From Streptomyces asoensis (lineage in GTDB: Bacteria; Actinomycetota; Actinomycetes; Streptomycetales; Streptomycetaceae): a stretch of 64,000 nt of DNA. Made by a program: the position numbers and the translations under genes. Positions 1 to 64,000 of the stretch are shown here, in pieces; within the stretch, counting starts at the first letter, position 1, and the number at the start of each line of letters is the position of its first letter. The DNA is taken from NCBI RefSeq assembly GCF_013085465.1, contig NZ_CP049838.1:9920001-9984000 (forward strand). Reading direction: 5' to 3'. The notes below the pieces were generated by a model. That model was given only the letters and a program-made list of their open reading frames with translations. It did not search any database and had not been told where the DNA came from.

Positions 1-2
1 GG

Positions 3-1328
3 CACCAGTGCGACGCGCTGCTGGACTCCGTCGTGAACCGGTCCACCGGACGCCACGTGGAGCAGGCCTGGTGGCGCTGGTACGGGCCGCTGGACACCGA
101 GCGGTTCACCGCCGCCTGGCAGTCCGTCATGGACAGAGAAACGATTCTCCGTGCCGCCTTCGAATACGCCCCGAAGCCACGCGTCGTCTTCCACCTGCAC
201 GCACGCGCCGAGGTCGTACGGCACCGCGCGGGCACCGTCGACTGGGACGAACTGCTGGAGCAGGACCGGCTGCACGGCTTCGACCTGAGCCGGCCCGGCC
301 CGCTGCGCGTCACCCTCGTCGACACCGGCACCCCCGGCATCACCCGGGTCCTGCTCACCTTCCACCACGGGCTGCTGGACGCCCTGAGCGTGTCCGTCCT
401 GCAGAACGAGTTCAGCCGCGCCTACCTCGGGGGCGGCGTGCTGCCCGGCGGTGAACGCCGGCCGGACGTGCGCGACTGGATGCACTGGCTGGAGTGCCAG
501 GACGCCACCGCGGCACAGGACTTCTTCCGCCGGGCCCTGCCCGCGGACCCCCCCGCCGTGCTGCCCGCGCTGCCCGGCCCGCCCACCCGCCAGCACGGCC
601 ACGGCCGCGCCGAGGCCCGGCTGGCCGCCGCCGAGGCCGCCCGGCTGCACCGGTGGGCGGCCGGCCGGGGCCTGCCGGACTCCAGCGTGCTGCACGCCGC
701 GTGGGCACTGCTGCTGTACCGCGCGGCGCAGGAGAGCGGACCCGTCCCGGTGGGCTTCGGCATCACCGTCTCCGGGCGCGGCATCCCCCTGGACTGCGCC
801 GAGCGGCTGGTGGGACCGATGCGCGGCTGCCTGCCGATGACCGTCCCGGTCGAGGCCGGCCGGCCGATCGGCCGGCTGCTGGCGGCCCTGCGCGACCGGG
901 CGCTGGACATGGCCGCCTACGAATGGGTGTGCGCCGGGCAGATCCAGGAGTGGACCGGCCGCCCGGCCCGCCAGCTGGAGAGCCTGGTCTGCCTGGAGCC
1001 CGCCCCCCGCCCGCTGCCCGCCCTGCAGGCCCGGCTCGCCGACGCCGGCATCCGCTTCGGGCACCGCCACGCCCGCGGCTCGCACTCCCTGCTGCCCCTC
1101 GCCCTGCTCGTGCGGGAGGGCGCCGACGGCTCACGGCTTCTCACCGTCGTCCACGACCGGGCCCGCGTCTGCGACGCCGACGCGGCCCTGCTGGCCGGCC
1201 AGTGCGCCCGGCTGCTGCGCCATCTGCCCACCCTCGACGGCGCCGAGACCGTCGCCGAGGTGCTGGAGCTGCTCGGCGAGGACGAACTGCCCCGGGCCGC
1301 CCCGGCCCGCCGCGCCGCCGGGCACTGA
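3..1328 (+). CDS. Condensation-domain protein, free-standing, 5'-truncated by window edge
   Basis: The reading frame is open to the first base of the window, so the true start lies upstream; an internal GTG at 33 is not needed. The visible protein resembles NRPS condensation domains: an N-terminal segment of the 'GPLDTERFTAAW' type, then a HHxxxD active-site motif (HHGLLDA, about residues 111-117 counted from the GTG at 33), in which the usual final Gly is Ala. No adenylation or carrier domain follows, and the frame ends about 430 residues later with TGA. Such stand-alone enzymes form amide or ester bonds or act as acyltransferases. It is separated from the naphthoquinone genes by about 950 bp, so it may belong to a neighbouring pathway. 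Family is fairly sure; substrate is unknown. Confidence 0.75.
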   Translation, partial: HQCDALLDSVVNRSTGRHVEQAWWRWYGPLDTERFTAAWQSVMDRETILRAAFEYAPKPRVVFHLHARAEVVRHRAGTVDWDELLEQDRLHGFDLSRPGPLRVTLVDTGTPGITRVLLTFHHGLLDALSVSVLQNEFSRAYLGGGVLPGGERRPDVRDWMHWLECQDATAAQDFFRRALPADPPAVLPALPGPPTRQHGHGRAEARLAAAEAARLHRWAAGRGLPDSSVLHAAWALLLYRAAQESGPVPVGFGITVSGRGIPLDCAERLVGPMRGCLPMTVPVEAGRPIGRLLAALRDRALDMAAYEWVCAGQIQEWTGRPARQLESLVCLEPAPRPLPALQARLADAGIRFGHRHARGSHSLLPLALLVREGADGSRLLTVVHDRARVCDADAALLAGQCARLLRHLPTLDGAETVAEVLELLGEDELPRAAPARRAAGH

Positions 1329-2276
1329 CGGACCCGCGCGCGGACCGCCGCCCGCACACCCGCCCCGCCCGGGCAGGGGACGCCGCACTCCCGGGCGGGG
1401 CGCCCCCTGCCCGGCAGCGCCCCGGGGTGCCCGGCGGCGCCCGTCCCCGGGCACCCCGGGGCGCTTCGCCGTGTTTGACGACGGAAAGTCCACCTGATAT
1501 GTGACCCGCGTCACTAGCGATGTTCCTGGCGTGGGGGCTTCACCCGTGTCACGATTTCCGCACGCCTTTCCTGCCCAAAAACAGTCGCACGGCAGGGAAT
1601 TGGGCGCCGTGCCCGCCCCGCCCGTACGGGCGGAGCGAGCCCCCCCTTTTTTTTTCCGACCCACGCCGCCGGCGGCATCCCCGGCGGCCGGCGCCCCCTC
1701 CCGCACGATCGAGGCGGACAGACCGGCTGCCCTCCCGCGACCGCCCGCCCGCCGCCCGCCCCCCCCGTGCGGACACCGTGCGGACACCGTCCGCCGGCGG
1801 TGGACGCCGCCCGGCAGGGGCGTGAACGCACCCACCACCCGCCACCCGGCGCTGCCGAAGAGCGCCGGGCACCACCCGCCGGGCACCTGTCCGGCAGCCG
1901 GCTGCTCATCCCGCATGCCCGGACGGCCCCGCCGGCGCACCGCACACCCGCACACCCGCGCACCGGACGCCGGTCCGCCGCTGCCCGCTCACCACGCCCG
2001 CCGCCGCTGCCGCGTACCGGCCGGCACGCGGCCGGTACACGCCTGCCGCCTGCGCCCGCCCTGACGAGGCCCCGGAAAGGAGCATCCCCCCGTTTCTGGG
2101 CCCGTGGGCCCGGCGCACCCGCGGCGTGACGCGACGGCCCGCCCCCCGACCGGAGGGGACACCGCGGGCGCACCGCCCGAGCCCGTCAGCGGCCACAAGC
2201 CTCGCTGACGGACCGGGGCCAGCTCACCGTCCTCCTGCCCCTGCTGCCGAGACTCCGAAAGAAGTGGATTCCAGAT
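1329..2276. other. Long non-coding leader region before the polyketide synthase gene
   Basis: About 950 bp with no convincing gene; the apparent reading frames are arginine/proline-rich GC-skew shadows. It contains a T-run (1645-1655) and the conserved palindromic element at 1501-1554 described separately. The region is best read as a promoter and long leader for the gene starting at 2277. Confidence 0.6.
1501..1554 (+). promoter_or_regulatory. Palindromic operator-like element, copy 1 (GTGAC-N4-GTCAC plus CACCCGTGTCAC)
   Basis: GTGACCCGCGTCACT at 1501-1515 is an inverted repeat (GTGAC/GTCAC around CCGC). It is followed 25 nt later by CACCCGTGTCAC and an AT-containing stretch. The same two blocks with the same spacing (25 versus 26 nt) occur at 24594-24646. 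Conserved spacing argues for a shared regulator or promoter type. The cognate protein is not identified. Confidence 0.55.
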
Positions 2277-3344
2277 ATGGCGAGGCTATGCAAACCGGCG
2301 ATGAGCGCGCCGGAACATGTCATCACAGTGGAAGAGACTCTGGAATTTGCCGAAAAGGCGCATGCCGGCAAGCCGCAGCTTCCCTTGGCACTGCGCCTGA
2401 TCCGCAACACGGGTGTGAGGAAGCGGCACATCGTCCAGCCCATCGAGAAGACGCTCCACCACCCGGGCTTCGAAGAGCGCAACCGGATCTACGAGATCGA
2501 GTCGAAGAAGCGCTGCCCCGAGGTCATCGAGCAGGCCCTGGCCAACGCCGAGCTGACGGCCCGTGACATCGACGCGATCATCTACGTGTCGTGCACCGGG
2601 TTCCTGATGCCGTCCCTGACGGCATGGCTGATCAACAAGATGGGCCTGCGCTTCGACACCCGGCAGATCCCCATCGCGCAGCTGGGCTGCGCGGCGGGCG
2701 GAGCGGCGATCAACCGGGCCCACGACTTCTGCCTGGCCCACCCCGGCAGCAACGTACTGATCGTCTCCTGCGAACTGTGCTCACTGTGCTACCAGCCCAG
2801 CGCGGACGACATCGGATCGCTGCTGTCCGACGGCCTGTTCGGCGACGCGGTCGCCGCCGCCGTCGTGCGGGGCCTGGGCGGCACCGGCATCGAGCTGGAA
2901 CGCAACGCCTCCTACCTCATCCCCAACACCGAGGACTGGATCTCCTACGCCGTACGCGACACCGGCTTCCACTTCCAGCTGGACCGCCGGGTGCCCGGGA
3001 CGATGGAACCCCTCGCCCCGGTCCTGCGCGAACTGGCCAAGGACCACAGCTGGGAGGCCGGCAGCCTCGACTTCTACATCGTCCACGCCGGCGGCCCGCG
3101 CATCCTCGACGACCTCGCCAAGTTCCTCGAAGTCGACCGCAAGGTGTTCCGGCACAGCTGGGCGACCCTGACCGAATACGGCAACATCGCCAGCGCCGTC
3201 GTGCTCGACGCCGCCCGCCGGCTGTTCGAGGAGGACACCCCGCTGCCCGGCGCGACCGGTCTGATCGCGGGTTTCGGTCCCGGTATCACCGCCGAGATGG
3301 CGCTGGGCACCTGGGCCGACGACAGCCCGCAGAGCGCCGACTGA
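2277..3344 (+). CDS. rppA: Type III polyketide synthase, 1,3,6,8-tetrahydroxynaphthalene synthase
   Basis: Condenses five malonyl-CoA units into 1,3,6,8-tetrahydroxynaphthalene, the aromatic core of naphthoquinone meroterpenoids. The 355-residue protein carries the full type III PKS triad at Cys138 (QLGCAAGG), His270 (IVHAGG) and Asn303 (EYGNIAS), the same numbering as recalled for the Streptomyces enzyme SCO1206, plus the extra active-site Cys106 (YVSCTGF) typical of THN synthases. The ATG at 2277 gives the family length; the ribosome site (GAAAGAAGTGG) is weak. The cupin, aminotransferase, methyltransferase and prenyltransferase genes follow closely on the same strand, matching the first steps of the furaquinocin and furanonaphthoquinone routes. 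Confidence 0.93.
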   Translation: MARLCKPAMSAPEHVITVEETLEFAEKAHAGKPQLPLALRLIRNTGVRKRHIVQPIEKTLHHPGFEERNRIYEIESKKRCPEVIEQALANAELTARDIDAIIYVSCTGFLMPSLTAWLINKMGLRFDTRQIPIAQLGCAAGGAAINRAHDFCLAHPGSNVLIVSCELCSLCYQPSADDIGSLLSDGLFGDAVAAAVVRGLGGTGIELERNASYLIPNTEDWISYAVRDTGFHFQLDRRVPGTMEPLAPVLRELAKDHSWEAGSLDFYIVHAGGPRILDDLAKFLEVDRKVFRHSWATLTEYGNIASAVVLDAARRLFEEDTPLPGATGLIAGFGPGITAEMALGTWADDSPQSAD

Positions 3345-3376
3345 CCCCCCGGCACGGACCCAAGGAAGCGAACCGT

Positions 3377-3934
3377 ATGACCGACCTCATCGTTCCCCCG
3401 GGTGCGGGGCGCAAGCTGATCACCCCGGCGCAGGAAGTCACCTTCAAGGCCACCGAGGCCAAGGGCTCCTCCATATCGATCTTCGAGGTGGTCGTGCCGC
3501 CCGGATTCGACGTCGGGGCGCACGTGCACAGCCACTCCCAGGAGTTCTTCTACGTCCTGGAGGGAGAGCTGGACCTGCTGGCCTTCGAACCGGCCCGGCG
3601 CACCGGGGACAGCTGGCACGACTGGGAGTCCCCCGGCGGCGACCGCGTCGTCCGCGCGGGCGAGGGCGCCTGCATGTTCGTGCCCCCCGGCACCCCGCAC
3701 GCCTTCCGCAACGCCACCGACAGACCGGCCCGGATGCTCTTCCAGAGCTACCCCTCGCCCGACCACGAGCTGTACTTCGAGGAGATCGCGCAGATCTGGT
3801 CGCGCGGCACCTCGGTGGACCCCGCGGCCGTGGAAGAGATGCGCAAGCGCTACGACGTCAGCCAGATCACACCGCTTCGCTACACACCCCCCACGCTCCT
3901 GGCCGCCGAACCGGCCGCAGAGCCCGGCGCCTGA
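3377..3934 (+). CDS. Cupin monooxygenase (MomA/Fur2-type), THN to flaviolin
   Basis: A single-domain cupin of 185 residues with the metal-binding motif GAHVHSHSQEFFYVLEGE (HxH, Glu) and the second motif PPGTPHAF. Cupins next to THN synthases oxidise the reactive tetrahydroxynaphthalene to flaviolin, a hydroxynaphthoquinone. The ATG at 3377 follows an AAGGAAG site by a few bases and lies 32 nt after the polyketide synthase stop, so the two are probably co-transcribed. The function comes from family and neighbourhood; the alternative is a cupin acting on a later intermediate. Confidence 0.85.
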   Translation: MTDLIVPPGAGRKLITPAQEVTFKATEAKGSSISIFEVVVPPGFDVGAHVHSHSQEFFYVLEGELDLLAFEPARRTGDSWHDWESPGGDRVVRAGEGACMFVPPGTPHAFRNATDRPARMLFQSYPSPDHELYFEEIAQIWSRGTSVDPAAVEEMRKRYDVSQITPLRYTPPTLLAAEPAAEPGA

Positions 3935-3950
3935 CGGGAGACGACCGACG

Positions 3951-5108
3951 ATGGAATCGATTCCCCTGGTCCACGCGAGTCTGGGAGAACAGGAACTGGC
4001 CGCCGTCGCGGAGGTGTTCGCCTCCGGCTGGCCGGCCGGCCAGGGCCCCCGCGGCAAAGCCCTGGAAGCCCAGCTCACGCAGAAGTACGGCGTCGGCGAC
4101 GCCGTCGCGGTGAGCAACTGCGGCGCCGCACTGCACCTGGCCCTGCTCGCCCTCGGCGTCAAACCCGGCGACGAGGTGATCGTCGCCGACTACACCTTCC
4201 CCGCACCCGCACAGGCCGTGCGCTACCTCGACGCGGTCCCGGTCTTCGCCGACGTACGCCCCGACACCGGCACCATCGACCCGCAGGCGGTCGCCGACCT
4301 GGTCACCGCCCGCACCGTCGGCATGATCGCCGTCGACACCGTCGGCCTCCCCGCCGACTACACGCAGCTCCAGCAGATCGCCGACCGCCACGGCCTGTTC
4401 GTCGTCGAGGACGCCGCCTGCGCGGTCGGCGCGACCTACCAGGGCCGCGAGGCGGGCGCCCTCGCCGAGGTGGGCTGCCTGTCCTTCCACGGCCGCAAGG
4501 GCGCCACCAGCGGCGAGGGCGGCGCCCTGCTCGCCGCCGACGCGAAGATCGGGGCGGACGCGCGGCTGCGCTCCTCCTTCGGCATCGGCAGCATCTTCGA
4601 CATCAGCGAGGTCGTCGGCCTGCCCATCCCCGAATTCACCGAGATCGGCTACAACTTCAAACTGTCCGACATCGCCGCCGCGATCCTCCAGGTCCAGCTG
4701 GGCCGCATCGGTGAACTCCTGGCCCGCCGCACCGCCGTCGCCGCCCGCTACGGCGAACTCCTCGCCGGTGAGGACCTCCTGACGGTCCCGCACGTGCCCG
4801 AGGACCGCACCCACGCCTGGCAGTCCTACATGGTCACGCTGGACGCGGGCGTGGACCGCGCCGCGGTCGCCGCCGAACTGCGCGCCCAGGGCATCGGCTG
4901 CGGACACGGCACCTGGGCCACCCACGTACAGCCCGTGTTCGAGTCGAAGCAGACCTGCCCGGTCTCGGCGGACCTCTTCCGCCGCAATCTCGCCATCCCC
5001 ATGCACGCGGAACTCTCCGCGGACCAGGTCGAACGGGTCGTGACCGCCCTGCGCAGCGCGGTCCGCACCCACTCGGCCTCCTCCAAGGCCCTAGGAGGGG
5101 CAGCATGA
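3951..5108 (+). CDS. PLP aminotransferase of the DegT/DnrJ/EryC1/StrS family (Fur3-like)
   Basis: A 385-residue sugar-aminotransferase-fold enzyme. The PLP lysine is in SFHGRKGATSGEGG, the DegT active-site signature, and EDAACAVGATYQG supplies the cofactor Asp region. No deoxysugar genes lie nearby. The setting beside THN synthase and a cupin matches furaquinocin-type pathways, where an aminotransferase of this family makes an 8-amino-flaviolin intermediate. It starts at ATG 3951 behind a GGGAG site, 16 nt after the cupin stop, and overlaps the next gene by ATGA. The final furanonaphthoquinone type has no ring nitrogen, so the amino group would be removed later (see the ANL and creE/creD entries). 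Confidence 0.85.
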   Translation: MESIPLVHASLGEQELAAVAEVFASGWPAGQGPRGKALEAQLTQKYGVGDAVAVSNCGAALHLALLALGVKPGDEVIVADYTFPAPAQAVRYLDAVPVFADVRPDTGTIDPQAVADLVTARTVGMIAVDTVGLPADYTQLQQIADRHGLFVVEDAACAVGATYQGREAGALAEVGCLSFHGRKGATSGEGGALLAADAKIGADARLRSSFGIGSIFDISEVVGLPIPEFTEIGYNFKLSDIAAAILQVQLGRIGELLARRTAVAARYGELLAGEDLLTVPHVPEDRTHAWQSYMVTLDAGVDRAAVAAELRAQGIGCGHGTWATHVQPVFESKQTCPVSADLFRRNLAIPMHAELSADQVERVVTALRSAVRTHSASSKALGGAA

Positions 5109-6100
5109 CCGACAGCGCACCGTCACCGGACAACGTCCTGCGGCTCATCAACGGATACTGGGCCACCGGCGTCCTGGGCGCCGCGGCCTCCCACTTGCTC
5201 TTCACCCACCTCGAGACCGGCGCGGACACGGCCGCCCTGCTCGCCGCCCGCGCCGAGATCTCCGAACGGGGCGCGCAGACCCTCCTCGACGGGCTCGTCG
5301 GCATGGGCCTCGTCGAGCTGCACGCGGGCCGCTACCGCAACACCCCCGAGGCGTCCGCCTACCTGGTCGAGGGCAAACCCGCCTCGCTGAGCAGCTTCGC
5401 CCAGCTCAAGCTGAAGCACATGGGCAGCCTGCGCCACCTGGCCGACGTGGTCCGCGCCGGGGGACCGGTCAGCGACCCGGCCACCGAGGTGGCCGACAAC
5501 CCGCACTGGGAGGAGGTCGTCCCCGCCATCGCCGCACAGTCGGTGCCCGCCGCCACGGTCGCCGCCGAGGTGCTCGGGCTGGCCGGGGCCGGCGAGATCT
5601 CCATCCTCGACGTGGGCGGAGGCTCGGGCATCTACTCCGGCGTCTGGCTCCAGGCCAACCCGGCCGCCCGCTCGACCCAGCTCGACTGGGAGCCGATCAA
5701 CGCCATCGCCCGCCGGCTGCTGGCCGAACGCGGCGTGGCCGACCGGTTCACCTGCATCGACGGCGACTTCCACACCACCGACTTCGGCACCGCCGCCTAC
5801 GACATCGCGCTGTACTCCCACATCGCCCACCAGGAGGGCCCCGAGGACAACGTCGCGGTCTTCGCCCGGCTGCGGCAGGCCCTCAGGCCCGGCGGCGCCC
5901 TGGTGGTCTGCGACTACGTCGTCGACGACGACCGCAGCGGCCCCGCCTTCCCGCTGATCTTCGCCTCGGAGATGCTCCTCAAGAGCAAGCAGGGAGGCAC
6001 CTGGCGCCAGGCCGACTACCGCGACTGGCTCATCAAGGCCGGCTTCACGGACGTCTCGTTCCACTCCGCGCCGCCCGCCACCCTGGTCGTCGCCCGGTAA
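5105..6100 (+). CDS. SAM-dependent methyltransferase, O-methyltransferase family 2
   Basis: A 331-residue enzyme with an N-terminal winged-helix dimerisation region (about residues 5-100) and a Rossmann methyltransferase domain with SAM motif ILDVGGGSGIYSG (about 160-172). Homologues methylate hydroxyl or ring carbons of polyketides and quinones. Its ATG at 5105 overlaps the aminotransferase stop by four bases, which implies translational coupling in the naphthoquinone operon. Furanonaphthoquinone-type products carry both C-methyl and O-methyl groups; which one this enzyme adds cannot be read from sequence. Confidence 0.85.
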   Translation: MTDSAPSPDNVLRLINGYWATGVLGAAASHLLFTHLETGADTAALLAARAEISERGAQTLLDGLVGMGLVELHAGRYRNTPEASAYLVEGKPASLSSFAQLKLKHMGSLRHLADVVRAGGPVSDPATEVADNPHWEEVVPAIAAQSVPAATVAAEVLGLAGAGEISILDVGGGSGIYSGVWLQANPAARSTQLDWEPINAIARRLLAERGVADRFTCIDGDFHTTDFGTAAYDIALYSHIAHQEGPEDNVAVFARLRQALRPGGALVVCDYVVDDDRSGPAFPLIFASEMLLKSKQGGTWRQADYRDWLIKAGFTDVSFHSAPPATLVVAR

Positions 6101-6220
6101 CAGCAATCCGGCTCCGGCACCCGCCGGGACCGCCACGGCGCGCGCAACCGGCGCGCTCAGCCTGAACGCCTCGCCGCGCGCCCCGATGCACACCGTGCCC
6201 GTAACCGAATGTGGGGATGT

Positions 6221-7123
6221 ATGTCGGAAAACACCGAGCTGGCAGGTCTCTACGCAGTCATCGAAGAATCGTCCCGGCTGGCGGGCGTCACCTGCTCGCG
6301 TGACACGGTCTGGCCGATCCTGACCGCGTACGCAGACACCCTCGCCCAGGCCGTCGTGGCCTTCAGGGTGGCGACGGGGGAGCGCAACGCAGGAGACTTC
6401 GACTGCCGCTTCACCATGCTCCCCAAGGACCTCGACCCCTACGCGGTCGCCCTGTCGAACGGCCTGACCCCCAAGACGGCACACCCCGTCGGGAGCCTGC
6501 TGCAAGAACTGCACCGGGAATTCCCCGTCCAGAGCAGCGGCATCGACTTCGGCGTCGTCGGCGGCTTCAAGAAGACCTGGTCGTTCTTCCCGACCGACGA
6601 CCTGCAGTCACTGTCCAGGCTGGCCGAACTGCCCTCGCTGCCGGACAGCGTGGCCGCCAACCTCGACTTCTTCACCCGGTACGCACTGGCCGACCGGGTG
6701 AGCCTGGTCGGGATCGACTACCCCAACCGGTCGCTGAACCTGTACTTCGGCGCGGCGCCCGCCGACGTCTTCCGGCCCGAGGGAATCACCTCCATCCTGC
6801 GCGACGCCCAACTGGGCGAGCCCAGCGAGCGGCTCCTGCGGCTCGGCGCGCAGGCCTTCGGCATCTACGCCACCCTGAGCTGGGAATCGGCGAAGGTCGA
6901 GCGGATCACCATCGCCGCCATGACACCGGACCCCACGACACTTCCGGTGCGCATCGAACCGAAGATCGAGCACTTCGTGAAGAACGCGCCCTACAGCACC
7001 GACGACCGCCAGTTCGTCTACGCGATCACGTCGTCACCCAAGGGCGAGTACCACAAGCTCCAGTCGTACTACCGGTGGCAGCCCCGGGTCGAGAACATCC
7101 TGCTGGTCTCCGACCACCAGTAG
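6221..7123 (+). CDS. ABBA-fold aromatic prenyltransferase 1 (NphB/CloQ/Fnq26 family)
   Basis: Transfers an isoprenoid diphosphate to an electron-rich aromatic acceptor. The 300-residue protein has the family pattern: YAVIEESSRLAG...CSRDTVWPIL near the N-terminus, GIDFGVVGGFKKTWSFFP near residue 105, GIDYPNRSLNLYF near 160 and a C-terminal LQSYYRW strand. There is no DDxxD motif, as expected for the ABBA group. The ATG at 6221 is preferred over 6209 because GGGGA sits 5 nt upstream. It directly follows the naphthoquinone core genes, so a flaviolin-type acceptor is the likeliest partner. Two related paralogues lie at 20774 and 40692. Confidence 0.9.
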   Translation: MSENTELAGLYAVIEESSRLAGVTCSRDTVWPILTAYADTLAQAVVAFRVATGERNAGDFDCRFTMLPKDLDPYAVALSNGLTPKTAHPVGSLLQELHREFPVQSSGIDFGVVGGFKKTWSFFPTDDLQSLSRLAELPSLPDSVAANLDFFTRYALADRVSLVGIDYPNRSLNLYFGAAPADVFRPEGITSILRDAQLGEPSERLLRLGAQAFGIYATLSWESAKVERITIAAMTPDPTTLPVRIEPKIEHFVKNAPYSTDDRQFVYAITSSPKGEYHKLQSYYRWQPRVENILLVSDHQ

Positions 7124-7163
7124 CGGCCCCCACCCGGCGGACAGCCGAGAGAAGGAACCGATT

Positions 7164-7775
7164 GTGGAACCCGTCAACGTCGCCGTCATCTACTACAGCT
7201 CCACCGGAACCGTGCACGCCCTGGCGCAGGCCATCGTCGAGGGCGCGCAGAAGGCCGGCGCCGGCGTGCGCCTGCGCAAGGTCCGCGAACTGGCTCCGCC
7301 GGAGGCGGTCGAGGCCAACCCGGCCTGGGCCCAGCACCTGAAAGACAGCGCCGGCGTCGCCGAGGCCACCCTCGACGACCTGGGCTGGGCGGACGCGGTG
7401 CTGTTCGGCACCCCCACCCGCTTCGGCAACGCGGCCAGCCAGCTCAAAGCGTTCATCGACACCGCCGGCCCCCTGTGGCAGCAGGGCAGGCTCGCCGGCA
7501 AGGTGTGCTCGGCCTTCACCTCCAGCGGCACCGCCCACGGCGGCCAGGAGTCCACCCTGCTGGCGCTGAGCAACACCTTCTACCACTGGGGAGGCATCAT
7601 CGTGCCGCCCGGCTACACCGACCCGATCCAGTTCCGGACGGGCAACCCCTACGGCACCTCCCATGTGGCCGGGGCCGGCGCGCCCGGCGACGAGGTGCTC
7701 CAGGCCGCCCGCCACCAGGCCCGGCGCGTCGTGGACACCGCGGCGGCGCTCAAGGCCGGCCGCGCAGCCTCCTGA
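7164..7775 (+). CDS. wrbA: NAD(P)H:quinone oxidoreductase, WrbA family flavodoxin fold
   Basis: A 203-residue flavoprotein with the FMN-binding loop VIYYSSTGTVHALA at the N-terminus, GTPTRFGNAASQLKAFID in the middle and the GHGGQE-like segment GTAHGGQESTLL, all typical of WrbA. It performs two-electron reduction of quinones with NAD(P)H. The GTG start at 7164 has AAGGA 7 nt upstream. Its position 40 nt after prenyltransferase 1 suggests that it reduces the naphthoquinone, either to give an electron-rich hydroquinone for prenylation or to supply electrons for a reductive deamination. The precise substrate is inference. Confidence 0.85.
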   Translation: MEPVNVAVIYYSSTGTVHALAQAIVEGAQKAGAGVRLRKVRELAPPEAVEANPAWAQHLKDSAGVAEATLDDLGWADAVLFGTPTRFGNAASQLKAFIDTAGPLWQQGRLAGKVCSAFTSSGTAHGGQESTLLALSNTFYHWGGIIVPPGYTDPIQFRTGNPYGTSHVAGAGAPGDEVLQAARHQARRVVDTAAALKAGRAAS

Positions 7776-8389
7776 CCCGCCGCCACAACAGCAGCGGCGG
7801 CGGCGGTCTCGGCGCCCGCGCCCGCGGCCGGGCACTCCAGGGCGGCCCTCAGGAACACCGCCCGCCGCAGGCCGCGGCCCCGGCACGAACGGGCCGCCCG
7901 CGGCCGGAGCCAGGGGCGCAGGACGTCCGCGCCGGCACCGGCAAGGGCCGCCGACGCCCCCGGGATCCCTGCCCGGTCAGAGGCCGGCCCTGCCCGCGGC
8001 GCTCAAGCACCCGGCACCCCACCCGCACCCGTGCCGGCAACGGCGCCGCCGGCCACCGGTGCAGGGACCACCCCCGGGTGCCGTCACGAGAGCCGGCGAA
8101 CGCGGCGGCCGCGGGCCCGCCCGCCGTCGCCGCCCCCCGGCCCCGCTTCGCCCCCGGCCCCGCTTCGCCCCCGGCTCCCGGTCCCGCGTCACCGCCGGCG
8201 CGCCGCGGACCCGGCGGCCCGCGGCGCGCCGGACACCCGCCGTGCCGGACACCCGCCGTGCCGGACACCCGCCGTGCCGGACACCCGCCGTGCCGCGCCC
8301 GGTACGGCCCCGCCGTACGGGTCCGTGCATCCCGCACCGGGCCGCGACAGCCCGCATGTCCATCGCCCACCGCAAAGGAGACAGTCCCG
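7776..8389. other. 614-bp GC-rich spacer with tandem repeats
   Basis: No gene is supported; frames on both strands are proline/arginine-rich. A 17-bp segment (CCCGGCCCCGCTTCGCC) occurs twice around 8141-8174, and a 16-bp tandem array follows at 8229-8292. The next gene is preceded by a good AAAGGAG site at 8374-8380. Confidence 0.6.
8229..8292. repeat. Tandem repeat, 4 perfect copies of a 16-bp unit
   Basis: The unit CCGGACACCCGCCGTG repeats four times without mismatch at 8229, 8245, 8261 and 8277. Sixteen is not a multiple of three, so the array does not encode a peptide repeat. It lies about 100 bp upstream of the ANL gene. Confidence 0.9.
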
Positions 8390-9976
8390 ATGAAGGGCTC
8401 TGTGGCCTATCAATCGATACAGAAGCGCGGCCTTCACATCGGCCTGCTGCCGGCGTTGGCCGCGGCCGTCAACGGGTCGACGCCGATCACCCTCGACCAT
8501 GATCTCGACGTCCTGCCCGAGGCGGGCCGCCACCTGACGGTCTCCCGGCTCGCCGACCTGGTGGACGACCTGGCGGCCCGTCTGTGGGCGGCCGGGGTGC
8601 GCCCCGACGAGCACATCGTGGTCCACAAGCGGGCCAACGCCGATGTGTGGGTGCTGGCCTGCGCCGCGTCCCGGATCGGCGCGGTGCCCGTGATGCTGTC
8701 GCCCGGCCTGGACCCGGCGACCGTCGCCGCCCTGCTCGAGCGGGTCGAGCGGCCCAGCCTGCTCACCGACGGGCACAAGCTGGACGCGCTGGCCGAGGTG
8801 CCGCTGGCAGAGCTGACCCGGCGGGTGCTCACCGTCGGCGGTGCGCGGCCCGGGGCGCACTCGCTCGGCGAGTTCGCCGGGGCGCCGCGGGTGAAGCCGG
8901 TGGTGCGGCCGATCGACGAGGCCGCCGTGATCACCCACACCTCCGGCACCACCGGACTGCCCAAGCTGGTCGTGCACACGCCCCGCACCCAGGGCATCCG
9001 CCTCAAACCGCAGTGGCGGCTGCTGTCCCTGATGCGCAAGAAGGAGACGGCCGCGATCCACATCTCCTTCGTGCACTCCCGGATGGTCGCGGCGATGGCC
9101 CTGGCACTCCTGCGGGAGATGCCGGTGCTGCTCATGAACGAGTCGGACCCCGCCACGGTCGCCGAGCTGTTCCTCACCCACCGGCCCGGGCTCATCGAGG
9201 CACTGCCCAACTCGCTGATGGACTGGGAGGGCCTGACCGAGGACGCCCGCAGGCCGTTCGCCTCGGTGAAGTACTTCAGCAGCACCTTCGACGCCATCCA
9301 CCCCCGCACGATGAGCCGGCTGCTGAAGTCCTCCGAGCGGCGCGGGGCCCTGTTCTTCCAGATCTACGGGCAGAGCGAGGTCGGCCCCGCCGTCGGCCGC
9401 GCCTACTTCCGCGGCTCCGCCCACAAGGTCGACGGGCGCTGCGTCGGCTGGCAGATGCCCCGGGGCGCGGCGAAGGTGCGGGTGGTCGGCCGGGACGGCA
9501 GACCACCGTCCGAGAAGAACCCCGGCTTCATCGAGGTTGCCTGGCCCGGCCTGGCCAAGACCTACTTCGCCGAGCAGGAGCGCTACGACAGCAACCGCGA
9601 CGGCGACTGGTGGCGGACCGGCGACGTCGGCTACCGCACCAGGTTCGGCTGCCTGCACATGCTCGACCGCGAGGTCGACATGATCGCCGGGGTGCGCAGC
9701 TCCCTCGAAGTCGAGGACCTCGTGCTCGGCCGGCTCGACGAGCTGAGCGAACTCGTCGTGATCCAGGGCCCCAACGCCGAGCCGGTCCCGGTGATCTGCA
9801 CCCACGACGACCGGCCCCTGGACCGCGACCGCTGGCGCGCGGCCGTCGCCGCCTTCCCCCAGCTGGCCGACCCGATCCAGATCCCGCAGGCCGAACTGCC
9901 GCGCACCGCCACGCTGAAGGTGCAGCGGCTCGCACTGGCCAGCCGGCTCCAGGACCAGCTCGAGGACCGGACGTGA
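8390..9976 (+). CDS. ANL-superfamily adenylating enzyme; candidate ATP-dependent diazotase (CreM-like) or acyl ligase
   Basis: A 528-residue AMP-forming enzyme. Visible core motifs are THTSGTTGLPKLVVHTP (P-loop, about 182-198), QIYGQSEVGP (about 324-333), RTGDVGY (409-415), the hinge DREVDMIAG (426-434) and PRTATLKVQR with the A10-type lysine at 510. The ATG at 8390 has AAAGGAG upstream. Members activate acids as adenylates, but a subgroup (CreM and relatives) instead uses ATP and nitrite to diazotise aryl amines. A creE/creD-like nitrite-forming pair lies at 35257-38647 and an aminotransferase precedes it at 3951, so diazotisation of an amino-naphthoquinone is a coherent role. An ordinary aryl or acyl ligase cannot be excluded. 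Confidence 0.75.
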   Translation: MKGSVAYQSIQKRGLHIGLLPALAAAVNGSTPITLDHDLDVLPEAGRHLTVSRLADLVDDLAARLWAAGVRPDEHIVVHKRANADVWVLACAASRIGAVPVMLSPGLDPATVAALLERVERPSLLTDGHKLDALAEVPLAELTRRVLTVGGARPGAHSLGEFAGAPRVKPVVRPIDEAAVITHTSGTTGLPKLVVHTPRTQGIRLKPQWRLLSLMRKKETAAIHISFVHSRMVAAMALALLREMPVLLMNESDPATVAELFLTHRPGLIEALPNSLMDWEGLTEDARRPFASVKYFSSTFDAIHPRTMSRLLKSSERRGALFFQIYGQSEVGPAVGRAYFRGSAHKVDGRCVGWQMPRGAAKVRVVGRDGRPPSEKNPGFIEVAWPGLAKTYFAEQERYDSNRDGDWWRTGDVGYRTRFGCLHMLDREVDMIAGVRSSLEVEDLVLGRLDELSELVVIQGPNAEPVPVICTHDDRPLDRDRWRAAVAAFPQLADPIQIPQAELPRTATLKVQRLALASRLQDQLEDRT

Positions 9977-10035
9977 CCCGCGGCCGGCAGACCGCCCCTG
10001 CGGTGCAGACAACCAACGCGAAAGAGACGAGTGCA

Positions 10036-11109
10036 ATGACACCGGAAGCCACACTCGCACGACTGCGTGAATACATGGTGGGCCCCTCGCGGTTCATGAC
10101 CGTGCTGTCCTGCTTCGAGCTGGGGATCGTCGACGCGCTGCGGGACAGGCCCGGCCTGACGGCCACCGAGCTCGGCGACACCGTCGGCGCCAAGCCGGAC
10201 GCCGTGCAGCAGCTTCTGCACCTCCTGGTCAAGGAGGGCTTCGTCGCCCGGGACGAGGAACTGGGCACCTACCGCCTCGACGCCCTCGCCGGCGTCGCCG
10301 AGAGCGACCTGCGGCGCGCCCTCGCCTACATGAACATGATCAAAGTGGTGGCGCTGCGCCAGCTCTTCTACCTCACCGAGAGCACCCGCACCGGCACCAT
10401 CGTCGGACTCAAGGAGCTGTACGGGGTGGACGAGGGCACCCTGTACGGTGCGGTCGCCGACCACGCGGACCTGCGGGACGCCTGGGCGAACCTGATGAAC
10501 ACGGTCACCGCCAACATCGACCCCTGGTTCTTCGCCAACGTCGACATCCCGGCCGGGGCGAAGGTGCTCGACCTTGCCGGCAACACCGGGCTCGGCGCGA
10601 TCCACACCTACCGGCACAAGGCCTCGCCCGGTCTTCACGTCACCACCTTCGACCTGCCGGAGAAGGAGAACGAGGCCCTGGAGAACTTCAGGACCCACGG
10701 GGTGGCGGAGCACTGCTCGTTCATCGGCGGCGACGTCTTCGACGGCGTCCCCGAGGGCTTCGACATCGTCCTGATCAAGCACTTCCTGGACATGTTCGAC
10801 AAGGACGACGTCTTCAGGATCCTCAAGGGGGTCAACGCGTCCCTGGAGGTCGGCGGCCAGGTCAACATCATGGTGCCGGTGTACCCGGAGGACATCACCG
10901 ACACCGACAACTACAACGTCGACTTCTTCCCGGCCTTCTTCATCGGCTGCGCCATGGGCCAGGGCGGCCCGCAGCAGCTGTCGGTCTACCAGAGCTGGCT
11001 GGAGGAGTGCGGGTTCAAGGTGACGAAGGCCGTCACCAAGGCCCCCTCCGAGATCCCGCCGGACGTCATCCCGGTCCAGGCCATCCTGTCCGCGACGAAG
11101 GTCGCCTGA
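10036..11109 (+). CDS. SAM-dependent methyltransferase 2
   Basis: A 357-residue methyltransferase with an N-terminal winged-helix region (TELGDTVGAKPDAVQQLLHLL, about 48-68) and a Rossmann SAM site VLDLAGNTGLGAIH near residue 177, slightly different from the usual DxGGGxG. DIVLIKHFLDMFD is the acceptor-side helix. ATG 10036 gives the normal family length, 59 nt after the ANL stop. It probably acts on a naphthoquinone intermediate (C- or O-methylation); the substrate cannot be assigned. Confidence 0.82.
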   Translation: MTPEATLARLREYMVGPSRFMTVLSCFELGIVDALRDRPGLTATELGDTVGAKPDAVQQLLHLLVKEGFVARDEELGTYRLDALAGVAESDLRRALAYMNMIKVVALRQLFYLTESTRTGTIVGLKELYGVDEGTLYGAVADHADLRDAWANLMNTVTANIDPWFFANVDIPAGAKVLDLAGNTGLGAIHTYRHKASPGLHVTTFDLPEKENEALENFRTHGVAEHCSFIGGDVFDGVPEGFDIVLIKHFLDMFDKDDVFRILKGVNASLEVGGQVNIMVPVYPEDITDTDNYNVDFFPAFFIGCAMGQGGPQQLSVYQSWLEECGFKVTKAVTKAPSEIPPDVIPVQAILSATKVA

Positions 11110-11139
11110 CCGGCCGAACCGCCGGCCCCCTGGCGAAGA

Positions 11140-11167
11140 CGGCGGCCCGGACCGGTCCGGGCCGCCG
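11140..11167. terminator. 28-bp perfect palindrome after methyltransferase 2
   Basis: CGGCGGCCCGGACC is followed directly by its reverse complement, giving a 14-bp perfect stem between the stop at 11109 and the GTG at 11198. A T-run is absent, as is common in Streptomyces. It may end or attenuate the transcript of the 2277-11109 genes. Confidence 0.65.
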
Positions 11168-11197
11168 CTTGAGGACCCGTCACCACTGGGAGCACTC

Positions 11198-11908
11198 GTG
11201 AAGATATCCGTATCCGGCACCTACTCTTCGGGCAAGACCTCCACGGTGATGGCCTTGTCGCACTACACCGGCGTTCCGCGCAGCCTGGCCCGGACGATCC
11301 GCGGGATCATGCCCGAGGCCCTCCCCGGCCTGAAACTCGCGGACGTGACGCCGCCCCAGTTCCTTCAGCTCACCCTCCGCCGGCACACCGGCCGCGCCGT
11401 GCAGGAAGCGCTGCTGGGGGACAACTTCATCTCCGACGGCTCCTCCCTGCAGGAATGGCTGTACGGGGCGGCCCGGGTCAGGTACGGCATGAACCCGAAC
11501 GCCACCGCGGACGGCCAGGACCGCCGAACGGCACACGACTCCGAGGAGATGGCCTTCTTCGCGCAGGTCGTCGAACAGTACGGACAGGCGTTCAAACAGC
11601 ACGTCAAAAGCACCTACGACGCCTACGTCCACCTGCGCCACGAACTGCCGATCGCGGCGGACGGCCACCGGCCGATGAACAACGAGTTCCGCGCGACCAT
11701 CGACACGATGCTGCTGGCCACGCTCGACGAACTGGAGATCCCCTACCACGTGGTCGGCGGCGCGATGGCGCAGCGCCTGGAGACCATCGCGGGGATCTTC
11801 GACCTGAAGCCGGTCATGAGCACGGCGGAAGCCATCGAACTGGCCCGCCAGGAGTACGGCCGGCAGGACTTCCGCATGGAGACCGAGCGGATTTCCGCCC
11901 GGGCGTGA
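11198..11908 (+). CDS. P-loop NTPase/kinase-like protein of unknown role
   Basis: A 236-residue soluble protein with a Walker A motif GTYSSGKT at residues 7-14 in a 'MKISVSGTYSSGKTSTV' context like NadR-type nucleotide kinases and AAA_28 ATPases. YVHLRHELPIAADGHRP and VVGGAMAQRLETI may form the lid and C-terminal parts. The GTG at 11198 follows a hairpin. It sits between biosynthetic genes on the same strand, so a role in the pathway (phosphorylation or adenylation of an intermediate or cofactor) is possible, but no substrate can be named. Confidence 0.65.
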   Translation: MKISVSGTYSSGKTSTVMALSHYTGVPRSLARTIRGIMPEALPGLKLADVTPPQFLQLTLRRHTGRAVQEALLGDNFISDGSSLQEWLYGAARVRYGMNPNATADGQDRRTAHDSEEMAFFAQVVEQYGQAFKQHVKSTYDAYVHLRHELPIAADGHRPMNNEFRATIDTMLLATLDELEIPYHVVGGAMAQRLETIAGIFDLKPVMSTAEAIELARQEYGRQDFRMETERISARA

Positions 11909-11934
11909 GCCCCCTGCCATCGAGGAGAACACCG

Positions 11935-12531
11935 ATGCACAAGCCGCCCAGAATCGCCGTTGCCTACCACTCCGGCAGAGGCCACACCGAGGTACTGGCG
12001 CAGGCCGTCCGGACCGGCGCGCAGGCCGCGGGCGCCGAGACGACCATGGTGATCGTCGACGCCATGGACGACGCCAAGTGGGAGATCCTCGACACGGCCG
12101 ACGCGATCGTGTTCGGGGCGCCCACCTACATGGGGTCGGCGTCGGGGAAGTTCCACGCCTTCGCCGAATCGACCAACAAGCGCTGGGCACGCCAGGCCTG
12201 GAAGGACAAACTCGGCTCGGGGTTCACCATCAGCGCCTGCAAGGCGGGCGACAAGGACTCCAGCCTCGGCTACTTCGCGACCCTGGGCGCCCAGCACGGA
12301 ATGATCTGGGTCAGCCTCGGCCTGCTCCCGGGCTGGCACCTCAGCCACGAGAGCGAGAACGACCTGAACCGGCTCGGGTACTTCAACGGCGCCGCCGCAA
12401 CCCTGCCCGGAGACCTGCCCCCCGACGCCGTGCACAAGGCGGACATCGCCACGGCCGAGCACCTGGGCCGGCGCGTCGCCGAGCAGACGGCGGCATTCCT
12501 CACCGGACGCGCGGCACTGACCCACCGGTAG
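11935..12531 (+). CDS. Flavodoxin-fold NAD(P)H-dependent FMN reductase-like protein
   Basis: A 198-residue flavodoxin-like protein. AVAYHSGRGHTEVLAQAV forms the phosphate-binding loop for FMN and VFGAPTYMGSASGKFHAF the second flavin loop. It differs from the WrbA copy at 7164, with a C-terminal stretch HLSHESENDLNRLGYFNGAAAT that resembles flavodoxin family proteins found in quinone pathways. ATG 11935 has GAGGAG 9 nt upstream. It probably reduces a quinone or supplies reduced flavin. Two different flavodoxin-fold reductases within 5 kb suggest separate reductive steps. Confidence 0.78.
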   Translation: MHKPPRIAVAYHSGRGHTEVLAQAVRTGAQAAGAETTMVIVDAMDDAKWEILDTADAIVFGAPTYMGSASGKFHAFAESTNKRWARQAWKDKLGSGFTISACKAGDKDSSLGYFATLGAQHGMIWVSLGLLPGWHLSHESENDLNRLGYFNGAAATLPGDLPPDAVHKADIATAEHLGRRVAEQTAAFLTGRAALTHR

Positions 12532-12554
12532 CGCACGAGCAGAGAGACAGCGAC

Positions 12555-12965
12555 ATGACGACACAGCAGCGGTCCACCCAGGCGGTCCTGGACTCGTTCT
12601 TCGAGAAGTTCGGGGCCGGCGACCTGCCGGGCCTGCTGGAACTGTTCGCCGACCACGTGGACTTCCGCGTCCAGGGAAGCCCCCGCGTGCCGTGGACGGG
12701 CACCCGCACCACCAAGGCGGAGATCTCCGAATTCTTCCAGATCTTCCCCAAGGTGCTGACGGGCCCGCAGAGCTTCACCCTCACCGCGCGCATCGTCGAC
12801 GGGCAGGACGCGGTGGTGACGGCCGACTCCGTCTTCGGTGTCCTGGCCACCGCAAAGAGCTTCACCAACAGCTACGCCCTGCACGTGCGCGTCGAGAACG
12901 CACGGATCACCCGCTACCACATGTACGAAGACAGCTACGCCATCGCCGAAGCCTTCACCGAATGA
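12555..12965 (+). CDS. SnoaL-like/NTF2-fold small protein
   Basis: A 136-residue alpha+beta-barrel protein with the SnoaL pattern VLDSFFEKFGAGDLPGLLELFADHVDF and a terminal HMYEDSYAIAEAF strand. NTF2-fold proteins in antibiotic clusters act as cyclases, isomerases or hydrolases on aromatic polyketide intermediates. ATG 12555 is preceded by AGAGAGACAG, 23 nt after the flavodoxin-like gene, so these two are likely co-transcribed. Fold assignment is good; reaction unknown. Confidence 0.75.
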   Translation: MTTQQRSTQAVLDSFFEKFGAGDLPGLLELFADHVDFRVQGSPRVPWTGTRTTKAEISEFFQIFPKVLTGPQSFTLTARIVDGQDAVVTADSVFGVLATAKSFTNSYALHVRVENARITRYHMYEDSYAIAEAFTE

Positions 12966-13028
12966 CCCGCACCGTGCGCTGAGCGGCACGGGGCGGACAG
13001 CGGCTCTTCGGCGAGACAAGGAGCGCCT

Positions 13029-14036
13029 GTGCCATCCCTGGAACTTGCCTCCATAGACGACTTCCTCGGCCCGCGAGACAGCCGGTTCCTCGGCGAGGGT
13101 TTCAAGCGTGTCGAGCACTCCCTGAGCGATCTCACCGTATCGCCGGGAGACGAAGGCGTCGGAGGGATCCGAGCCACCGCCCGTATCGCCATACCGGGCC
13201 TTTGGTCGCGCAAAGGAGAACAGAGCCCCAAACCCCATCTGAGCACCATCGACGCCATGCTCTTCGGCGCCCAGCTCACCGGCCTGTACGCGGCCCACAC
13301 CCTCGGGCTCACCCCCGACTCCCGCTTCACCGTGCAGCGCGTCGACCTGAAAGCCGGCTCGCGCCCCGACGAGGACGACCTGGCGGCGCTGCCGGTGAGC
13401 GGCCGGCTCGTGGCCGCGCAGCGCAACGGCGAGGAGTGGTCCACCACACTCGACTGCCGGATCGGCTCACTGACGGCCAGGGTGCACGCCCGGCACAGCC
13501 CGGGCCGCACCCCGTCCGGCGCCGACCGCGTCTACGCCTGCGAGCAGGAACTGGCCGGCCCCTGGAACAACACGCCGTACGGCATCTCGCACCGCGCCCG
13601 CCGGCAACTGCTCACCGGAGTGCGCGTCACCGCGGACGGCCCGGACGACCTGCGGGCCCGCGCCCGCGTCACGCTGGCCTCCGACCCCGCACATGCCGTC
13701 CCGCCGGACGCCCCGGCCACCATGATCGACGCCTTCGTCGCCGCCCTGCAGCTCGGCCAGGTCCTGCTGTACGCGCTGGACGACATCGACCGCGCACACA
13801 GCAACAACCTGTGGATGCGGCGCACCCGCGTCACGGCCGGCACCCCGTCCCCGCGGCCCGCCGACGAGGTGAGCGCCGCACTGGAGCGGACCAGGCTCCT
13901 GCCCTCCCCGGCCGGCACCTGGCGGACGGCCGAGGTGGTCGGCAGCCTGCACGGCGTCCAGGCCCGGGCCGGCGTCGGCCACCTGCTGCCGGAACCCTCC
14001 CTGACCAGCGCCCCCTCGGGAAGGAGCAGCCGATGA
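13029..14036 (+). CDS. AvrD-family protein (syringolide-type acyl glycoside/lactone synthase homologue)
   Basis: A 335-residue protein. The N-terminal segment IDDFLGPRDSRFLGEGFKRVEHSLSDL and the downstream KPHLSTIDAMLFGAQL fit my recollection of Pseudomonas syringae AvrD, the enzyme that makes the syringolide elicitors. No other recognised domain or membrane segment is visible. GTG 13029 follows ACAAGGAG by 8 nt, and the stop overlaps the KASIII start by ATGA, so it is translationally coupled to a beta-ketoacyl synthase and then an ACP. That suggests it acts on a beta-ketoacyl product. The family call rests on motif memory. Confidence 0.6.
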   Translation: MPSLELASIDDFLGPRDSRFLGEGFKRVEHSLSDLTVSPGDEGVGGIRATARIAIPGLWSRKGEQSPKPHLSTIDAMLFGAQLTGLYAAHTLGLTPDSRFTVQRVDLKAGSRPDEDDLAALPVSGRLVAAQRNGEEWSTTLDCRIGSLTARVHARHSPGRTPSGADRVYACEQELAGPWNNTPYGISHRARRQLLTGVRVTADGPDDLRARARVTLASDPAHAVPPDAPATMIDAFVAALQLGQVLLYALDDIDRAHSNNLWMRRTRVTAGTPSPRPADEVSAALERTRLLPSPAGTWRTAEVVGSLHGVQARAGVGHLLPEPSLTSAPSGRSSR

Positions 14037-15046
14037 CCGCACGCGCCGCCGTCCTGAGCGGACTGGGCGGCTATCTGCCGCCCCGCACGGTCACCAACGA
14101 AGAACTGTCCGCCCGGATCGACACCAGCGACGAATGGATCCGCCGGCGGACCGGTATCCGCCGGCGGCACGTAGCCGACCCCGGAGTGAGCACCGGCGAC
14201 CTCGCCGTCGAAGCGGGCCACCGGGCACTGAAGTCGGCCGGCCTCGGCACGGCGGACACCGTCGACATGGTGATCATGGCCACCTCGACCCCCGACCACC
14301 CGCTGCCCGCCACCGCGCCGGACGTCGCGGCCCGCCTCGGCCTCGGCCCGGCCGCCGCCTTCGACATGGCAGCCGGATGCTCGGGATTCGTCTACGCGCT
14401 CGCCACCGCGACCGCCGCGCTCGTCGCCGGGCACGCCGAACGCGTCCTCGTCATCGGCGCCGAGGTCTTCTCCACCGTCCTCAACCCCGCCGACCGCGGC
14501 ACCGCCGTCATCTTCGGCGACGGCGCCGGCGCCGTCGTCCTGCGCGCCGGAACCACCGACGAGCCCGGCGCCGTCCTGGCCGTCGACCTGGGCGCCGACG
14601 GCACCGGCAGGGACCTGGCCACCATCCCGGACGGCGGCTCCCGCCAGCGCGCCACCGGCCGCGAACCGCACCCGGACGGCCACTACATCCACATGCGCGG
14701 CAAGGAGATCTTCGTCCAGGCCGTCCACGGGATGGAACGGTCCTCGGCCGCGGCCCTGGACAAAGCGGGCTGGAACGTCGGCCAGATCGACCATGTGGTC
14801 GGCCACCAGGCGAACCTGCGCATCCTGCACAGCCTGGCGCAGCAACTGGGCGTGGACAGACAGCGCGTGGTCTCCCACATCGAAGAAGCGGGCAACACCG
14901 CGGCCGCCTCCATCCCGCTCGCCCTGGCCGACGCCGCCGCCCGCAACCGGTTCCGGCCCCACGACCGGCTGCTGCTGACCGCCTTCGGCGCCGGCCTGGC
15001 ATGGGGCTCCATCGCCCTGACCTGGCCGCCGATCACCCCCGCCTGA
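14033..15046 (+). CDS. 3-oxoacyl-ACP synthase III (KASIII/FabH-like)
   Basis: A 337-residue FabH-fold condensing enzyme with an intact triad: Cys116 in AAGCSGF, His in GHQANLRIL and Asn in EEAGNTAAAS. It condenses an acyl-CoA starter with malonyl-ACP to a beta-ketoacyl-ACP. It is distinct from the NphT7-type enzyme at 33997: the His motif HQANLRI fits ACP-using FabH rather than acetoacetyl-CoA synthase. Coupled by ATGA to the AvrD-like gene and followed 31 nt later by an ACP, it is probably dedicated to a small acyl module rather than housekeeping fatty-acid synthesis. Confidence 0.85.
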   Translation: MTARAAVLSGLGGYLPPRTVTNEELSARIDTSDEWIRRRTGIRRRHVADPGVSTGDLAVEAGHRALKSAGLGTADTVDMVIMATSTPDHPLPATAPDVAARLGLGPAAAFDMAAGCSGFVYALATATAALVAGHAERVLVIGAEVFSTVLNPADRGTAVIFGDGAGAVVLRAGTTDEPGAVLAVDLGADGTGRDLATIPDGGSRQRATGREPHPDGHYIHMRGKEIFVQAVHGMERSSAAALDKAGWNVGQIDHVVGHQANLRILHSLAQQLGVDRQRVVSHIEEAGNTAAASIPLALADAAARNRFRPHDRLLLTAFGAGLAWGSIALTWPPITPA

Positions 15047-15077
15047 CAGCACCGACGACGCCTGGAAAGGAAATCCC

Positions 15078-15326
15078 ATGACGATACGGACCGGCATACA
15101 GCCCGAGCCCGTACTCGACGTTCTGAAGACGCACTTCGACGTCCCCCCCGAAACGACGGCCGACACCGATTTCGAGAGTCTCGACCTGGATTCCCTGGTC
15201 CTCATCGAGTTCGCGGTCATCCTGGCGAAGCAGTACGACATCGACGTGGCCGCGGACGAACTGGCCGCCGCCGGCACGGCGGCCGAGGTCGCCGGACTGC
15301 TGTCGGCCAAGGGCGCACACACCTGA
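15078..15326 (+). CDS. Acyl carrier protein
   Basis: An 82-residue acidic four-helix carrier with the phosphopantetheine serine in [10 protein letters not shown] (serine about residue 39). ATG 15078 follows a GGAAAGGA site. The preceding FabH-like gene is the obvious partner for loading and extension; the AvrD-like protein two genes upstream may take the product. No acyltransferase for malonyl loading is nearby, so the general FabD would be needed. Confidence 0.88.
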
Positions 15327-15396
15327 TCCGGCACCCCGACGGCTGCGCGTGCCCGTCACCGGCGTGTGTCCACCACCCCAGTCTCTTGGAGCTGTC

Positions 15397-16623
<1,227 letters not shown>

Positions 16624-16660
16624 CCGGACAGCCCCGCGGAACACCGCGGCGCCCAGACCG

Positions 16661-16699
16661 GCGGGGAGCGGTGGCACCCCCCGTCCCACCGCTCCCCGC
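16661..16699 (+). terminator. Strong hairpin terminator after metK, followed by pyrimidine tract
   Basis: A 14-bp perfect stem (GCGGGGAGCGGTGG at 16661-16674 with its complement at 16686-16699) and an 11-nt loop. A C/T-rich tract with the repeated CTTCCTCCACTCCCG unit follows at about 16699-16790. Confidence 0.8.
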
Positions 16700-16850
16700 T
16701 TCCTCCACTCCCGCTTCCTCCACTCCCGCTTTCCCCTTCCCGTTTCTCCGTTCCCGTTTTTCTCCGCTCCCGCTTTCTCTGCCCGCCGGCCCACTCGCCG
16801 CCCCGGACACCGGCCGGACCGCCCCGCCAGGAGCCCAAGGAGCACGTGCC

Positions 16851-17831
16851 GTGCGTATCGCCGTGACCGGATCGATCGCGACCGACCACCTGATGGTGTT
16901 TCCCGGACGCTTCACCGAACAGCTGATCAAGGATCAACTGGAGCGGGTCTCCCTGTCCTTCCTCGCCGACCGGCTGGAGGTGCACCGCGGCGGCGTCGCC
17001 GCCAACATCGCCTTCGGCCTCGGCCTGCTGGGCTGCGACCCGCTCCTGGTCGGCGCGGCGGGCACGGACTTCGCCGAGTACGGCGCCTGGCTGCGGGCCG
17101 CCGGAGTCGACACCTCCGCGGTGCGGGTCAGCGACACCCTGCACACCGCGCGTTTCGTGTGCACCACCGACGCCGACCAGAACCAGATCGCCACCTTCTA
17201 CGCCGGCGCCATGGCCGAGGCCGCGGACATCGACCTGGCCGACACCGCCCGCCGCACCGGCCTGGCACTCGTCCTCGTCGGCGCCGACGACCCCGCGGCC
17301 ATGCTGCGGCACACCGCCACCGCCCACCGCCTGGGCATCCCCGTCGCCGCCGACCCCTCCCAGCAACTGGCCCGCCTCGACCGCGAACAGGCCCGCCGGC
17401 TGGTCGAGGGAGCGACCTGGCTGTTCACCAACGCCTACGAGGCCGCCCTGCTGAGGGAACGCACCGGCTGGAGCGAGGAGGACCTCCTCGAGCGGGCCGG
17501 CACCTGGATCACCACCCTGGGCGCCGACGGGGTGACCCTGGCCCGCTCCGGCACCCCCCGCCTGCACATACCGGCCGTGCCCGCCGAGAAGATCGCCGAC
17601 CCCACCGGCGCCGGCGACGCCTTCCGGGCCGGATTCCTGGCCGGACTGGCCTGGCAGTGGCCGCCCGAGCAGGCCGCCCGGCTCGGCTGCGCCCTGGCCA
17701 CCACCGTGCTGGAATCGGTCGGCACCCAGGAGTACAAACTCCTCGCCGCCGACCTGATCGACCGCATCGGCCGCACCTACGGAGACGACGCCGCCCGCGC
17801 CGCCGAACCCCGCCTGGCAGGCGTGTCATGA
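16851..17831 (+). CDS. Adenosine kinase-like PfkB-family carbohydrate kinase
   Basis: A 326-residue ribokinase-fold enzyme. [16 protein letters not shown] near residue 44 is PfkB signature 1, and [19 protein letters not shown] near 247 is signature 2 with the catalytic Asp. Beside ahcY it most likely phosphorylates adenosine released from S-adenosylhomocysteine, pulling the hydrolase forward. GTG 16851 has CAAGGAG 8 nt upstream. Its stop overlaps the metF start by ATGA. Confidence 0.88.
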
Positions 17832-18824
17832 CCCCCGGCCGGCCCCGCCCCGCCGCAGGCGCGAGAGGCGCGAGGGGCACGGGCGTCCGGGAACAGGCCC
17901 CCGCGCCACGGCACCTGCCGCAGCCGGCCGCCCCGCAGCCGGACCGCCCCGGCGGCGCAAGGCCGCCCGCGACGACGTTCTCCTTCGAGTTCTTCCCGCC
18001 GAAGACGGCCGCCGGGGAGCAGACCCTGTGGAAGGCGATCCGCCGGATCGAGCCGCTGCGCCCGGACTTCGTGTCCGTGACCTACGGCGCCGGCGGCTCC
18101 TCCCGGGACCGCACGGTGGCCGTCACCCGGCGCATCGCCGCCGAGACGACCCTGCGCCCCGTCGCCCACCTGACCGCCGTCGGCCACCCGGTCGCCGAAC
18201 TGCGCCACATCATCGGCCGCTACGCGGACGCCGGCATCCGCGACGTCCTGGTGCTGCGCGGCGACCCGCCGGGCGACCCCAAGGGCGCCTGGACGGCGCA
18301 CCCGCAGGGCTTCGCCTACGCCAGTCAACTGGTCGAACTGGTCCGCTCGCTGGGCGACTTCAGGATCGGGGTGGCCGCGTTCCCCGAGCGCCACCCCCGC
18401 TCGCGCGACTGGGAGTCCGACATCCGGCACTTCGTCGCCAAGTGCCGGGCGGGCGCCGACTACGCGATCACGCAGATGTTCTTCCACGTGGAGGACTACC
18501 TGCGGCTGCGCGACCGGGTCGCGGCCGCCGGCTGCGACATCCCGATCATCCCGGAGATCATGCCGGCCACCGACCACCGGCAGATCGCCCGCTTCGCCGA
18601 ACTCTGCGACGCGGCCTTCCCCGAGGACCTCGCCGCCCGCCTGCACGCGGCCCGCGACGACCCGCGAGACGCGCACCGCATCGGCGTCGAGTACGCCACC
18701 GCCATGGCCGAACGCCTTCTCGCCGAGGGCGCACCCGGCCTGCACTACATCACCCTCAACAAGTCCACGGCGGCACTGGACATCCACCGCAACGTCCTGA
18801 GTTCGCCGAGCGCAAGGATCCTCC

Positions 18825-18835
<11 letters not shown>
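17828..18835 (+). CDS. metF: Methylenetetrahydrofolate reductase
   Basis: Reduces 5,10-methylene-THF to 5-methyl-THF for remethylation of homocysteine. After a 48-residue proline/arginine-rich N-terminal extension, the body starts [15 protein letters not shown], the MetF hallmark with the FAD/folate Glu, followed by [20 protein letters not shown] and AITQMFFH. The extension is unusual; however the ATG at 17828 overlaps the upstream stop, so it is probably real. The end overlaps ahcY by 11 nt. A methionine synthase, the only missing step of the SAM cycle, is not present here. Confidence 0.93.
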
Positions 18836-20276
<1,441 letters not shown>

Positions 20277-20349
20277 GCCGACCGCCGGCGGGACGCGCCG
20301 CCCCGCGTCCCGCCGCCACGGCTCGCCCCACCCGACGAGGAGGGCGGAC

Positions 20350-20688
20350 ATGACACCGCGGCGGCACGGAGTCCGGTGGACACCGGCCCACTGCCTGCGC
20401 ACGCTCCTGCACTGCCTGACGGTCTTCGGGGCCCTCTACGTCGGCCCCCTCGCCCACCAGTACGCGACTCCCGCACCCGCGCAGCGCCTTCCCGCACGCG
20501 CGGCCGGGACACGCGCCGGGCCGCCGCCCGCCCACCCCGAACGCCTGCGCGCGGACATCCCGCTGTCCGAGGAGGAACGCCGGCACGCCCGGGAAGTGTG
20601 GCCGGCACGCTCCTCGGCGCGGGCGCGCCTCGCGGCCTGGCGCAGCCCCGGCGCCGGCAGGCGTCGAACGGACGGCCGGCGGGGATGA
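20350..20688 (+). CDS. Small hypothetical protein with possible N-terminal membrane segment
   Basis: A 112-residue ORF with a strong GAGGAGGG site at 20337-20344 in front of its ATG, which is the main support. Residues about 16-35 (LRTLLHCLTVFGALYVGPLA) are hydrophobic and could be a signal anchor; the rest is rich in Arg, Ala and Pro. No family is recognised. It lies 73 nt downstream of ahcY on the same strand. Confidence 0.45.
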   Translation: MTPRRHGVRWTPAHCLRTLLHCLTVFGALYVGPLAHQYATPAPAQRLPARAAGTRAGPPPAHPERLRADIPLSEEERRHAREVWPARSSARARLAAWRSPGAGRRRTDGRRG

Positions 20689-20773
20689 GCGACCGGGCAC
20701 CCGCCCCCTCACAGACCCCGCCCCCCGCGGGACCCCTGCTGCAAACAGCAACCCATGGGCACTTGGAGGATGA

Positions 20774-21688
20774 ATGTCCAAAGCCACTGTGGCCGAAGAC
20801 GTGTACGCGGCCATCGAGGAATCGGCTCGGCTGGCGGGAACGCCCTGCTCACGAGAGACGGTCTGGCCGGTCCTGAGCGCGTACGAGAAGGCTCTCCCGC
20901 AGGCCGGGATCGTGCTCAGCGTGTCGACCGTCGAGCACCCTCCCGCAGATCTCGACTACACCATCACGGTGCCTTCCGGGACCGTCGACCCCTACGCCGT
21001 CGCCGTGGCGAACGGCTTCGTCACGGACACCGACCACCCCGCCGGCACCCTGCTCGCGGACATCCAGGCCCGGGTCCCCGTCACCGAGCACCTCATCGAC
21101 TGCGGAGTCGTCAGCGGCTTCAGCAAGATCTACGCGCACTTCCCCTTCGACCTGCTGGGGCTGTCGCAGCTCGCGGACATCCCCTCCATGCCGCCGGCGC
21201 TGGCCGACAACACAGACCTCTTCGCCCGCCACCACCTCACCGACGTGGCGATGATCGGGATCGACTACCAGCGCAAGACGGTCAACCTCTACTTCGCCCA
21301 CCTTCCCGAGGAATTCCGCACCGCGCAGAACATCTTGGAACTGCACCGCGAGCTCGGCCTGCCGGAACCGAGCGGGAAGATGCTGGAGTTCGCCCAAAAG
21401 TCCTTCCGCGTCTACGTCACCCTCGGCTGGGACTCCTCCCGGATCGAGCGGATCTGCTACGCCCCTTCACCGGTGCGCGGCTGGGACCCCTCGCACCTGC
21501 CGGTCCCCGTCGAGCCGGAGGTCGAGAAGTTCGTGAACGGTTCCCGGCGCACGTACGCGGGCCCGCCCATCGTCATCGCGGCCGTCAAATGGACCGCCGA
21601 CGGGCAGTACCTGAACCTCGGGCCGTACTGCCGGCTCTCGCCCCTGATGCGCAAGCTGCTGCAGCAGCTCACCGGGCAGCCCGTGTGA
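20774..21688 (+). CDS. ABBA-fold aromatic prenyltransferase 2 (NphB/CloQ/Fnq family)
   Basis: A 304-residue paralogue of the enzyme at 6221: YAAIEESARLAGTPCSRETVWPVL at the N-terminus, IDCGVVSGFSKIYAHFP, IGIDYQRKTVNLYFAH and FRVYVTLGWDSSRIERIC towards the C-terminus. ATG 20774 has GGAGG 4 nt upstream. The enzyme should prenylate or geranylate an aromatic acceptor; its position between the SAM-cycle genes and an exporter does not reveal which. It is more divergent from copy 1 than a recent duplication would be. Confidence 0.9.
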   Translation: MSKATVAEDVYAAIEESARLAGTPCSRETVWPVLSAYEKALPQAGIVLSVSTVEHPPADLDYTITVPSGTVDPYAVAVANGFVTDTDHPAGTLLADIQARVPVTEHLIDCGVVSGFSKIYAHFPFDLLGLSQLADIPSMPPALADNTDLFARHHLTDVAMIGIDYQRKTVNLYFAHLPEEFRTAQNILELHRELGLPEPSGKMLEFAQKSFRVYVTLGWDSSRIERICYAPSPVRGWDPSHLPVPVEPEVEKFVNGSRRTYAGPPIVIAAVKWTADGQYLNLGPYCRLSPLMRKLLQQLTGQPV

Positions 21689-21762
21689 GCACCGCCCGCC
21701 GGTGAGTTCCCGCAGCCCGTCCCGCCCGCCGCACCGCCCCGGCGCCACCACCGCAGGAACCC

Positions 21763-21800
21763 CAAGCGCAAGTCAAGCGCAGGTCAAGCAGACGGCAAGC
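21763..21800 (+). promoter_or_regulatory. Four 11-bp-spaced CAAGC repeats, SARP-box-like
   Basis: CAAGC occurs at 21763, 21774, 21785 and 21796, exactly 11 bp apart, within related units (AAGTCAAGCGC, AGGTCAAGCAG). Streptomyces SARP activators bind heptamer direct repeats with 11-bp helical spacing. A possible -10 (TGACGAT, 21810-21816) follows. The gene starting at 21901 is the presumed target. No SARP gene is in this window. Confidence 0.55.
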
Positions 21801-21900
21801 GGGCATGCGTGACGATGGTGTTCCACGCCCCCACGATCGGCGGCGTTGCGGAAGTCCTTTTGTGTACGAGGCTCCTGTCGACATGACACTGGAGGGAACT

Positions 21901-22380
21901 GTGTCCGAAACCACTGAGATCGACGCGGGGTCGGCCGCCCTGACCGCGCTGGGGGGCGCACTCGCGCAGGCCGGGGCGGCGTCACTCACCGGGCAGCGCG
22001 AGCGGATGGCCGAGGGACTCCTGCGGGCCTCCCTGAAGCAGTGGGAGGACCCGCAGATCAGGCCGCGGCTGCTCGAGGGCCTGCTCGCCGCGCTGACCAG
22101 CGAGGCGGGCGCGGCCCAGATGCGCGACTTCATGTCCTCCCAGTCCTCCCAGATCTTCACCCAGCTGGGCAAGGCGCTCGGGGTGTCCCAGGCGATGGAC
22201 ATCAACCAGGTCGCGGAACTCCTCGAGGTGCCGGCGCTGAACATCAACGCGGCACAGGCACAGGTGTGGGGCCTGGTCGTCCTGCGCTACATCGTGGAAC
22301 TCGAGCCGGTCGCGTCGGCGACGGCGGACGACATCGTCGACGTCTTCGCCCCCACGATCCAGCGCTACCTGGTCGGCTAG
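21901..22380 (+). CDS. TetR-type ligand-binding domain protein without DNA-binding domain
   Basis: A 159-residue protein. REEM-like RERMAEGLLRASLKQWEDP, LLEGLLAALTSEAGAAQMRDFM and the closing VVLRYIVELEPVASATADDIVDVFAPTIQRYLVG match the C-terminal half of a common actinobacterial TetR subfamily. The helix-turn-helix half is absent: no in-frame upstream sequence encodes it. GTG 21901 is preferred (GGAGGGA 4-5 nt upstream); ATG 21883 is an alternative adding six residues. It could bind a cluster metabolite, titrate a full-length TetR partner, or be a leftover of one. Confidence 0.7.
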   Translation: MSETTEIDAGSAALTALGGALAQAGAASLTGQRERMAEGLLRASLKQWEDPQIRPRLLEGLLAALTSEAGAAQMRDFMSSQSSQIFTQLGKALGVSQAMDINQVAELLEVPALNINAAQAQVWGLVVLRYIVELEPVASATADDIVDVFAPTIQRYLVG

Positions 22381-22909
22381 GAGGCGGCGCCGGGCCCGGC
22401 GCCGCGGAGCCGGAAACGGCCCCCGGCGCCCCCGCCCGCCCCTCCTCGCCCCCGCGTTCACCGCCCGCCCGCCTGCCTGCCTGCCCGCCTGTCCGCCCGC
22501 CTGTCCGCGGCAGCCGCCCGGACGGCCCGGCCCGCAGCCCGGTGAACGCCCTTCCCCCTTACCCGCCCGACCCGCAACACCTCGGCCGTGCACCGCGGAT
22601 GCTCCCGGCGCGGCCTTTCGCAGCATGTCTCAGGCGCCGGGCCGGCGGGGTGGACCGCCGGCCCGGCCTTCCGGCCCCGGACCTGGTGCGCGCCGCCCGC
22701 GCAGAGCGGGAAGAGGGCCCGTGCCAGGGGCCTTCTGCGGCCGTCCCGGGCGGCGCACCGGCCACCGGATCGGCGCGGGGCCTCACATTCCGGGGCGCAG
22801 CGTCGTCGTAGTACAGACCCCTGCCGGCGCGCGCACCGGCACGGCGGTCGGCAACGTCCACCCGGCGGCCCCCCTTTCGGCCGCTGATCATTCGAGGAGA
22901 CGCAAGGCA
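22381..22909. other. 529-bp spacer upstream of the exporter
   Basis: GC-rich with a CCTGCCTGCCTGCCCGCCTG simple repeat around 22470-22505 and no gene. The only clear signal is the ECF41-type promoter at 22781-22807. Confidence 0.55.
22781..22807 (+). promoter_or_regulatory. ECF41-type promoter upstream of MFS exporter
   Basis: CCTCACA (22781-22787), exactly 16 nt, then CGTC (22804-22807). The known ECF41 consensus is TGTCACA-N16/17-CGTC. The -35 variant CTCACA and the flanking bases (CACATT, GTCGTAG) match the promoter of the CMD gene at 53352-53828 more closely than that at 44149. It lies 103 nt before the GTG of the exporter. Confidence 0.7.
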
Positions 22910-24439
22910 GTGACTACCGTGGGCAAAGAATCACAAGGCGGGGCCGGCAGCCCCGCCGGTGCCGACCCCCGGCGTTGGCTGGCGCTGACCGTACTGGCGG
23001 CCATGCAGTTCATGCTCGTCATGGACATCACCGTGGTGAACGTCGCCCTCCCCGACATCCAGAGCGACCTGGGCTTCTCCCACGGGGGACTCGCCTGGGT
23101 GGTCAATGCTTATGTGCTGGTGGCCGGCGGGTTCCTGCTGCTGGGCGGGCGGCTGGCCGACATGTTCGGCCGCCGGCGGATGTTCATGGTCGGCGTGCTG
23201 GTGTTCGGCGTGTCGTCGGCCGTCTGCGGCGCCGCCACCGAGTCCTGGATGCTGGTCGCCAGCCGCTTCGTCCAGGGCCTGGGCGAGGCGCTGGCCGGCC
23301 CGGCGGCGCTCGGCCTGATCCCCGTGCTGTTCTCCGACCGCAAGGAGCGGATGCGGGCCCTGGGCATCTGGGGCGGCCTGTCGGCGGTGGCCGGGTCGGT
23401 CGGCTCGGTCGTCGGCGGAGCCGTGACCGACCTGGTGAGCTGGCGGTGGATCTTCTTCATCAACGTCCCCATCGCGGTGGCCGCGCTGATCATGGTGGGC
23501 CGCGTGATGTCGGAGAAGGCGGTGGCCCGCGACGGCCGCCGGCTCGACGCGGTCGGAGCGGTCACCGCCACCACCGGCCTGGCCGCGGTGGTGTACGGCC
23601 TGCTGCAGGCCGCCGACCATCCGTGGGGCTCCGGGCGCGTGCTGCTGCCGCTGCTGGGCGGGATCGCCCTGCTGGTCTTCATGGTCGTGTGGGAGGCCCG
23701 TACCGAGGACCCGATGATCCCCCTGCGGTTCTTCGGCAACCGCACCCGGGTGACGACCAACGTCGTGACCGTGGCCATTTTCGCCGCGTTCTTCACCTAC
23801 ATGTTCCTGTTCACCCTGTACGTCCAGCAGGTGCACGACTATTCCCCGATGAAGACCGGGCTGGCCTACATCCCGCTGACCGTCACGGCGCTCGTCGGCG
23901 CGGGCGTGTCCACCGTGCTGATGCCCCGCGTCGGCGTGAAGGCGGTGATGGCCACCGCGTTCCTCGGCGGCGCCGTGGCCCTGTTCGTCGCCGCCGCCGG
24001 CTTCGCCCCCGACGCCTCCTTCGTCAGCGGGTTCATGCCCGGGCTGCTCCTGTTCGGCTTCTGCAACGGCCTCGCCTACCCGGCCCTGATCAACGGAGCG
24101 CTGCACGAGGTCACCGGCCAGGACTCCGGTCTGGCCTCCGGCGTCCAGACCGCCATGCAGCAGGTCGGAGCGGCGCTCGGCCTGGCCACCCTGGTCCCCT
24201 TCGCCTTCCGCTACGCCGGCGACCACATCGAGGACGGAACACTCCCGCAGGTCGCGCAGACCGACGGATACGCGCTGGCGTTCCGCATCGGCGCCGGCGT
24301 ACTGGCCGCCGGAGCGCTGTTCATCCTGGCGCTGCTGGAGAAGGTGGACGCCGAGATGCGCGACCCGATCGCCGAAGCCGCCGAAGCGGCCACCGGCCAG
24401 GCGGCGGCCGAGCCCACCGCCACCGGCGCCGCCAGGTGA
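22910..24439 (+). CDS. MFS drug-efflux transporter, DHA2 (EmrB/QacA) 14-TM family
   Basis: A 509-residue integral membrane protein that exports small hydrophobic compounds using the proton gradient. Motif D1-like LVMDITVVNVALPDIQ is in helix 1, motif A GGRLADMFGRRRMF in loop 2-3 and motif C in GGLSAVAGSVGSVVGGA; about 14 hydrophobic segments can be counted. The C-terminal tail is Ala/Glu/Thr-rich. GTG 22910 follows GAGGAG by 10 nt. It is probably the self-resistance or product exporter for the prenylated quinones or phenazines. Its ECF41-like promoter ties it to the sigma factors at 44723 and 52221. Confidence 0.92.
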   Translation: MTTVGKESQGGAGSPAGADPRRWLALTVLAAMQFMLVMDITVVNVALPDIQSDLGFSHGGLAWVVNAYVLVAGGFLLLGGRLADMFGRRRMFMVGVLVFGVSSAVCGAATESWMLVASRFVQGLGEALAGPAALGLIPVLFSDRKERMRALGIWGGLSAVAGSVGSVVGGAVTDLVSWRWIFFINVPIAVAALIMVGRVMSEKAVARDGRRLDAVGAVTATTGLAAVVYGLLQAADHPWGSGRVLLPLLGGIALLVFMVVWEARTEDPMIPLRFFGNRTRVTTNVVTVAIFAAFFTYMFLFTLYVQQVHDYSPMKTGLAYIPLTVTALVGAGVSTVLMPRVGVKAVMATAFLGGAVALFVAAAGFAPDASFVSGFMPGLLLFGFCNGLAYPALINGALHEVTGQDSGLASGVQTAMQQVGAALGLATLVPFAFRYAGDHIEDGTLPQVAQTDGYALAFRIGAGVLAAGALFILALLEKVDAEMRDPIAEAAEAATGQAAAEPTATGAAR

Positions 24440-24593
24440 GCCGCACGCGGGCCGGGGCACGGCGCCCCGCCCCCGCCCGGCCGCCGCAGCGGTGCGCATA
24501 GCACCCCACGCACAGCCGGAGCCGGACGCGGCGCACGCCAGGCGGCGTGCGCCGCGTCCGCGCTGCGCCCGCCCGCCGCGGCACCGCGGGGGA

Positions 24594-24646
24594 GTGACCC
24601 GCGTCACTTTCAGGGGCCCTTGGCGCGGGGCCGCCACCCGTGTCAC
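24594..24646 (+). promoter_or_regulatory. Palindromic operator-like element, copy 2
   Basis: AGTGACCCGCGTCACT is an inverted repeat of GTGAC around CCGC, followed 26 nt later by CACCCGTGTCAC and TATTCCC. It matches copy 1 at 1501-1554 in both blocks and in spacing, while the sequence between them has drifted. Confidence 0.55.
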
Positions 24647-24892
24647 TATTCCCGTACGTCAGCCCTGCCTGGAGACCGCTCCAAGCCGGCGGGCTGAGCA
24701 CCGTACCGGCCGGTCGCTGTAGGCGAGACCGAGTCCATGCCCGTACGGCACCGGATTTCCTCCCCTTTCCTCCCCGCATGCCGTGGTGCTCTCTGTGCCG
24801 CCGTCCCCGGGAGCGGGGGCGTGCCCTGATGCCCTGAGCGGCCGTGCGGGGGCCGGGCACGCCCTGGCCCTGCCGTGCGACCCCGCGGCCTT

Positions 24893-24991
24893 CCGCACCC
24901 GCACCCGCACCCGCACCCGCACCCGTATCCGGTCACCCGTATCCGGTCACCCGTATCCGGTCACCCGTATCCGGTCACCCGTATCCGGTCA
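24893..24991. repeat. CCGCAC repeats joined to five copies of a 14-bp unit
   Basis: A short CCGCAC run (24893-24922) merges into five perfect copies of CCCGTATCCGGTCA (24922, 24936, 24950, 24964, 24978). Probably replication slippage in non-coding DNA. A related CCGCAC run lies at 40023-40060. Confidence 0.9.
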
Positions 24992-25290
24992 CCCGTCCGG
25001 GCCACCCGCCTTCGGTGCCCCGGCACCGCGGGACCGCCCACCAGGTCCCCCCGGGCGCCGCCCCGCCCGCCACGCCCCCACCGCCCGGCGCCCGTGCAAC
25101 AGGCCTGCGCGGACACGGAGTTCACCGCGGCGGGCCCGCAACAGTGCCCTGGCCACGCAGCACACGTCCCCGACCGGCGCCTGCCCGGCAGCCACCCCGA
25201 CACGACCGACCGCGCGGCGCGCCTTCTGCGCGAACGCGCCGCACGCCGACCGCTCAGCAGGCGCCTCTTTGACCGAAAGGCAGTACGCCG

Positions 25291-26493
25291 ATGGCAGACC
25301 GAACCGCCGCATCGACCGTCAGCGGCCCACCACAGCGCAGGGAATCGCTCCCCTCGCTCACCGGCCTCAGGTTCCTGGCCGCCATGCTCGTGTTCCTCAC
25401 CCACGCCACGCTGCTCGCAGGCCCCCTGCGGCCGACCGCCCCGATCAGCTTCTTCAACGACCAGGACATCGCCAAGCCGCTGGCCGACTTCTTCCAGTTC
25501 GCCGGCCCCATCGGCGTGTCCTTCTTCTTCGTCCTCAGCGGCTTCGTCCTCACCTGGTCGGCGACCCAGGGGGACCCGGTCACGGGGTTCTGGCGGCGCA
25601 GGGTACTGAAGATCTACCCCAACCACATCGTCACCTGGGCGCTGGCGATGTGGCTGTTCGCCTCCTCCAGCCCGGTGCACGCCTGGCTGCCGAACCTCCT
25701 GCTGGTGCACAACTTCAGCAACCGGCCCGAGACCGTGTCCAGCGTCAACCTCCCGGCCTGGTCACTGTGTTCGGAAGTGCTCTTCTACGCCCTGTTCCCG
25801 CTGTTCATCATCCTGGTGCGGCGGATCGCGCAGCGCAGGCTGTGGCTGTGGGCCGCCGCGATGGTCGCCGGCGTGGCCGGCGTGACGCTGGTGACGCGGT
25901 TCATCCCCGGCGGTGTCCCGGTGCCGGGATACGGCCTGACGACCAACCAGCTGTGGTTCAGCTACGGGTTCCCGCCGCCGCGCCTGTTCGAGTTCGTGCT
26001 GGGGATGATCCTGGCGCGCATCGTCGCCGCGGACCTGTGGCCGCGGATCGGCCTGCTGCCCTCGGCGGCCCTCTTCGCCGGCGGATACTGGGTCGCGCTC
26101 GTCGTCCCGAGCCCCTACAACTTCAGCCTCGCCACGATCGTCCCGGTCGGCATGATCATCTGCGCCGCGGCCACATCGGACCTGCGGGGCAGGAACGGCT
26201 GGCTCAGCAGCCGGACCATGGTCTGGCTGGGAAGCGTCTCCTTCGCCTTCTACCTCGTCCAGGGACTGGTGATCTTCTACGGCCGGCCCGAGGTGTTCGG
26301 AGCGCGTACCTACGACACCCTGCCGGCCCTCGGCATGCTGAGCGTGCTGTTCGCGGCGAACCTGCTGGCCGCATGGCTGCTGTTCAGCCTGGTGGAACAG
26401 CCGGTGATGCGCCGCTGGAGCCGCAGCAGGAAGCGGCCCGCGCCGGTCGCACCCCGCAGCACCGAATCCGTGCCGGCCGGCGGATCCGTCTGA
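25291..26493 (+). CDS. Membrane acyltransferase, acyltransferase-3 family
   Basis: A 400-residue polytopic protein with about ten hydrophobic helices. The N-terminal LTGLRFLAAMLVFLTHA carries the family histidine, and FFVLSGFVLTW, RRVLKIYPNH and PAWSLCSEVLFYALFP are conserved family blocks. Such enzymes move acyl groups onto sugars or hydroxyls of secondary metabolites or the cell envelope. ATG 25291 has GAAAGG upstream. A role in tailoring or resistance is possible; no acyl acceptor is evident. It precedes the mevalonate operon by 270 bp of non-coding DNA. Confidence 0.85.
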   Translation: MADRTAASTVSGPPQRRESLPSLTGLRFLAAMLVFLTHATLLAGPLRPTAPISFFNDQDIAKPLADFFQFAGPIGVSFFFVLSGFVLTWSATQGDPVTGFWRRRVLKIYPNHIVTWALAMWLFASSSPVHAWLPNLLLVHNFSNRPETVSSVNLPAWSLCSEVLFYALFPLFIILVRRIAQRRLWLWAAAMVAGVAGVTLVTRFIPGGVPVPGYGLTTNQLWFSYGFPPPRLFEFVLGMILARIVAADLWPRIGLLPSAALFAGGYWVALVVPSPYNFSLATIVPVGMIICAAATSDLRGRNGWLSSRTMVWLGSVSFAFYLVQGLVIFYGRPEVFGARTYDTLPALGMLSVLFAANLLAAWLLFSLVEQPVMRRWSRSRKRPAPVAPRSTESVPAGGSV

Positions 26494-26763
26494 ACCGCGC
26501 CCGGCGTGCCGGCACACCTCGGGCACCGGCACGCCGCGGCGCCCGCGGGCACGACGCACGGCCGCTGCCGCTGCCGCCTCCCGCGCGGCGCCGGCCACCG
26601 CTGAACGCTCCCGCCGCGCCCCCCACCGCCGCACGAGGGGCCACGCCCTCCTGCTCCGCGGCGCGCGCAGCGACGCGGGACCCGGCGCGGACGGCCTGCG
26701 CCCGGCACTCCCGGACCTGACGTCGTGCTTCATTCCTTTCCAGAACTGGATACCGCGATCTCC

Positions 26764-27801
26764 ATGCAGAACCGACCAGGGGAGCTGAGCGCGTTGACCC
26801 TACCGACCTCAGCGGAGGGGGTGTCAGAAAACCACCGGGCTCGCTCGGTCGGCATCGGCCGCGCCCACGCCAAGGCCATTCTGCTGGGAGAGCACGCGGT
26901 CGTGTACGGGGCGCCGGCGCTCGCGCTGCCGGTACCGCAGCTGACGGTCACGGCGAGCGCCGGCTGGTCCTCCCACGCCGGCGACGATCCGGGCGATGTC
27001 TCCTTCACGATGACCGGCTCCCCGTCGCGGCCGATGATGACCCAGGCCTCCGACAGCCTGCGCCGGCTGACCACCGAGTTCAAGGCGGCCATGGACGTGG
27101 CCGGCAGCCCGCACCTCGACGTGATCATCGACGGCGCGATCCCGCACGGCCGGGGCCTGGGCTCCAGCGCGGCCTGCGCCCGCGCGGTCGTCTTCGCCCT
27201 CGCCGACCTCTTCGGCCGCGACCTGACCGAGGCCGCCGCCTACGACCTGGTGCAGACGGCCGAGAACGTGGCCCACGGCCGCTCCAGCGGCGTCGACGCG
27301 CGGGCCGTCGGCGCGCTGGCCCCGCTGCTGTTCCAGGCGGGCCGCAGCGAGGAACTCAGCATCGGCTGCGACGGCTTGTTCATCATCGCCGACAGCGGCG
27401 TCGTGGGCAGGACCAAGGACGCCGTCGAGCTGCTGCGCGAGGGATTCCAGCAGCACGCCGGAGCCCAGGAGCGTTTCGTGCGCCGCGCCTCGCGGCTGAC
27501 CGACGAGGCCAGACACGCCCTCGCCGGCGGCCGGCCGGAACGGCTGGGCGCACGGCTGACCGACTACCACGACCTGCTGCGCGCGGCCGGCCTCAGCACC
27601 AAGAGGATCGACGCCCTGGTCGAGGCCGCGCTCACCGCGGGCAGCCTCGGCGCCAAGATCACCGGAGGCGGCCTGGGCGGCTGCGTGATCGCCCTGACCC
27701 AGCCGGTACAGGCAAGAGAGGTCACCCGGCAGCTGCACGAAGCCGGCGCCGTACAGACCTGGGTCGTACCGCTGAGAGGGCTTGCCGACCATGCGCGCTG
27801 A
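26764..27801 (+). CDS. mvk: Mevalonate kinase
   Basis: First kinase of the lower mevalonate pathway, a 345-residue GHMP kinase with AKAILLGEHAVVYG at the N-terminus, the ATP loop PHGRGLGSSAACAR and the C-terminal KITGGGLGGC. ATG 26764 is chosen because the encoded N-terminus (MQNRPGELSALTLPTSAEG) resembles what I recall of the CL190 enzyme; TTG 26794 with GGGGAG upstream is an alternative. It opens the operon MVK-MDD-PMK-IDI2-HMGR-HMGS, all with overlapping or adjacent ends. Cluster-borne mevalonate genes in Streptomyces mark meroterpenoid pathways, since primary isoprenoids come from MEP. Confidence 0.96.
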   Translation: MQNRPGELSALTLPTSAEGVSENHRARSVGIGRAHAKAILLGEHAVVYGAPALALPVPQLTVTASAGWSSHAGDDPGDVSFTMTGSPSRPMMTQASDSLRRLTTEFKAAMDVAGSPHLDVIIDGAIPHGRGLGSSAACARAVVFALADLFGRDLTEAAAYDLVQTAENVAHGRSSGVDARAVGALAPLLFQAGRSEELSIGCDGLFIIADSGVVGRTKDAVELLREGFQQHAGAQERFVRRASRLTDEARHALAGGRPERLGARLTDYHDLLRAAGLSTKRIDALVEAALTAGSLGAKITGGGLGGCVIALTQPVQAREVTRQLHEAGAVQTWVVPLRGLADHAR

Positions 27802-28843
27802 ACACCGCACCACGACCGCCCCGCCGCCGCAGAGCGGCCCGGGAGACGCCACCGCCGTCGCGCATCCCAACATCGCCCTCGTCAAGTACTGGGGCAAACG
27901 CGACGAGCAGCTGGTCCTGCCACGGGTCGACAGCCTGTCGATGACCCTGGACATCTACCCCACGACCACCCGCGTCCGCCTCGCCCCCGACGCGGACCAC
28001 GACCACGTCACACTCGGCGGCGTACCCGCCGAAGGCGAGGCGCTGCGCCGCGTCGTCTCCTTCCTCGACCTGGTACGGGCCCGGGCCGGCCGGCCGCTGC
28101 GCGCCGTCGTGGACAGCCACAACACCGTCCCCACCGGGGCGGGCCTGGCGTCCTCCGCGAGCGGCTTCGCCGCCCTGGCCGTCGCCGCCGCCGCCGCGTA
28201 CGGCCTCGACCTGGACGCCACCGCGCACTCGCGCCTGGCCCGGCGCGGATCCGGCTCGGCATCCCGGTCGATCTTCGCAGGCTTCGCGCTGTGGCACGCC
28301 GGCCCACCCACCGCCACCCCGGCACAGGCCGACCTCGGCTCCTACGCGGAACCGGTGCCCGCCCCCGGCCTCGACCCCGCCCTGGTCATCGCCGTCGTCA
28401 ACGCGGGCCCCAAGGCCGTCTCCAGCCGTGAAGCCATGCGGCGCACCGTCGACACCTCCCCGCTGTACGAACCGTGGGCGCTCTCCAGCAGGGACGACCT
28501 GAGCGAGATGCGCGCGGCGCTGGCGCGGGCCGACCTCGACGCGGTGGGGGAGATCGCGGAACGCAACGCGCTCGGCATGCACGCGACGATGCTGGCCGCC
28601 CGCCCGGCGGTGCGCTACCTGGCACCGGCCACGCTCACCGTCCTCGACAGCGTGCTCCAGCTGCGCCGCGACGGCGTCAGCGCCTACGCGACCATGGACG
28701 CCGGGCCGAACGTCAAGGTGCTCTGCCACCGCGCGGACGCCGACCGGGTGGCCCACACGCTGCGCGGCGCCGCCCCGGGCGGCCCGGTCCTCGTCGCCGG
28801 GCCGGGCCGGGGCGCCCGCCTGCTGCCCGAGGACACACAATGA
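27791..28843 (+). CDS. mvaD: Diphosphomevalonate decarboxylase
   Basis: ATP-dependent decarboxylation of diphosphomevalonate to isopentenyl diphosphate. The 350-residue sequence shows AHPNIALVKYWGKRD, the GHMP loop PTGAGLASSASGFAALA, RRGSGSASRSIFAGFALW and TMDAGPNVKVLC, all diagnostic. ATG 27791 lies inside the end of mevalonate kinase (11-nt overlap), and its end overlaps the next start by ATGA, showing tight coupling. Confidence 0.97.
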   Translation: MRAEHRTTTAPPPQSGPGDATAVAHPNIALVKYWGKRDEQLVLPRVDSLSMTLDIYPTTTRVRLAPDADHDHVTLGGVPAEGEALRRVVSFLDLVRARAGRPLRAVVDSHNTVPTGAGLASSASGFAALAVAAAAAYGLDLDATAHSRLARRGSGSASRSIFAGFALWHAGPPTATPAQADLGSYAEPVPAPGLDPALVIAVVNAGPKAVSSREAMRRTVDTSPLYEPWALSSRDDLSEMRAALARADLDAVGEIAERNALGMHATMLAARPAVRYLAPATLTVLDSVLQLRRDGVSAYATMDAGPNVKVLCHRADADRVAHTLRGAAPGGPVLVAGPGRGARLLPEDTQ

Positions 28844-29946
28844 CCCCTGGGGGAACGGTCGTCCGGCGCGCGCCGGGCAAGCTGTTCGTCGCGGGCGAGT
28901 ACGCGGTCGTCGACCCCGGCAACCCGGCGATCCTGGTTGCGGTCGACCGCTACGTCACCGTCACCGTCACCGGCCTGCCCGGCACCGGCATCGAGTTCAC
29001 CTCCGACCTCGGCCCGCGAGCGGTACGCCTGCGATGGCACGGCGCCCGGCTCGGCACGCACGACGGGCCCGGCGCGCCCGCCGGCCTGGCCCACGTGGTC
29101 TCGGCGACCGAGACGGTGGCCCGGCTGCTGACCGAACGCGGCCTGCCCGTACCGGGATTCGGCCTCCGCGTCGAAAGCGGCCTGCACGACAACGGCACCA
29201 AGTACGGGCTGGGCTCCAGCGGCGCGGTGACCGTCGCCGCCGTCGCCGCCGTCGCCGCCTTCTGCGGCCTACAGCTCCCGCCCGAGGACCGCTTCCGGCT
29301 GGCCCTGCTCGCCACCGCCGAGATCGACCCCCGCGCCTCCGGAGGCGACCTCGCCGCCAGCACATGGGGCGGCTGGATCGCCTACCAGGCACCCGACCGG
29401 GCCGCCGTGCGCGACCTGGCCCGCCGCCACGGCGTCCAGGAGGCCCTGCGCGCACCCTGGCCGCACTTCGCGGCGCGCCGGCTGCCGGCGCCCGCAGGAC
29501 TGTCGTTGCAGGTCGGCTGGACCGGGACACCCGCCTCCACCGCCGCCCTCGTCTCCGACCTGGACCGGCGGACCTGGCGCGGCAGCGCCTCCCACCGCAC
29601 GTTCGTCGAGACCACCACCGACTGCGTGCACGCCTGCGCCGCCGCACTCGAACAAGGAGACCGCCGAAGCCTGCTGGAACAGATCCGGCGGGCCCGCCGC
29701 GAGCTGGCCCGACTGGACGACGAGGTCGGCCTGGGCATCTTCACGCCCCCCCTGACAGCGCTGTGCGACGCCGCCGAAGCCGCCGGCGGCGCGGCCAAGC
29801 CCTCCGGGGCCGGCGGCGGCGACTGCGGCATCGCCCTGCTGGACGCCGAAGCCCCGCGGGACATCGATCAAGTGCGGGAACGGTGGGCCACGGCCGGGGT
29901 GCTGCCCCTGCCGGTCCGTCCCGCCGCGGAAGGGAACGAGGAATGA
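28840..29946 (+). CDS. mvaK2: Phosphomevalonate kinase
   Basis: A 368-residue GHMP kinase that phosphorylates 5-phosphomevalonate. APGKLFVAGEYAVVDPG is the N-terminal substrate segment, KYGLGSSGAVTVAAVAA the ATP loop and KPSGAGGGDCGIALL the C-terminal glycine-rich motif. Start and stop both overlap the neighbouring genes by ATGA. Confidence 0.96.
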   Translation: MTPGGTVVRRAPGKLFVAGEYAVVDPGNPAILVAVDRYVTVTVTGLPGTGIEFTSDLGPRAVRLRWHGARLGTHDGPGAPAGLAHVVSATETVARLLTERGLPVPGFGLRVESGLHDNGTKYGLGSSGAVTVAAVAAVAAFCGLQLPPEDRFRLALLATAEIDPRASGGDLAASTWGGWIAYQAPDRAAVRDLARRHGVQEALRAPWPHFAARRLPAPAGLSLQVGWTGTPASTAALVSDLDRRTWRGSASHRTFVETTTDCVHACAAALEQGDRRSLLEQIRRARRELARLDDEVGLGIFTPPLTALCDAAEAAGGAAKPSGAGGGDCGIALLDAEAPRDIDQVRERWATAGVLPLPVRPAAEGNEE

Positions 29947-31034
29947 TCGCACAACGCAAGGACGACCACGTCCGGCTCGCCGCCGACCAGCAGCGCGAGC
30001 ACAGCGGACACAACCAGTTCGACGAAGTGTCGTTCGTCCACCACGCCCTGGCCGGCATCGACCGGCCGGACGTCTCCCTGGCCACGACCTTCGCCGGCAT
30101 CTCCTGGCCGGTACCGCTCTACATCAACGCGATGACCGGCGGCAGCGAGAACACCGGCCTCATCAACCGGGACCTGGCCATCGCCGCCCGCGAGACCGGC
30201 GTGCCCATCGCGTCGGGATCCATGAGCGCCTACTTCAAGGACCCCTCCTGCGCCGGCACCTTCAGCGTGCTGCGCGAGGAGAACCCCGACGGGTTCGTCA
30301 TGGCCAACATCAACGCCACGGCCTCCGCCGACAACGCACAGCGCGCCGTCGGCCTGCTGCGGGCCGACGCCCTGCAGATCCACGTCAACACCGTGCAGGA
30401 AACGGTGATGCCCGAAGGAGACCGCTCCTTCGCCTCCTGGGCCGGACAGATCGAGAAGATCGCCGCCGCCGTCGAGGTTCCCGTGATCGTCAAGGAGGTC
30501 GGATTCGGGCTGAGCCGGGAGACCGTCGCGACGCTGAAGAACCTGGGCGTGCGGGTCGCCGACCTCGGCGGCCGCGGCGGCACGGACTTCGCCCGCATCG
30601 AGAACGGCCGGCGCCAACTCGCCGACTACGCCTACCTCCACGGCTGGGGACAGTCCACCGCCGCCTGCCTCCTGGACGCCCAGGGCTGCCTCCTGCCCGT
30701 CCTCGCCTCCGGCGGCGTGCGCAACCCGCTCGACGTCGCCCGCGCCCTGGCGCTCGGCGCCGCCGGCGTCGGCGCGTCCGGGGGATTCCTGCGCACCCTC
30801 CTCGACGGCGGCGTGTCCGCGCTGATCGCGCAGCTCGCCACCTGGCTCGACCAGCTGGCGGCGCTGCAGACGATGCTCGGCGCGCGCACCCCGGCCGACC
30901 TGACGCGCTGCGACGTGCTCCTCCACGGCGACCTGCGGTCCTTCTGCGCCGACCGGGGCATCGACACCCGGCCGCTGGCCCGGCGCTCCGGCAGCCCGGC
31001 CGCCCTCCACGAGATGACGGGAAGCACACGATGA
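29943..31034 (+). CDS. fni: Type 2 isopentenyl-diphosphate isomerase (FMN-dependent)
   Basis: Interconverts IPP and DMAPP, supplying the allylic starter for prenyl transfer. The 363-residue TIM-barrel protein shows RKDDHVRLAADQQ, YINAMTGGSE, GSMSAYFKDP, QIHVNTVQE, VKEVGFGLS, DLGGRGGTDFARIE and ASGGVRNPLDVARALALGA, the FMN-binding and type 2 hallmarks. It overlaps the phosphomevalonate kinase stop by ATGA. Confidence 0.97.
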   Translation: MIAQRKDDHVRLAADQQREHSGHNQFDEVSFVHHALAGIDRPDVSLATTFAGISWPVPLYINAMTGGSENTGLINRDLAIAARETGVPIASGSMSAYFKDPSCAGTFSVLREENPDGFVMANINATASADNAQRAVGLLRADALQIHVNTVQETVMPEGDRSFASWAGQIEKIAAAVEVPVIVKEVGFGLSRETVATLKNLGVRVADLGGRGGTDFARIENGRRQLADYAYLHGWGQSTAACLLDAQGCLLPVLASGGVRNPLDVARALALGAAGVGASGGFLRTLLDGGVSALIAQLATWLDQLAALQTMLGARTPADLTRCDVLLHGDLRSFCADRGIDTRPLARRSGSPAALHEMTGSTR

Positions 31035-32092
31035 CTGAGGCGCACGCGATCGCCGGGGTCCCCATGCGCTGGGTGGGACCCGTACGCATCTCGGGGAACG
31101 TCGCCACCACCGAGACCCAGGTCCCCCTGGCCACCTACGAGTCGCCGCTGTGGCCCTCCGTGGGCCGCGGCGCGAAAGTCTCCATGCTGGCCGAACAGGG
31201 CATCGTCGCCACCCTCGTCGACGAGCGGATGACCCGCTCGGTGCTCGTCGAGGCAGCCGACGCACAGACCGCACTCACCGCCGCACGGACCATCGACGCC
31301 CGCATCGGCGAACTGAGCGAACTGGTACGCACCTCCAGCAGGTTCGCCGAACTGATCGGCATCCGCCACGAGATCAACGCCAACCTGCTGTTCATCCGCT
31401 TCGAGTTCTCCACCGGCGACGCCTCCGGCCACAACATGGCCACCCTCGCCTCCGACGTGCTCCTGGGACATCTGCTGAAGACGATCCCGGGCATCTCCTA
31501 CGGATCGATCTCCGGGAACTACTGCACGGACAAGAAAGCGACCGCGATCAACGGCATCCTCGGCCGCGGCAAGAACGTGGTCACCGAACTGCTCGTGCCG
31601 CGTGACGTGGTCGAACGCGTCCTGCACACCACGGCCGCCAGGATCACCGAGCTGAACATCCGCAAGAACCTGCTCGGCACCCTGCTCGCCGGCGGAATCC
31701 GCTCGGCCAACGCCCACTTCGCGAACATGCTCCTCGGGTTCTACCTGGCGACCGGCCAGGACGCCGCCAACATCGTCGAAGGATCGCAGGGCGTCGTCCT
31801 GGCCGAGGACCGCGACGGCGACCTCTACTTCGCCTGCACCCTGCCCAACCTGATCGTCGGCACGGTGGGCAACGGCAAGGGGCTCGGCTTCGTGGACACC
31901 AACCTGGCCCGGCTCGGCTGCCGGGCCGAACGCGCCCCCGGGGAGAACGCCCGCCGCCTCGCCGTCATCGCCGCGGCGACCGTGCTGTGCGGCGAACTCT
32001 CCCTCCTCGCGGCCCAGACCAACCCGGGCGAACTCATGCGCGCACACGTCCAGCTGGAACGCGACAACAAGACCGCAAAGGTTGGTGTTTAG
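31031..32092 (+). CDS. mvaA: HMG-CoA reductase, class I-like
   Basis: Reduces HMG-CoA to mevalonate with NADPH. The 353-residue catalytic domain lacks membrane helices. GNYCTDKKATAINGILGRGK contains the catalytic lysine and resembles class I (eukaryote-type) enzymes, FSTGDASGHNM is the NADPH-binding DAMGxN-type motif, GTVGNGKGLGF follows, and the catalytic His is near the C-terminus in MRAHVQLERDNK. ATG 31031 overlaps the isomerase stop. Confidence 0.96.
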   Translation: MTEAHAIAGVPMRWVGPVRISGNVATTETQVPLATYESPLWPSVGRGAKVSMLAEQGIVATLVDERMTRSVLVEAADAQTALTAARTIDARIGELSELVRTSSRFAELIGIRHEINANLLFIRFEFSTGDASGHNMATLASDVLLGHLLKTIPGISYGSISGNYCTDKKATAINGILGRGKNVVTELLVPRDVVERVLHTTAARITELNIRKNLLGTLLAGGIRSANAHFANMLLGFYLATGQDAANIVEGSQGVVLAEDRDGDLYFACTLPNLIVGTVGNGKGLGFVDTNLARLGCRAERAPGENARRLAVIAAATVLCGELSLLAAQTNPGELMRAHVQLERDNKTAKVGV

Positions 32093-32095
32093 GGC

Positions 32096-33271
32096 ATGGC
32101 CAGCGATTCCGCCATAGGCATTCACGATCTGTCGTTCGCGACCACCGGGTTCGTCCTGCCGCACACCGCGCTCGCCGAACACAACGGCACCGACATCGGC
32201 AAATACCATGTGGGCATCGGCCAGCACTCGATGAGCGTGGCCGGCGCCGACGAGGACATCGTGACCATGGGCGCCGCCGCCGCCGCGCCCATCATCTCCC
32301 GGCACGGCGCCGACCAGATCCGCACACTCGTCTTCGCGACGGAGTCGTCGATCGACCAGGCGAAGTCGGCCGGCGTGTACGTGCACTCCCTGCTCGGGCT
32401 GCCGTCGGCCACCAGGGTCGTCGAACTGAAGCAGGCCTGCTACGGAGCGACGGCGGCCCTGCAGTTCGCCATCGGCCTCGTCCACCGCGACCCCGCGCAA
32501 CGGGTCCTGGTGATCGCGAGCGACATCTCCAAGTACGAACTCGACAGCCCCGGCGAGGCCACCCAGGGCGCGGCCGCCGTAGCCATGCTGGTCACCGCCG
32601 ACCCCGCGCTGGTACGCATCGAGGAACCCTCGGGCCTGTTCACCGCCGACGTCATGGACTTCTGGCGGCCCAACTACCGCGACGCCGCACTCGTCGACGG
32701 ACAGGAGTCCATCACCGCCTATCTGCAAGCGGTCGAGGGCACCTGGAAGGACTACCAGGAACAGGGCGGCCGCTCACTCGAGGAGTTCAGCGCGTTCTGC
32801 TACCACCAGCCGTTCACGAAGATGGCCCACAAGGCACACCGCCACCTGCTGAACACCTGCGGCTACGACACCGACGAGAGCGACATCAAGCGCGCCATCG
32901 GCCAGACCACAGCCTGCAACACGGTCGTCGGCAACAGCTACACCGCATCCGTCTACCTCGCACTCGCCGCGCTGCTCGACCACGCGGACGACCTGAGCGG
33001 CCGGCCCGTCGGCTTCCTCAGCTACGGCTCCGGCAGCGTCGCCGAGTTCTTCGCCGGCACCGTCGTGCCCGGCTACCGCGCACACCTGCGCACCGAGGCG
33101 CACCGCGAGGCGATCGAGGGACGCCGGCTGCTCGACTACGCCGCCTACCGCGAGCTGCACGAGTGGTCCTTCCCCACCGACGGCGGCGACCACCCCACCC
33201 CGGCGCAGACCACCGGCCCCTTCCGGCTCGCGGCGCTGCGCGGCCACAAGCGCATCTACGAAAGGCGCTAA
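32096..33271 (+). CDS. mvaS: HMG-CoA synthase
   Basis: Condenses acetoacetyl-CoA and acetyl-CoA to HMG-CoA. A 391-residue thiolase-fold enzyme with Glu83 (ATESSID), the nucleophile Cys115 (LKQACYGATAAL) and His in CYHQPFTKMAHKAH. ATG 32096 lies three bases after the HMG-CoA reductase stop. Its TAA stop (33269-33271) lies inside the left target duplication of the IS481-type remnant, so the insertion landed on the very end of this gene. The encoded protein keeps full length. Confidence 0.96.
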   Translation: MASDSAIGIHDLSFATTGFVLPHTALAEHNGTDIGKYHVGIGQHSMSVAGADEDIVTMGAAAAAPIISRHGADQIRTLVFATESSIDQAKSAGVYVHSLLGLPSATRVVELKQACYGATAALQFAIGLVHRDPAQRVLVIASDISKYELDSPGEATQGAAAVAMLVTADPALVRIEEPSGLFTADVMDFWRPNYRDAALVDGQESITAYLQAVEGTWKDYQEQGGRSLEEFSAFCYHQPFTKMAHKAHRHLLNTCGYDTDESDIKRAIGQTTACNTVVGNSYTASVYLALAALLDHADDLSGRPVGFLSYGSGSVAEFFAGTVVPGYRAHLRTEAHREAIEGRRLLDYAAYRELHEWSFPTDGGDHPTPAQTTGPFRLAALRGHKRIYERR

Positions 33272-33272
33272 C

Positions 33273-33866
33273 TGTATTGACCCGCAGGGTTGTTCACGCG
33301 GCTGATCGGTGGCCGGCCTGCGTGTGCGGTGTGGCAGCGATGGCAGTTGCAGGCGAGAAGGAAGTCGCCCAGGGCGGCGGTGCGTTCGTCGTTGCTGGTG
33401 TAGGGCCGCTGGTAGGCCCATTCGTCGGGCAGGGTGCGGTTGAAGCGTTCGACCTTGCCGTTCGTCTGGGGTCGGTAGGCGCGGGCCGGTCTTCCTGTCG
33501 CACCCATCTCGGCGAGGGCCTGTTTCCAGGCCAGGCCCTTGCGGTAGGCCCAGGCGTTGATGCCGTGCGGGTGAGGAAGCCCGCGCAGGTTGCAACCTTC
33601 TCGTCACCGTGGATCTCGCTGTAGGCGAGGCGGCTGTGGTCGTCGGCGGCGGAGCGGACGTAGCCGAAGCCCACGCTGCTGCGGGCGGCGCCGCCGGCCT
33701 GTCGGCCCAGGACCATGTGGCCGCCGCCTGCCGTGAACGGTCAGCCGGGCATCACGGTGGGACACGAAGACCTCCGTGCGGTGCAGTCCCAGACAGCTCC
33801 ACCACACCGGAGGTCTTCGCCATGATCAAGCACCGGCGAGTGTCAACAACGCTCGTGATCAATACA
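33273..33866 (-). mobile_element. Internally deleted IS481-family element with target duplication
   Basis: Ends TGTATTGA (33273) and TCAATACA (33866) form a terminal inverted repeat, flanked by GCTAAC (33267-33272) and GCTAGC (33867-33872), a 6-bp target duplication with one mismatch. GCTAGC fits the NCTAGN target known for IS481. The element is only about 594 bp, against about 1 kb for complete members. It separates HMG-CoA synthase from the nphT7-like gene. Confidence 0.8.
33274..33790 (-). pseudogene. IS481-family transposase remnant, deleted and frameshifted
   Basis: On the minus strand the N-terminal piece VFVSHRDARLTVHGRR (about 33790-33735) is followed, after loss of the HTH and first catalytic part, by YVRSAADDHSRLAYSEIHGDEK and, in another frame, AYRPQTNGKVERFNRTLPDEW and GRPPISRVNNPAGQYS, the conserved integrase core and C-terminus of IS481 transposases. 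At least one frameshift near 33510-33600 and a large internal deletion make it non-functional. Its stop codon overlaps that of HMG-CoA synthase. Confidence 0.85.
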
Positions 33867-33996
33867 GCTAGCGCCGCCGTCACCCGCCCGCACCCGGGCA
33901 GCCGGCCACGGCCGCCCACCGCGGACGAGCCGTGGCCGCCCACCTGACGGCCTTTCCCCCAGCCAACTGAAGTCCCCTGGAAAAGAGGACAGGCGC

Positions 33997-34974
33997 ATGA
34001 CCGACATCGGGATCCTGGGAACGGGCGCCTATGTGCCGGACCGAGTCGTCTCCAACGACGAAGTCAGCGCGGCAGCAGGGGTCGACGACACCTGGATCAT
34101 CCGCAAGACCGACATCCGCCAACGCCGCTGGGCCGCCCCCGACCAGGCCACCTCGGATCTGGCCACGGCCGCCGGACGCGCCGCGCTGGCATCGGCCGGC
34201 ATCACCGCCGACCAGCTGTCGGCGATCGTGGTCGCCACCTCCACGCCGGACCGGCCGCAGCCGCCCACAGCCGCCTACGTGCAGCACAACCTCGGCGCGG
34301 CCGGCGCGGCAGCATTCGACATCAACGCCGTGTGCTCCGGCGAGGTGTTCGCGCTGTCCGCGGCCGAGAGCGTGCTCGCCCGCCGGGGCGGCTACGCACT
34401 GGTCATCGGCGCGGACCTGTACTCGCGCATCCTGAACCCGCTCGACCGCAGGACGGTCGTGCTGTTCGGCGACGGCGCCGGCGCCATGGTCCTGGGCGCG
34501 GACGGCCGGGGCGCCCGCATCCGCCACCTCCAGCTGCACACCTACGGCGAACTGGCGGACCTGATCCAGGTGCCCGCAGGCGGCAGCCGGCTGCCCTGCG
34601 ACCCCGCCGCCATCGAAGCGGGCCTGCACTACTTCACGATGGACGGGCGCGCAGTGCGCCGCTTCGTCGAGGACCGCGTGCCGCAGCTGACCAAGCAGTT
34701 CCTGCACGAGGCCGGTGTCGTACCCGACGACATCAGCCACTTCATCCCGCACCAGGCCAACGGCGTCATGCTCGGCACGGTCTTCGCCGACCTGGCCCTT
34801 CCCCACGCCACCATGCACCTGACACTGACGCGCTACGGCAACACCGGAGCCGCCTCCGTCCCGATCACCCTGGACGAGGCCGCCCGCACGGGCGCCTTCC
34901 ACCAGGGCGACCTGATCCTCCTGGCCGGCTTCGGCGGCGGCATGGCAGCGGGATTCGCACTGGTCGAGTGGTGA
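33997..34974 (+). CDS. nphT7: Acetoacetyl-CoA synthase, NphT7-type KASIII
   Basis: Irreversibly condenses acetyl-CoA with malonyl-CoA to acetoacetyl-CoA, feeding HMG-CoA synthase. A 325-residue FabH-fold enzyme very like what I recall of CL190 NphT7 (ATSTPDRPQPPTAAYVQH, GADLYSRILNP). The triad is intact: Cys113 (NAVCSGEVF), His in HQANGVML and Asn in YGNTGAAS. ATG 33997 follows AAAAGAGGA. In CL190 the gene directly follows HMG-CoA synthase; here the IS481 remnant intervenes, so it may need its own promoter or readthrough. Confidence 0.95.
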   Translation: MTDIGILGTGAYVPDRVVSNDEVSAAAGVDDTWIIRKTDIRQRRWAAPDQATSDLATAAGRAALASAGITADQLSAIVVATSTPDRPQPPTAAYVQHNLGAAGAAAFDINAVCSGEVFALSAAESVLARRGGYALVIGADLYSRILNPLDRRTVVLFGDGAGAMVLGADGRGARIRHLQLHTYGELADLIQVPAGGSRLPCDPAAIEAGLHYFTMDGRAVRRFVEDRVPQLTKQFLHEAGVVPDDISHFIPHQANGVMLGTVFADLALPHATMHLTLTRYGNTGAASVPITLDEAARTGAFHQGDLILLAGFGGGMAAGFALVEW

Positions 34975-35256
34975 GAAGAGCCCTGCCTCCCGCCGCGCCC
35001 CCCGCACTGTTCGCGGAGACGCAACCGCGCGCGCCGTGACAGAACGGGCCTGGGCATCCGCCCGGTTGAGGGCCTTTCAGGACCACCGGGGCGGGAGAGA
35101 CGAGCAGCACCGTCCGCAGCTCCTCTCCACACCGCCCCCCGTGACCCGGGCAGATGGGGCGGCACCGCCGCCCCGCACCGCGGCAGCGGCGCGCAAGCGG
35201 CGGCCCGCCGGGCGCGGCCCTCGCTCTGTTGCCCGACATCGGCAGAAACGGTAGAC

Positions 35257-37215
35257 ATGACAGCGAGACATCGCACGGTGTGCGTGATAGGTGCCGGACC
35301 GCGCGGGCTCTGCGTGCTCGAGCGGCTGTCCGCCAACGCCCGCTCGATACCCCAGGGCAGCACCGTCCACGTCCATGTGGTCGACCCCTACCCGCCGGGA
35401 CCCGGCAGGGTATGGCGCACCGACCAGTCCCCTCACCTGCTCATGAACACCGTCGCCGGACAGATATCGGTGTTCACCGACGCCAGCGTCGACATGCGCG
35501 GCCCCCTGGAACCCGGACCGAGCCTGCACGAGTGGGCCGTGGCGCTCACCGCGGGCGAGAGCGGCGACGACCACCCGGCACACGTCCTCGAAGAGGCCCG
35601 CGCCCTGGGCCCCGACACCTACCCCACCCGCGCGTTCTACGGCCGCTACCTGCGATGGGCCTACCGGCGCATCGTCGACGGCGCGCCCGCCGGCCTCACC
35701 GTCACCTCCCACCGCTGCCGCGCCGTGGCCCTGGACGACGCCCCCGACGGCCCGCACGGCCCCCGCCAGCGGGTGACGCTCGCCGACGGAACCCTGCTGG
35801 AGGATCTCGACGCCGTGATCCTGTGCCAGGGACACCTGCCGGCCCGCCCGGACACCGCCGAACAGGAACTGCTCTCCCAGGTACGCCGGCGGGGGCTGTG
35901 CCACATCCCTCCGGCCAACCCCGCCGACGTCGACCTGGACGTCCTGGCCCCCGGCACGAAGGTGCTGCTGCGCGGACTCGGACTGAACTTCTTCGACTAC
36001 CTCGCCCAGCTCACCGTCGGCCGCGGCGGCTCCTTCACCCAGGTCAGCGGCCGGCTCACCTACCACGCCTCCGGACAGGAGCCGCTGATCCACGCGGGCT
36101 CCCGGCGCGGCATCCCCTACCAGGCCCGGGGCGAGAACGAGAAGGGCCCCCACGGCCGCCACGAGCCGCTCCTGCTCACCCTCGATCGCATCGCACAGCT
36201 GCGCCGTACCCACGACGGCTCCGGAGCCGACTTCAAGGACGACCTGTGGCCGCTGATCTCCCGCGAGGTCGAAGCCGTCTACTACGCGACGCTGCTCAGG
36301 TCACGCGGAGACACCCTCCACGCACAGCGGTTCCAGGCCGACTACCTGGGAGCCGGCTGGGGACAGCGGCACACCGACGCCGTCCTCGACGCGTACGGCA
36401 TCGGCGACAAGGACCGCTGGGACTGGGAACTGCTCGCCAAGCCCTACCGCAACCGGGAGTTCACCGGCCCGCAGGACTTCACCGGCTGGCTCCTGGACTA
36501 CCTGCGCCAGGACGCCGCGGAAGCGAAGTCCGGCAACGTCAGCGGCCCGCTCAAGGCGGCCCTCGACGTCCTGCGGGACCTGCGCAACGAGATCCGCCTG
36601 GCGGTCGACCACGGCGGCCTGCACGGCGACTCCTACCGCACCGACCTGGACGGCTGGTACACCCCGCTCAACGCACACCTGTCGATCGGCCCGCCGGCCC
36701 GGCGCATCGAGGAGATGGCGGCGCTCATCGAGGCCGACACGCTGCGGATCGTCGGGCCGGACATCCAGGTGGCCGTCGACCGCACCGGATACACCGCCAG
36801 TTCACCGCTCGTGCCCCATTCGGCGGTCCGGGTCGACGCCCTCGTCGAGGCACGCCTGCCCGTGATCACGCTGAACCGCACCGATGACACACTCCTGCGC
36901 CATCTGCTGGACACCGGACAGTGCACCGCCTACCGCATCCGCACCCGCTCCGGAGACACCTACCAGACCGAGGGCATGGCCGTCACCGAGCGGCCGTTCC
37001 GCCTGATCGACGCGAGCGGACGCGCACATCCGCGCCGCTTCGCCTTCGGGGTGCCCACCGAGTCGGTGCACTGGGTGACGGCCGCCGGCATCCGGCCCGG
37101 CGTCAACTCGGTGACACTCACCGACGCCGATGCCATCGCCCGCGCGGCACTCGGCTGCGACACCGCACACGGACAGGACGCTCCCACCGGACAAGGACTC
37201 GCACATGCCCAGTGA
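35257..37215 (+). CDS. creE: FAD/NAD(P)-binding monooxygenase, CreE-like (aspartate to nitrosuccinate)
   Basis: A 652-residue flavoprotein with the FAD Rossmann motif CVIGAGPRGLCVLERL (GxGxxG at 12-17), the FAD_NAD-binding family segment VDPYPPGPGRVWRTDQSPHLLMNT and a long C-terminal part. Homologues CreE and FzmM oxidise L-aspartate to nitrosuccinate. The assignment is supported by the next gene, a fumarase/aspartase-superfamily lyase overlapping by 11 nt, the same pairing as creE/creD. The product nitrous acid is used for N-N bond formation or diazotisation. No N-N natural product is expected from the neighbours, which makes its use here interesting. ATG 35257; ribosome site weak. Confidence 0.8.
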   Translation: MTARHRTVCVIGAGPRGLCVLERLSANARSIPQGSTVHVHVVDPYPPGPGRVWRTDQSPHLLMNTVAGQISVFTDASVDMRGPLEPGPSLHEWAVALTAGESGDDHPAHVLEEARALGPDTYPTRAFYGRYLRWAYRRIVDGAPAGLTVTSHRCRAVALDDAPDGPHGPRQRVTLADGTLLEDLDAVILCQGHLPARPDTAEQELLSQVRRRGLCHIPPANPADVDLDVLAPGTKVLLRGLGLNFFDYLAQLTVGRGGSFTQVSGRLTYHASGQEPLIHAGSRRGIPYQARGENEKGPHGRHEPLLLTLDRIAQLRRTHDGSGADFKDDLWPLISREVEAVYYATLLRSRGDTLHAQRFQADYLGAGWGQRHTDAVLDAYGIGDKDRWDWELLAKPYRNREFTGPQDFTGWLLDYLRQDAAEAKSGNVSGPLKAALDVLRDLRNEIRLAVDHGGLHGDSYRTDLDGWYTPLNAHLSIGPPARRIEEMAALIEADTLRIVGPDIQVAVDRTGYTASSPLVPHSAVRVDALVEARLPVITLNRTDDTLLRHLLDTGQCTAYRIRTRSGDTYQTEGMAVTERPFRLIDASGRAHPRRFAFGVPTESVHWVTAAGIRPGVNSVTLTDADAIARAALGCDTAHGQDAPTGQGLAHAQ

Positions 37216-38647
37216 CACCACCCTCACCGCGGACCCGGCCGCCGGCCCGGCCGCGGCGCAGCCGGACTGCGGCCTGCTCTCGCCGGTCTGGGCGGACGCA
37301 CCCATCGCGGCCGCGGTGTCCGACAGCGCCTGGTTGCAGGCCATGCTGGACGCCGAGGCGGCACTGAGCCGGGCGCAGGCCCGCCTGGGCACGGTGCCCG
37401 AGACAGCCGCACGGGTGATCACACAGTCGGCACGGGCCGACCGCCTGGACCTGATGTCCCTGGCCCGGCAGGCACGCCAGTCCGCCAACCCCGTGGTGGC
37501 GCTGGTACGGGAGTTCACCGCGCTGGTGGCGGCCCGGGACGCCGACGCGGCCGCGTACGTGCACCGCGGGTCCACCAGCCAGGACATCCTCGACACGGCG
37601 ACCGTCCTGGTGGCCCGCCGGGCCCTGCGGCTGATCCGCACCGACCTGGAACGCATCGAGCAGGCGCTGGCCGCACTCGCCCGCGAACACCGCGACACCC
37701 TCATGGCAGGCCGCACCCTGGCCCTGCACGCGGTGCCGACGACCTTCGGCTGCAAGGCCGCAGGCTGGCGCCACCTCGTCCTGGACGCGGCACAGAAACT
37801 GGACCGCCTCACCGGCCGGGACCTCCCCGTCCAGCTCGGCGGAGCCGCCGGAACCCTGGCCGGATACCTCCAGCACGCCCAGGGCGCCGAACCCGCCGCC
37901 TACGTCCAGGACCTCACCGAGGCGTTCGCGGCCGAACTGGGGCTGTCCGCCCCCCTCATCCCGTGGCACACCCTGCGCACACCCGTGGTGGACGTGGCCA
38001 CCGCCGCGGCGTTCACCTGCGGCGCCCTGGGCAAGATCGCCGTCGATGTGCTGTCACTGACCCGCACCGAGGTCGCCGAGGTGCACGAGCCGGCGCCCCC
38101 GGGCCGCGGCGCGTCCTCGGCCATGCCGCACAAGCGCAACCCCGTCCTGGCGACGGCGATCAGATCCGCCGCGCTACAGACACCGCAGCTCGCGGCGACC
38201 GTACTGGGCTGCCTGCTGAGCGAGGACGAGCGCTCCGCCGGCGCCTGGCACGCCGAATGGGAGCCGCTGCGCGCCCTTCTGCGGCTGACCGGAGGAGCGG
38301 CGCACCAGGCGGCGGACCTCGTCTCCCAGCTGTCGGTGGACACGGCACGCATGCGTGCCAACACCCAGATCACCGGGGGACAGATCGTCTCCGAGAGGAT
38401 CGCCGCCGTCCTCGCGCCGCTGCTCGGAAAGGCGCGGGCGCGGGAACTGCTGAACGAGGCATCCGCCCGCTCGGCGCGCACCGGCGAGCCGCTGGCCGAG
38501 ATCCTCGGCCAGGACGACCGGGCGTCGGCCGTCCTGTCGGGCGCCTCGCTCACCGACCTGTTCGCGGCGCAGGCGTACACCGGGGCCGCCGGCCCGCTGA
38601 CGGAGCGCGCGCTGTCCCGGTCACTGCCCCCGCAAAGCACGAAATAG
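37205..38647 (+). CDS. creD: Fumarase/aspartase-superfamily lyase, CreD-like nitrosuccinate lyase
   Basis: A 480-residue enzyme of the adenylosuccinate lyase/carboxymuconate cycloisomerase superfamily: HRGSTSQDILDTATVL holds the substrate Ser/Thr region and PGRGASSAMPHKRNPVLA is the mobile catalytic loop signature. Alone it might be read as a cycloisomerase, but overlap with the CreE-like gene points to CreD/FzmL, which eliminates nitrous acid from nitrosuccinate and leaves fumarate. ATG 37205 is taken because it gives the usual N-terminus and the 11-nt overlap. A palindromic terminator follows. Confidence 0.82.
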   Translation: MPSDTTLTADPAAGPAAAQPDCGLLSPVWADAPIAAAVSDSAWLQAMLDAEAALSRAQARLGTVPETAARVITQSARADRLDLMSLARQARQSANPVVALVREFTALVAARDADAAAYVHRGSTSQDILDTATVLVARRALRLIRTDLERIEQALAALAREHRDTLMAGRTLALHAVPTTFGCKAAGWRHLVLDAAQKLDRLTGRDLPVQLGGAAGTLAGYLQHAQGAEPAAYVQDLTEAFAAELGLSAPLIPWHTLRTPVVDVATAAAFTCGALGKIAVDVLSLTRTEVAEVHEPAPPGRGASSAMPHKRNPVLATAIRSAALQTPQLAATVLGCLLSEDERSAGAWHAEWEPLRALLRLTGGAAHQAADLVSQLSVDTARMRANTQITGGQIVSERIAAVLAPLLGKARARELLNEASARSARTGEPLAEILGQDDRASAVLSGASLTDLFAAQAYTGAAGPLTERALSRSLPPQSTK

Positions 38648-38697
38648 ACCAGACCGGGCCGGGTCGGCCCCGCCGGCCGGCGCACGGAAACGGAGAG

Positions 38698-38719
38698 CCC
38701 GGCCGGGAACCCGGCCGGG
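38698..38719. terminator. Bidirectional terminator between convergent creD and HTH gene
   Basis: CCCGGCCGGG, AA, CCCGGCCGGG: two copies of a self-complementary decamer that can fold into a 10-bp stem. It fills the gap between the stop at 38647 and the minus-strand stop at 38720. Confidence 0.7.
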
Positions 38720-38902
38720 TCAGTGCCGACGCTGCAGCGCGATCTCCGTGAGCTCCTCTATGTCGAACTCCGAGCGCCCCGGCGTGCCGTAGCGGGTGAT
38801 CTTCCCCCGGCTCACCCACTTCCGGATGGTCGCCTCGGACACGCCCGCGGCGAGGGCGGCCACATTCGTCGGCACGAGCCTGTGGCGTGGCGGTCTGTTC
38901 AT
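38720..38902 (-). CDS. Small BldC/excisionase-like MerR-type HTH protein
   Basis: A 60-residue protein that is almost only a winged helix-turn-helix: VPTNVAALAAGVSEATIRKWVSRGKITRYG then a wing SEFDIEELTEIALQRRH. This is the HTH_17 fold shared by BldC and phage excisionases; a DNA-binding regulator. Its ATG overlaps the stop of the upstream minus-strand gene (ATGA) and AAAGGA lies 6 nt before it, so both form one transcript driven from the promoter region near 39790-39925. Confidence 0.8.
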   Translation of the reverse strand: MNRPPRHRLVPTNVAALAAGVSEATIRKWVSRGKITRYGTPGRSEFDIEELTEIALQRRH

Positions 38903-39528
38903 GCGGCATCCTTTCGCTGCCGATTCATGAGATGACGCAGGGCAAGCCACTCGTGCATCTCCCATGAATGTCCCGAAGAACAGCTGATGCTGCTCTTTCC
39001 CGCACTCCCGCCGCTCTGCGGTGAGGCGTTGATGATCCCCGGGCAGTTGTCCATGACGCACTCCCTGATCAGGGCACGGAGGTTGCCCGGCTCAGGGTCG
39101 ATGGTGCGCAGCAGCTCAACGTGGAGACTCTCGACCTCGTCCGCGAAGTCTGCCGCCGGAGGCTGGGCGGCAAGCCATTCAAGGTTGAGTATCAGAAAGC
39201 GCGCGAGATGCGGAACGGAGCGAGTCGGAAAAACGGTTTCGAGCTCCTCCACGATGATTTCCGACCATGACTCCAGGATGGCGAGAATGTTGTGCCGGGT
39301 GTCGAGTGCGGAAACATTCAGATGATCTCGCCTGCGGCTCCCCGACACTTTCGTCGGATTGTTCATCCGCCTGGATGTCGATGCTATGTGGTGCAGACAT
39401 TCCTGATGGAGCCCGGGAAGTGCGCGCAGGTTACGTTCCACCTGCCTGATGCAAGGGGCGCAGAGGAAGGATCCGGCGGCGGCACGGATTTCCTGGGCAT
39501 GGCCCCTGGGGCATGAGTGAAACTCCAT
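38899..39528 (-). CDS. Hypothetical protein with N-terminal zinc-ribbon-like cysteines, operon partner of the HTH protein
   Basis: A 209-residue protein. MEFHSCPRGHAQEI followed by FLCAPCIRQVE gives CPxGH and CxxC, consistent with a zinc ribbon; a second CSSGHSWEMHEWLALRHLM lies at the C-terminus. The middle is helical with no known domain. ATG at 39528 has AAGGAG 6 nt upstream. It overlaps the HTH gene by four bases. Genes of this layout are common in Streptomyces beside small HTH proteins; function unknown. Codon bias is less GC-rich than in the neighbouring operons. Confidence 0.7.
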   Translation of the reverse strand: MEFHSCPRGHAQEIRAAAGSFLCAPCIRQVERNLRALPGLHQECLHHIASTSRRMNNPTKVSGSRRRDHLNVSALDTRHNILAILESWSEIIVEELETVFPTRSVPHLARFLILNLEWLAAQPPAADFADEVESLHVELLRTIDPEPGNLRALIRECVMDNCPGIINASPQSGGSAGKSSISCSSGHSWEMHEWLALRHLMNRQRKDAA

Positions 39529-39784
39529 TGAATCTCCTTCATGAGATGGCTCGCCCCGCAATCGTCATGGATCGCACGTATCCCATACGGATTGCTGCGC
39601 AATCAATGCATTATCGGAGCCCCGGGGGAGTGGGCGGTATTTCTTGATCCGCACGCCGAGGTCGCTGGAAGACATCGCGGATGTAAATGAAACGGGCCCG
39701 TCCAGAGAATCCCGGAAAGGGTCCTGATCATTCCTGGCGGGCGCAGGCCCAGACGCGTTCCGCGGGCAGGACTGCTCTGCGCGT

Positions 39785-39922
39785 TCCGTTCCCCCGATAC
39801 TGCGCAGCCCCCTCCGATGCTTGTCCATGCGAATCTCTGGGATTACTGGGAGAGTTCCATGGGCGCTCAGGGGTGTCAACGTTCACCCCACCAGGACGAG
39901 AGCGATAATCTAGCAGTTGTAA
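39785..39922 (-). promoter_or_regulatory. Conserved ~140-bp regulatory region, copy B (before zinc-ribbon/HTH operon)
   Basis: Read on the minus strand: ACTGCTAGA, GCTCTCG, GAACGTTGACACCCC, GAGCGCCCATGGAA, CTCTCCCAGT, then CTGCGCAGTATCGGGGGAACGGAACGCGC. The same blocks in the same order occur at 42655-42791 on the plus strand (about three quarters identical by eye). TTGACA could be a -35. Confidence 0.65.
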
Positions 39923-40022
39923 ATTTCCCTTTTCGTCACTGATCGCCGCCCGGAGCCCGTGCCGCGATCTTGTGGAATGCCCTGGTCGGGCCGTCACCAC
40001 CGCGACGCCGGCGACGTCACCC

Positions 40023-40060
40023 CCGCACCCGCACCCGCACCCGCACCCGCACCCGCACCG
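40023..40060. repeat. CCGCAC hexamer repeat
   Basis: Six to seven tandem CCGCAC/CGCACC units. The same hexamer occurs at 24893-24922. Simple-sequence slippage in a non-coding region is the likely origin. Confidence 0.8.
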
Positions 40061-40104
40061 GGAGAACGCCGCACCCGCCCCCGAACACGCCGAGGAGCGC
40101 CGCC

Positions 40105-40410
40105 ATGCCGATCCCGCAGCCGCCCGCGCGCAAGGCCGAGTTCGCCTCCCGGGCCCGGGCCGAGGCCCTCGCCATGGCCGGCGCCGGCCCGGACGTCCAC
40201 CACCTGCCGGGCGCACTGGCGGCCGCTGCGCTGCGGGCGCACAGCACGCTGTCGGCGGGGACCGGGCGGAGCGTCCCGGTCACCGTGTTCGCGGCGGGCG
40301 GCGACGGGGTGCGAGGGCTCGCCGCCTTCCTCGCGGTGTACGCAGCCGAGCAGGAGCGGCAGGAGCGGCAGGAGCGGCAGGGCGTCCAGGGCCTCGGTGC
40401 GGCGGCGTGA
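40105..40410 (+). CDS. Small hypothetical protein
   Basis: A 101-residue ORF; ATG 40105 has GAGGAG 9 nt upstream. The N-terminal half (KAEFASRARAEALAMAGAG) is helical and the C-terminal end (EQERQERQERQGVQG) has a short charged repeat from a GGAGCGGCA tandem. No family is recognised. It may be a genuine small gene upstream of prenyltransferase 3 or a spurious frame. Confidence 0.35.
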   Translation: MPIPQPPARKAEFASRARAEALAMAGAGPDVHHLPGALAAAALRAHSTLSAGTGRSVPVTVFAAGGDGVRGLAAFLAVYAAEQERQERQERQGVQGLGAAA

Positions 40411-40691
40411 GCCGGAGCATCGCTGCAGGTGAGCTCGAAGTTCCGCAGCGCGTAAGGGGCTTGTGGATCAGCCGTCCCTAGGGTGAAGCCTGCAAACCCC
40501 CCAGCGCGCCCGCCCGCCTCCATCCCCCGAGGGCGGGCGGGCGTACCGACGTGCGCGCCCCCCGGGGGCGGCCGCGGCATCCCTCCCCGGGTCCCCGGCC
40601 CCCGGGTCCTCGTCACCCGTCCCCTCTCCCGGGAGGACGGATCGTGAAATCCCTGTTCAAGCAAGCGTTCATGCCGACACCTGGAGGACAA

Positions 40692-41570
40692 ATGCCCGGA
40701 ACTGCCGGGGTGGAAGAGGTCTACGCGGCCATCGAGGAAGCGGCCGCACTGCTGAACGTGCCCTGCTCACGTGACACGGTCGGGCCGATCCTGACCGCGT
40801 TCGCGCCGTTCGAGGGCGGGGTCATCTTCAGCGCATCGGCGGGCGAGCGCCACGCGGGAGACCTCGACCTCACCATCCAGGTGCCCCGACGGATCGCTGA
40901 TCCCTACGCCCATGCTCTGGCGAACGGCTTTCTCGAGAAGACCGACCATCCCGTCGGCTCCCTGCTCTCGGACCTCCATGAGCGGTGCTCCATCGACGAG
41001 TACCTCATCGACTTCGGAGTCGTCGGCGGGTTCAACAAGGTCTATGTGCACTTCCCCCGTGACGTGCAGTCGGTGTCACAGCTCGCCGCCGTCCCGTCCA
41101 TTCCGCCCGCTCTGGCCGAGAACGCCGGGTTTTTCGCCCGGCACGGCCTGGACGACGTCGCGATGATCGCGATCGACTACCGGAACAGGACGACGAATCT
41201 GTACTTCCAGGTCCCCGGCATCGAACCGAAGGTCATTCTTTCGATGCTCCAGGAGCTGGGTCTGCCGGAACCGGAGCAGGAGCTGCTGGAGTCCGCCGGC
41301 AAAACGTTCAGGGTCTACGTCACCCTCGGCTGGGATTCTTCGAAGATCGAGCGGATCAGCTTTGCCCGAAGCCTGGACCTGCCGGTGATCCAGGCCCGGG
41401 TCGAGCCGGAGATCAAGCGGTTCGTGACAGGCACCCCGTACACGTACGAGGGGGAGCGTTTCAGCATTTCGATCGTCAAGTGGTCGCCTGACGGTGAATG
41501 GTTCAACGTCGGATCGTACTATCAATTCGGTCCGTTGCAGTGGGAGGTTCTGCGGAAAATCCTCAGGTGA
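40692..41570 (+). CDS. ABBA-fold aromatic prenyltransferase 3 (NphB/CloQ/Fnq/PpzP family)
   Basis: A 292-residue member: YAAIEEAAALLNVPCSRDTVGPIL, IDFGVVGGFNKVYVHFP, MIAIDYRNRTTNLYF and FRVYVTLGWDSSKIERISF. ATG 40692 has GGAGG 4 nt upstream (an ATG at 40671 would add seven residues). It is closer to copies 1 and 2 in layout than in sequence, so three separate acceptor or donor specificities are likely. It is the copy nearest the phz operon, which allows but does not prove a phenazine acceptor. Confidence 0.9.
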   Translation: MPGTAGVEEVYAAIEEAAALLNVPCSRDTVGPILTAFAPFEGGVIFSASAGERHAGDLDLTIQVPRRIADPYAHALANGFLEKTDHPVGSLLSDLHERCSIDEYLIDFGVVGGFNKVYVHFPRDVQSVSQLAAVPSIPPALAENAGFFARHGLDDVAMIAIDYRNRTTNLYFQVPGIEPKVILSMLQELGLPEPEQELLESAGKTFRVYVTLGWDSSKIERISFARSLDLPVIQARVEPEIKRFVTGTPYTYEGERFSISIVKWSPDGEWFNVGSYYQFGPLQWEVLRKILR

Positions 41571-41684
41571 CAGCCGGCGCGCACTCCCATGGCGGCGCCG
41601 GGCCGCCCGGACGCCGCGGAAACCGAGGGGCGCGAGGCCCTCGGACCGTCAGACCCTTCCCACAGCAAGGAAATCATCGGGCCC

Positions 41685-42524
41685 ATGACTGATCAGAGTG
41701 ATGACACAGACCTGCCGCAGGCGGCGGACCCGGACGAGCAGCGCCGGCATGCCGTTCGCGTCGTGCACGCCTTCTACGGCGCCCTGGAGGCCAAGGACCT
41801 CGACGCGTTCGCGGAACTGTGGACGGCGGACGCCGTGTACCGGGTTCCCGTCACCCCGTACGGCGTTCCCGGGGAGTTCGCCGGGCGGGACGCCATCGTG
41901 GCCGGGCTCCGCCAGTTCTTCGCCCTCTTCGGCACGACACGGTTCACCTGGGACGCCGAACCGATGGCCGATCCCCGGCGGGTGCTGGCCACCTGGACGC
42001 TGGAGATCGAACTGCTCGGCGGAGGCACCTACCGCAACCGGGGGGCGTCGATCTTCCGGCTGGAGCACAACCGGATCGCCGAGTTCACCGAGTACGTCGA
42101 CACCGCCGCGTTCCTGGGCGTCTTCGCCGCCAAGGTCGGCACGGCGCACCGGTTCTTCGAGCTGCTGAACGCCAAGGACCTCGACGCGTGGGGCGAGCTG
42201 TGGCACGACCAAGGTGTGCTCACCGTGCCGTACTCCCCCCAGGGGAGCCCGTCCCCGACCGAGGGCAAGGACAAGATCGTCGCGGCGTACCAGGAACTGT
42301 TCGCGGTGTACGAGACGTTCGGCACCGAACTGACCGGTGTCCACCCCGCCGTGGGCTCCGACGCGATCTGCGTGCAGTACAGGGTCCGCGCGACACTCGC
42401 CGGCGGAGCGGTGTACACCAACGACAGCATCGCGGTCTTCCGGTTCCAGGACGGGCTGATCAGCGCCTGCCACGACTACTTCGACCCGCGCCGCTTCCAG
42501 GACGTCCTCGACGCCCTCGGGTGA
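41685..42524 (+). CDS. Tandem double SnoaL/NTF2-domain protein
   Basis: A 279-residue protein with two consecutive NTF2-fold domains: residues about 18-140 begin HAVRVVHAFYGALEAKDLDAFAELW, and about 150-279 begin GTAHRFFELLNAKDLDAWGELW. The repeated A-K-D-L-D-A-W/F-E-L-W block shows internal duplication. Single-domain relatives dimerise, so the fusion may make an obligate pseudo-dimer. ATG 41685 has only a distant AAGGAA; ATG 41589 is an alternative. It may act on the prenylated product of the preceding enzyme; no reaction can be assigned. Confidence 0.75.
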   Translation: MTDQSDDTDLPQAADPDEQRRHAVRVVHAFYGALEAKDLDAFAELWTADAVYRVPVTPYGVPGEFAGRDAIVAGLRQFFALFGTTRFTWDAEPMADPRRVLATWTLEIELLGGGTYRNRGASIFRLEHNRIAEFTEYVDTAAFLGVFAAKVGTAHRFFELLNAKDLDAWGELWHDQGVLTVPYSPQGSPSPTEGKDKIVAAYQELFAVYETFGTELTGVHPAVGSDAICVQYRVRATLAGGAVYTNDSIAVFRFQDGLISACHDYFDPRRFQDVLDALG

Positions 42525-42654
42525 AACCGGCTCTGCGGCGGCACCGTTCCCGCCTGTTTACGCGAGGGACACCTCTCAGCCGCCGCAAGCCGGATCCTTG
42601 ACGGAATCTCAAGCTCCCCTTCAGCGGTTTCTGACGGTGAAAGAGAAACTCACA

Positions 42655-42791
42655 CACTGCTAGACGATTGCTCTCGCTCCGGTAGAAAGAACGTTGACAC
42701 CCCCGATCGCCCGTGGAAATCTCCCAGTGCCCCGAGTCACGTATGGGCACACAACGGGGGATCTGCGCAACAACGGGGGAACGGAACACGC
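42655..42791 (+). promoter_or_regulatory. Conserved ~140-bp regulatory region, copy A (before ParB-like regulator)
   Basis: CACTGCTAGA, TTGCTCTCG, GAACGTTGACACCCCC, GATCGCCCGTGGAAATCTCC, CAGT, then CTGCGCAACAACGGGGGAACGGAACACGC. Matches copy B at 39785-39922 block for block. A 22-codon frame from ATG 42743 (MGTQRGICATTGERNTH) aligns with the start of the copy B frame and may be a leader. Confidence 0.65.
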
Positions 42792-42903
42792 ATGACAGCC
42801 GTATTCACTGAACATGTCAGGGCCTGCACCCTCCAGCATGGATCCGAATAACCTAGCCACCGGAAATGGGCTCCGCTTCCGCATTGCTGTCAGGAGGTGC
42901 AAG

Positions 42904-43923
42904 TTGTCTCTGACCGAGCAGTTGACATATCCGACTGCCGATCTCGACGAGATCGAGTCGTCGGCGATCTGGATCGAATCGCACCCGATCACCCGCGTAC
43001 GGATCGGCTCGCTCGTCTTCGAGGACTCTCCCCGTCTGGACGGAGAGGACCAGGACCACGTACGGATGCTCGCCGAGGCCGGGGACGCCCTGCCCCCCAT
43101 CACCGTGCACCGCCCCACCCTGCGCGTCATCGACGGCGCCCACCGGGTGCGCGCGGCCCTGCTCAACGGCCGGGGCGGGATCGCCGCCCGGCTGCTGGAC
43201 TGCGACGAGGCCGCCGCCTTCGTCCTGTCCGTGAAGGCCAACGTCACCCACGGTCTGCCGCTGTCGCGGGCCGACCGGGCGGCCGCGGCGGCACGCATCA
43301 TCCTGACCCACCCGCGGTGGTCGGACCGCGCGGTCGCCGCCGCCACCGGGATCTCCGACAAGACCGTCTCCCGCATCCGTTCGCAGTCCTCCGCAGAACA
43401 GAGCGGGCAGTCCGGCACCAGACTCGGCCGGGACGGCCGGATGCGCCCCGTCGACAGCGGCCAGGGCCGCCGCCGAGCCGCAGCGATCTTCCTCGACCGG
43501 CCCGACGCCGGTCTGCGCGAGGTCGCCCGCGCCACCGGGCTCTCCCCGGCCACCGTGCGCGACGTGCGCCAGCGCATCGACCGCGGCGAAGACCCCGTCC
43601 CGGGCCGCTACCGCAGCGTCCGCGACACCCGGCCCGCCACGAACCGCCCGCGCCCGCCCGCCGCCCCCGCCGACCGCGAAGTCGCCCCGGTGGACCGGCA
43701 GAAGCTGCTCGCCAAGCTCAGCGAGGACCCCTCGCTGCGGCTCAACGAAGCCGGCCGGCGCGCGCTGCGCTGGCTGCACCACTACTCCGTCGACGGCGAC
43801 AGCATCGAGACCCTCGAGCAGGGACTGCCCTGCCACTGGGCTCCCGAGGTCGCCGACCTGGCCCGCAGCTGCGCGGCCGCCTGGAGCGAACTGGCGGCAC
43901 AGCTCCAGCAGCGCGCCGAATAG
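42904..43923 (+). CDS. ParB-N/StrR-like pathway regulator
   Basis: A 339-residue regulator. LPPITVHRPTLRVIDGAHRVRAALLNG is the ParB/sulfiredoxin-type nuclease-fold core; SDRAVAAATGISDKTVSRIRSQS and LREVARATGLSPATVRDVRQRI look like two helix-turn-helix units. Proteins of this type occur as cluster-situated activators in Streptomyces. TTG 42904 is chosen because AGGAGG ends 6 nt before it; an upstream frame to 42814 lacks a ribosome site. Likely a cluster-specific activator. Confidence 0.78.
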   Translation: MSLTEQLTYPTADLDEIESSAIWIESHPITRVRIGSLVFEDSPRLDGEDQDHVRMLAEAGDALPPITVHRPTLRVIDGAHRVRAALLNGRGGIAARLLDCDEAAAFVLSVKANVTHGLPLSRADRAAAAARIILTHPRWSDRAVAAATGISDKTVSRIRSQSSAEQSGQSGTRLGRDGRMRPVDSGQGRRRAAAIFLDRPDAGLREVARATGLSPATVRDVRQRIDRGEDPVPGRYRSVRDTRPATNRPRPPAAPADREVAPVDRQKLLAKLSEDPSLRLNEAGRRALRWLHHYSVDGDSIETLEQGLPCHWAPEVADLARSCAAAWSELAAQLQQRAE

Positions 43924-44077
43924 CCCCCGCGCACACCGCACCGGCACACCGCACACGCACCGGCCGGGCAGCGGACACACCGCCGCCGCGTCCGCCGCAC
44001 CCGCCCCGTCCCGCTGTGCTCACGCCCCGGGTGAAGCCGCTGCTGCGGCCGGCGGGGATCGGCTGACCGGCCGCGGA

Positions 44078-44104
44078 TGTCACATTCGCGGGCCCGGCGG
44101 TGTC
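44078..44104 (+). promoter_or_regulatory. ECF41-type promoter of CMD gene 1
   Basis: TGTCACA (44078-44084), 16 nt, then TGTC (44101-44104). The -35 is a perfect match to the ECF41 consensus; the -10 has T for C. It lies 45 nt before ATG 44149. Confidence 0.7.
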
Positions 44105-44148
44105 TTCATGTTGCACAGGCCGACAGGCCACCGATTAAGGAGAACACC

Positions 44149-44718
44149 ATGACACTGCGTATCCCCAAGGTAGAGCTCCCCACCGAGCTGAGGGAAAGCC
44201 TGCTCAAGCAGCTCGGCGCCGTGCCCGAGCCCGTCGAGGTGGTGTACAACGCCCCCGACGTCGCCACGTCCAACCAGGAGTTCTCGGCCAAGGTGGCCCA
44301 GTGGGACTACGCCGACGCGGGCCTGAAGACATTCGCCCACATGGCCGTCGCGGCGCAGGTCGGCTGCAGCTGGTGCCTCGACATCAACTACTTCGCGGCA
44401 CTGCACCAGAGCCTCGACATGACCAAGGCGAGCCAGGTCCCGCGCTGGCGGGACTCGGACGTGTTCACGCCGCTCGAGCGGGACGTGATGGAATACGCCG
44501 AGGCCATGACGAACACGCCGCCGACCGTCACCGACGAGCTGTCGGCGAGCCTGCTGGAGCGGCTCGGCGCGGCGGCGCTGGTCGAGCTCACCGTGTTCAT
44601 CGGCTACGCCAACCTGGCCACCAGGATCAACACGGCGCACGGGATCACCTCGCAGGGCTACTCCGAGGTGTGCGAGATTCCGCTGGCCCAGCGTGCGCAG
44701 AGCCCCGCCGTAGCATGA
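44149..44718 (+). CDS. Carboxymuconolactone decarboxylase/AhpD-family protein 1
   Basis: A 189-residue AhpD-fold protein with the redox pair in GCSWCLDINYF. The usual CxxCxxxH has Asn where His is expected, so peroxidase-type chemistry may be altered. Family members are the standard partners and targets of ECF41 sigma factors. ATG 44149 follows TTAAGGAG; the sigma factor starts 4 nt after its stop, forming one operon under the promoter at 44078, consistent with autoregulation. Confidence 0.88.
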   Translation: MTLRIPKVELPTELRESLLKQLGAVPEPVEVVYNAPDVATSNQEFSAKVAQWDYADAGLKTFAHMAVAAQVGCSWCLDINYFAALHQSLDMTKASQVPRWRDSDVFTPLERDVMEYAEAMTNTPPTVTDELSASLLERLGAAALVELTVFIGYANLATRINTAHGITSQGYSEVCEIPLAQRAQSPAVA

Positions 44719-44722
44719 CGCC

Positions 44723-45589
44723 ATGACCGATGATCCGTTCGTCGTCCATCGCAGCCTGCTGTTCACCGTCGCCTACGAGATGCTCGGGTCGGCGGCCGAC
44801 GCGGAGGACGTGCTCCAGGAATCCTGGCTGCGATGGGCCGACGTCGACCCCTTACAGGTGCGTGACCCGCGGGCGTACCTCGTCCGCGTCGTCACGCGGC
44901 AAGCGCTCAACCGGCTGCGGACACTGTCACGCAGCCGTGAGGAATACGTGGGCGAGTGGCTGCCGGAACCGCTGCTGACCAGCCCCGACGTCGCCGAGGA
45001 CGTCGAACTCGCGGAGAGCGTCTCCATCGCCATGCTGACCGTGCTCGAGACGCTCGGGCCGACGGAGCGGGCGGTGTTCGTACTCCGCGAGGTCTTCGAC
45101 ATGCCCTACGGCGAGATCGCCGAGGCCATCGGGAAATCCGCGGCCACGGTACGGCAGATCGCCCGGCGGGCACGCGAACACGTGGCGGCCAAGCGGCCAC
45201 GGGTGCAGGTGAGCCAGTCCGAGCGGCAGGCCGTGGTCGAGCGGTTCCTGGCCGCGCTGCGCACCGGGAAACTACAGGAACTGCTGGAGGTCATGGCGCC
45301 GGACGTGGTCCTGGTCGCCGATGGCGGCGGGCTGGTCGCCGCCGTTCTGGCCCCGGTCCACGGCGCCCAGCCGGTGGCGGAACTCCTCGCACGCGCGAAC
45401 CGGGTGGTGGCCGCGTTCGAGACGACGGCCGTATGGCTCAACGGCGCGCCGGCGGGCCGCATCGAGTTCGACGGCGAGCCGGCCGCGGTGAGCCTCGAGG
45501 TGGAGAACGGGCGGGTCACCCGGGTCTACGTGGTGCGCAACCCGCGGAAGCTGACGCGGATCGACGAACTGGCCGAACTCGCCCGGTAG
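44723..45589 (+). CDS. ECF41-family RNA polymerase sigma factor 1
   Basis: A 288-residue sigma factor with region 2 (AYEMLGSAADAEDVLQESWLRW), region 4 (LGPTERAVFVLREVFDMPYGEIAEAIG) and a fused SnoaL-like C-terminal domain. The ECF41 landmarks WLPEP, DGGG and a NPxKL-type NPRKL are present; this group has no anti-sigma gene because the C-terminal domain regulates activity. Leu44 is a TTA codon (44852-44854), implying dependence on the bldA tRNA and late expression. Its target is probably the TGTCACA-N16-type promoter. Confidence 0.92.
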   Translation: MTDDPFVVHRSLLFTVAYEMLGSAADAEDVLQESWLRWADVDPLQVRDPRAYLVRVVTRQALNRLRTLSRSREEYVGEWLPEPLLTSPDVAEDVELAESVSIAMLTVLETLGPTERAVFVLREVFDMPYGEIAEAIGKSAATVRQIARRAREHVAAKRPRVQVSQSERQAVVERFLAALRTGKLQELLEVMAPDVVLVADGGGLVAAVLAPVHGAQPVAELLARANRVVAAFETTAVWLNGAPAGRIEFDGEPAAVSLEVENGRVTRVYVVRNPRKLTRIDELAELAR

Positions 45590-45621
45590 CCGCCGCCCGT
45601 ACCCGGCCGGCCCACGGCAGC

Positions 45622-45653
45622 GGACCGCCCGCCGCAAGAGCAGCGGGCGGTCC
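45622..45653. terminator. Bidirectional hairpin terminator
   Basis: An 11-bp perfect stem (GGACCGCCCGC with GCGGGCGGTCC) and a 10-nt loop between the convergent sigma factor and ScyD-family genes. Confidence 0.85.
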
Positions 45654-45666
45654 ACCGGCGGCCGGG

Positions 45667-46848
45667 TCAGACGGCGGCCGGGAACTTCAGCAGCTCGCCG
45701 GTGGTGTCGATGTCGTTGGTGACGTAGACGTCACCGTTCGCGCTGACGTCCAGCCCGAAGGGCACCTTCAGCCGGCTGCCGGTGTCGATCGGGGTGAGGG
45801 CGCCCGTCTTCTTGTTGATCCGGGTCAGCGCACCGGGACCCAGGGCGGACGCCGGGCCGGTGCCGTAGGACAGGGCGATCAGGTCGCCGTTGGGGGCCAG
45901 GGCGAGGTCGATGACGTCGGTCAGGCCGGTGACGAAGACGGTCGGCGCACTGCCGGGCACATAGCGCCAGATACGGGTGAGGTCCTTGTTCATGCCGCTC
46001 ATGGTGGAGATGTAGAACGCCCCGTCGCGGCCGCGCACGATGCCGGTCGGCACCGCCTCGGTCTGGCCGGCCGGCGCCGCCAGCACCGTGGCGTCGGCGG
46101 ACGACTGCGCACCGGAGGCCGAAGCGGCGGCCGGCAGCACGTTGTTGGGGAAGACGAACTCGGTCGTGGTGGTGCCGTCGGGGTGGACCCGGATCAGGGT
46201 GTTGCCGGCGGCGTCGGTGACCAGGAAGTCCTTGCCGTCCCGGGCGAAGTCGTGCGGGTTGGAGAAGACGTCGTTGTTGCCGAGCACGGAGTCCGGGTCG
46301 AGCCGGCCCTCGTGGTCGGCCAGGTCCCCCAGCACCCTGCCGCCCGCGATGCTCAGCGTGCCCAGCGGCGCCGCGTCCGCGCCGAGCGCCGCACGGTCCG
46401 CGGGGACGCCGCTGAGGCCGTAGACCACACGGTAGGCGCCCTTCGCGGTCGCCTCGCTCTGGATCGCCCCGTTGACGCGGGTGAGGCCGTCGCTGCGGAC
46501 GATCTGCTCGGAGGGCAGACCGGTGACGATACGGCTCTGCGTGGAGCCCTTCACCTGGTAGAGGGAGCCGGTGAAGCCCAGGCACCGGGCCAGGGGGGCA
46601 CCGACCGGCGGTGCCGCGCAGGGGGCCCCCGAGCCGCTGCCGACCTCGGTCACCACGACCGAGCCGTCGGCCTGGACCCGCACGCCCCGCGGGTTGTGCA
46701 GACCGCTCGCCAGGACCACGGGGGCGGCCGCGGCCCTGGGCGCCTGCGAGCCGGCCGCGGCCTGGGCCGGGACCACCGTCGCCGTGAGGCCGGCCACGAC
46801 CGTCGCCGCCAGGAAGGCCCCCGCCCAGGACTTGGATGCTTTCGACAT
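45667..46848 (-). CDS. Secreted ScyD/ScyE-family beta-propeller protein, copy 1
   Basis: A 393-residue exported protein. The start MSKASKSWAGAFLAATVVAGL with AQA cleavage near residue 30 is a Sec signal peptide. The body has NHL-like propeller segments such as GLHNPRGVRVQADGS, FARDGKDFLVTDAAGN, RVHPDGTTTTEFVF and IVRGRDGAFYIS, matching the ScyD/ScyE family, whose role in actinobacteria is unknown. ATG at 46848 follows GAGGAG by 6 nt; a longer frame upstream runs through the conserved leader. Two intact paralogues (47313, 48764) and a wreck (51821) lie nearby. Confidence 0.82.
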   Translation of the reverse strand: MSKASKSWAGAFLAATVVAGLTATVVPAQAAAGSQAPRAAAAPVVLASGLHNPRGVRVQADGSVVVTEVGSGSGAPCAAPPVGAPLARCLGFTGSLYQVKGSTQSRIVTGLPSEQIVRSDGLTRVNGAIQSEATAKGAYRVVYGLSGVPADRAALGADAAPLGTLSIAGGRVLGDLADHEGRLDPDSVLGNNDVFSNPHDFARDGKDFLVTDAAGNTLIRVHPDGTTTTEFVFPNNVLPAAASASGAQSSADATVLAAPAGQTEAVPTGIVRGRDGAFYISTMSGMNKDLTRIWRYVPGSAPTVFVTGLTDVIDLALAPNGDLIALSYGTGPASALGPGALTRINKKTGALTPIDTGSRLKVPFGLDVSANGDVYVTNDIDTTGELLKFPAAV

Positions 46849-47312
46849 GACACTCCTCAACTTGACGCCCCCGCAGTCAGGGACGAATCCAACCGGCGAC
46901 ACCACAAATACGAGAGTTCTGCCGGAACGCGGTGTGCAACATCGCGGATTCCGCGATTACCTGCGGCCACGGAGATGAAGAACCAGTGGCCCTTCTGCGC
47001 CGTGCGCAGACAAGGACACAGCGCGGACGACAGGATTCCGGAGCGGCTCGGGTGAACAACTCTCCGCCTTGCACAGACACACAAGCCGGCGGATTACCGC
47101 GCACGTTGCCGCACGGGGCGCCGCCTTTCGCGTGAAAGGAGGCGAGTTGCTGCTCGGAGTTGAAGGGTTGCTGATTTCAGCCTCGGTGGCCAGTGTTCAA
47201 CCGCGGAATGTCCGGTGTCGCACACTGCGTTCCGGTGAACTCCTGCGTCTATGGTGACCGCCGGTTGGATTCGCCCCTGACTCGCGGAGGGCGTGCCAAG
47301 TTGAGGAGTGAC
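46849..47312. promoter_or_regulatory. Divergent promoter region with two copies of the ScyD leader
   Basis: Copies of a ~95-bp conserved leader lie at 46849-46943 (minus) and 47211-47312 (plus). Shared blocks are TTGCACAC, GCGTTCCGG, CGCCGGTTGGATTCG and GTTGAGGAGTGACATGTCG. About 270 bp between them holds no gene. Confidence 0.65.
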
Positions 47313-48467
47313 ATGTCGAAAGCATCCAAGTCCTGGGCGGGGGCCTTCCTCGCGGCGGCCGTTGCGGCCGGCCTCACGGCGACGGCGATCCCGGCCCAGG
47401 CCGGGACCCGGGCCGCGCCCGCCGCCCACCCGCCCAAGGCCGCGCCCGTGGTGGTGGCGAGCGGCCTGCACAACCCGCGCGCGGTCCGGGTCCAGGCCGA
47501 CGGCTCGGTCCTGGTGACGGAGGCCGGCAACGGCTCGGGAGGCCCCTGCACGACGCCGGGCACCCGGTGCCTGGGCCTCACCGGCTCCCTCTACCGGGTG
47601 AAGGGCTCCCGGCAGGGCCGTGTCGTCACCGGCCTGCCCTCCGAGATGGGCGTCCGGGCCGACGGCAGCACCGCGGTCAACGGGGCGATCCAGGCCGAGG
47701 CCACCGCGAAGGGCACCTACCGTGTGGTCTACGGCCTGAACGGCACCCCCGCCATCCGTGCGGCCCTCGGCCCGGACGCGGCGCCGCTGGGCACACTGAG
47801 CATCGCGGGCGGCAGGGCCCTGGGGGACCTCGCCGACCACGAGGGCCGGCTCGACCCCGACTCCGTGCTCGGCAACAACGAGGTCTTCTCCAACCCGCAC
47901 AACTTCGCCAGGGACGGCCGCGACTTCCTGGTCACCGACGCCGCCGCCAACACCCTGATCCGGGTCCACCCCGACGGCACCACCACGACCGAGTTCGTCT
48001 TCCCCAACAGCATCCTGCCCGCCGCCTCCCCGGCCGGTCAGCCGCTGGCACCGGCCGGCCAGACCGAGGCGGTGCCGACCGGCATCGTGCGCGGCCGCGA
48101 CGGCGCCTTCTACCTCGCCACCATGGGCGGCATGCACGAGGGCCTCAGCCGTGTCTGGCGCTACGTTCCCGGCAGCCGGCCGACCGTCTTCGCCACCGGC
48201 CTGACCGACGTCACCGACCTCGCCCTGGCCCCCGACGGCGACCTGATCGCCCTGTCCTACGGCACCAGGACCTCGCTCCCGCCGGCCGACCCGGGCCCCG
48301 GCGCGCTGACCCGGATCAACAAGAGGACGGGCGCCCTCACCCCGATCGACACCGGCAACCGCCTGAACATGCCCGCGGGCGTGACCGTCAGCCGCAACGG
48401 TGACATCTACGTCACCAACAACGCACTCGGCACCAGCGGCCAGCTCCTGAAATTCCCGGCCCGCTGA
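47313..48467 (+). CDS. Secreted ScyD/ScyE-family beta-propeller protein, copy 2
   Basis: A 384-residue paralogue of the divergent neighbour, nearly identical over the signal peptide (MSKASKSWAGAFLAAAVAAG) and propeller blocks (GLHNPRAVRVQADGS, DFLVTDAAANTLIRVHPDG, IVRGRDGAFYLATMGG, LLKFPAR end). ATG 47313 follows TTGAGGAG. Tandem placement and high identity, together with a shared leader, show local duplication. Likely exported and folded as a propeller; activity unknown. Confidence 0.82.
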   Translation: MSKASKSWAGAFLAAAVAAGLTATAIPAQAGTRAAPAAHPPKAAPVVVASGLHNPRAVRVQADGSVLVTEAGNGSGGPCTTPGTRCLGLTGSLYRVKGSRQGRVVTGLPSEMGVRADGSTAVNGAIQAEATAKGTYRVVYGLNGTPAIRAALGPDAAPLGTLSIAGGRALGDLADHEGRLDPDSVLGNNEVFSNPHNFARDGRDFLVTDAAANTLIRVHPDGTTTTEFVFPNSILPAASPAGQPLAPAGQTEAVPTGIVRGRDGAFYLATMGGMHEGLSRVWRYVPGSRPTVFATGLTDVTDLALAPDGDLIALSYGTRTSLPPADPGPGALTRINKRTGALTPIDTGNRLNMPAGVTVSRNGDIYVTNNALGTSGQLLKFPAR

Positions 48468-48763
48468 CCGGTACAGCTGCCCTTTCCCCGCCACCACGGC
48501 ACCCACCGCGCAATACACCGGCGGCCACGCCGCGCAAGGCGGGGGAGCCGCTCCCCGGACCACGCACGGAATCCGTTCGTCCGCACTCCGCCCTCACCCG
48601 GCGCACGGCGCCGGACGGTTACCGATTCCTGCCCGTGCGGCCGGTGCGCCCACACCCCCCTTTCCGATGTTGCACAGTGCGTTCCGGTCAACTCCTGCGC
48701 CTATGGTGACCGCCGGTTGAATTCACCCACTTCTTGTGGGGGCGTGCCGAGTTGAGGAGTGAC
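48468..48763. promoter_or_regulatory. Spacer with third copy of the ScyD leader (48665-48763)
   Basis: GATGTTGCACAG, GCGTTCCGG, CGCCTATGGTGACCGCCGG and GTTGAGGAGTGACATGTCG repeat the leader of copies 1 and 2. The first ~190 bp of the spacer shows nothing recognisable. Confidence 0.6.
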
Positions 48764-49918
48764 ATGTCGAAAGCAAGCAAGTCCTGGGCGGGGGCCTTCC
48801 TGGCGGCGGCGGTCGTGGGCAGCCTCACGGCGACGGTGATCCCGGCCCAGGCCGGGACCCGGGCCGCGTCCGCCGCCCACCCGCCCAAGGCCGCGCCCGT
48901 GGTGGTGGCGAGCGGCCTGCACAACCCGCGGGGCGTCACGGTGCAGCCCGACGGCTCGGTCCTGGTCGCGGAGGCCGGCAGCGGCCCGGCCACCCCCTGC
49001 ACGGCGTCGCCCGGCGCCATCACCCGGTGCCTGGGCTTCACCGGCTCCCTCTACCGGGTCAAGGGCTCCCGGCAGAGCCGTGTCGTCACCGGCCTGCCCT
49101 CCCAGCTGATCTACCGCACCGACGGCTCCAGCCTGGTCACCGGAGCACTCCGGTCCGAAGCCGGCCGCAACGGCGCCTACCGGGTGGTCTACGGCCTCAG
49201 CGGCCTGCCCGCGGACCGTGCGGCGCTCGGCGCGGGCAGCGGGCCGCTGGGCACGCTGAGCACGGCCCGGGGCAAGGTGCTGGGGGACCTGGCCGGGCAC
49301 GAGGCCCGGCACGACCCGGACTCCGTGACCGGCAACAACGAGGTCTTCTCCAACCCGGCCGACTTCGCCAGGGACGGCCGCGACTTCCTGGTCACCGACG
49401 CCGGCGCCAACGACCTGATCCGGGTCCACCCCGACGGCACCACCACGACCGAGTTCGTCTTCCCCAACAACGTGCTGCCCGCCGCCTCCCCGGCCGTCCA
49501 GCCGCTGACCCCGGCCGGACAGGCCCAGGCGGTGCCGACCGGCATCGTGCGCGGCCGCGACGGCGCCTTCTACATTTCCGACATGAGCGCCCTGCGGCAG
49601 GGCCTCGGCCGTGTCTGGCGCTATGTCCCCGGCAGTACGCCGACCGTCTTCGCCACCGGCCTGACCGACGTCATCGACCTCGCCCTGGCCCCCGACGGCG
49701 ACCTGATCGCCCTGTCCTACAACACCGGAACCTCGACCGCCCCGCTGCCCGGCGCGCTGACCCGGATCAACAAGAGGACGGGCGCCCTCACCCCGATCGA
49801 CACCGGCAACCGCCTGACCGTGCCGCTGGGCGTGGCTGTCGGCCCGCGCGGTGACATCTACGTCACCAACAACGCACTCGGCACCAGCGGCGAACTCCTG
49901 AAGTTCCCGGCCCGCTGA
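48764..49918 (+). CDS. Secreted ScyD/ScyE-family beta-propeller protein, copy 3
   Basis: A 384-residue third paralogue in tandem with copy 2. Signal peptide MSKASKSWAGAFLAAAVVGS with an AQA site, then the same propeller segments (GLHNPRGVTVQPDGS, DFLVTDAGANDLIRVHPDG, IVRGRDGAFYISDMSA, LLKFPAR). ATG 48764 follows TTGAGGAG. The variation between copies is concentrated in the middle, suggesting divergence of loops on a common scaffold. Confidence 0.82.
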   Translation: MSKASKSWAGAFLAAAVVGSLTATVIPAQAGTRAASAAHPPKAAPVVVASGLHNPRGVTVQPDGSVLVAEAGSGPATPCTASPGAITRCLGFTGSLYRVKGSRQSRVVTGLPSQLIYRTDGSSLVTGALRSEAGRNGAYRVVYGLSGLPADRAALGAGSGPLGTLSTARGKVLGDLAGHEARHDPDSVTGNNEVFSNPADFARDGRDFLVTDAGANDLIRVHPDGTTTTEFVFPNNVLPAASPAVQPLTPAGQAQAVPTGIVRGRDGAFYISDMSALRQGLGRVWRYVPGSTPTVFATGLTDVIDLALAPDGDLIALSYNTGTSTAPLPGALTRINKRTGALTPIDTGNRLTVPLGVAVGPRGDIYVTNNALGTSGELLKFPAR

Positions 49919-49940
49919 CCCGGTTCACCCACCCGGGAAT

Positions 49941-49980
49941 CGCCGCAGGAGGCTGCACCGCGGTGCAGCCTCCTGCGGCG
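49941..49980. terminator. 40-bp perfect palindrome terminator
   Basis: CGCCGCAGGAGGCTGCACCG is followed immediately by its exact reverse complement: a 20-bp arm hairpin 23 nt after the copy 3 stop and before the convergent ferredoxin gene. Confidence 0.85.
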
Positions 49981-50167
49981 CCCGTACCGGCACACCACAC
50001 CGCCGGTCGGGCGCCCCGTGACGGGGAAGAAGCACACCGAACGGCCGGCCGCCGAGCGCGCAGCGCAGCGCCCTGTACGCCCGGAAGGCCGCGGGCGCAC
50101 CTCGCCCGCGGCCTCTCACCCGCCCCGGCCGGACATCAGCAACCCGTCCGGCCCGGCGGCCGCTGCC

Positions 50168-50368
50168 TCACTCTCCCTCGACGGCGATGGCCTGCACCGG
50201 ACAGGCCCGTACGGCCTCGCGCACCAGCGGCTCACCCGCGCCGTCCTCACGCCCGGGCAGGATCTCGCTGAGACCGTCGTCGTCCTGCGTGAAGACGCCC
50301 GGGACGGTGAGCGCGCACATGCCCGCGCCCATGCACCGGTCCTTGTCGATGTGGATCCGCACGCTCAT
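50168..50368 (-). CDS. 3Fe-4S ferredoxin partner of the P450
   Basis: A 66-residue ferredoxin with Cys12, Cys18 and Cys56 (RCMGAGMC ... VRACPVQAI), the three-cysteine pattern of P450-linked 3Fe-4S ferredoxins in Streptomyces. It passes electrons to the cytochrome encoded immediately upstream; its ATG at 50368 (or GTG 50371) directly follows the P450 stop at 50372. Confidence 0.92.
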   Translation of the reverse strand: MSVRIHIDKDRCMGAGMCALTVPGVFTQDDDGLSEILPGREDGAGEPLVREAVRACPVQAIAVEGE

Positions 50369-50371
50369 CAC

Positions 50372-51580
50372 CTACCAGGTGGCCGGGAGTTCGATCATGC
50401 CCTGCAGAGTGGTCCCCGGTTTGAAGGGGATCTCCCGCGCGGGCACCGCGAGCTTCAGACCGGGCAGCCGCTCGAACAGGGTGCGCAGCGCGATCTCGAT
50501 CTCGGCCCGGGCCAGGTTCTGCCCCAGGCACTGGTGCATGCCGAAACCGAACGCGAGGTGGTGGCGGTCCGGGCGGTGCCAGTCCAGCTCGTCGGGCTCG
50601 CTGTGGACCGCGGTGTCACGGTTGATCAGGGACGTCGACATCATGACGCCGTCGTTGGCGCGGATCGTCTGCCCGCCGAAGTCGATGTCCTGCGTCGCCA
50701 CCCGCATCCCGCCCTCGGCGACGGACAGGAAACGCAGCAGCTCCTCGACGGCCGCGGGCATCAGCTCCGGGTCCGCGCGAAGCTCGGCGAGCCGGTCGGG
50801 ATGTTCCAGCAGCGTGAACGTCCCAAGAGAGATCATGTTCGTGGTGGTCTCGTGCCCCGCGACGACCAGCAGGGCCGCCAGCGCCATCAACTCGTCGCGC
50901 TTGATGACCCCTTCGGCGAGCTGCTCGTGGATCAGCTCGTCGAGCAGTCCGTCACCGGGCTCGCGCTGCTTGTGCTCGATCAACGCGCCCAGGTAGGCGT
51001 CGAGCCGCTCCCCGGCCTGCTGCGTGTCCGCGACCGTCGGGCCGGCCAGCAACCGCCGCGACTGCTCCTCGAAGAACTCGTGATCGGCGTACGGCACACC
51101 GAGCAGGAGGCACATCACCTGGGACGACACCGGCAGCGCGAAGGCGCTCACCAGCTCGGCCTGCGGCCCCTGGGCGATGATGTCGTCGATGAGCCGGTCG
51201 ACGATCTCCTGGACGCGCGGGCGCAGAGCGGAGATGCGTTTGGCCGTGAAACTGGGAATCACCGTCCGCCGCAGCGCCTTGTGCTCGGGGTCGTCCATGC
51301 CCAGGAGGGAGAGACGGCGCCCGCGGACGCGGTTCTTGAAGCCCTCGGTCGGCGAGGGGAACGCCTCGTTGTCCTGGTCGGCGGACAGCCGCGGGTCGCT
51401 GAGCAGCTCCCGGGCCGCGGCGAACCCGGTGACGAGCCACACCGAGCGCCCGTCGTAGAGCCTGACCCGGGACAGCGGACGGGCCGCACGCAGCGGGTCG
51501 TACCCGGCCGGCGGGTGGTAGGGACACGTACGGTCCTGGGGGAAGGCGACGAGTGGTTCCGTCACGGCTTCTTGCGTCAT
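50372..51580 (-). CDS. Cytochrome P450 1
   Basis: A 402-residue bacterial P450. The oxygen-binding helix AGHETTTN, the ExxR of EELLRFLS, and the heme loop FGFGMHQCLGQNLAR with the axial Cys are all present. N-terminus TEPLVAFPQDRTCPYHPPAGY and overall pattern match the cytochrome at 60170, so the two are related. ATG at 51580 has GCGAGG upstream. It likely oxidises a cluster product (phenazine, quinone or prenyl side chain). The region upstream contains the decayed ScyD copy. Confidence 0.93.
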   Translation of the reverse strand: MTQEAVTEPLVAFPQDRTCPYHPPAGYDPLRAARPLSRVRLYDGRSVWLVTGFAAARELLSDPRLSADQDNEAFPSPTEGFKNRVRGRRLSLLGMDDPEHKALRRTVIPSFTAKRISALRPRVQEIVDRLIDDIIAQGPQAELVSAFALPVSSQVMCLLLGVPYADHEFFEEQSRRLLAGPTVADTQQAGERLDAYLGALIEHKQREPGDGLLDELIHEQLAEGVIKRDELMALAALLVVAGHETTTNMISLGTFTLLEHPDRLAELRADPELMPAAVEELLRFLSVAEGGMRVATQDIDFGGQTIRANDGVMMSTSLINRDTAVHSEPDELDWHRPDRHHLAFGFGMHQCLGQNLARAEIEIALRTLFERLPGLKLAVPAREIPFKPGTTLQGMIELPATW

Positions 51581-52220
51581 GGATGCCTCGCAACTGTAGA
51601 AGCAGGTGAACCGGGGGCAGGCGGCCGGAACTTCAGCGGCACCCCCGCCGGCGTTCGGCGGGTCGCCGCTGACGTGGACGGCGCCGCGCGGGCCGACGGC
51701 CGGGCGGCCGCTGTGCCGACCGGGGTGCGGGCGCCCGCCGTGCGGCCGGTCCGGGTCAGGGCGCCGGGCACGGCTGCCGCTGCCGGGAGGACCCCGCCCA
51801 AGGCATGTTTGCTCTCGACATGGCGCTCCTCGACTCGGCGTGCCCTCCGCCGCCGGGGGCGAATCCAACCGGCGCCACCATAGACGCGCGAGTCGGCCGC
51901 GACGCGGTGTGCAACATCGGAACCTCCGCGCTCGGACACCGGCCGCACGGCCGGGAACCGGCGCCGTCGCGGCACCGTGCGCAGGTGAGGGCAGGTCCAC
52001 GCGAACCGAACCCGTCAGGGGCTTCGGGCAGCGGCTCTCCACCGCGTTTCCACCGGCGCGAGACGGTGCCTCGAACGGCGGCCGGCGGTCGCTGTCAATC
52101 GGGGCTGTCTCCTCAGGTGATCTCCAAGTCCCCCCAGGTAAACTGAGGCGACGCGCCGCCCGGGTATGACGCCTCGTCACACCGGTGGGGAAAGGCGCGG
52201 CCGAGGGGGGCGGCGACACC
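51581..52220. other. 640-bp spacer with ScyD remnant and fourth leader copy
   Basis: It contains the pseudogene at 51614-51821 and its leader (51822-51920) on the minus strand. 51921-52220 shows no gene; it should hold the promoter of the ECF41 gene starting at 52221. Confidence 0.6.
51614..51821 (-). pseudogene. ScyD/ScyE-family copy 4, internally deleted and frameshifted
   Basis: The minus strand keeps the conserved leader, the start codon (ATGTCGAGAGCAAACATGCC at 51821) and the WAG signal-peptide region with a one-base loss, then jumps to the 3' end: CCCGGCGCCCTGACCCGGA ... GTGCCGCTGAAGTTCCGGCC resembles the closing 150 bases of the intact genes. Over 900 bp of the middle is missing. Not functional. 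Confidence 0.7.
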
Positions 52221-53150
52221 ATGAGCGTGCAGTCCGATTTAGGAGACGGCCGGCTCGATCCGGCTCTGAGCGCGGTCCTGAGCGAGCGGCGTCAGCTGAT
52301 CAATCTCGCGTACCGGTTGCTCGGCTCCGTGGCCGACGCCGAGGACGTCGTCCAGGAGACGTACGTCCGCTGGTACGCCATGTCCCCACGGCAGCGGGAG
52401 GACATCGCGTCTCCCGGCGGCTGGCTGACCAGGGTCGCCGGCCGCATCTGCCTCGACCTGCTCGGCTCGGCGCGGGCCAAGCGCGAAATGTACGTGGGCG
52501 AATGGGTGCCGGAGCCGCTGCCCGACCGTATGGAGTGGTTCAGCGGGCGGTCCGGCGGCGCCGTCGACCCGGCCGACCGGGTCACCCTCGACGAGTCGGT
52601 CAACATGGCCTTCCTCATCGTGCTCGAGTCGATGACCCCGGCCGAGCGCGTCGCCTTCATCCTGCACGACGTCTTCCACTATTCGTTCGCGGAAGTGGCG
52701 GAGATCGTCGGCCGGACGCCGGCGGCATGCCGCAAGCTGGCCTCGTCGGCCCGCCGCCGTATGCGCGGGCAGCAGGCTCCCGAGACCGCGGCAGCCCAAC
52801 GCGCGGGCATCGTCAGGGACTTCAAGCAGGCATGGGAGTCCCAGGACATCGAAGCCCTCATCGGCCTGCTCGATCCCGATGCCACGACGATCACCGACGG
52901 CGGCGGCCTGGTCGGGGCTCAGCTCCACCCCGTCGAGGGCGGCGAGCAGGTCGCCCGCTTCTTCATCGATTCCGCGGGCACCGCACCCGACCTGACGATC
53001 CTGGAGTGCAAGGTCAACGGCCAGCCCGGTCTGGTGCTGCAACGCGACGGTGTCGCCCTGTCGGTGCTGGCGTTCGACGTGGCAGGCGACCGGATCAAGC
53101 ACATCTGGGCGGTGCTCAACCCCGACAAGCTCCGGTCCTGGACGCTCTGA
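52221..53150 (+). CDS. ECF41-family RNA polymerase sigma factor 2
   Basis: A 309-residue sigma factor with region 2 (AYRLLGSVADAEDVVQETYVRW), region 4 (MTPAERVAFILHDVFHYSFAEVAEIVG) and the fused SnoaL-like domain with landmarks WVPEP, DGGG and NPDKL, the last matching the ECF41 consensus exactly. Codon 7 is TTA (52239-52241). ATG 52221 has a GAGGGG site. Converges on a CMD gene whose promoter fits ECF41, so it probably activates that gene and perhaps the MFS exporter. Confidence 0.93.
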   Translation: MSVQSDLGDGRLDPALSAVLSERRQLINLAYRLLGSVADAEDVVQETYVRWYAMSPRQREDIASPGGWLTRVAGRICLDLLGSARAKREMYVGEWVPEPLPDRMEWFSGRSGGAVDPADRVTLDESVNMAFLIVLESMTPAERVAFILHDVFHYSFAEVAEIVGRTPAACRKLASSARRRMRGQQAPETAAAQRAGIVRDFKQAWESQDIEALIGLLDPDATTITDGGGLVGAQLHPVEGGEQVARFFIDSAGTAPDLTILECKVNGQPGLVLQRDGVALSVLAFDVAGDRIKHIWAVLNPDKLRSWTL

Positions 53151-53280
53151 CGGAGCATCTGCGTGCCCTCGAGCCGGCGCGGGCCGTACGCACTGCGAGA
53201 CGGCCCGCGCCCGCCGCCCGGTGCGCTCACGGCGTCCGCTGCGCACGGGGCACGGCGGATCGCCGGGTGGGACGGGAAAC

Positions 53281-53311
53281 GCCCCGGGCCGCGGTGTGCG
53301 GCGCCCGGGGC
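53281..53311. terminator. Bidirectional hairpin terminator between sigma factor 2 and CMD 2
   Basis: A 9-bp perfect stem (GCCCCGGGC at 53281 and GCCCGGGGC at 53303) with a 13-nt loop, between the convergent stops at 53150 and 53352. Confidence 0.75.
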
Positions 53312-53351
53312 GTCCTTGCCGCCGCATGACGCGGCGTCCGTCTCCTGCTGG

Positions 53352-53828
53352 TTAACCGAGCTGGCCGGGCTGGTAGCTGCCGCCCTGCTGCCGGGTGATG
53401 ACGCCCAGACGGTTGGTGGCGTTGATGAGGGCGATGAGCGTCGACAGGGCGACGAGCTCCTCCTCGTTGTAGTGCTTGGAGGCATCGGACCAGGCCTCGT
53501 CCGTCACACCGCCGGCCGCGTCGGCGATGCGGGTGCCCTGCTCCGTCAGCTCCAGGGCGGCGCGCTCGGCGTCGGTGAACACCGTGGACTCGCGCCAGGC
53601 CGCGACCAGGTTGACCCGCACCGTGGTCTCCCCGGCGTGCGCGGCGTCCTTGGTGTGGATGTCGGTGCAGAAGCCGCAGCCGTTGATCTGGCTGGCGCGG
53701 AGCATGACCAGGTCCTGAGTTGCCTTCGGCACCGTCGTGCCGTCGAAGATCGCCTTGCTCGCCGAGGCGATGTACTTCAAGGCCTTGCCTGCGAGCGGGC
53801 TGGCGGAGAGGTTCAAGCGGGCTTCCAT
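53352..53828 (-). CDS. Carboxymuconolactone decarboxylase/AhpD-family protein 2
   Basis: A 158-residue AhpD-fold protein with the complete CxxCxxxH motif (NGCGFCTDIHTKDA), as in alkylhydroperoxidase-like enzymes. ATG at 53828 follows AGGGA. Its ECF41-type promoter lies 40 nt upstream and the sigma factor is the convergent neighbour, the standard ECF41 arrangement. It may detoxify peroxides formed by redox-cycling phenazines or quinones; that role is inference. Confidence 0.9.
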   Translation of the reverse strand: MEARLNLSASPLAGKALKYIASASKAIFDGTTVPKATQDLVMLRASQINGCGFCTDIHTKDAAHAGETTVRVNLVAAWRESTVFTDAERAALELTEQGTRIADAAGGVTDEAWSDASKHYNEEELVALSTLIALINATNRLGVITRQQGGSYQPGQLG

Positions 53829-53867
53829 GACGCATCCCTAAATGTTTGTCGGCAGGTACACCTCTAC

Positions 53868-53894
53868 GACGAGACAGCCCCGCAAAATGTGAGG
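53868..53894 (-). promoter_or_regulatory. ECF41-type promoter of CMD gene 2
   Basis: Minus strand: CCTCACA (53894-53888), exactly 16 nt, then CGTC (53871-53868). The same variant -35 and spacing occur at the MFS promoter (22781). A second CGTCACATT lies just upstream (about 53899-53908). Confidence 0.75.
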
Positions 53895-54040
53895 CCGGCG
53901 AATGTGACGCGCGTCTCCCCGCGGTGCCGCGGGTGTGCACGGCCGCCGCCGCGCCACCGCCTCGCCCCCCGGTCCTGCGCCGGGCCGACGGGCGCCCGGG
54001 CGCCGGGAGCGGGGCCTGCCGCTCCCGGCGGGGTCCGGTG

Positions 54041-54676
54041 TCAGGGCTGTAGACGGGTGACGGACCACCCCTGGTCCGTGCGTTCGTAGCGGAGCCGCTC
54101 GTGCAGCCGGTCGGTGCCGTCGGACCAGAACTCCAGGCACTGGGCGTCCAGTTCGAAACCGACGAAGGTGTCGGGACGCGGGTGCGGAGCCGAGCCGGCG
54201 AGCCGGGCCGCGCGCTCGCGCAGCTCCGCCGCGTCCGCCAGCGGCTCGCTCTGCCGGGACGCCACCGTCATGGCGTGGGTGAACACCGGCCGGGCCGCCC
54301 ACAGGGCGTCCGACGCCGCGTCGGACACCCGCCGTACCGGCCCGCTGACGCTGACCTGACGGCTGGTCTCACGCCAGTACAGAAGACCCGACGCCCACGG
54401 GTTCTCGCGCATCTCCCGGCCCTTGCGGCTGCCCCGGTGGCTGGCGAAGAGCAGACCGCGGTCGGTCACCCGCGCCAGCACGACCGTGCGCACCGACGCG
54501 CGGCCGCGTGCGTCGGCCGTGGCGAGCGCCATCGCGGCCGGCTCCCGTACGTTCAGTTCCCGCGCCTCCCGCAGCCACCCGCGCAGCAGTACGACCGGGT
54601 CCGCGACCGGGTCCTCGTACTCCGGGAACGGCACCTGGAGGGTGCCGGTGAGGCTCTCCGACCTGCTCGCTGTCAT
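54041..54676 (-). CDS. phzG: Phenazine oxidase PhzG, FMN-dependent PNPOx-fold
   Basis: A 211-residue pyridoxamine-phosphate-oxidase-like flavoprotein that oxidises the reduced tricycle to phenazine carboxylates. Family segments include RGWLREARELNVREPAAMALATAD, FASHRGSRKGREMRENPWASGLLYW (FMN phosphate site) and the C-terminal LHERLRYERTDQGWSVTRLQP. ATG at 54676 has AAGGA upstream. It is the last gene of the minus-strand order phzB-D-E-F-G. Confidence 0.93.
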   Translation of the reverse strand: MTASRSESLTGTLQVPFPEYEDPVADPVVLLRGWLREARELNVREPAAMALATADARGRASVRTVVLARVTDRGLLFASHRGSRKGREMRENPWASGLLYWRETSRQVSVSGPVRRVSDAASDALWAARPVFTHAMTVASRQSEPLADAAELRERAARLAGSAPHPRPDTFVGFELDAQCLEFWSDGTDRLHERLRYERTDQGWSVTRLQP

Positions 54677-54704
54677 GTCCTTCCTTTCCGGCCACGCGGG
54701 CCGC

Positions 54705-55541
54705 TCAGACGAGAAGGGTCCCGCGGGCCACGATCACGCAGTCACCGCCGACCTCGACGCTCGTGAAGTCCTCGCCGCTGCCGCCGATCCGGGCGAGCAT
54801 GCGGGAAGGGCGGCCCATGTCGACGCCCTGCGTGATCTCGGCGCTCCGGCCCTGGGTGAGGGCCCCGTGCCGCAGCAGATGGATGACCAGCGGGCCGGCG
54901 GCCGACCCGGTGGCCGCGTCCTCGACCACCCCGTAGGCGGGCGAGAACATCCGGGTGCGCCAGTGGGCCCCCGAGCCGGCGAAGCAGTTGGCCGCCAGGT
55001 CCTCGAAGCGCGACAGGGCGCGGTGGTCGGGGCGCAGCGCGGACAGCGCGGCCGTGCTCTCCAGGCCGACGAACACATGCCTGGGCCCGTTGCGGTAGAT
55101 GTCCACCGGGAGCGTCGACTTGTCCACGCCCAGCGCGCCGAGGAGTTCACCGGCCCGCTCGAACGGCTCCCAGGTCGGTATCGGCTGCCGCATCCGGGCA
55201 CCGGTCACCCGGCCGTCCCGGCGGTGCAGTTCGAAGGGGATCGTGCCCATGGCCGTCTCCAGGCGCAGCGTGTCGCCGTCGGTGCGTTCACCGAGCGCGG
55301 CGGCCGTCCCCAGCAGCGGATGGCCGGCGAACGGCAGCTCGTTGACCGGGGTGAAGATACGGATCCGGGCGTCGCCGCCGTGCCGCGGGCGCAGCACGAA
55401 CGTGGTCTCCGAAAGGTTCATCTCCCGCGCGATGCGCTGCATCACCGACGCGGACAGGTCGTCGCCGTCGAAGAAGACCGCCACGGGGTTGCCCTGAAGG
55501 CGCACACGGGTGAAAGCGTCCACGACGAGATACGAGTGCAT
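54705..55541 (-). CDS. phzF: PhzF isomerase, trans-2,3-dihydro-3-hydroxyanthranilate isomerase
   Basis: A 278-residue PhzF-fold enzyme, the same length as the Pseudomonas enzyme. The catalytic Glu45 is in NLSETTFVL and the start MHSYLVVDAFTRVRLQGNPVAVF is the family N-terminus, fixing ATG 55541. It isomerises DHHA to the aminoketone that dimerises to the phenazine core. It starts 5 nt after the phzE stop. Confidence 0.96.
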   Translation of the reverse strand: MHSYLVVDAFTRVRLQGNPVAVFFDGDDLSASVMQRIAREMNLSETTFVLRPRHGGDARIRIFTPVNELPFAGHPLLGTAAALGERTDGDTLRLETAMGTIPFELHRRDGRVTGARMRQPIPTWEPFERAGELLGALGVDKSTLPVDIYRNGPRHVFVGLESTAALSALRPDHRALSRFEDLAANCFAGSGAHWRTRMFSPAYGVVEDAATGSAAGPLVIHLLRHGALTQGRSAEITQGVDMGRPSRMLARIGGSGEDFTSVEVGGDCVIVARGTLLV

Positions 55542-55546
55542 GCCGC

Positions 55547-57541
55547 TCACCGGGTCCCGGTGCCGGATTCGCGGTGCTGTCCCTGCGGCCGGGTCATCGC
55601 GGCCACCCCCGCGCGGTGGTGCAGGCCCGTCCTCGCACCGGCCAAGCCGGCGACCGGGCGGGCCGCGTCGACTCCCAGCGCCGTGCGCACGGCCTGCGCC
55701 AGCAGCCCGGGGCCGTCCGGGGTGAGCACGGACTCCGCGTGGAACTGCATCGACGCGAAGTGCGGGCCGCGCAGCGCGTGCACCTCGCCGGTGGCCGGGT
55801 CCCTGGCCGCCTCGACCAGCCCGATACCGTCGACGAGCACGCTGTCGCTTGCTCCGTGTGCCGCGTACGTGTTGTAGAAGCCCACCCGCACCCGCTCCCC
55901 GAAGAGGTCGATCTCCTTCTGCACACCCTGGTTGGGCAGCTCCCGGCGGATCAGCGCGAACCCCAGGCGCAGGGCGAGCATCTGATGGCTGAGACACACC
56001 GCCACGAACGGCCGCCGCCCCTGAAGCAGGGTGTGCACCGCGCCGCGCAGGCTCTCCATACGGGGGTCCCCCGGCTCGGCGGGGTCACCCGGGCCCGGAC
56101 CGAGCACCACCAGGTCGTATCCGTCGAAGGTGTACGCCTCGTCGAACCGCCGCACCGTCACGACCAGACCCAGCGCCCGCAGCTGATGGGCGATCATCGC
56201 GGTGAAGGTGTCCTCCATGTCGACCACGAGGACGGTACGCCCGGCCAGTTCCGGCGGCGAGACGACCGCCGTGCCGCCCGCGTGCAGCCAGAACGGCGCC
56301 AGCCGGTCGTTGCGCCGCTCCAGAGCGGCACGCACGTCGGGATGCTGCGCGAACGAGATGCTGTCGCCGCCCGCCTCCAGAGCGGCGATCAGCCCGGCCG
56401 CCTTGGCCCGGGTCTCGGCCGCCTCGGCCTGCGGCCAGGAGTGGCGCACCAGCGTGGAGCCGACGCCGATCCGCAGCCGGCCGCCGCCGTCGATCTCCGC
56501 GGTACGGATGAGGATGGCCGAGTCCAGCGTCCGCGCGCCCCGCCCGTCGTGGCCGATGAGCGCGGCGACCCCGCTGTAGTAGCCGCGGCCCCCCTGTTCG
56601 TACCGGGCGATGATCCGGCAGGCGCTCTCCAGCGGGCTTCCGGTCACGGTCGGCGCGAACATCGTCTCGCGCAGGATCTCGCGCGGGTCACGGCCGGTGC
56701 GGCCCTCGATGAAGTACTCGGTGTGCGCCAGGCGGGCCATCTCCTTGAGGTACGGGCCCCTGACCTGGCCGCCGGACACGCAGATCCGGGCCATCATCTT
56801 CAGCTCCTCGTCGACCACCATGCACAGCTCGTCGGTCTCCTTGGCATCGTCCAGGAAGTCCATGACGCCGGGCAGGGTGGGCCCGGTCGGCGGATAGCGG
56901 TAGGTCCCGCTGATCGGGTTCATCACCGCCAGCCCGTCCTCGACGCTGATGTGCCGCTCCGGCGACGCCCCCACGAAGGTGCGCTCGCCGGTGTGGATGA
57001 CGAAGGTCCAGTACGCGCCCGACTCGCTCTCCAGGAGGCGGCGGAAGACGGCCAGGGCACTGTGCGGCCCGTAGCCGGTGATGTCCGCGACGAAGGACCG
57101 CCTGATGACGAAGTTCGCGCCGGCGCCCGTGCCGATCGCCTCCCGCACGACGTCGCGCACCGTCTGCGCGTAAGCGTCGTCGTCCTGGTCGAAGGACCCC
57201 GCCGACAGGGGGGTCGCCACCCGCGGCAGCCGGCTCAGCGCCTCGTACAGGGACACCGTCTCCTGCCCGGTGACCGTCATCGACAGCAGCGGCGCCCCGT
57301 CGTCGGGGCAGGCGTAGCCCAGTTCGGCGATCTGCCGGTAGGGCACGACCACCAGCTGCTCGTGCCGGGCGCCGGAACCGGCCAAGGGCGGCTCGGCCAG
57401 CGGGATCTCCGCCAGCGTCGCGGGCCGCGACACCTCGCCCGTCAGGACGTCGAGGCGGTCGGGCCCGGTGGCCTCGGGCCGGTACAGCAGAGCGTACGCG
57501 GCGGGCGGCGCCGTCAGGATCCGCTCCAGCAGCGCGCTCAC
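55547..57541 (-). CDS. phzE: PhzE, 2-amino-2-desoxyisochorismate synthase
   Basis: A 664-residue fusion of an anthranilate-synthase-I-like chorismate-binding domain (about 1-410; [24 protein letters not shown]) and a class I glutamine amidotransferase (about 440-640) with nucleophile in VAVCLSHQM and His/Glu in [13 protein letters not shown]. It makes ADIC from chorismate and glutamine ammonia. GTG 57541 has GGAGG upstream and overlaps the phzD stop by GTGA. Confidence 0.96.
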
Positions 57542-58161
57542 CTCACCACCTCCTTGGTCGTCACGACCCTGGCGCACAGCGCCGCGGCGTACTCGAGCGC
57601 CTGACGGTGCTGCCGCTCGGAGAAGTCGGCCACGGCGTCGGCGACGAGGAACGTCTCGATGTCGTGGCTGAACGCGTCGACCGCGGTGGCCAGGACCCCG
57701 ATGTGGGCGTACACGCCGCACAGCACCAGCTGGTCGCGGCCCTGTTCACGCAGCCAGGCCGACAGCCGGGAGCGGTGGAAGGCGCTGTAGCGCCATTTGG
57801 CGAACACCGGGTCGGCGGGGCCCGGTTCCAGTCCGGCGACGATCGCGCGGTCCTCGGCGGAGGTGCGCATGCCCGGACCCCAGAAGTCCTTGAGCAGGCC
57901 GCGGTCCTTCGCGCTCATGCCGCCGGACTGGGCGGTGTAGGCGACGGGCACGCCGAGCAGCGCGCAGTGCTCGCGCAGCCGGACGGCGTTGTCCAGCAGC
58001 TCACGGCGCAGCGGGGCGGGCAGCGCGGCAAGGAAGTAGCGCTGCATGTCGTGCACGAGGAGCACCGCGCGTCCGGGGTCGAATTCCCAGGGGGCGGGGC
58101 CCGCGGGCAGCTGGCCCGTGGTCGGAAGCGGATAGGCGGAGATGGCCGGGATGCCGGTCAT
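57538..58161 (-). CDS. phzD: PhzD isochorismatase-fold hydrolase
   Basis: A 207-residue enzyme that hydrolyses ADIC to trans-2,3-dihydro-3-hydroxyanthranilate. Catalytic Asp38 is in [10 protein letters not shown], the lysine in FAKWRYSAF, and CGVYAHIGV is the third active-site strand. Length and Asp38 position match Pseudomonas PhzD. It overlaps phzE by four bases and follows phzB by 19 nt. Confidence 0.97.
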
Positions 58162-58180
58162 GGACGGGCTCTCCAGTTCC

Positions 58181-58669
58181 TCAGGTGGGAATTCCGGCGC
58201 GCCTGATCTCCGGTACGGGGATGCCCAGCGAGCGCAGCTGCTCGAAGGGGTTCATGAACTCGCGGTTCTGCACGATCTTCCCGTCGTCGAGGGCGAAGGA
58301 GTGCAGGAAGTGGTTCTCGTAGTAGCCCTCCGGGTAGCCCGGGAAGCAGATCTTGCCGTGGCCGTCGCACTCCACCCAGAAGAAGCCGGGGTCCTGCGTC
58401 TCGAAAACCTGGATGTTGTACCACTCCCAGTCCGGGAAGCACTTCAGCGACCAGACGCCGTGCTCGGCCAGGCGGTCGCGGCCCCGGATGACGATGGGCG
58501 CGCCGGTGTCGTTGGTCCACAGGCCGCCGCTGCCGTCCTCGACGAACAGTTCGTGCCGGCGCAGGCGGCTCTCGCCCTTGGTGTCCGCCAGGTACTTCTC
58601 GACGGTGGCACGGTTCTTGCGGCGCAGTGCGGCGGCGTCGGTGAAGCCGTGCGGTGCGGCGTCGGCCAT
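58181..58669 (-). CDS. phzB: PhzB-type phenazine condensing protein, NTF2 fold
   Basis: A 162-residue protein, the exact length of Pseudomonas PhzB, that promotes the head-to-tail condensation forming the tricycle. [58 protein letters not shown] and [15 protein letters not shown] are family blocks; Glu137 in REFMNP probably corresponds to the catalytic acid. ATG at 58669 follows GAGGGG. It is the first gene of the operon; no phzA duplicate and no phzC are present. Confidence 0.96.
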
Positions 58670-59053
58670 GGGATCCCCTCGCGGCGTAGGTGTGCGCGCG
58701 GCGCCGGAGGACGGCACCGCGGCCGAAGGACGAAAAGACGAAAAGACGAAAAGCCAGAAGACGAAAAGCCAGAAGGCGAAAAGACGAAAAGACGGAAGGC
58801 GGAAGACGGGGGTCGAAAAGGTCAAAGGGTCGCGGGCAAGCATGTCCTCCCCGACTCGGCCAGGGCTCGGCGGCCGGTCGAGGACGGCTCGACAGCCGCC
58901 GCCCGCCCGGCGCACCGGCGCCGCAGCGGGGGCGGCGTCCGCCTGCGGCTCAGGCGCTTTTCGACCGGACCGCGATGCGCGCGGCGCAGGCTGGGGCACG
59001 AACGGATCCGGTTGATGTGCCTCGTGAGAGGCAGGAGAGAGGCGAAGCGCCCG
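58670..59053. other. Divergent promoter region with purine-rich repeats
   Basis: 384 bp between phzB (minus) and the methyltransferase (plus). An imperfect GACGAAAAG/CCAGAAG tandem array spans about 58727-58800 and is strongly purine-biased on the plus strand. Promoters for both directions should lie here; no clear consensus was identified. Confidence 0.55.
58727..58800. repeat. Imperfect tandem GACGAAAAG purine-rich array
   Basis: Repeated GACGAAAAG and CCAGAAGACGAAAAG units, A-rich against a GC-rich background, immediately upstream of the phz operon. Confidence 0.8.
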
Positions 59054-60154
59054 ATGACAGCTGTTGACCCCGACGCCGCGGAAACCTTCCCCAGCCCGGC
59101 CGGCGCGGAAGCGGCCGGCTCCCCGGGCGCCCCCGCCGACGCGGCCGGCGCCCTCGGGGAGCCGACCGAGCAGCTGCTCGAACTGTCCCTGGGCTACCTG
59201 TACTCGGCGGCGCTGCACACCGCGGCCCGCTACGACATCGCCGACCTGCTGGCCGACGGCCCGCGCACCCCCGCGGAGCTGGCCCGCGCGGCCGGCGTCG
59301 ACGGGCCGCAGCTGTACCGGGTACTGCGCTTCCTCGCCACCAAGGGCGTCTTCAGCGAGGACGAGGCCGGCCGCTTCCACCTCACACCGCTCGCCCAGCC
59401 GCTGCGCACGGACGCGAAGCGCTCACTGCGCGACTACGTCCTGGTACGCGGCGAGGAGGTCTTCTGGCACTCCGCGGCCCGGCTGCACGAGGCGGTACGC
59501 ACCGGACGGACCGCCTTCGAGGGCCTGTACGGCGTCCCCTTCTACGACTACGTGGCGGCCGACCCCGAACTGGGGGCGGCGTTCAACGCCAGCATGGCGG
59601 CCTTCTCGGAGACACTCACCAACGACGTCGCGGCGGCCTGCGACCTCGACGGCGCCAAGAGCGCCGTCGACGTGGGCGGCGGCCGCGGCGGCCTGCTGCG
59701 CGCCCTCCTGCGGCGCCATCCGCAGCTGACGGGCACGCTGTTCGACCTGGAGTCCGTGGTCAGCGCCCATGTGCTCGACACCCCGGAGCTGACGGGCCGC
59801 TGGCGCGCCGAGGCGGGGGACTTCTTCACATCGGTCCCCCCGGGGGCCGACGTCTACCTCCTCAAGCACGTGCTGGCCAGCTGGCCGGACGAGGAGTGCG
59901 TACGCATCCTGCGCAGCTGCCGCCGGGCGATGCCCGGGCACGGCCGGCTGCTCGTCATCAACGCGCTGGTGCCGCCGGGCAACGAGCCGCACCCCGGCAA
60001 GACCATCGACATGGTCATGATGACGGTGCTCAACGGCAAGAGCCGCACGCGCGCGCAGTACGAAGCGCTGCTCGCCGAGGCCGGGTTCGCCGTGGTGAGC
60101 GTGGTGGAGGCCTCACCGCACGCCTCGGTCGTCGAGGCAGCCGTGCGGCATTGA
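59054..60154 (+). CDS. PhzM-like SAM-dependent methyltransferase
   Basis: A 366-residue methyltransferase with an N-terminal winged helix (YDIADLLADGPRTPAELARAAG) and SAM motif VDVGGGRGGLLRALLRRHP, then LKHVLASWPDEECVRIL. It resembles PhzM and other small-molecule methyltransferases. Divergent from phzB, it probably N- or O-methylates a phenazine carboxylate. ATG 59054 is chosen; an in-frame ATG at 59015 would add 13 residues. It ends 15 bp before the convergent P450 stop. Confidence 0.85.
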   Translation: MTAVDPDAAETFPSPAGAEAAGSPGAPADAAGALGEPTEQLLELSLGYLYSAALHTAARYDIADLLADGPRTPAELARAAGVDGPQLYRVLRFLATKGVFSEDEAGRFHLTPLAQPLRTDAKRSLRDYVLVRGEEVFWHSAARLHEAVRTGRTAFEGLYGVPFYDYVAADPELGAAFNASMAAFSETLTNDVAAACDLDGAKSAVDVGGGRGGLLRALLRRHPQLTGTLFDLESVVSAHVLDTPELTGRWRAEAGDFFTSVPPGADVYLLKHVLASWPDEECVRILRSCRRAMPGHGRLLVINALVPPGNEPHPGKTIDMVMMTVLNGKSRTRAQYEALLAEAGFAVVSVVEASPHASVVEAAVRH

Positions 60155-60169
60155 CGCCGGCCGGGCCCC

Positions 60170-61393
60170 TCACCAGGTGACGGGGAGTTCCAGCAGCCCC
60201 TGCGTGGTGTCGCCCGGTTTGAAGGGGATCTCCTGCACGGGGACGGCCGGCCGCAGCGCGGGCAGCCGCGCGAACAGGCTGCTCAGGGCGATCTCCAGTT
60301 CCGCGCGGGCCAGATTCTGGCCCAGGCACTGGTGGATGCCGAAGCCGAACCCCAGATGATGGCGGGCGGGGCGGTGCCAGTCGGGGGCGTCGGGCGCGTC
60401 GTACACCGACGCGTCGCGGTTGATCACCGACAGCGCGAAGAGGACGCCCTCACCGGCCCGGATCGTGACACCGGCGACCTCGATGTCCTCCAGCGCCAGG
60501 CGTGCCAGTCCGTCCGAGATCGACAGCATCCGCATCAGCTCCTCGACGGCCGCCGGCCACAGCGCCGCATCGGCGCGCAGCTCGGCCAGCCGCTCGGGGT
60601 GGGCGAGCAGGGTGAGCGTGCCCAGGGAGATCATTCCGGCGGTCGTCTCGTGGCCCGCGACGAGCATGAGCAGGGCCAGCGAGACGAGTTCGGCCCGCTC
60701 CAGGGTGCCCGCGCGCAGCTGGTCGCGGACGAGGTCGTCCAGCAGGCCCTCGCCGGGCGCGCTCTGCCGCTCCTTGCGGTCGATGAGGTCACCGAGGTAC
60801 TCGTCCAGCCGGCCGCGGGCGTCCCGCGCGTCGGCGCCCGTGGGGCCGCTCAGCATCCTGTGGCACTGGGCCGTGAAGAACGCGTGGTCGGCGTAGGGCA
60901 CGCCGAGCAGGCCGCAGATCATCGTCAGCGACACGGGCAGCGCGAAGGCGGAGACCAGCTCGGCGGGCGGGCCCTGCGCGATCATCGCCTCCAGCAGCGT
61001 GTCCACGGTCCGCTGGATGCGGGGCCGCTGTGCGTTCACGCTCCTGAGGGAGAACGACGGGATCATCATCCGCCGCTGCACCTGGTGTTCGGGGTCGTCG
61101 GTGCCGAACAGGGCGGGGCTGCGGTCGCTCTGGATGGCCGCGAGGCGGGCCGACAGCTGGGGGAAGCCGGGGCGGCAGCGGTCCGAGGACAGCCGCTGGT
61201 CGGCCAGCAGCGCACGGGCTGCGCCGTGGCCGGTGACCAGCCAGACCTCGCGGCCGTCGTAGAGGGCGACGCGGGACAGGGCCGGCCCGTCACGCAAGGC
61301 GGCGTAGGCGGCGGGCGGTTCGTAGGGGCAGCCGCGGTCCTGGGGGAAGGCGACAGGCGCGGCCGCTCGGGTGATGCCGGTCAGTTCCGTCAT
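60170..61393 (-). CDS. Cytochrome P450 2
   Basis: A 407-residue P450: oxygen-binding helix VAGHETTAGM, ExxR in EELMRMLS and heme loop FGFGIHQCLGQNLAR. The N-terminus (PVAFPQDRGCPYEPPAAY) and C-terminus (QEIPFKPGDTTQGLLELPVTW) closely parallel P450 1, so they are paralogues. ATG at 61393; GC-rich upstream frame to 61537 is not part of the gene. Unlike P450 1, no ferredoxin gene follows. A phenazine or prenyl-group hydroxylation is plausible. Confidence 0.93.
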   Translation of the reverse strand: MTELTGITRAAAPVAFPQDRGCPYEPPAAYAALRDGPALSRVALYDGREVWLVTGHGAARALLADQRLSSDRCRPGFPQLSARLAAIQSDRSPALFGTDDPEHQVQRRMMIPSFSLRSVNAQRPRIQRTVDTLLEAMIAQGPPAELVSAFALPVSLTMICGLLGVPYADHAFFTAQCHRMLSGPTGADARDARGRLDEYLGDLIDRKERQSAPGEGLLDDLVRDQLRAGTLERAELVSLALLMLVAGHETTAGMISLGTLTLLAHPERLAELRADAALWPAAVEELMRMLSISDGLARLALEDIEVAGVTIRAGEGVLFALSVINRDASVYDAPDAPDWHRPARHHLGFGFGIHQCLGQNLARAELEIALSSLFARLPALRPAVPVQEIPFKPGDTTQGLLELPVTW

Positions 61394-61721
61394 GAAGACC
61401 TCGCAGACGAGAGGAGCCGGATGAGCCGGAGGAGCGAGAGGAGAAGGGTGAGAAGGGTGAGAAGGGTGAGAAGGACGTGTCCCGCGGCCGGTGCCCCACG
61501 CCGTGTGCGGCACGGACCCGCGGGGACCGGCCTTCACCCGGGAGACACCGCACTCCCGGCGGACCGCGGCGCCTGCGGCTGCCTTCCGGCGCCGCCGGGC
61601 GCCTCAGGGACGCACCCTCCCGGGCCGGCGTGGCCCGCCCGGACCGGCCTTCGCCGGCGGAGCGCCGTACTCCCGGGCGGACCGCGGCGCCTGCGGCTGT
61701 TTTCCCGGGCCGCCGGGCGTC
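61394..61721. other. 328-bp spacer with direct duplication and GAGAAGGGT repeats
   Basis: GGTGAGAAG-type units repeat four times at about 61440-61475. A ~105-bp segment (about 61518-61627) recurs at about 61641-61744, sharing GGACCGCGGCGCCTGCGGCTG and CTCAGGGACGCACC in the same order; the second copy runs into the 3' end of the next gene. No gene is supported. Confidence 0.6.
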
Positions 61722-61744
61722 TCAGGGACGCACCGGTCCGGGCC
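61518..61744. repeat. Direct duplication of ~105 bp
   Basis: Two adjacent, roughly 80 percent alike copies (61518-61627 and 61641-61744 by eye). Shared blocks include GGACCGGCCTTC, ACTCCCGG, GACCGCGGCGCCTGCGGCTG, GCCGCCGGGCG and CTCAGGGACGCACC. The second copy overlaps the last codons of the SnoaL-like gene. Confidence 0.65.
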
Positions 61745-62333
61745 GCCCGGACCCGCCCGGACCGGACCCGCCCGGACCCGACCTGCCCGGACCGGCCTCG
61801 GCAGCCTGGCCCGCCCGCCCCGCATGGCCCGCCCCGCCCGCCTGGCCGCCCGCCTGGCCGGCGGTCTGGCCGGTGGTCTGGCCGGTGGCCTGGTCGTCCA
61901 GGCTGACCCGGCGGCTGCGGACCCGCAGCCCGCCCTGCGCGCGCACCAGGACGTCCTCGCAGACACAGACCTGGTGCACCCGGGAGGCGCCCCCGATCCG
62001 GGTGGCGTAGATGACGGTGTACGCGCGCACGTCCAGCGCCCCGTCCGGGCGTTCGTCGATGACGAACATGCCGGTGACGTGGCGGCGGCGCTCCCCGGCG
62101 GCCGCGATCGCGGCCGCCGCCGTACGGGCGCCGCTCTCCAGGGCCGCGCGGCCGCGCATCGGCTCCGGGCGTGTCGGCAGGTGGAAGAGGGCGTCCTCGG
62201 TGAAGGTGGCCGCCCACCCCTGTGCGTCGCCGCTGTCCAGGCGTTGCATCTGACGGGCGTAGAACCCCGACACCTCCGGGTACAGCGCCGCGCTCGGTGC
62301 GGGCGCGGCGTCGGGTCCGGTCGGCCAGGTCAT
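61722..62333 (-). CDS. SnoaL_4-like NTF2-fold protein with glycine-rich tail
   Basis: A 203-residue protein. Residues 1-150 form an NTF2/SnoaL_4 domain (VSGFYARQMQRLDSGDAQGWAATFTEDALFHLP, VHQVCVCEDVLVRAQGGLRVRSRRVSLDD). The last ~50 residues are low-complexity (ATGQTTGQTAGQAGGQAGG, then GPGGSGPGGSGRP) and probably arose from GC-rich slippage; the true end may once have been near the SLDD segment. ATG at 62333. Beside P450 2 and the phz genes, it could act in phenazine tailoring. Confidence 0.7.
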   Translation of the reverse strand: MTWPTGPDAAPAPSAALYPEVSGFYARQMQRLDSGDAQGWAATFTEDALFHLPTRPEPMRGRAALESGARTAAAAIAAAGERRRHVTGMFVIDERPDGALDVRAYTVIYATRIGGASRVHQVCVCEDVLVRAQGGLRVRSRRVSLDDQATGQTTGQTAGQAGGQAGGAGHAGRAGQAAEAGPGRSGPGGSGPGGSGRPGPVRP

Positions 62334-62439
62334 GGGGATCTCCGTTCACTGCGCGCGGCTTGCCGTGCCGCTGTCGTTGCCGGGCCCGTACAGGGGGAGC
62401 GCGGCAACGCTTCCACAGCGCACCTGTGACTTGATCGAG

Positions 62440-62565
62440 AGCCCGTGGAGTGCGGGCGGAAGCGGTCACCAGCAGCACCTGGTCCTCCAGGGGCAGGCTC
62501 CGGCGTCGGCCTTCGCGCACCGGGCCCGCGCCCTCGCGGCGTAACGCAGTGATCAGCTTGCGCAA
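62440..62565 (-). pseudogene. IS5/DDE_Tnp_4-type transposase N-terminal remnant
   Basis: The minus-strand frame MRKLITALRREGAGPVREGRRRSLPLEDQVLLVTA resembles the N-terminal region of IS5-group transposases (RGRKRALPLxDRVLLVAAYWRTN). The similarity stops after about 40 residues. Assigned from motif memory on a short piece. Confidence 0.5.
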
Positions 62566-62598
62566 GCAGCGCGTGCTCGGCGCGGAGTACGTAGCTGT

Positions 62599-62736
62599 CC
62601 AGGGTGCTCCGACGCTGTCAACCGGATCGGCACGGGATCCGTCTTCTGGCCCCCGTCGTATTTTGCGAAATCCTGCGGCAGCGCACCACTGAGCATCGTC
62701 AAGGACTACATCGACAACCAGAAGCGGCCGACCTGA
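62599..62736 (+). pseudogene. IS200/IS605-type TnpA 3' remnant
   Basis: The plus frame VFWPPSYFAKSCGSAPLSIV continuing KDYIDNQKRPT and a TGA at 62734-62736 is the well-known C-terminus of IS200/IS605 TnpA (WSPSYFAxSCGGAPLSIIKxYIExQ). Only the last ~40 codons survive. Confidence 0.75.
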
Positions 62737-62801
62737 CCGTCACCCCAAAGACGCAGAGAACTCCGGCGCTTCGCGCCTGCGGGCCGAGGATCGCATTCCC
62801 G

Positions 62802-62819
62802 CCCGGCCTGAAGGCCGGG
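62802..62819. repeat. IS200/IS605 right-end hairpin
   Basis: CCCGGCCT, GA, AGGCCGGG: an 8-bp perfect stem downstream of the TnpA remnant, as in the subterminal hairpins of IS200/IS605 ends. A second hairpin GGCGC-TTC-GCGCC lies at 62765-62777. Element sequence seems to end near 62836, where nSTAND-like coding begins. Confidence 0.6.
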
Positions 62820-62836
62820 ATTCCCTGCGAAGAACA

Positions 62837-63190
62837 GGGGATGGGCAACGCAGTGTCCGTAGAAGTCCGCGCGCACTCCGAGCACCACCGGTAGGCCGTC
62901 TGCGGCGCTGCGGCACAGGCCCTCGATGAACGCCTCCCGTTCGGACTGCTCCTGGCACAGCGTGAACAGCTCCTCGAACCGGTCCACGATCACCAGCGCG
63001 TAGGACTCCAGCGGCCGTCGCACGGCCTGGCCGCGCAGCTCGTCCAGCGGACGCCCGGTGGGCGCAGATACAGCACTTCGCAGGCGCCCGGCTGCCACTC
63101 CGGCAGGGCCCCGCGGGCCACTGCCGCGGCTACGCCGGCGCGCAGGAGCGAGGACTTGCCGATCCCGGACGGTCCGATCATCGGAATCGA
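62837..63190 (-). pseudogene. nSTAND P-loop NTPase (WD40-type) remnant, frameshifted
   Basis: Minus strand: IGPSGIGKSSLLRAGVAAAV (Walker A, about 63185-63125) then, after a frame change, YALVIVDRFEELFTLCQEQS and GLPVVLGVRADFYGHCVAHP (Walker B and sensor), the core of nSTAND NTPases with WD40 repeats. Truncated at both ends and interrupted where the IS200-type end abuts. Confidence 0.75.
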
Positions 63191-63297
63191 AGCCGAGCAC
63201 CACGGCAAGCGACTGCCCACGGCGATCAGGTCCCGATGACCGTCGGCATCACACGCCCCGCCGCAGTCCTCCCAGCCATCCCCGCGGGCGCGGGGAG

Positions 63298-63453
63298 CGG
63301 TTGGCCAGCGTCTCCAACGACGGCACGATCCGCCTCTGGGACCTCGACGAGCAACGGGTACGCCGTGCGCTGTGCACCCGCGACCTCGAGCCCGGACATG
63401 CCGACTGGGGCCGCTACGCACCGCACATCCGGCCGCCCGCGAACTGCGGTTGA
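63298..63453 (+). pseudogene. WD40-repeat C-terminal remnant
   Basis: The plus frame ERLASVSNDGTIRLWDLDEQ is a WD40 blade, followed by a tail (DLEPGHADWGRYAPHIRPPA) like the C-terminus of nSTAND-WD40 proteins. It lies on the opposite strand to the NTPase fragment, so the original gene was inverted or two genes decayed. Confidence 0.65.
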
Positions 63454-63935
63454 CGGAAAGGGCAGAAGACCAGGATCAGGACGACGGCGGCAGGGCGGGG
63501 GACCTCTTCGCCGTCATACGGGCCGAGAGGCCGTAGCCCCGGCGGCCCGGAACCGAGCAGGTCCGCCGCCCCGCTCCAGAGCCCGACAGCCGGCGGGGCG
63601 TGGGACGTTGCGCCCGCCGCCGGGCGCCCGGCCCACCCACCGCCGGCCCCGCCCGTCGGCCACCTCCCGCACTGGTCGACATGGCGCCGCGGACGACAAC
63701 ACCAAGCCCGCGTCCGTCACTGCCCACGACGCGGACACAGCCCACGACAACGGCCCGGCGCCCAGAACGAGCACGGTTGCAGTACCAGGAGCGCGGCGCA
63801 CTCGAATCCCGCCGCAACCCTGCTCGGCAGCGGGTCGAACCGCGCTCACGGCGCGAGCGGGACACGAGTTCCTGGTGCTGGACTTGAGCCCGCCACTTCA
63901 CCTTTTTTCCGGCACGCACCACAGGAGGACACATC
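63454..63935. other. 482-bp spacer, nothing recognised
   Basis: No gene, repeat or promoter consensus was recognised apart from the ribosome site of the next gene (AGGAGG, 63923-63928). Confidence 0.5.
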
Positions 63936-64000
63936 ATGGTCGCCCGACGCCGTGTGCTCGGCGCAGGACTCGCCATCGGCGGCACGGGGTTCACCGGGGT
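63936..64000 (+). CDS. Start of a putative Tat-exported protein, truncated by window edge
   Basis: ATG 63936 follows CACAGGAGGACACATC. The 21 visible codons read MVARRRVLGAGLAIGGTGFT, a twin-arginine start leading into a hydrophobic stretch, typical of Tat signal peptides (for example on oxidoreductases or lipoproteins). The product cannot be identified. Confidence 0.65.
   Translation, partial: MVARRRVLGAGLAIGGTGFTG

Follow-up and report, generated by a model that had tools for sequence, protein, structure and literature searches.

A furaquinocin-type gene cluster in Streptomyces asoensis with a predicted nitrous acid supply for the removal of an amino group

The stretch of Streptomyces asoensis DNA analysed here (64,000 nucleotides, the window) raises the question of why a meroterpenoid gene cluster should contain what appear to be genes for making nitrous acid. 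A preliminary description of the window had proposed that an amino group is put onto the aromatic core, diazotised and reductively lost. The ANL tree, the CreD-type lyase, and the co-occurrence and linkage of their genes support this proposal at the level of sequence. Very probably, nitrous acid from a CreE/CreD pair feeds a Fur5-type ANL adenylating enzyme, which would convert the amino group of 8-aminoflaviolin to a diazo group, with reductive loss of the latter as the likely next step. The core of this route is already published for furaquinocin, and the window cluster is a further case. Two papers from 2025, as far as their available text goes, describe the reductive deamination of 8-aminoflaviolin via a diazo intermediate, citing Noguchi 2025 (PMC12670698, PMC12814520); one names 8-diazoflaviolin (PMC12814520) and the other a diazo-forming enzyme of the furaquinocin pathway (PMC12670698). 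Their available passages on furaquinocin make no mention of CreE/CreD or nitrite. Nitrite-dependent deamination had been put forward as an unusual use of this chemistry; the route is well supported by the ANL tree and by co-occurrence, but its core, the diazo deamination of 8-aminoflaviolin, was already in print.

The cluster and its relatives

By gene family and gene order, the cluster is a furaquinocin-type meroterpenoid gene cluster. It is contained in the terminal inverted repeat, and the genome consequently has two copies. The plus strand encodes a type III polyketide synthase (2277-3344; THN synthase, Fur1-like by its Pfam chalcone/stilbene synthase domains and its fur1 position), a Fur2-like cupin (3377-3934; recognised from its translation and GC3 frame) and a Fur3-like DegT/DnrJ aminotransferase, the predicted maker of 8-aminoflaviolin (3951-5108; PF01041, E 1.6e-93; fur3 position in Je 1-369), and the description of an aminotransferase beside a THN synthase and a cupin is confirmed for all three genes. 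We compared the cluster with the best 80 of 202 loci related to its ANL gene, located in 78 searched genomes (L032 is outside the set, and L043 and L074 share one genome). In the 53 loci that also carry the ANL and aminotransferase genes, the polyketide synthase is 79-93% identical by tblastn, and the cupin family is present in 53/53. Two methyltransferases (PF00891) follow on the same strand, one at the Fur4 position (5105-6100; family in 37/80 loci) and a second at 10036-11109 (34/80), together with three ABBA aromatic prenyltransferases (PF11468) at 6209-7123 (E 5.8e-64), 20774-21688 (E 1e-46) and 40551-41570 (E 5.7e-50). Pfam matches on this strand also identify genes for SAM recycling (15349-20276; SAM synthetase, pfkB-type kinase, MTHFR and AdoHcy hydrolase) and mevalonate genes (26725-33271; GHMP kinase, diphosphomevalonate decarboxylase, FMN-dependent dehydrogenase, HMG-CoA reductase and HMG-CoA synthase).

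The fur cluster of Streptomyces KO-3988 and the Je 1-369 cluster share with the window equivalents of fur1-3, fur5 and fur16/fur17, mevalonate genes and a prenyltransferase (Table 3, PMC9686526); the ANL protein was aligned directly to a KO-3988 sequence, and the other equivalents are by family and order. Je 1-369 resembles the window further in its SAM recycling genes, a TetR_C_16 protein, an MFS transporter and its location in a terminal inverted repeat. It has the same four SAM genes plus a methionine synthase, which was not seen among the window ORFs scanned. The Pfam scan covered 40 window ORFs, some in wrong frames, with the region from 47 to 64 kb represented by one protein; within that scope there was no match for a polyprenyl synthetase (fur19). 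Unlike fur, the window has three ABBA prenyltransferases and a block of AvrD, KSIII, ACP and flavodoxin genes. Within this block, the KSIII gene (14033-15046) occupies the site of an ORF in the wrong frame (14134-15081), which was discarded, and a carrier protein (ACP, 15078-15326) lies near the ANL gene. A condensation-domain gene was also observed near the ANL gene. The fnq cluster for furanonaphthoquinone I of Streptomyces cinnamonensis encodes a CreE relative, Fnq20 (deposited under S. virginiae), and its SAM recycling genes are reportedly arranged identically to those of Je 1-369. According to the title of a 2006 paper, it also makes prenylated phenazines; phenazine genes were not seen among the window ORFs scanned.

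The nitrous acid pair and the adenylating enzyme

The FAD monooxygenase and lyase genes noticed in the preliminary description are a CreE-CreD pair, lying on the plus strand with an overlap of 11 bases (35257-37215 and 37205-38647); their predicted product is nitrous acid, with L-aspartate as the source. The only PDB match of the first protein at E 0.001 is 8cp2 (682 bits), the L-aspartate N-hydroxylase of Streptomyces sp. V2 (PMC10404684), and we annotate it as a predicted CreE-type L-aspartate N-hydroxylase (nitrosuccinate synthase), Fur16/Fnq20-like; its identity to Fnq20 is 75 and 80% over two aligned pieces. The lyase, a predicted Fur17-like nitrosuccinate lyase, passes the cut-off of NCBIfam NF052556 (693.5 against 650 bits) and also that of the PcaB family TIGR02426 (369.9 against 355.75); its top PDB match is CreD (5xny, 533 bits, E 8e-159), and PcaB (1re5) scores 280 bits. 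The profile searches thus place it with CreD, and a placement among carboxymuconate cycloisomerases did not occur. The residues compared, outside the FAD and NADPH sites, were among those named in PMC10404684 and PMC13411527. All 11 tested in CreE are identical to 8cp2, including the aspartate-binding arginine cluster and Asn62 (Arg597 falls beyond the alignment); in CreD, all 16 residues tested are kept. Some of the CreD residues are common to a CMLE (PMC13411527), and conserved residues alone therefore cannot exclude PcaB. Apart from the repeat copy, the genome has no other CreD above the cut-off; its other long CreD match (C1:8394922) was considered as a second CreD and is taken to be PcaB, since the translations and gene order of locus L097 read as a pca operon. 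Four CreE-like matches occur in the genome, two of them beyond the cluster copies.

The ANL enzyme (8390-9976, plus strand), of the Fur5/NapB4 type and predicted to form the diazo group, is 81% identical to P0045, its homologue in the furaquinocin strain KO-3988; from the name, the strain and Table 3 of PMC9686526 we infer that P0045 is Fur5. Our tree of 59 rows comprised the window protein, P0045, 25 of the 74 loci L008-L081, 13 mid-group sequences, one paralogue from the same genome, eight AvaA6-type enzymes and ten CoA-ligase/A-domain proteins from the same genome. The window protein and P0045 fall into a set of five rows with support of 100/98, separate from the AvaA6-type (100/100) and the CoA-ligase/A-domain rows (100/99). 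Unlike this small set, the Fur-type group as a whole is weakly supported (63/45). The enzyme had been proposed to act as a diazotase, with a firm place among CoA ligases as the opposing outcome, and the tree, in which CreM was absent, sides with that proposal: the protein groups with the KO-3988 homologue and is not placed among the CoA ligases. It scores 93 bits against the AvaA6-type diazotase family NF058622, far from the cut-off of 975, and reaches no NCBIfam cut-off among the 25 listed of the 59 families matched. An A10-like lysine, Lys510, is invariant in 14 aligned ANL sequences. We consider it highly improbable that the protein is an ordinary acyl ligase loading the ACP or CoA, with CreE/CreD serving another product. 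Such a role would fit the nearest NCBIfam family, a general CoA-ligase subfamily (131 against a cut-off of 476 bits), and the closeness of the ACP and condensation-domain genes. Against it stand the separation from the ten CoA-ligase/A-domain rows, the identity to the KO-3988 homologue and the content of the related loci, where the cupin is found in 60/80 and the aminotransferase in 57/80 but the ACP family in 1/80; on this last count we set the carrier-protein loader aside.

Association across genomes and plasmids

If the Fur5-type enzyme uses nitrite from CreE/CreD, their genes would be expected to travel together. Across 295 genomes of the genus, CreD above the cut-off was found in 23 of the 26 with an ANL homologue of at least 59% identity, a line set after the list had been seen, against 56 of the 269 others (Fisher p 6.4e-12); 81 genomes with CreD above the cut-off were tallied and 79 named from the listed places, so that the 56 may be up to 58. 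The three exceptions are G050 (a partial match of 647 bits), G156 and G271. Genomes with ANL at 50-58% identity are likewise associated with CreD (19/23, p 8e-9), and those with only homologues at 46-49% have no excess (9/32, p 0.83). Of the 23 genomes that have both CreD above the cut-off and ANL of at least 59%, 13 hold the two within 30 kb on one contig. CreE by itself was rejected as a marker: CreE-like matches at E 1e-60 are widespread (239/295 genomes), and we therefore relied on CreD above the cut-off, adjacent CreE and CreD, or plasmid linkage. Among plasmid records whose ANL is 76% identical or more, which contain near-copies (three of the 15 are S. xanthophaeus), CreE is present in 15/15 (55-78% identical) and CreD in 14/15, and the listed CreE lies within 20 kb of ANL in 13/15. 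CreE also occurs in 8/9 plasmids with ANL below 60%, seven of them S. goshikiensis-like, so the linkage on plasmids extends beyond close ANL homologues.

In the 78 genomes with related ANL loci, some of them drafts or metagenome bins, CreE and CreD are adjacent in 50 (counted by eye). In five more, one or both are found at the edge of a contig, on separate contigs or at a distance of 28 kb, and in 23 neither was found (CreD at most 580 bits, CreE-like matches at most 41% identity). The loci without the pair include L009, L011 and L012, whose ANL is 78-84% identical, and nitrite from CreE/CreD is therefore not universal; such close relatives would need nitrite from elsewhere. Among the genes enriched in 14 loci lacking the pair compared with 33 having it (first batch), no alternative nitrite source was obvious. 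The genome of the window itself holds an ANL relative (47%) in a cluster where no CreE/CreD was seen within 16 kb.

Overall, the co-occurrence and linkage fit nitrite-dependent diazotisation. The least probable of the readings that we weighed is that CreE and CreD belong to the making of some other N-N product and are in this region only by coincidence. The CreE gene is 25 kb from the ANL gene, and elsewhere in the genus CreE/CreD loci go together with different ANL subgroups (L102-L107), as a chance neighbourhood would allow; but fur16/fur17 lie inside the known furaquinocin cluster, Fnq20 is a CreE relative, every close-ANL plasmid carries CreE, and the genome has no further CreD beyond the repeat copy. 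The association at genome scale supports the view that bacterial naphthoquinone meroterpenoid clusters carry nitrite-fed cryptic deamination as a standard module. In public plasmid records CreD is often annotated as pcaB (e.g. NZ_CP113912.1), which masks this chemistry.

Proposed route and fate of the nitrogen

We propose that the type III polyketide synthase makes tetrahydroxynaphthalene, that the cupin oxidises it, probably toward mompain, and that the DegT enzyme transaminates the product to 8-aminoflaviolin; for all three reactions we rely on homology to fur1-3 and on the available text of PMC12670698. CreE would convert aspartate into nitrosuccinate, from which CreD, given its conserved residues, would release nitrous acid. 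The ANL enzyme would then diazotise C8 with ATP and nitrite, as the diazo-forming enzyme of furaquinocin suggests. A quinone reductase would reduce the diazoquinone to a hydroquinone diazonium, which may lose N2 to give 1,2,4,5,7-pentahydroxynaphthalene, and this would be methylated and prenylated.

The most probable reductase is a WrbA-type NAD(P)H:quinone oxidoreductase (7164-7775, plus strand; NF002999, 176 bits, cut-off 141), whose gene is directly upstream of ANL. Its family occurs in 21/80 loci and lies on the same strand within 1.5 kb of ANL in 14/80. In Je 1-369 a quinone oxidoreductase, Orf5, is beside the fur5 homologue, and the Je 1-369 table gives the family no fur counterpart (PMC9686526). 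This absence and the count of only 21/80 loci make the reduction the weakest step of the mechanism; the analysis nevertheless supplies a concrete candidate. Two flavodoxin-fold proteins had been suggested for this role, and the one that tracks with ANL is upheld. The other (11935-12531, plus strand) is probably not the deamination reductase and was set aside: its family is found in 3/80 loci and travels with the AvrD/KSIII/ACP block, accompanying AvrD in L026 (gene order AAA-FLD-SnoaL-AvrD-KSIII-ACP) and L047.

The ava/cma systems for avenalumic and p-coumaric acid resemble the proposed route: there too, in the available text of PMC10777205, CreE/CreD-type nitrite and ATP-dependent diazotisation replace an amino group by hydrogen. 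They differ in that the AvaA6-type enzyme is on a separate branch of our tree and that the substrate is an aminohydroxy-phenylpropenoid, here an aminonaphthoquinone. For the NADPH-dependent denitrification enzyme AvaA7, whose own sequence was not part of the comparison, the 40 window ORFs gave no epimerase/SDR Pfam match. Cremeomycin biosynthesis likewise takes nitrous acid from aspartate by CreE/CreD, but there it ends in a retained diazo group. That the window cluster, too, keeps or traps the diazo group in a product with an N-N bond (diazo or hydrazone) is in our estimate decidedly unlikely. In its favour, diazo napyradiomycins are known, a putative diazo role in azamerone formation is listed for NapB4, and furaquinocin L bears an acetylhydrazone nitrogen on C5, adjoining C4 and C5a (PMC9686526), which corresponds to C8 of flaviolin by our mapping; yet furaquinocins A-J and the marfuraquinocins are described without such nitrogen, and no hydrazine-acylating enzyme was identified in the window.

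Reductive loss of the diazo group remains our preferred reading, and the analysis also suggests an origin for the hydrazone of furaquinocin L. A further reading, which we consider unlikely, is that Fur5-type diazotisation is a branch point and more than a means of discarding nitrogen: in clusters like that of the window, the C8 nitrogen would be stripped and part of the 8-diazo compound diverted to N-N antibiotics. If true, this would explain furaquinocin L. The authors who described furaquinocin L found no N-N forming genes (PMC9686526); in Je 1-369, Orf7, Orf18 and Orf19 are the equivalents of Fur5, Fur16 (CreE-like) and Fur17 (CreD-like).

The nitrous acid pair and the adenylating enzyme

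The cluster in the window belongs to the furaquinocin/furanonaphthoquinone family and carries a module for nitrite-dependent deamination, whose inferred mechanism in this strain is well supported. The preliminary description had claimed an overlapping CreE/CreD-like pair, and the profile and structure comparisons uphold it. The lyase (CreD, 37205-38647) scores 693.5 bits on the NCBI nitrosuccinate lyase model (cut-off 650); it is likewise over the cut-off of the older PcaB model TIGR02426, and against solved structures it reaches 533 bits with CreD versus 280 with the best PcaB. The FAD monooxygenase (CreE, 35257-37215), whose gene overlaps that of the lyase by 11 bases, has a single PDB match at E 0.001, namely 8cp2, the L-aspartate N-hydroxylase of Streptomyces sp. 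V2 (PMC10404684). The residues tested, a subset of those named in PMC10404684 and PMC13411527, are identical at 11 of 11 positions in CreE and 16 of 16 in CreD. Many public plasmid records (e.g. NZ_CP113912.1 and NZ_CP115301.1) annotate CreD-like genes as pcaB, a label that conceals nitrous acid pathways.

The closest named relatives of the window are Streptomyces; Streptomyces sp. NBC_00080, for example, has an ANL 97% identical to the adenylating enzyme at 8390-9976. This enzyme also shares 81% identity over 527 residues with P0045, a 'Fatty-acid-CoA ligase homolog' of Streptomyces sp. KO-3988. As KO-3988 is the furaquinocin strain and fur5 is described as an acyl-CoA ligase (PMC9686526), P0045 is most likely Fur5. 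The phylogeny that the preliminary description had called for places the window ANL in one set with P0045 and the enzymes of loci L008, L010 and L037 (support 100/98), separate from ten CoA-ligase/A-domain rows of the window's own genome and from AvaA6-type rows taken from genomes over the NF058622 cut-off, in a tree built without CreM. The same genome holds an ANL relative, 47% identical, at G000:C1:6155710 (locus L101, 7681-9276). Its neighbours encode an aminodeoxychorismate synthase-like protein, a class IV aminotransferase, a benzoate-CoA-ligase-like enzyme and an FAD monooxygenase; these surroundings are a predicted aryl-amine cluster, and the 16 kb that were read contain neither CreE nor CreD.

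Distribution across genomes and plasmids

In a set of 295 genomes from the genus, an ANL with 59% identity or more is encoded by 26. CreD is over its cut-off in 23 of these, compared with 56 (at most 58) of the remaining 269 (Fisher p 6.4e-12). Where the best ANL relative is only 46-49% identical, CreD shows no excess (9 of 32 genomes). ANL and CreD lie within 30 kb of each other on one contig in 13 of the 23 genomes. All 15 plasmid records whose ANL is 76% identical or more, three of them from S. xanthophaeus, carry CreE, and 14 of the 15 carry CreD; of the nine records with an ANL below 60%, eight carry CreE, seven being S. goshikiensis-like, and the link is thus not specific to the close ANL type. 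The annotated order in KMM 9044 includes a prenyltransferase, methyltransferase, ANL, aminotransferase, cupin and type III PKS and, further along, a lyase labelled pcaB and an FAD protein. Aminotransferase and type III PKS (THN synthase) flank the ANL in 53 of the best 80 of 202 loci, all 53 with the cupin.

By-eye tallying of 78 genomes with a related ANL locus, some of them drafts or metagenome bins, found CreE/CreD adjacent in 50, absent in 23, and split or at contig ends in five. Loci L009, L011 and L012 are Fur5-like clusters (ANL 78-84% identical) in genomes without visible CreE/CreD, and in the first batch, the families overrepresented in the 14 loci lacking CreE/CreD pointed to no alternative nitrite source. 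At three other loci (L102 and L103, called by Pfam on parts of the loci, and L105, by eye), CreE/CreD and a mid-group ANL share the cluster with pyridine-nucleotide reductases, an MFS transporter and a molybdopterin oxidoreductase. This set looks like a module for reducing nitrate to nitrite, in addition to the route from aspartate.

Published diazo chemistry and the candidate reductase

The nitrite-fed diazo-deamination route proposed in the preliminary description proves right in kind, but its diazo-deamination core is already described. Reductive deamination of 8-aminoflaviolin by way of a diazo intermediate is in print (PMC12670698, PMC12814520), and PMC12814520 gives 8-diazoflaviolin and a naphthalene diazonium as the intermediates. 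Equivalents of fur5, fur16 (there an FAD-binding protein) and fur17 (there a muconate cycloisomerase) are tabulated in PMC9686526. Among the matches listed, no other paper names Fur16 or Fur17 as genes. The available literature passages on furaquinocin do not name CreE/CreD or nitrite, and none of the papers searched joins nitrous acid, diazotization and furaquinocin; the primary paper (Noguchi et al. 2025, Chem. Sci. 16, 7912), cited by PMC12814520 and PMC12670698, may well do both. What the present analysis adds is a reductase candidate, the duplication of the cluster and the mapping of the furaquinocin L nitrogen. This compound of strain Je 1-369 bears its acetylhydrazone nitrogen on C5 (PMC9686526), which by our mapping from the NMR table is the carbon bearing the 8-amino group of aminoflaviolin. 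According to its authors, no genes for N-N bond formation were found in that cluster (PMC9686526); despite this, Orf7, Orf18 and Orf19 are ANL/CreE/CreD-type genes.

Two flavodoxin-fold proteins had been suggested as the reductase. The WrbA-type protein (7164-7775) is the likely candidate judging from gene neighbourhood, because in 14 of the best 80 of 202 loci a WrbA-family gene is found no more than 1.5 kb from the ANL on the same strand, and Je 1-369 encodes an NAD(P)H:quinone oxidoreductase between its fur4 and fur5 equivalents (PMC9686526). The other (11935-12531) is disfavoured, as it accompanies AvrD in L026 and L047. A family of ~124 residues, DoxX-like by eye only and present in 10 loci (in L018 at 9542-9916, directly upstream of the ANL), is a possible alternative quinone partner.

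Cluster layout and duplication

The window occupies G000:C1:60301-124300 on the minus strand of a 10.04 Mb chromosome. From 2277 the cluster runs through type III PKS, cupin, DegT aminotransferase, methyltransferase, ABBA prenyltransferase, WrbA-type reductase, ANL and a second methyltransferase to a block at 11198-15326 (AAA protein, flavodoxin-fold protein, SnoaL, AvrD, KSIII, ACP). After the ACP come SAM synthetase, pfkB-type kinase, MTHFR, AdoHcy hydrolase, a second prenyltransferase, TetR, MFS and acyltransferase, then mevalonate genes, another KSIII, CreE and CreD, and a third prenyltransferase at 40551.

Window positions 1-60000 match the mirror position at the opposite chromosome end with 0 mismatches in 60,000 bases, a comparison confined to these positions, inward of the outermost 60 kb, and the terminal inverted repeat boundary lies near C1 142,145. 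The cluster is therefore present in two identical copies, as part of the terminal inverted repeat, and knock-outs of its genes would require removal of both. The furaquinocin cluster of Je 1-369 likewise lies in terminal repeats (PMC9686526).

The block at 11198-15326 is found together in L026 and partly so in L047, and may produce a separate small acyl compound, possibly one with a signalling role. Upstream of the THN synthase (2277-3344) lies a stand-alone NRPS condensation domain (33-1328), and a member of this family occupies the corresponding position in L008.
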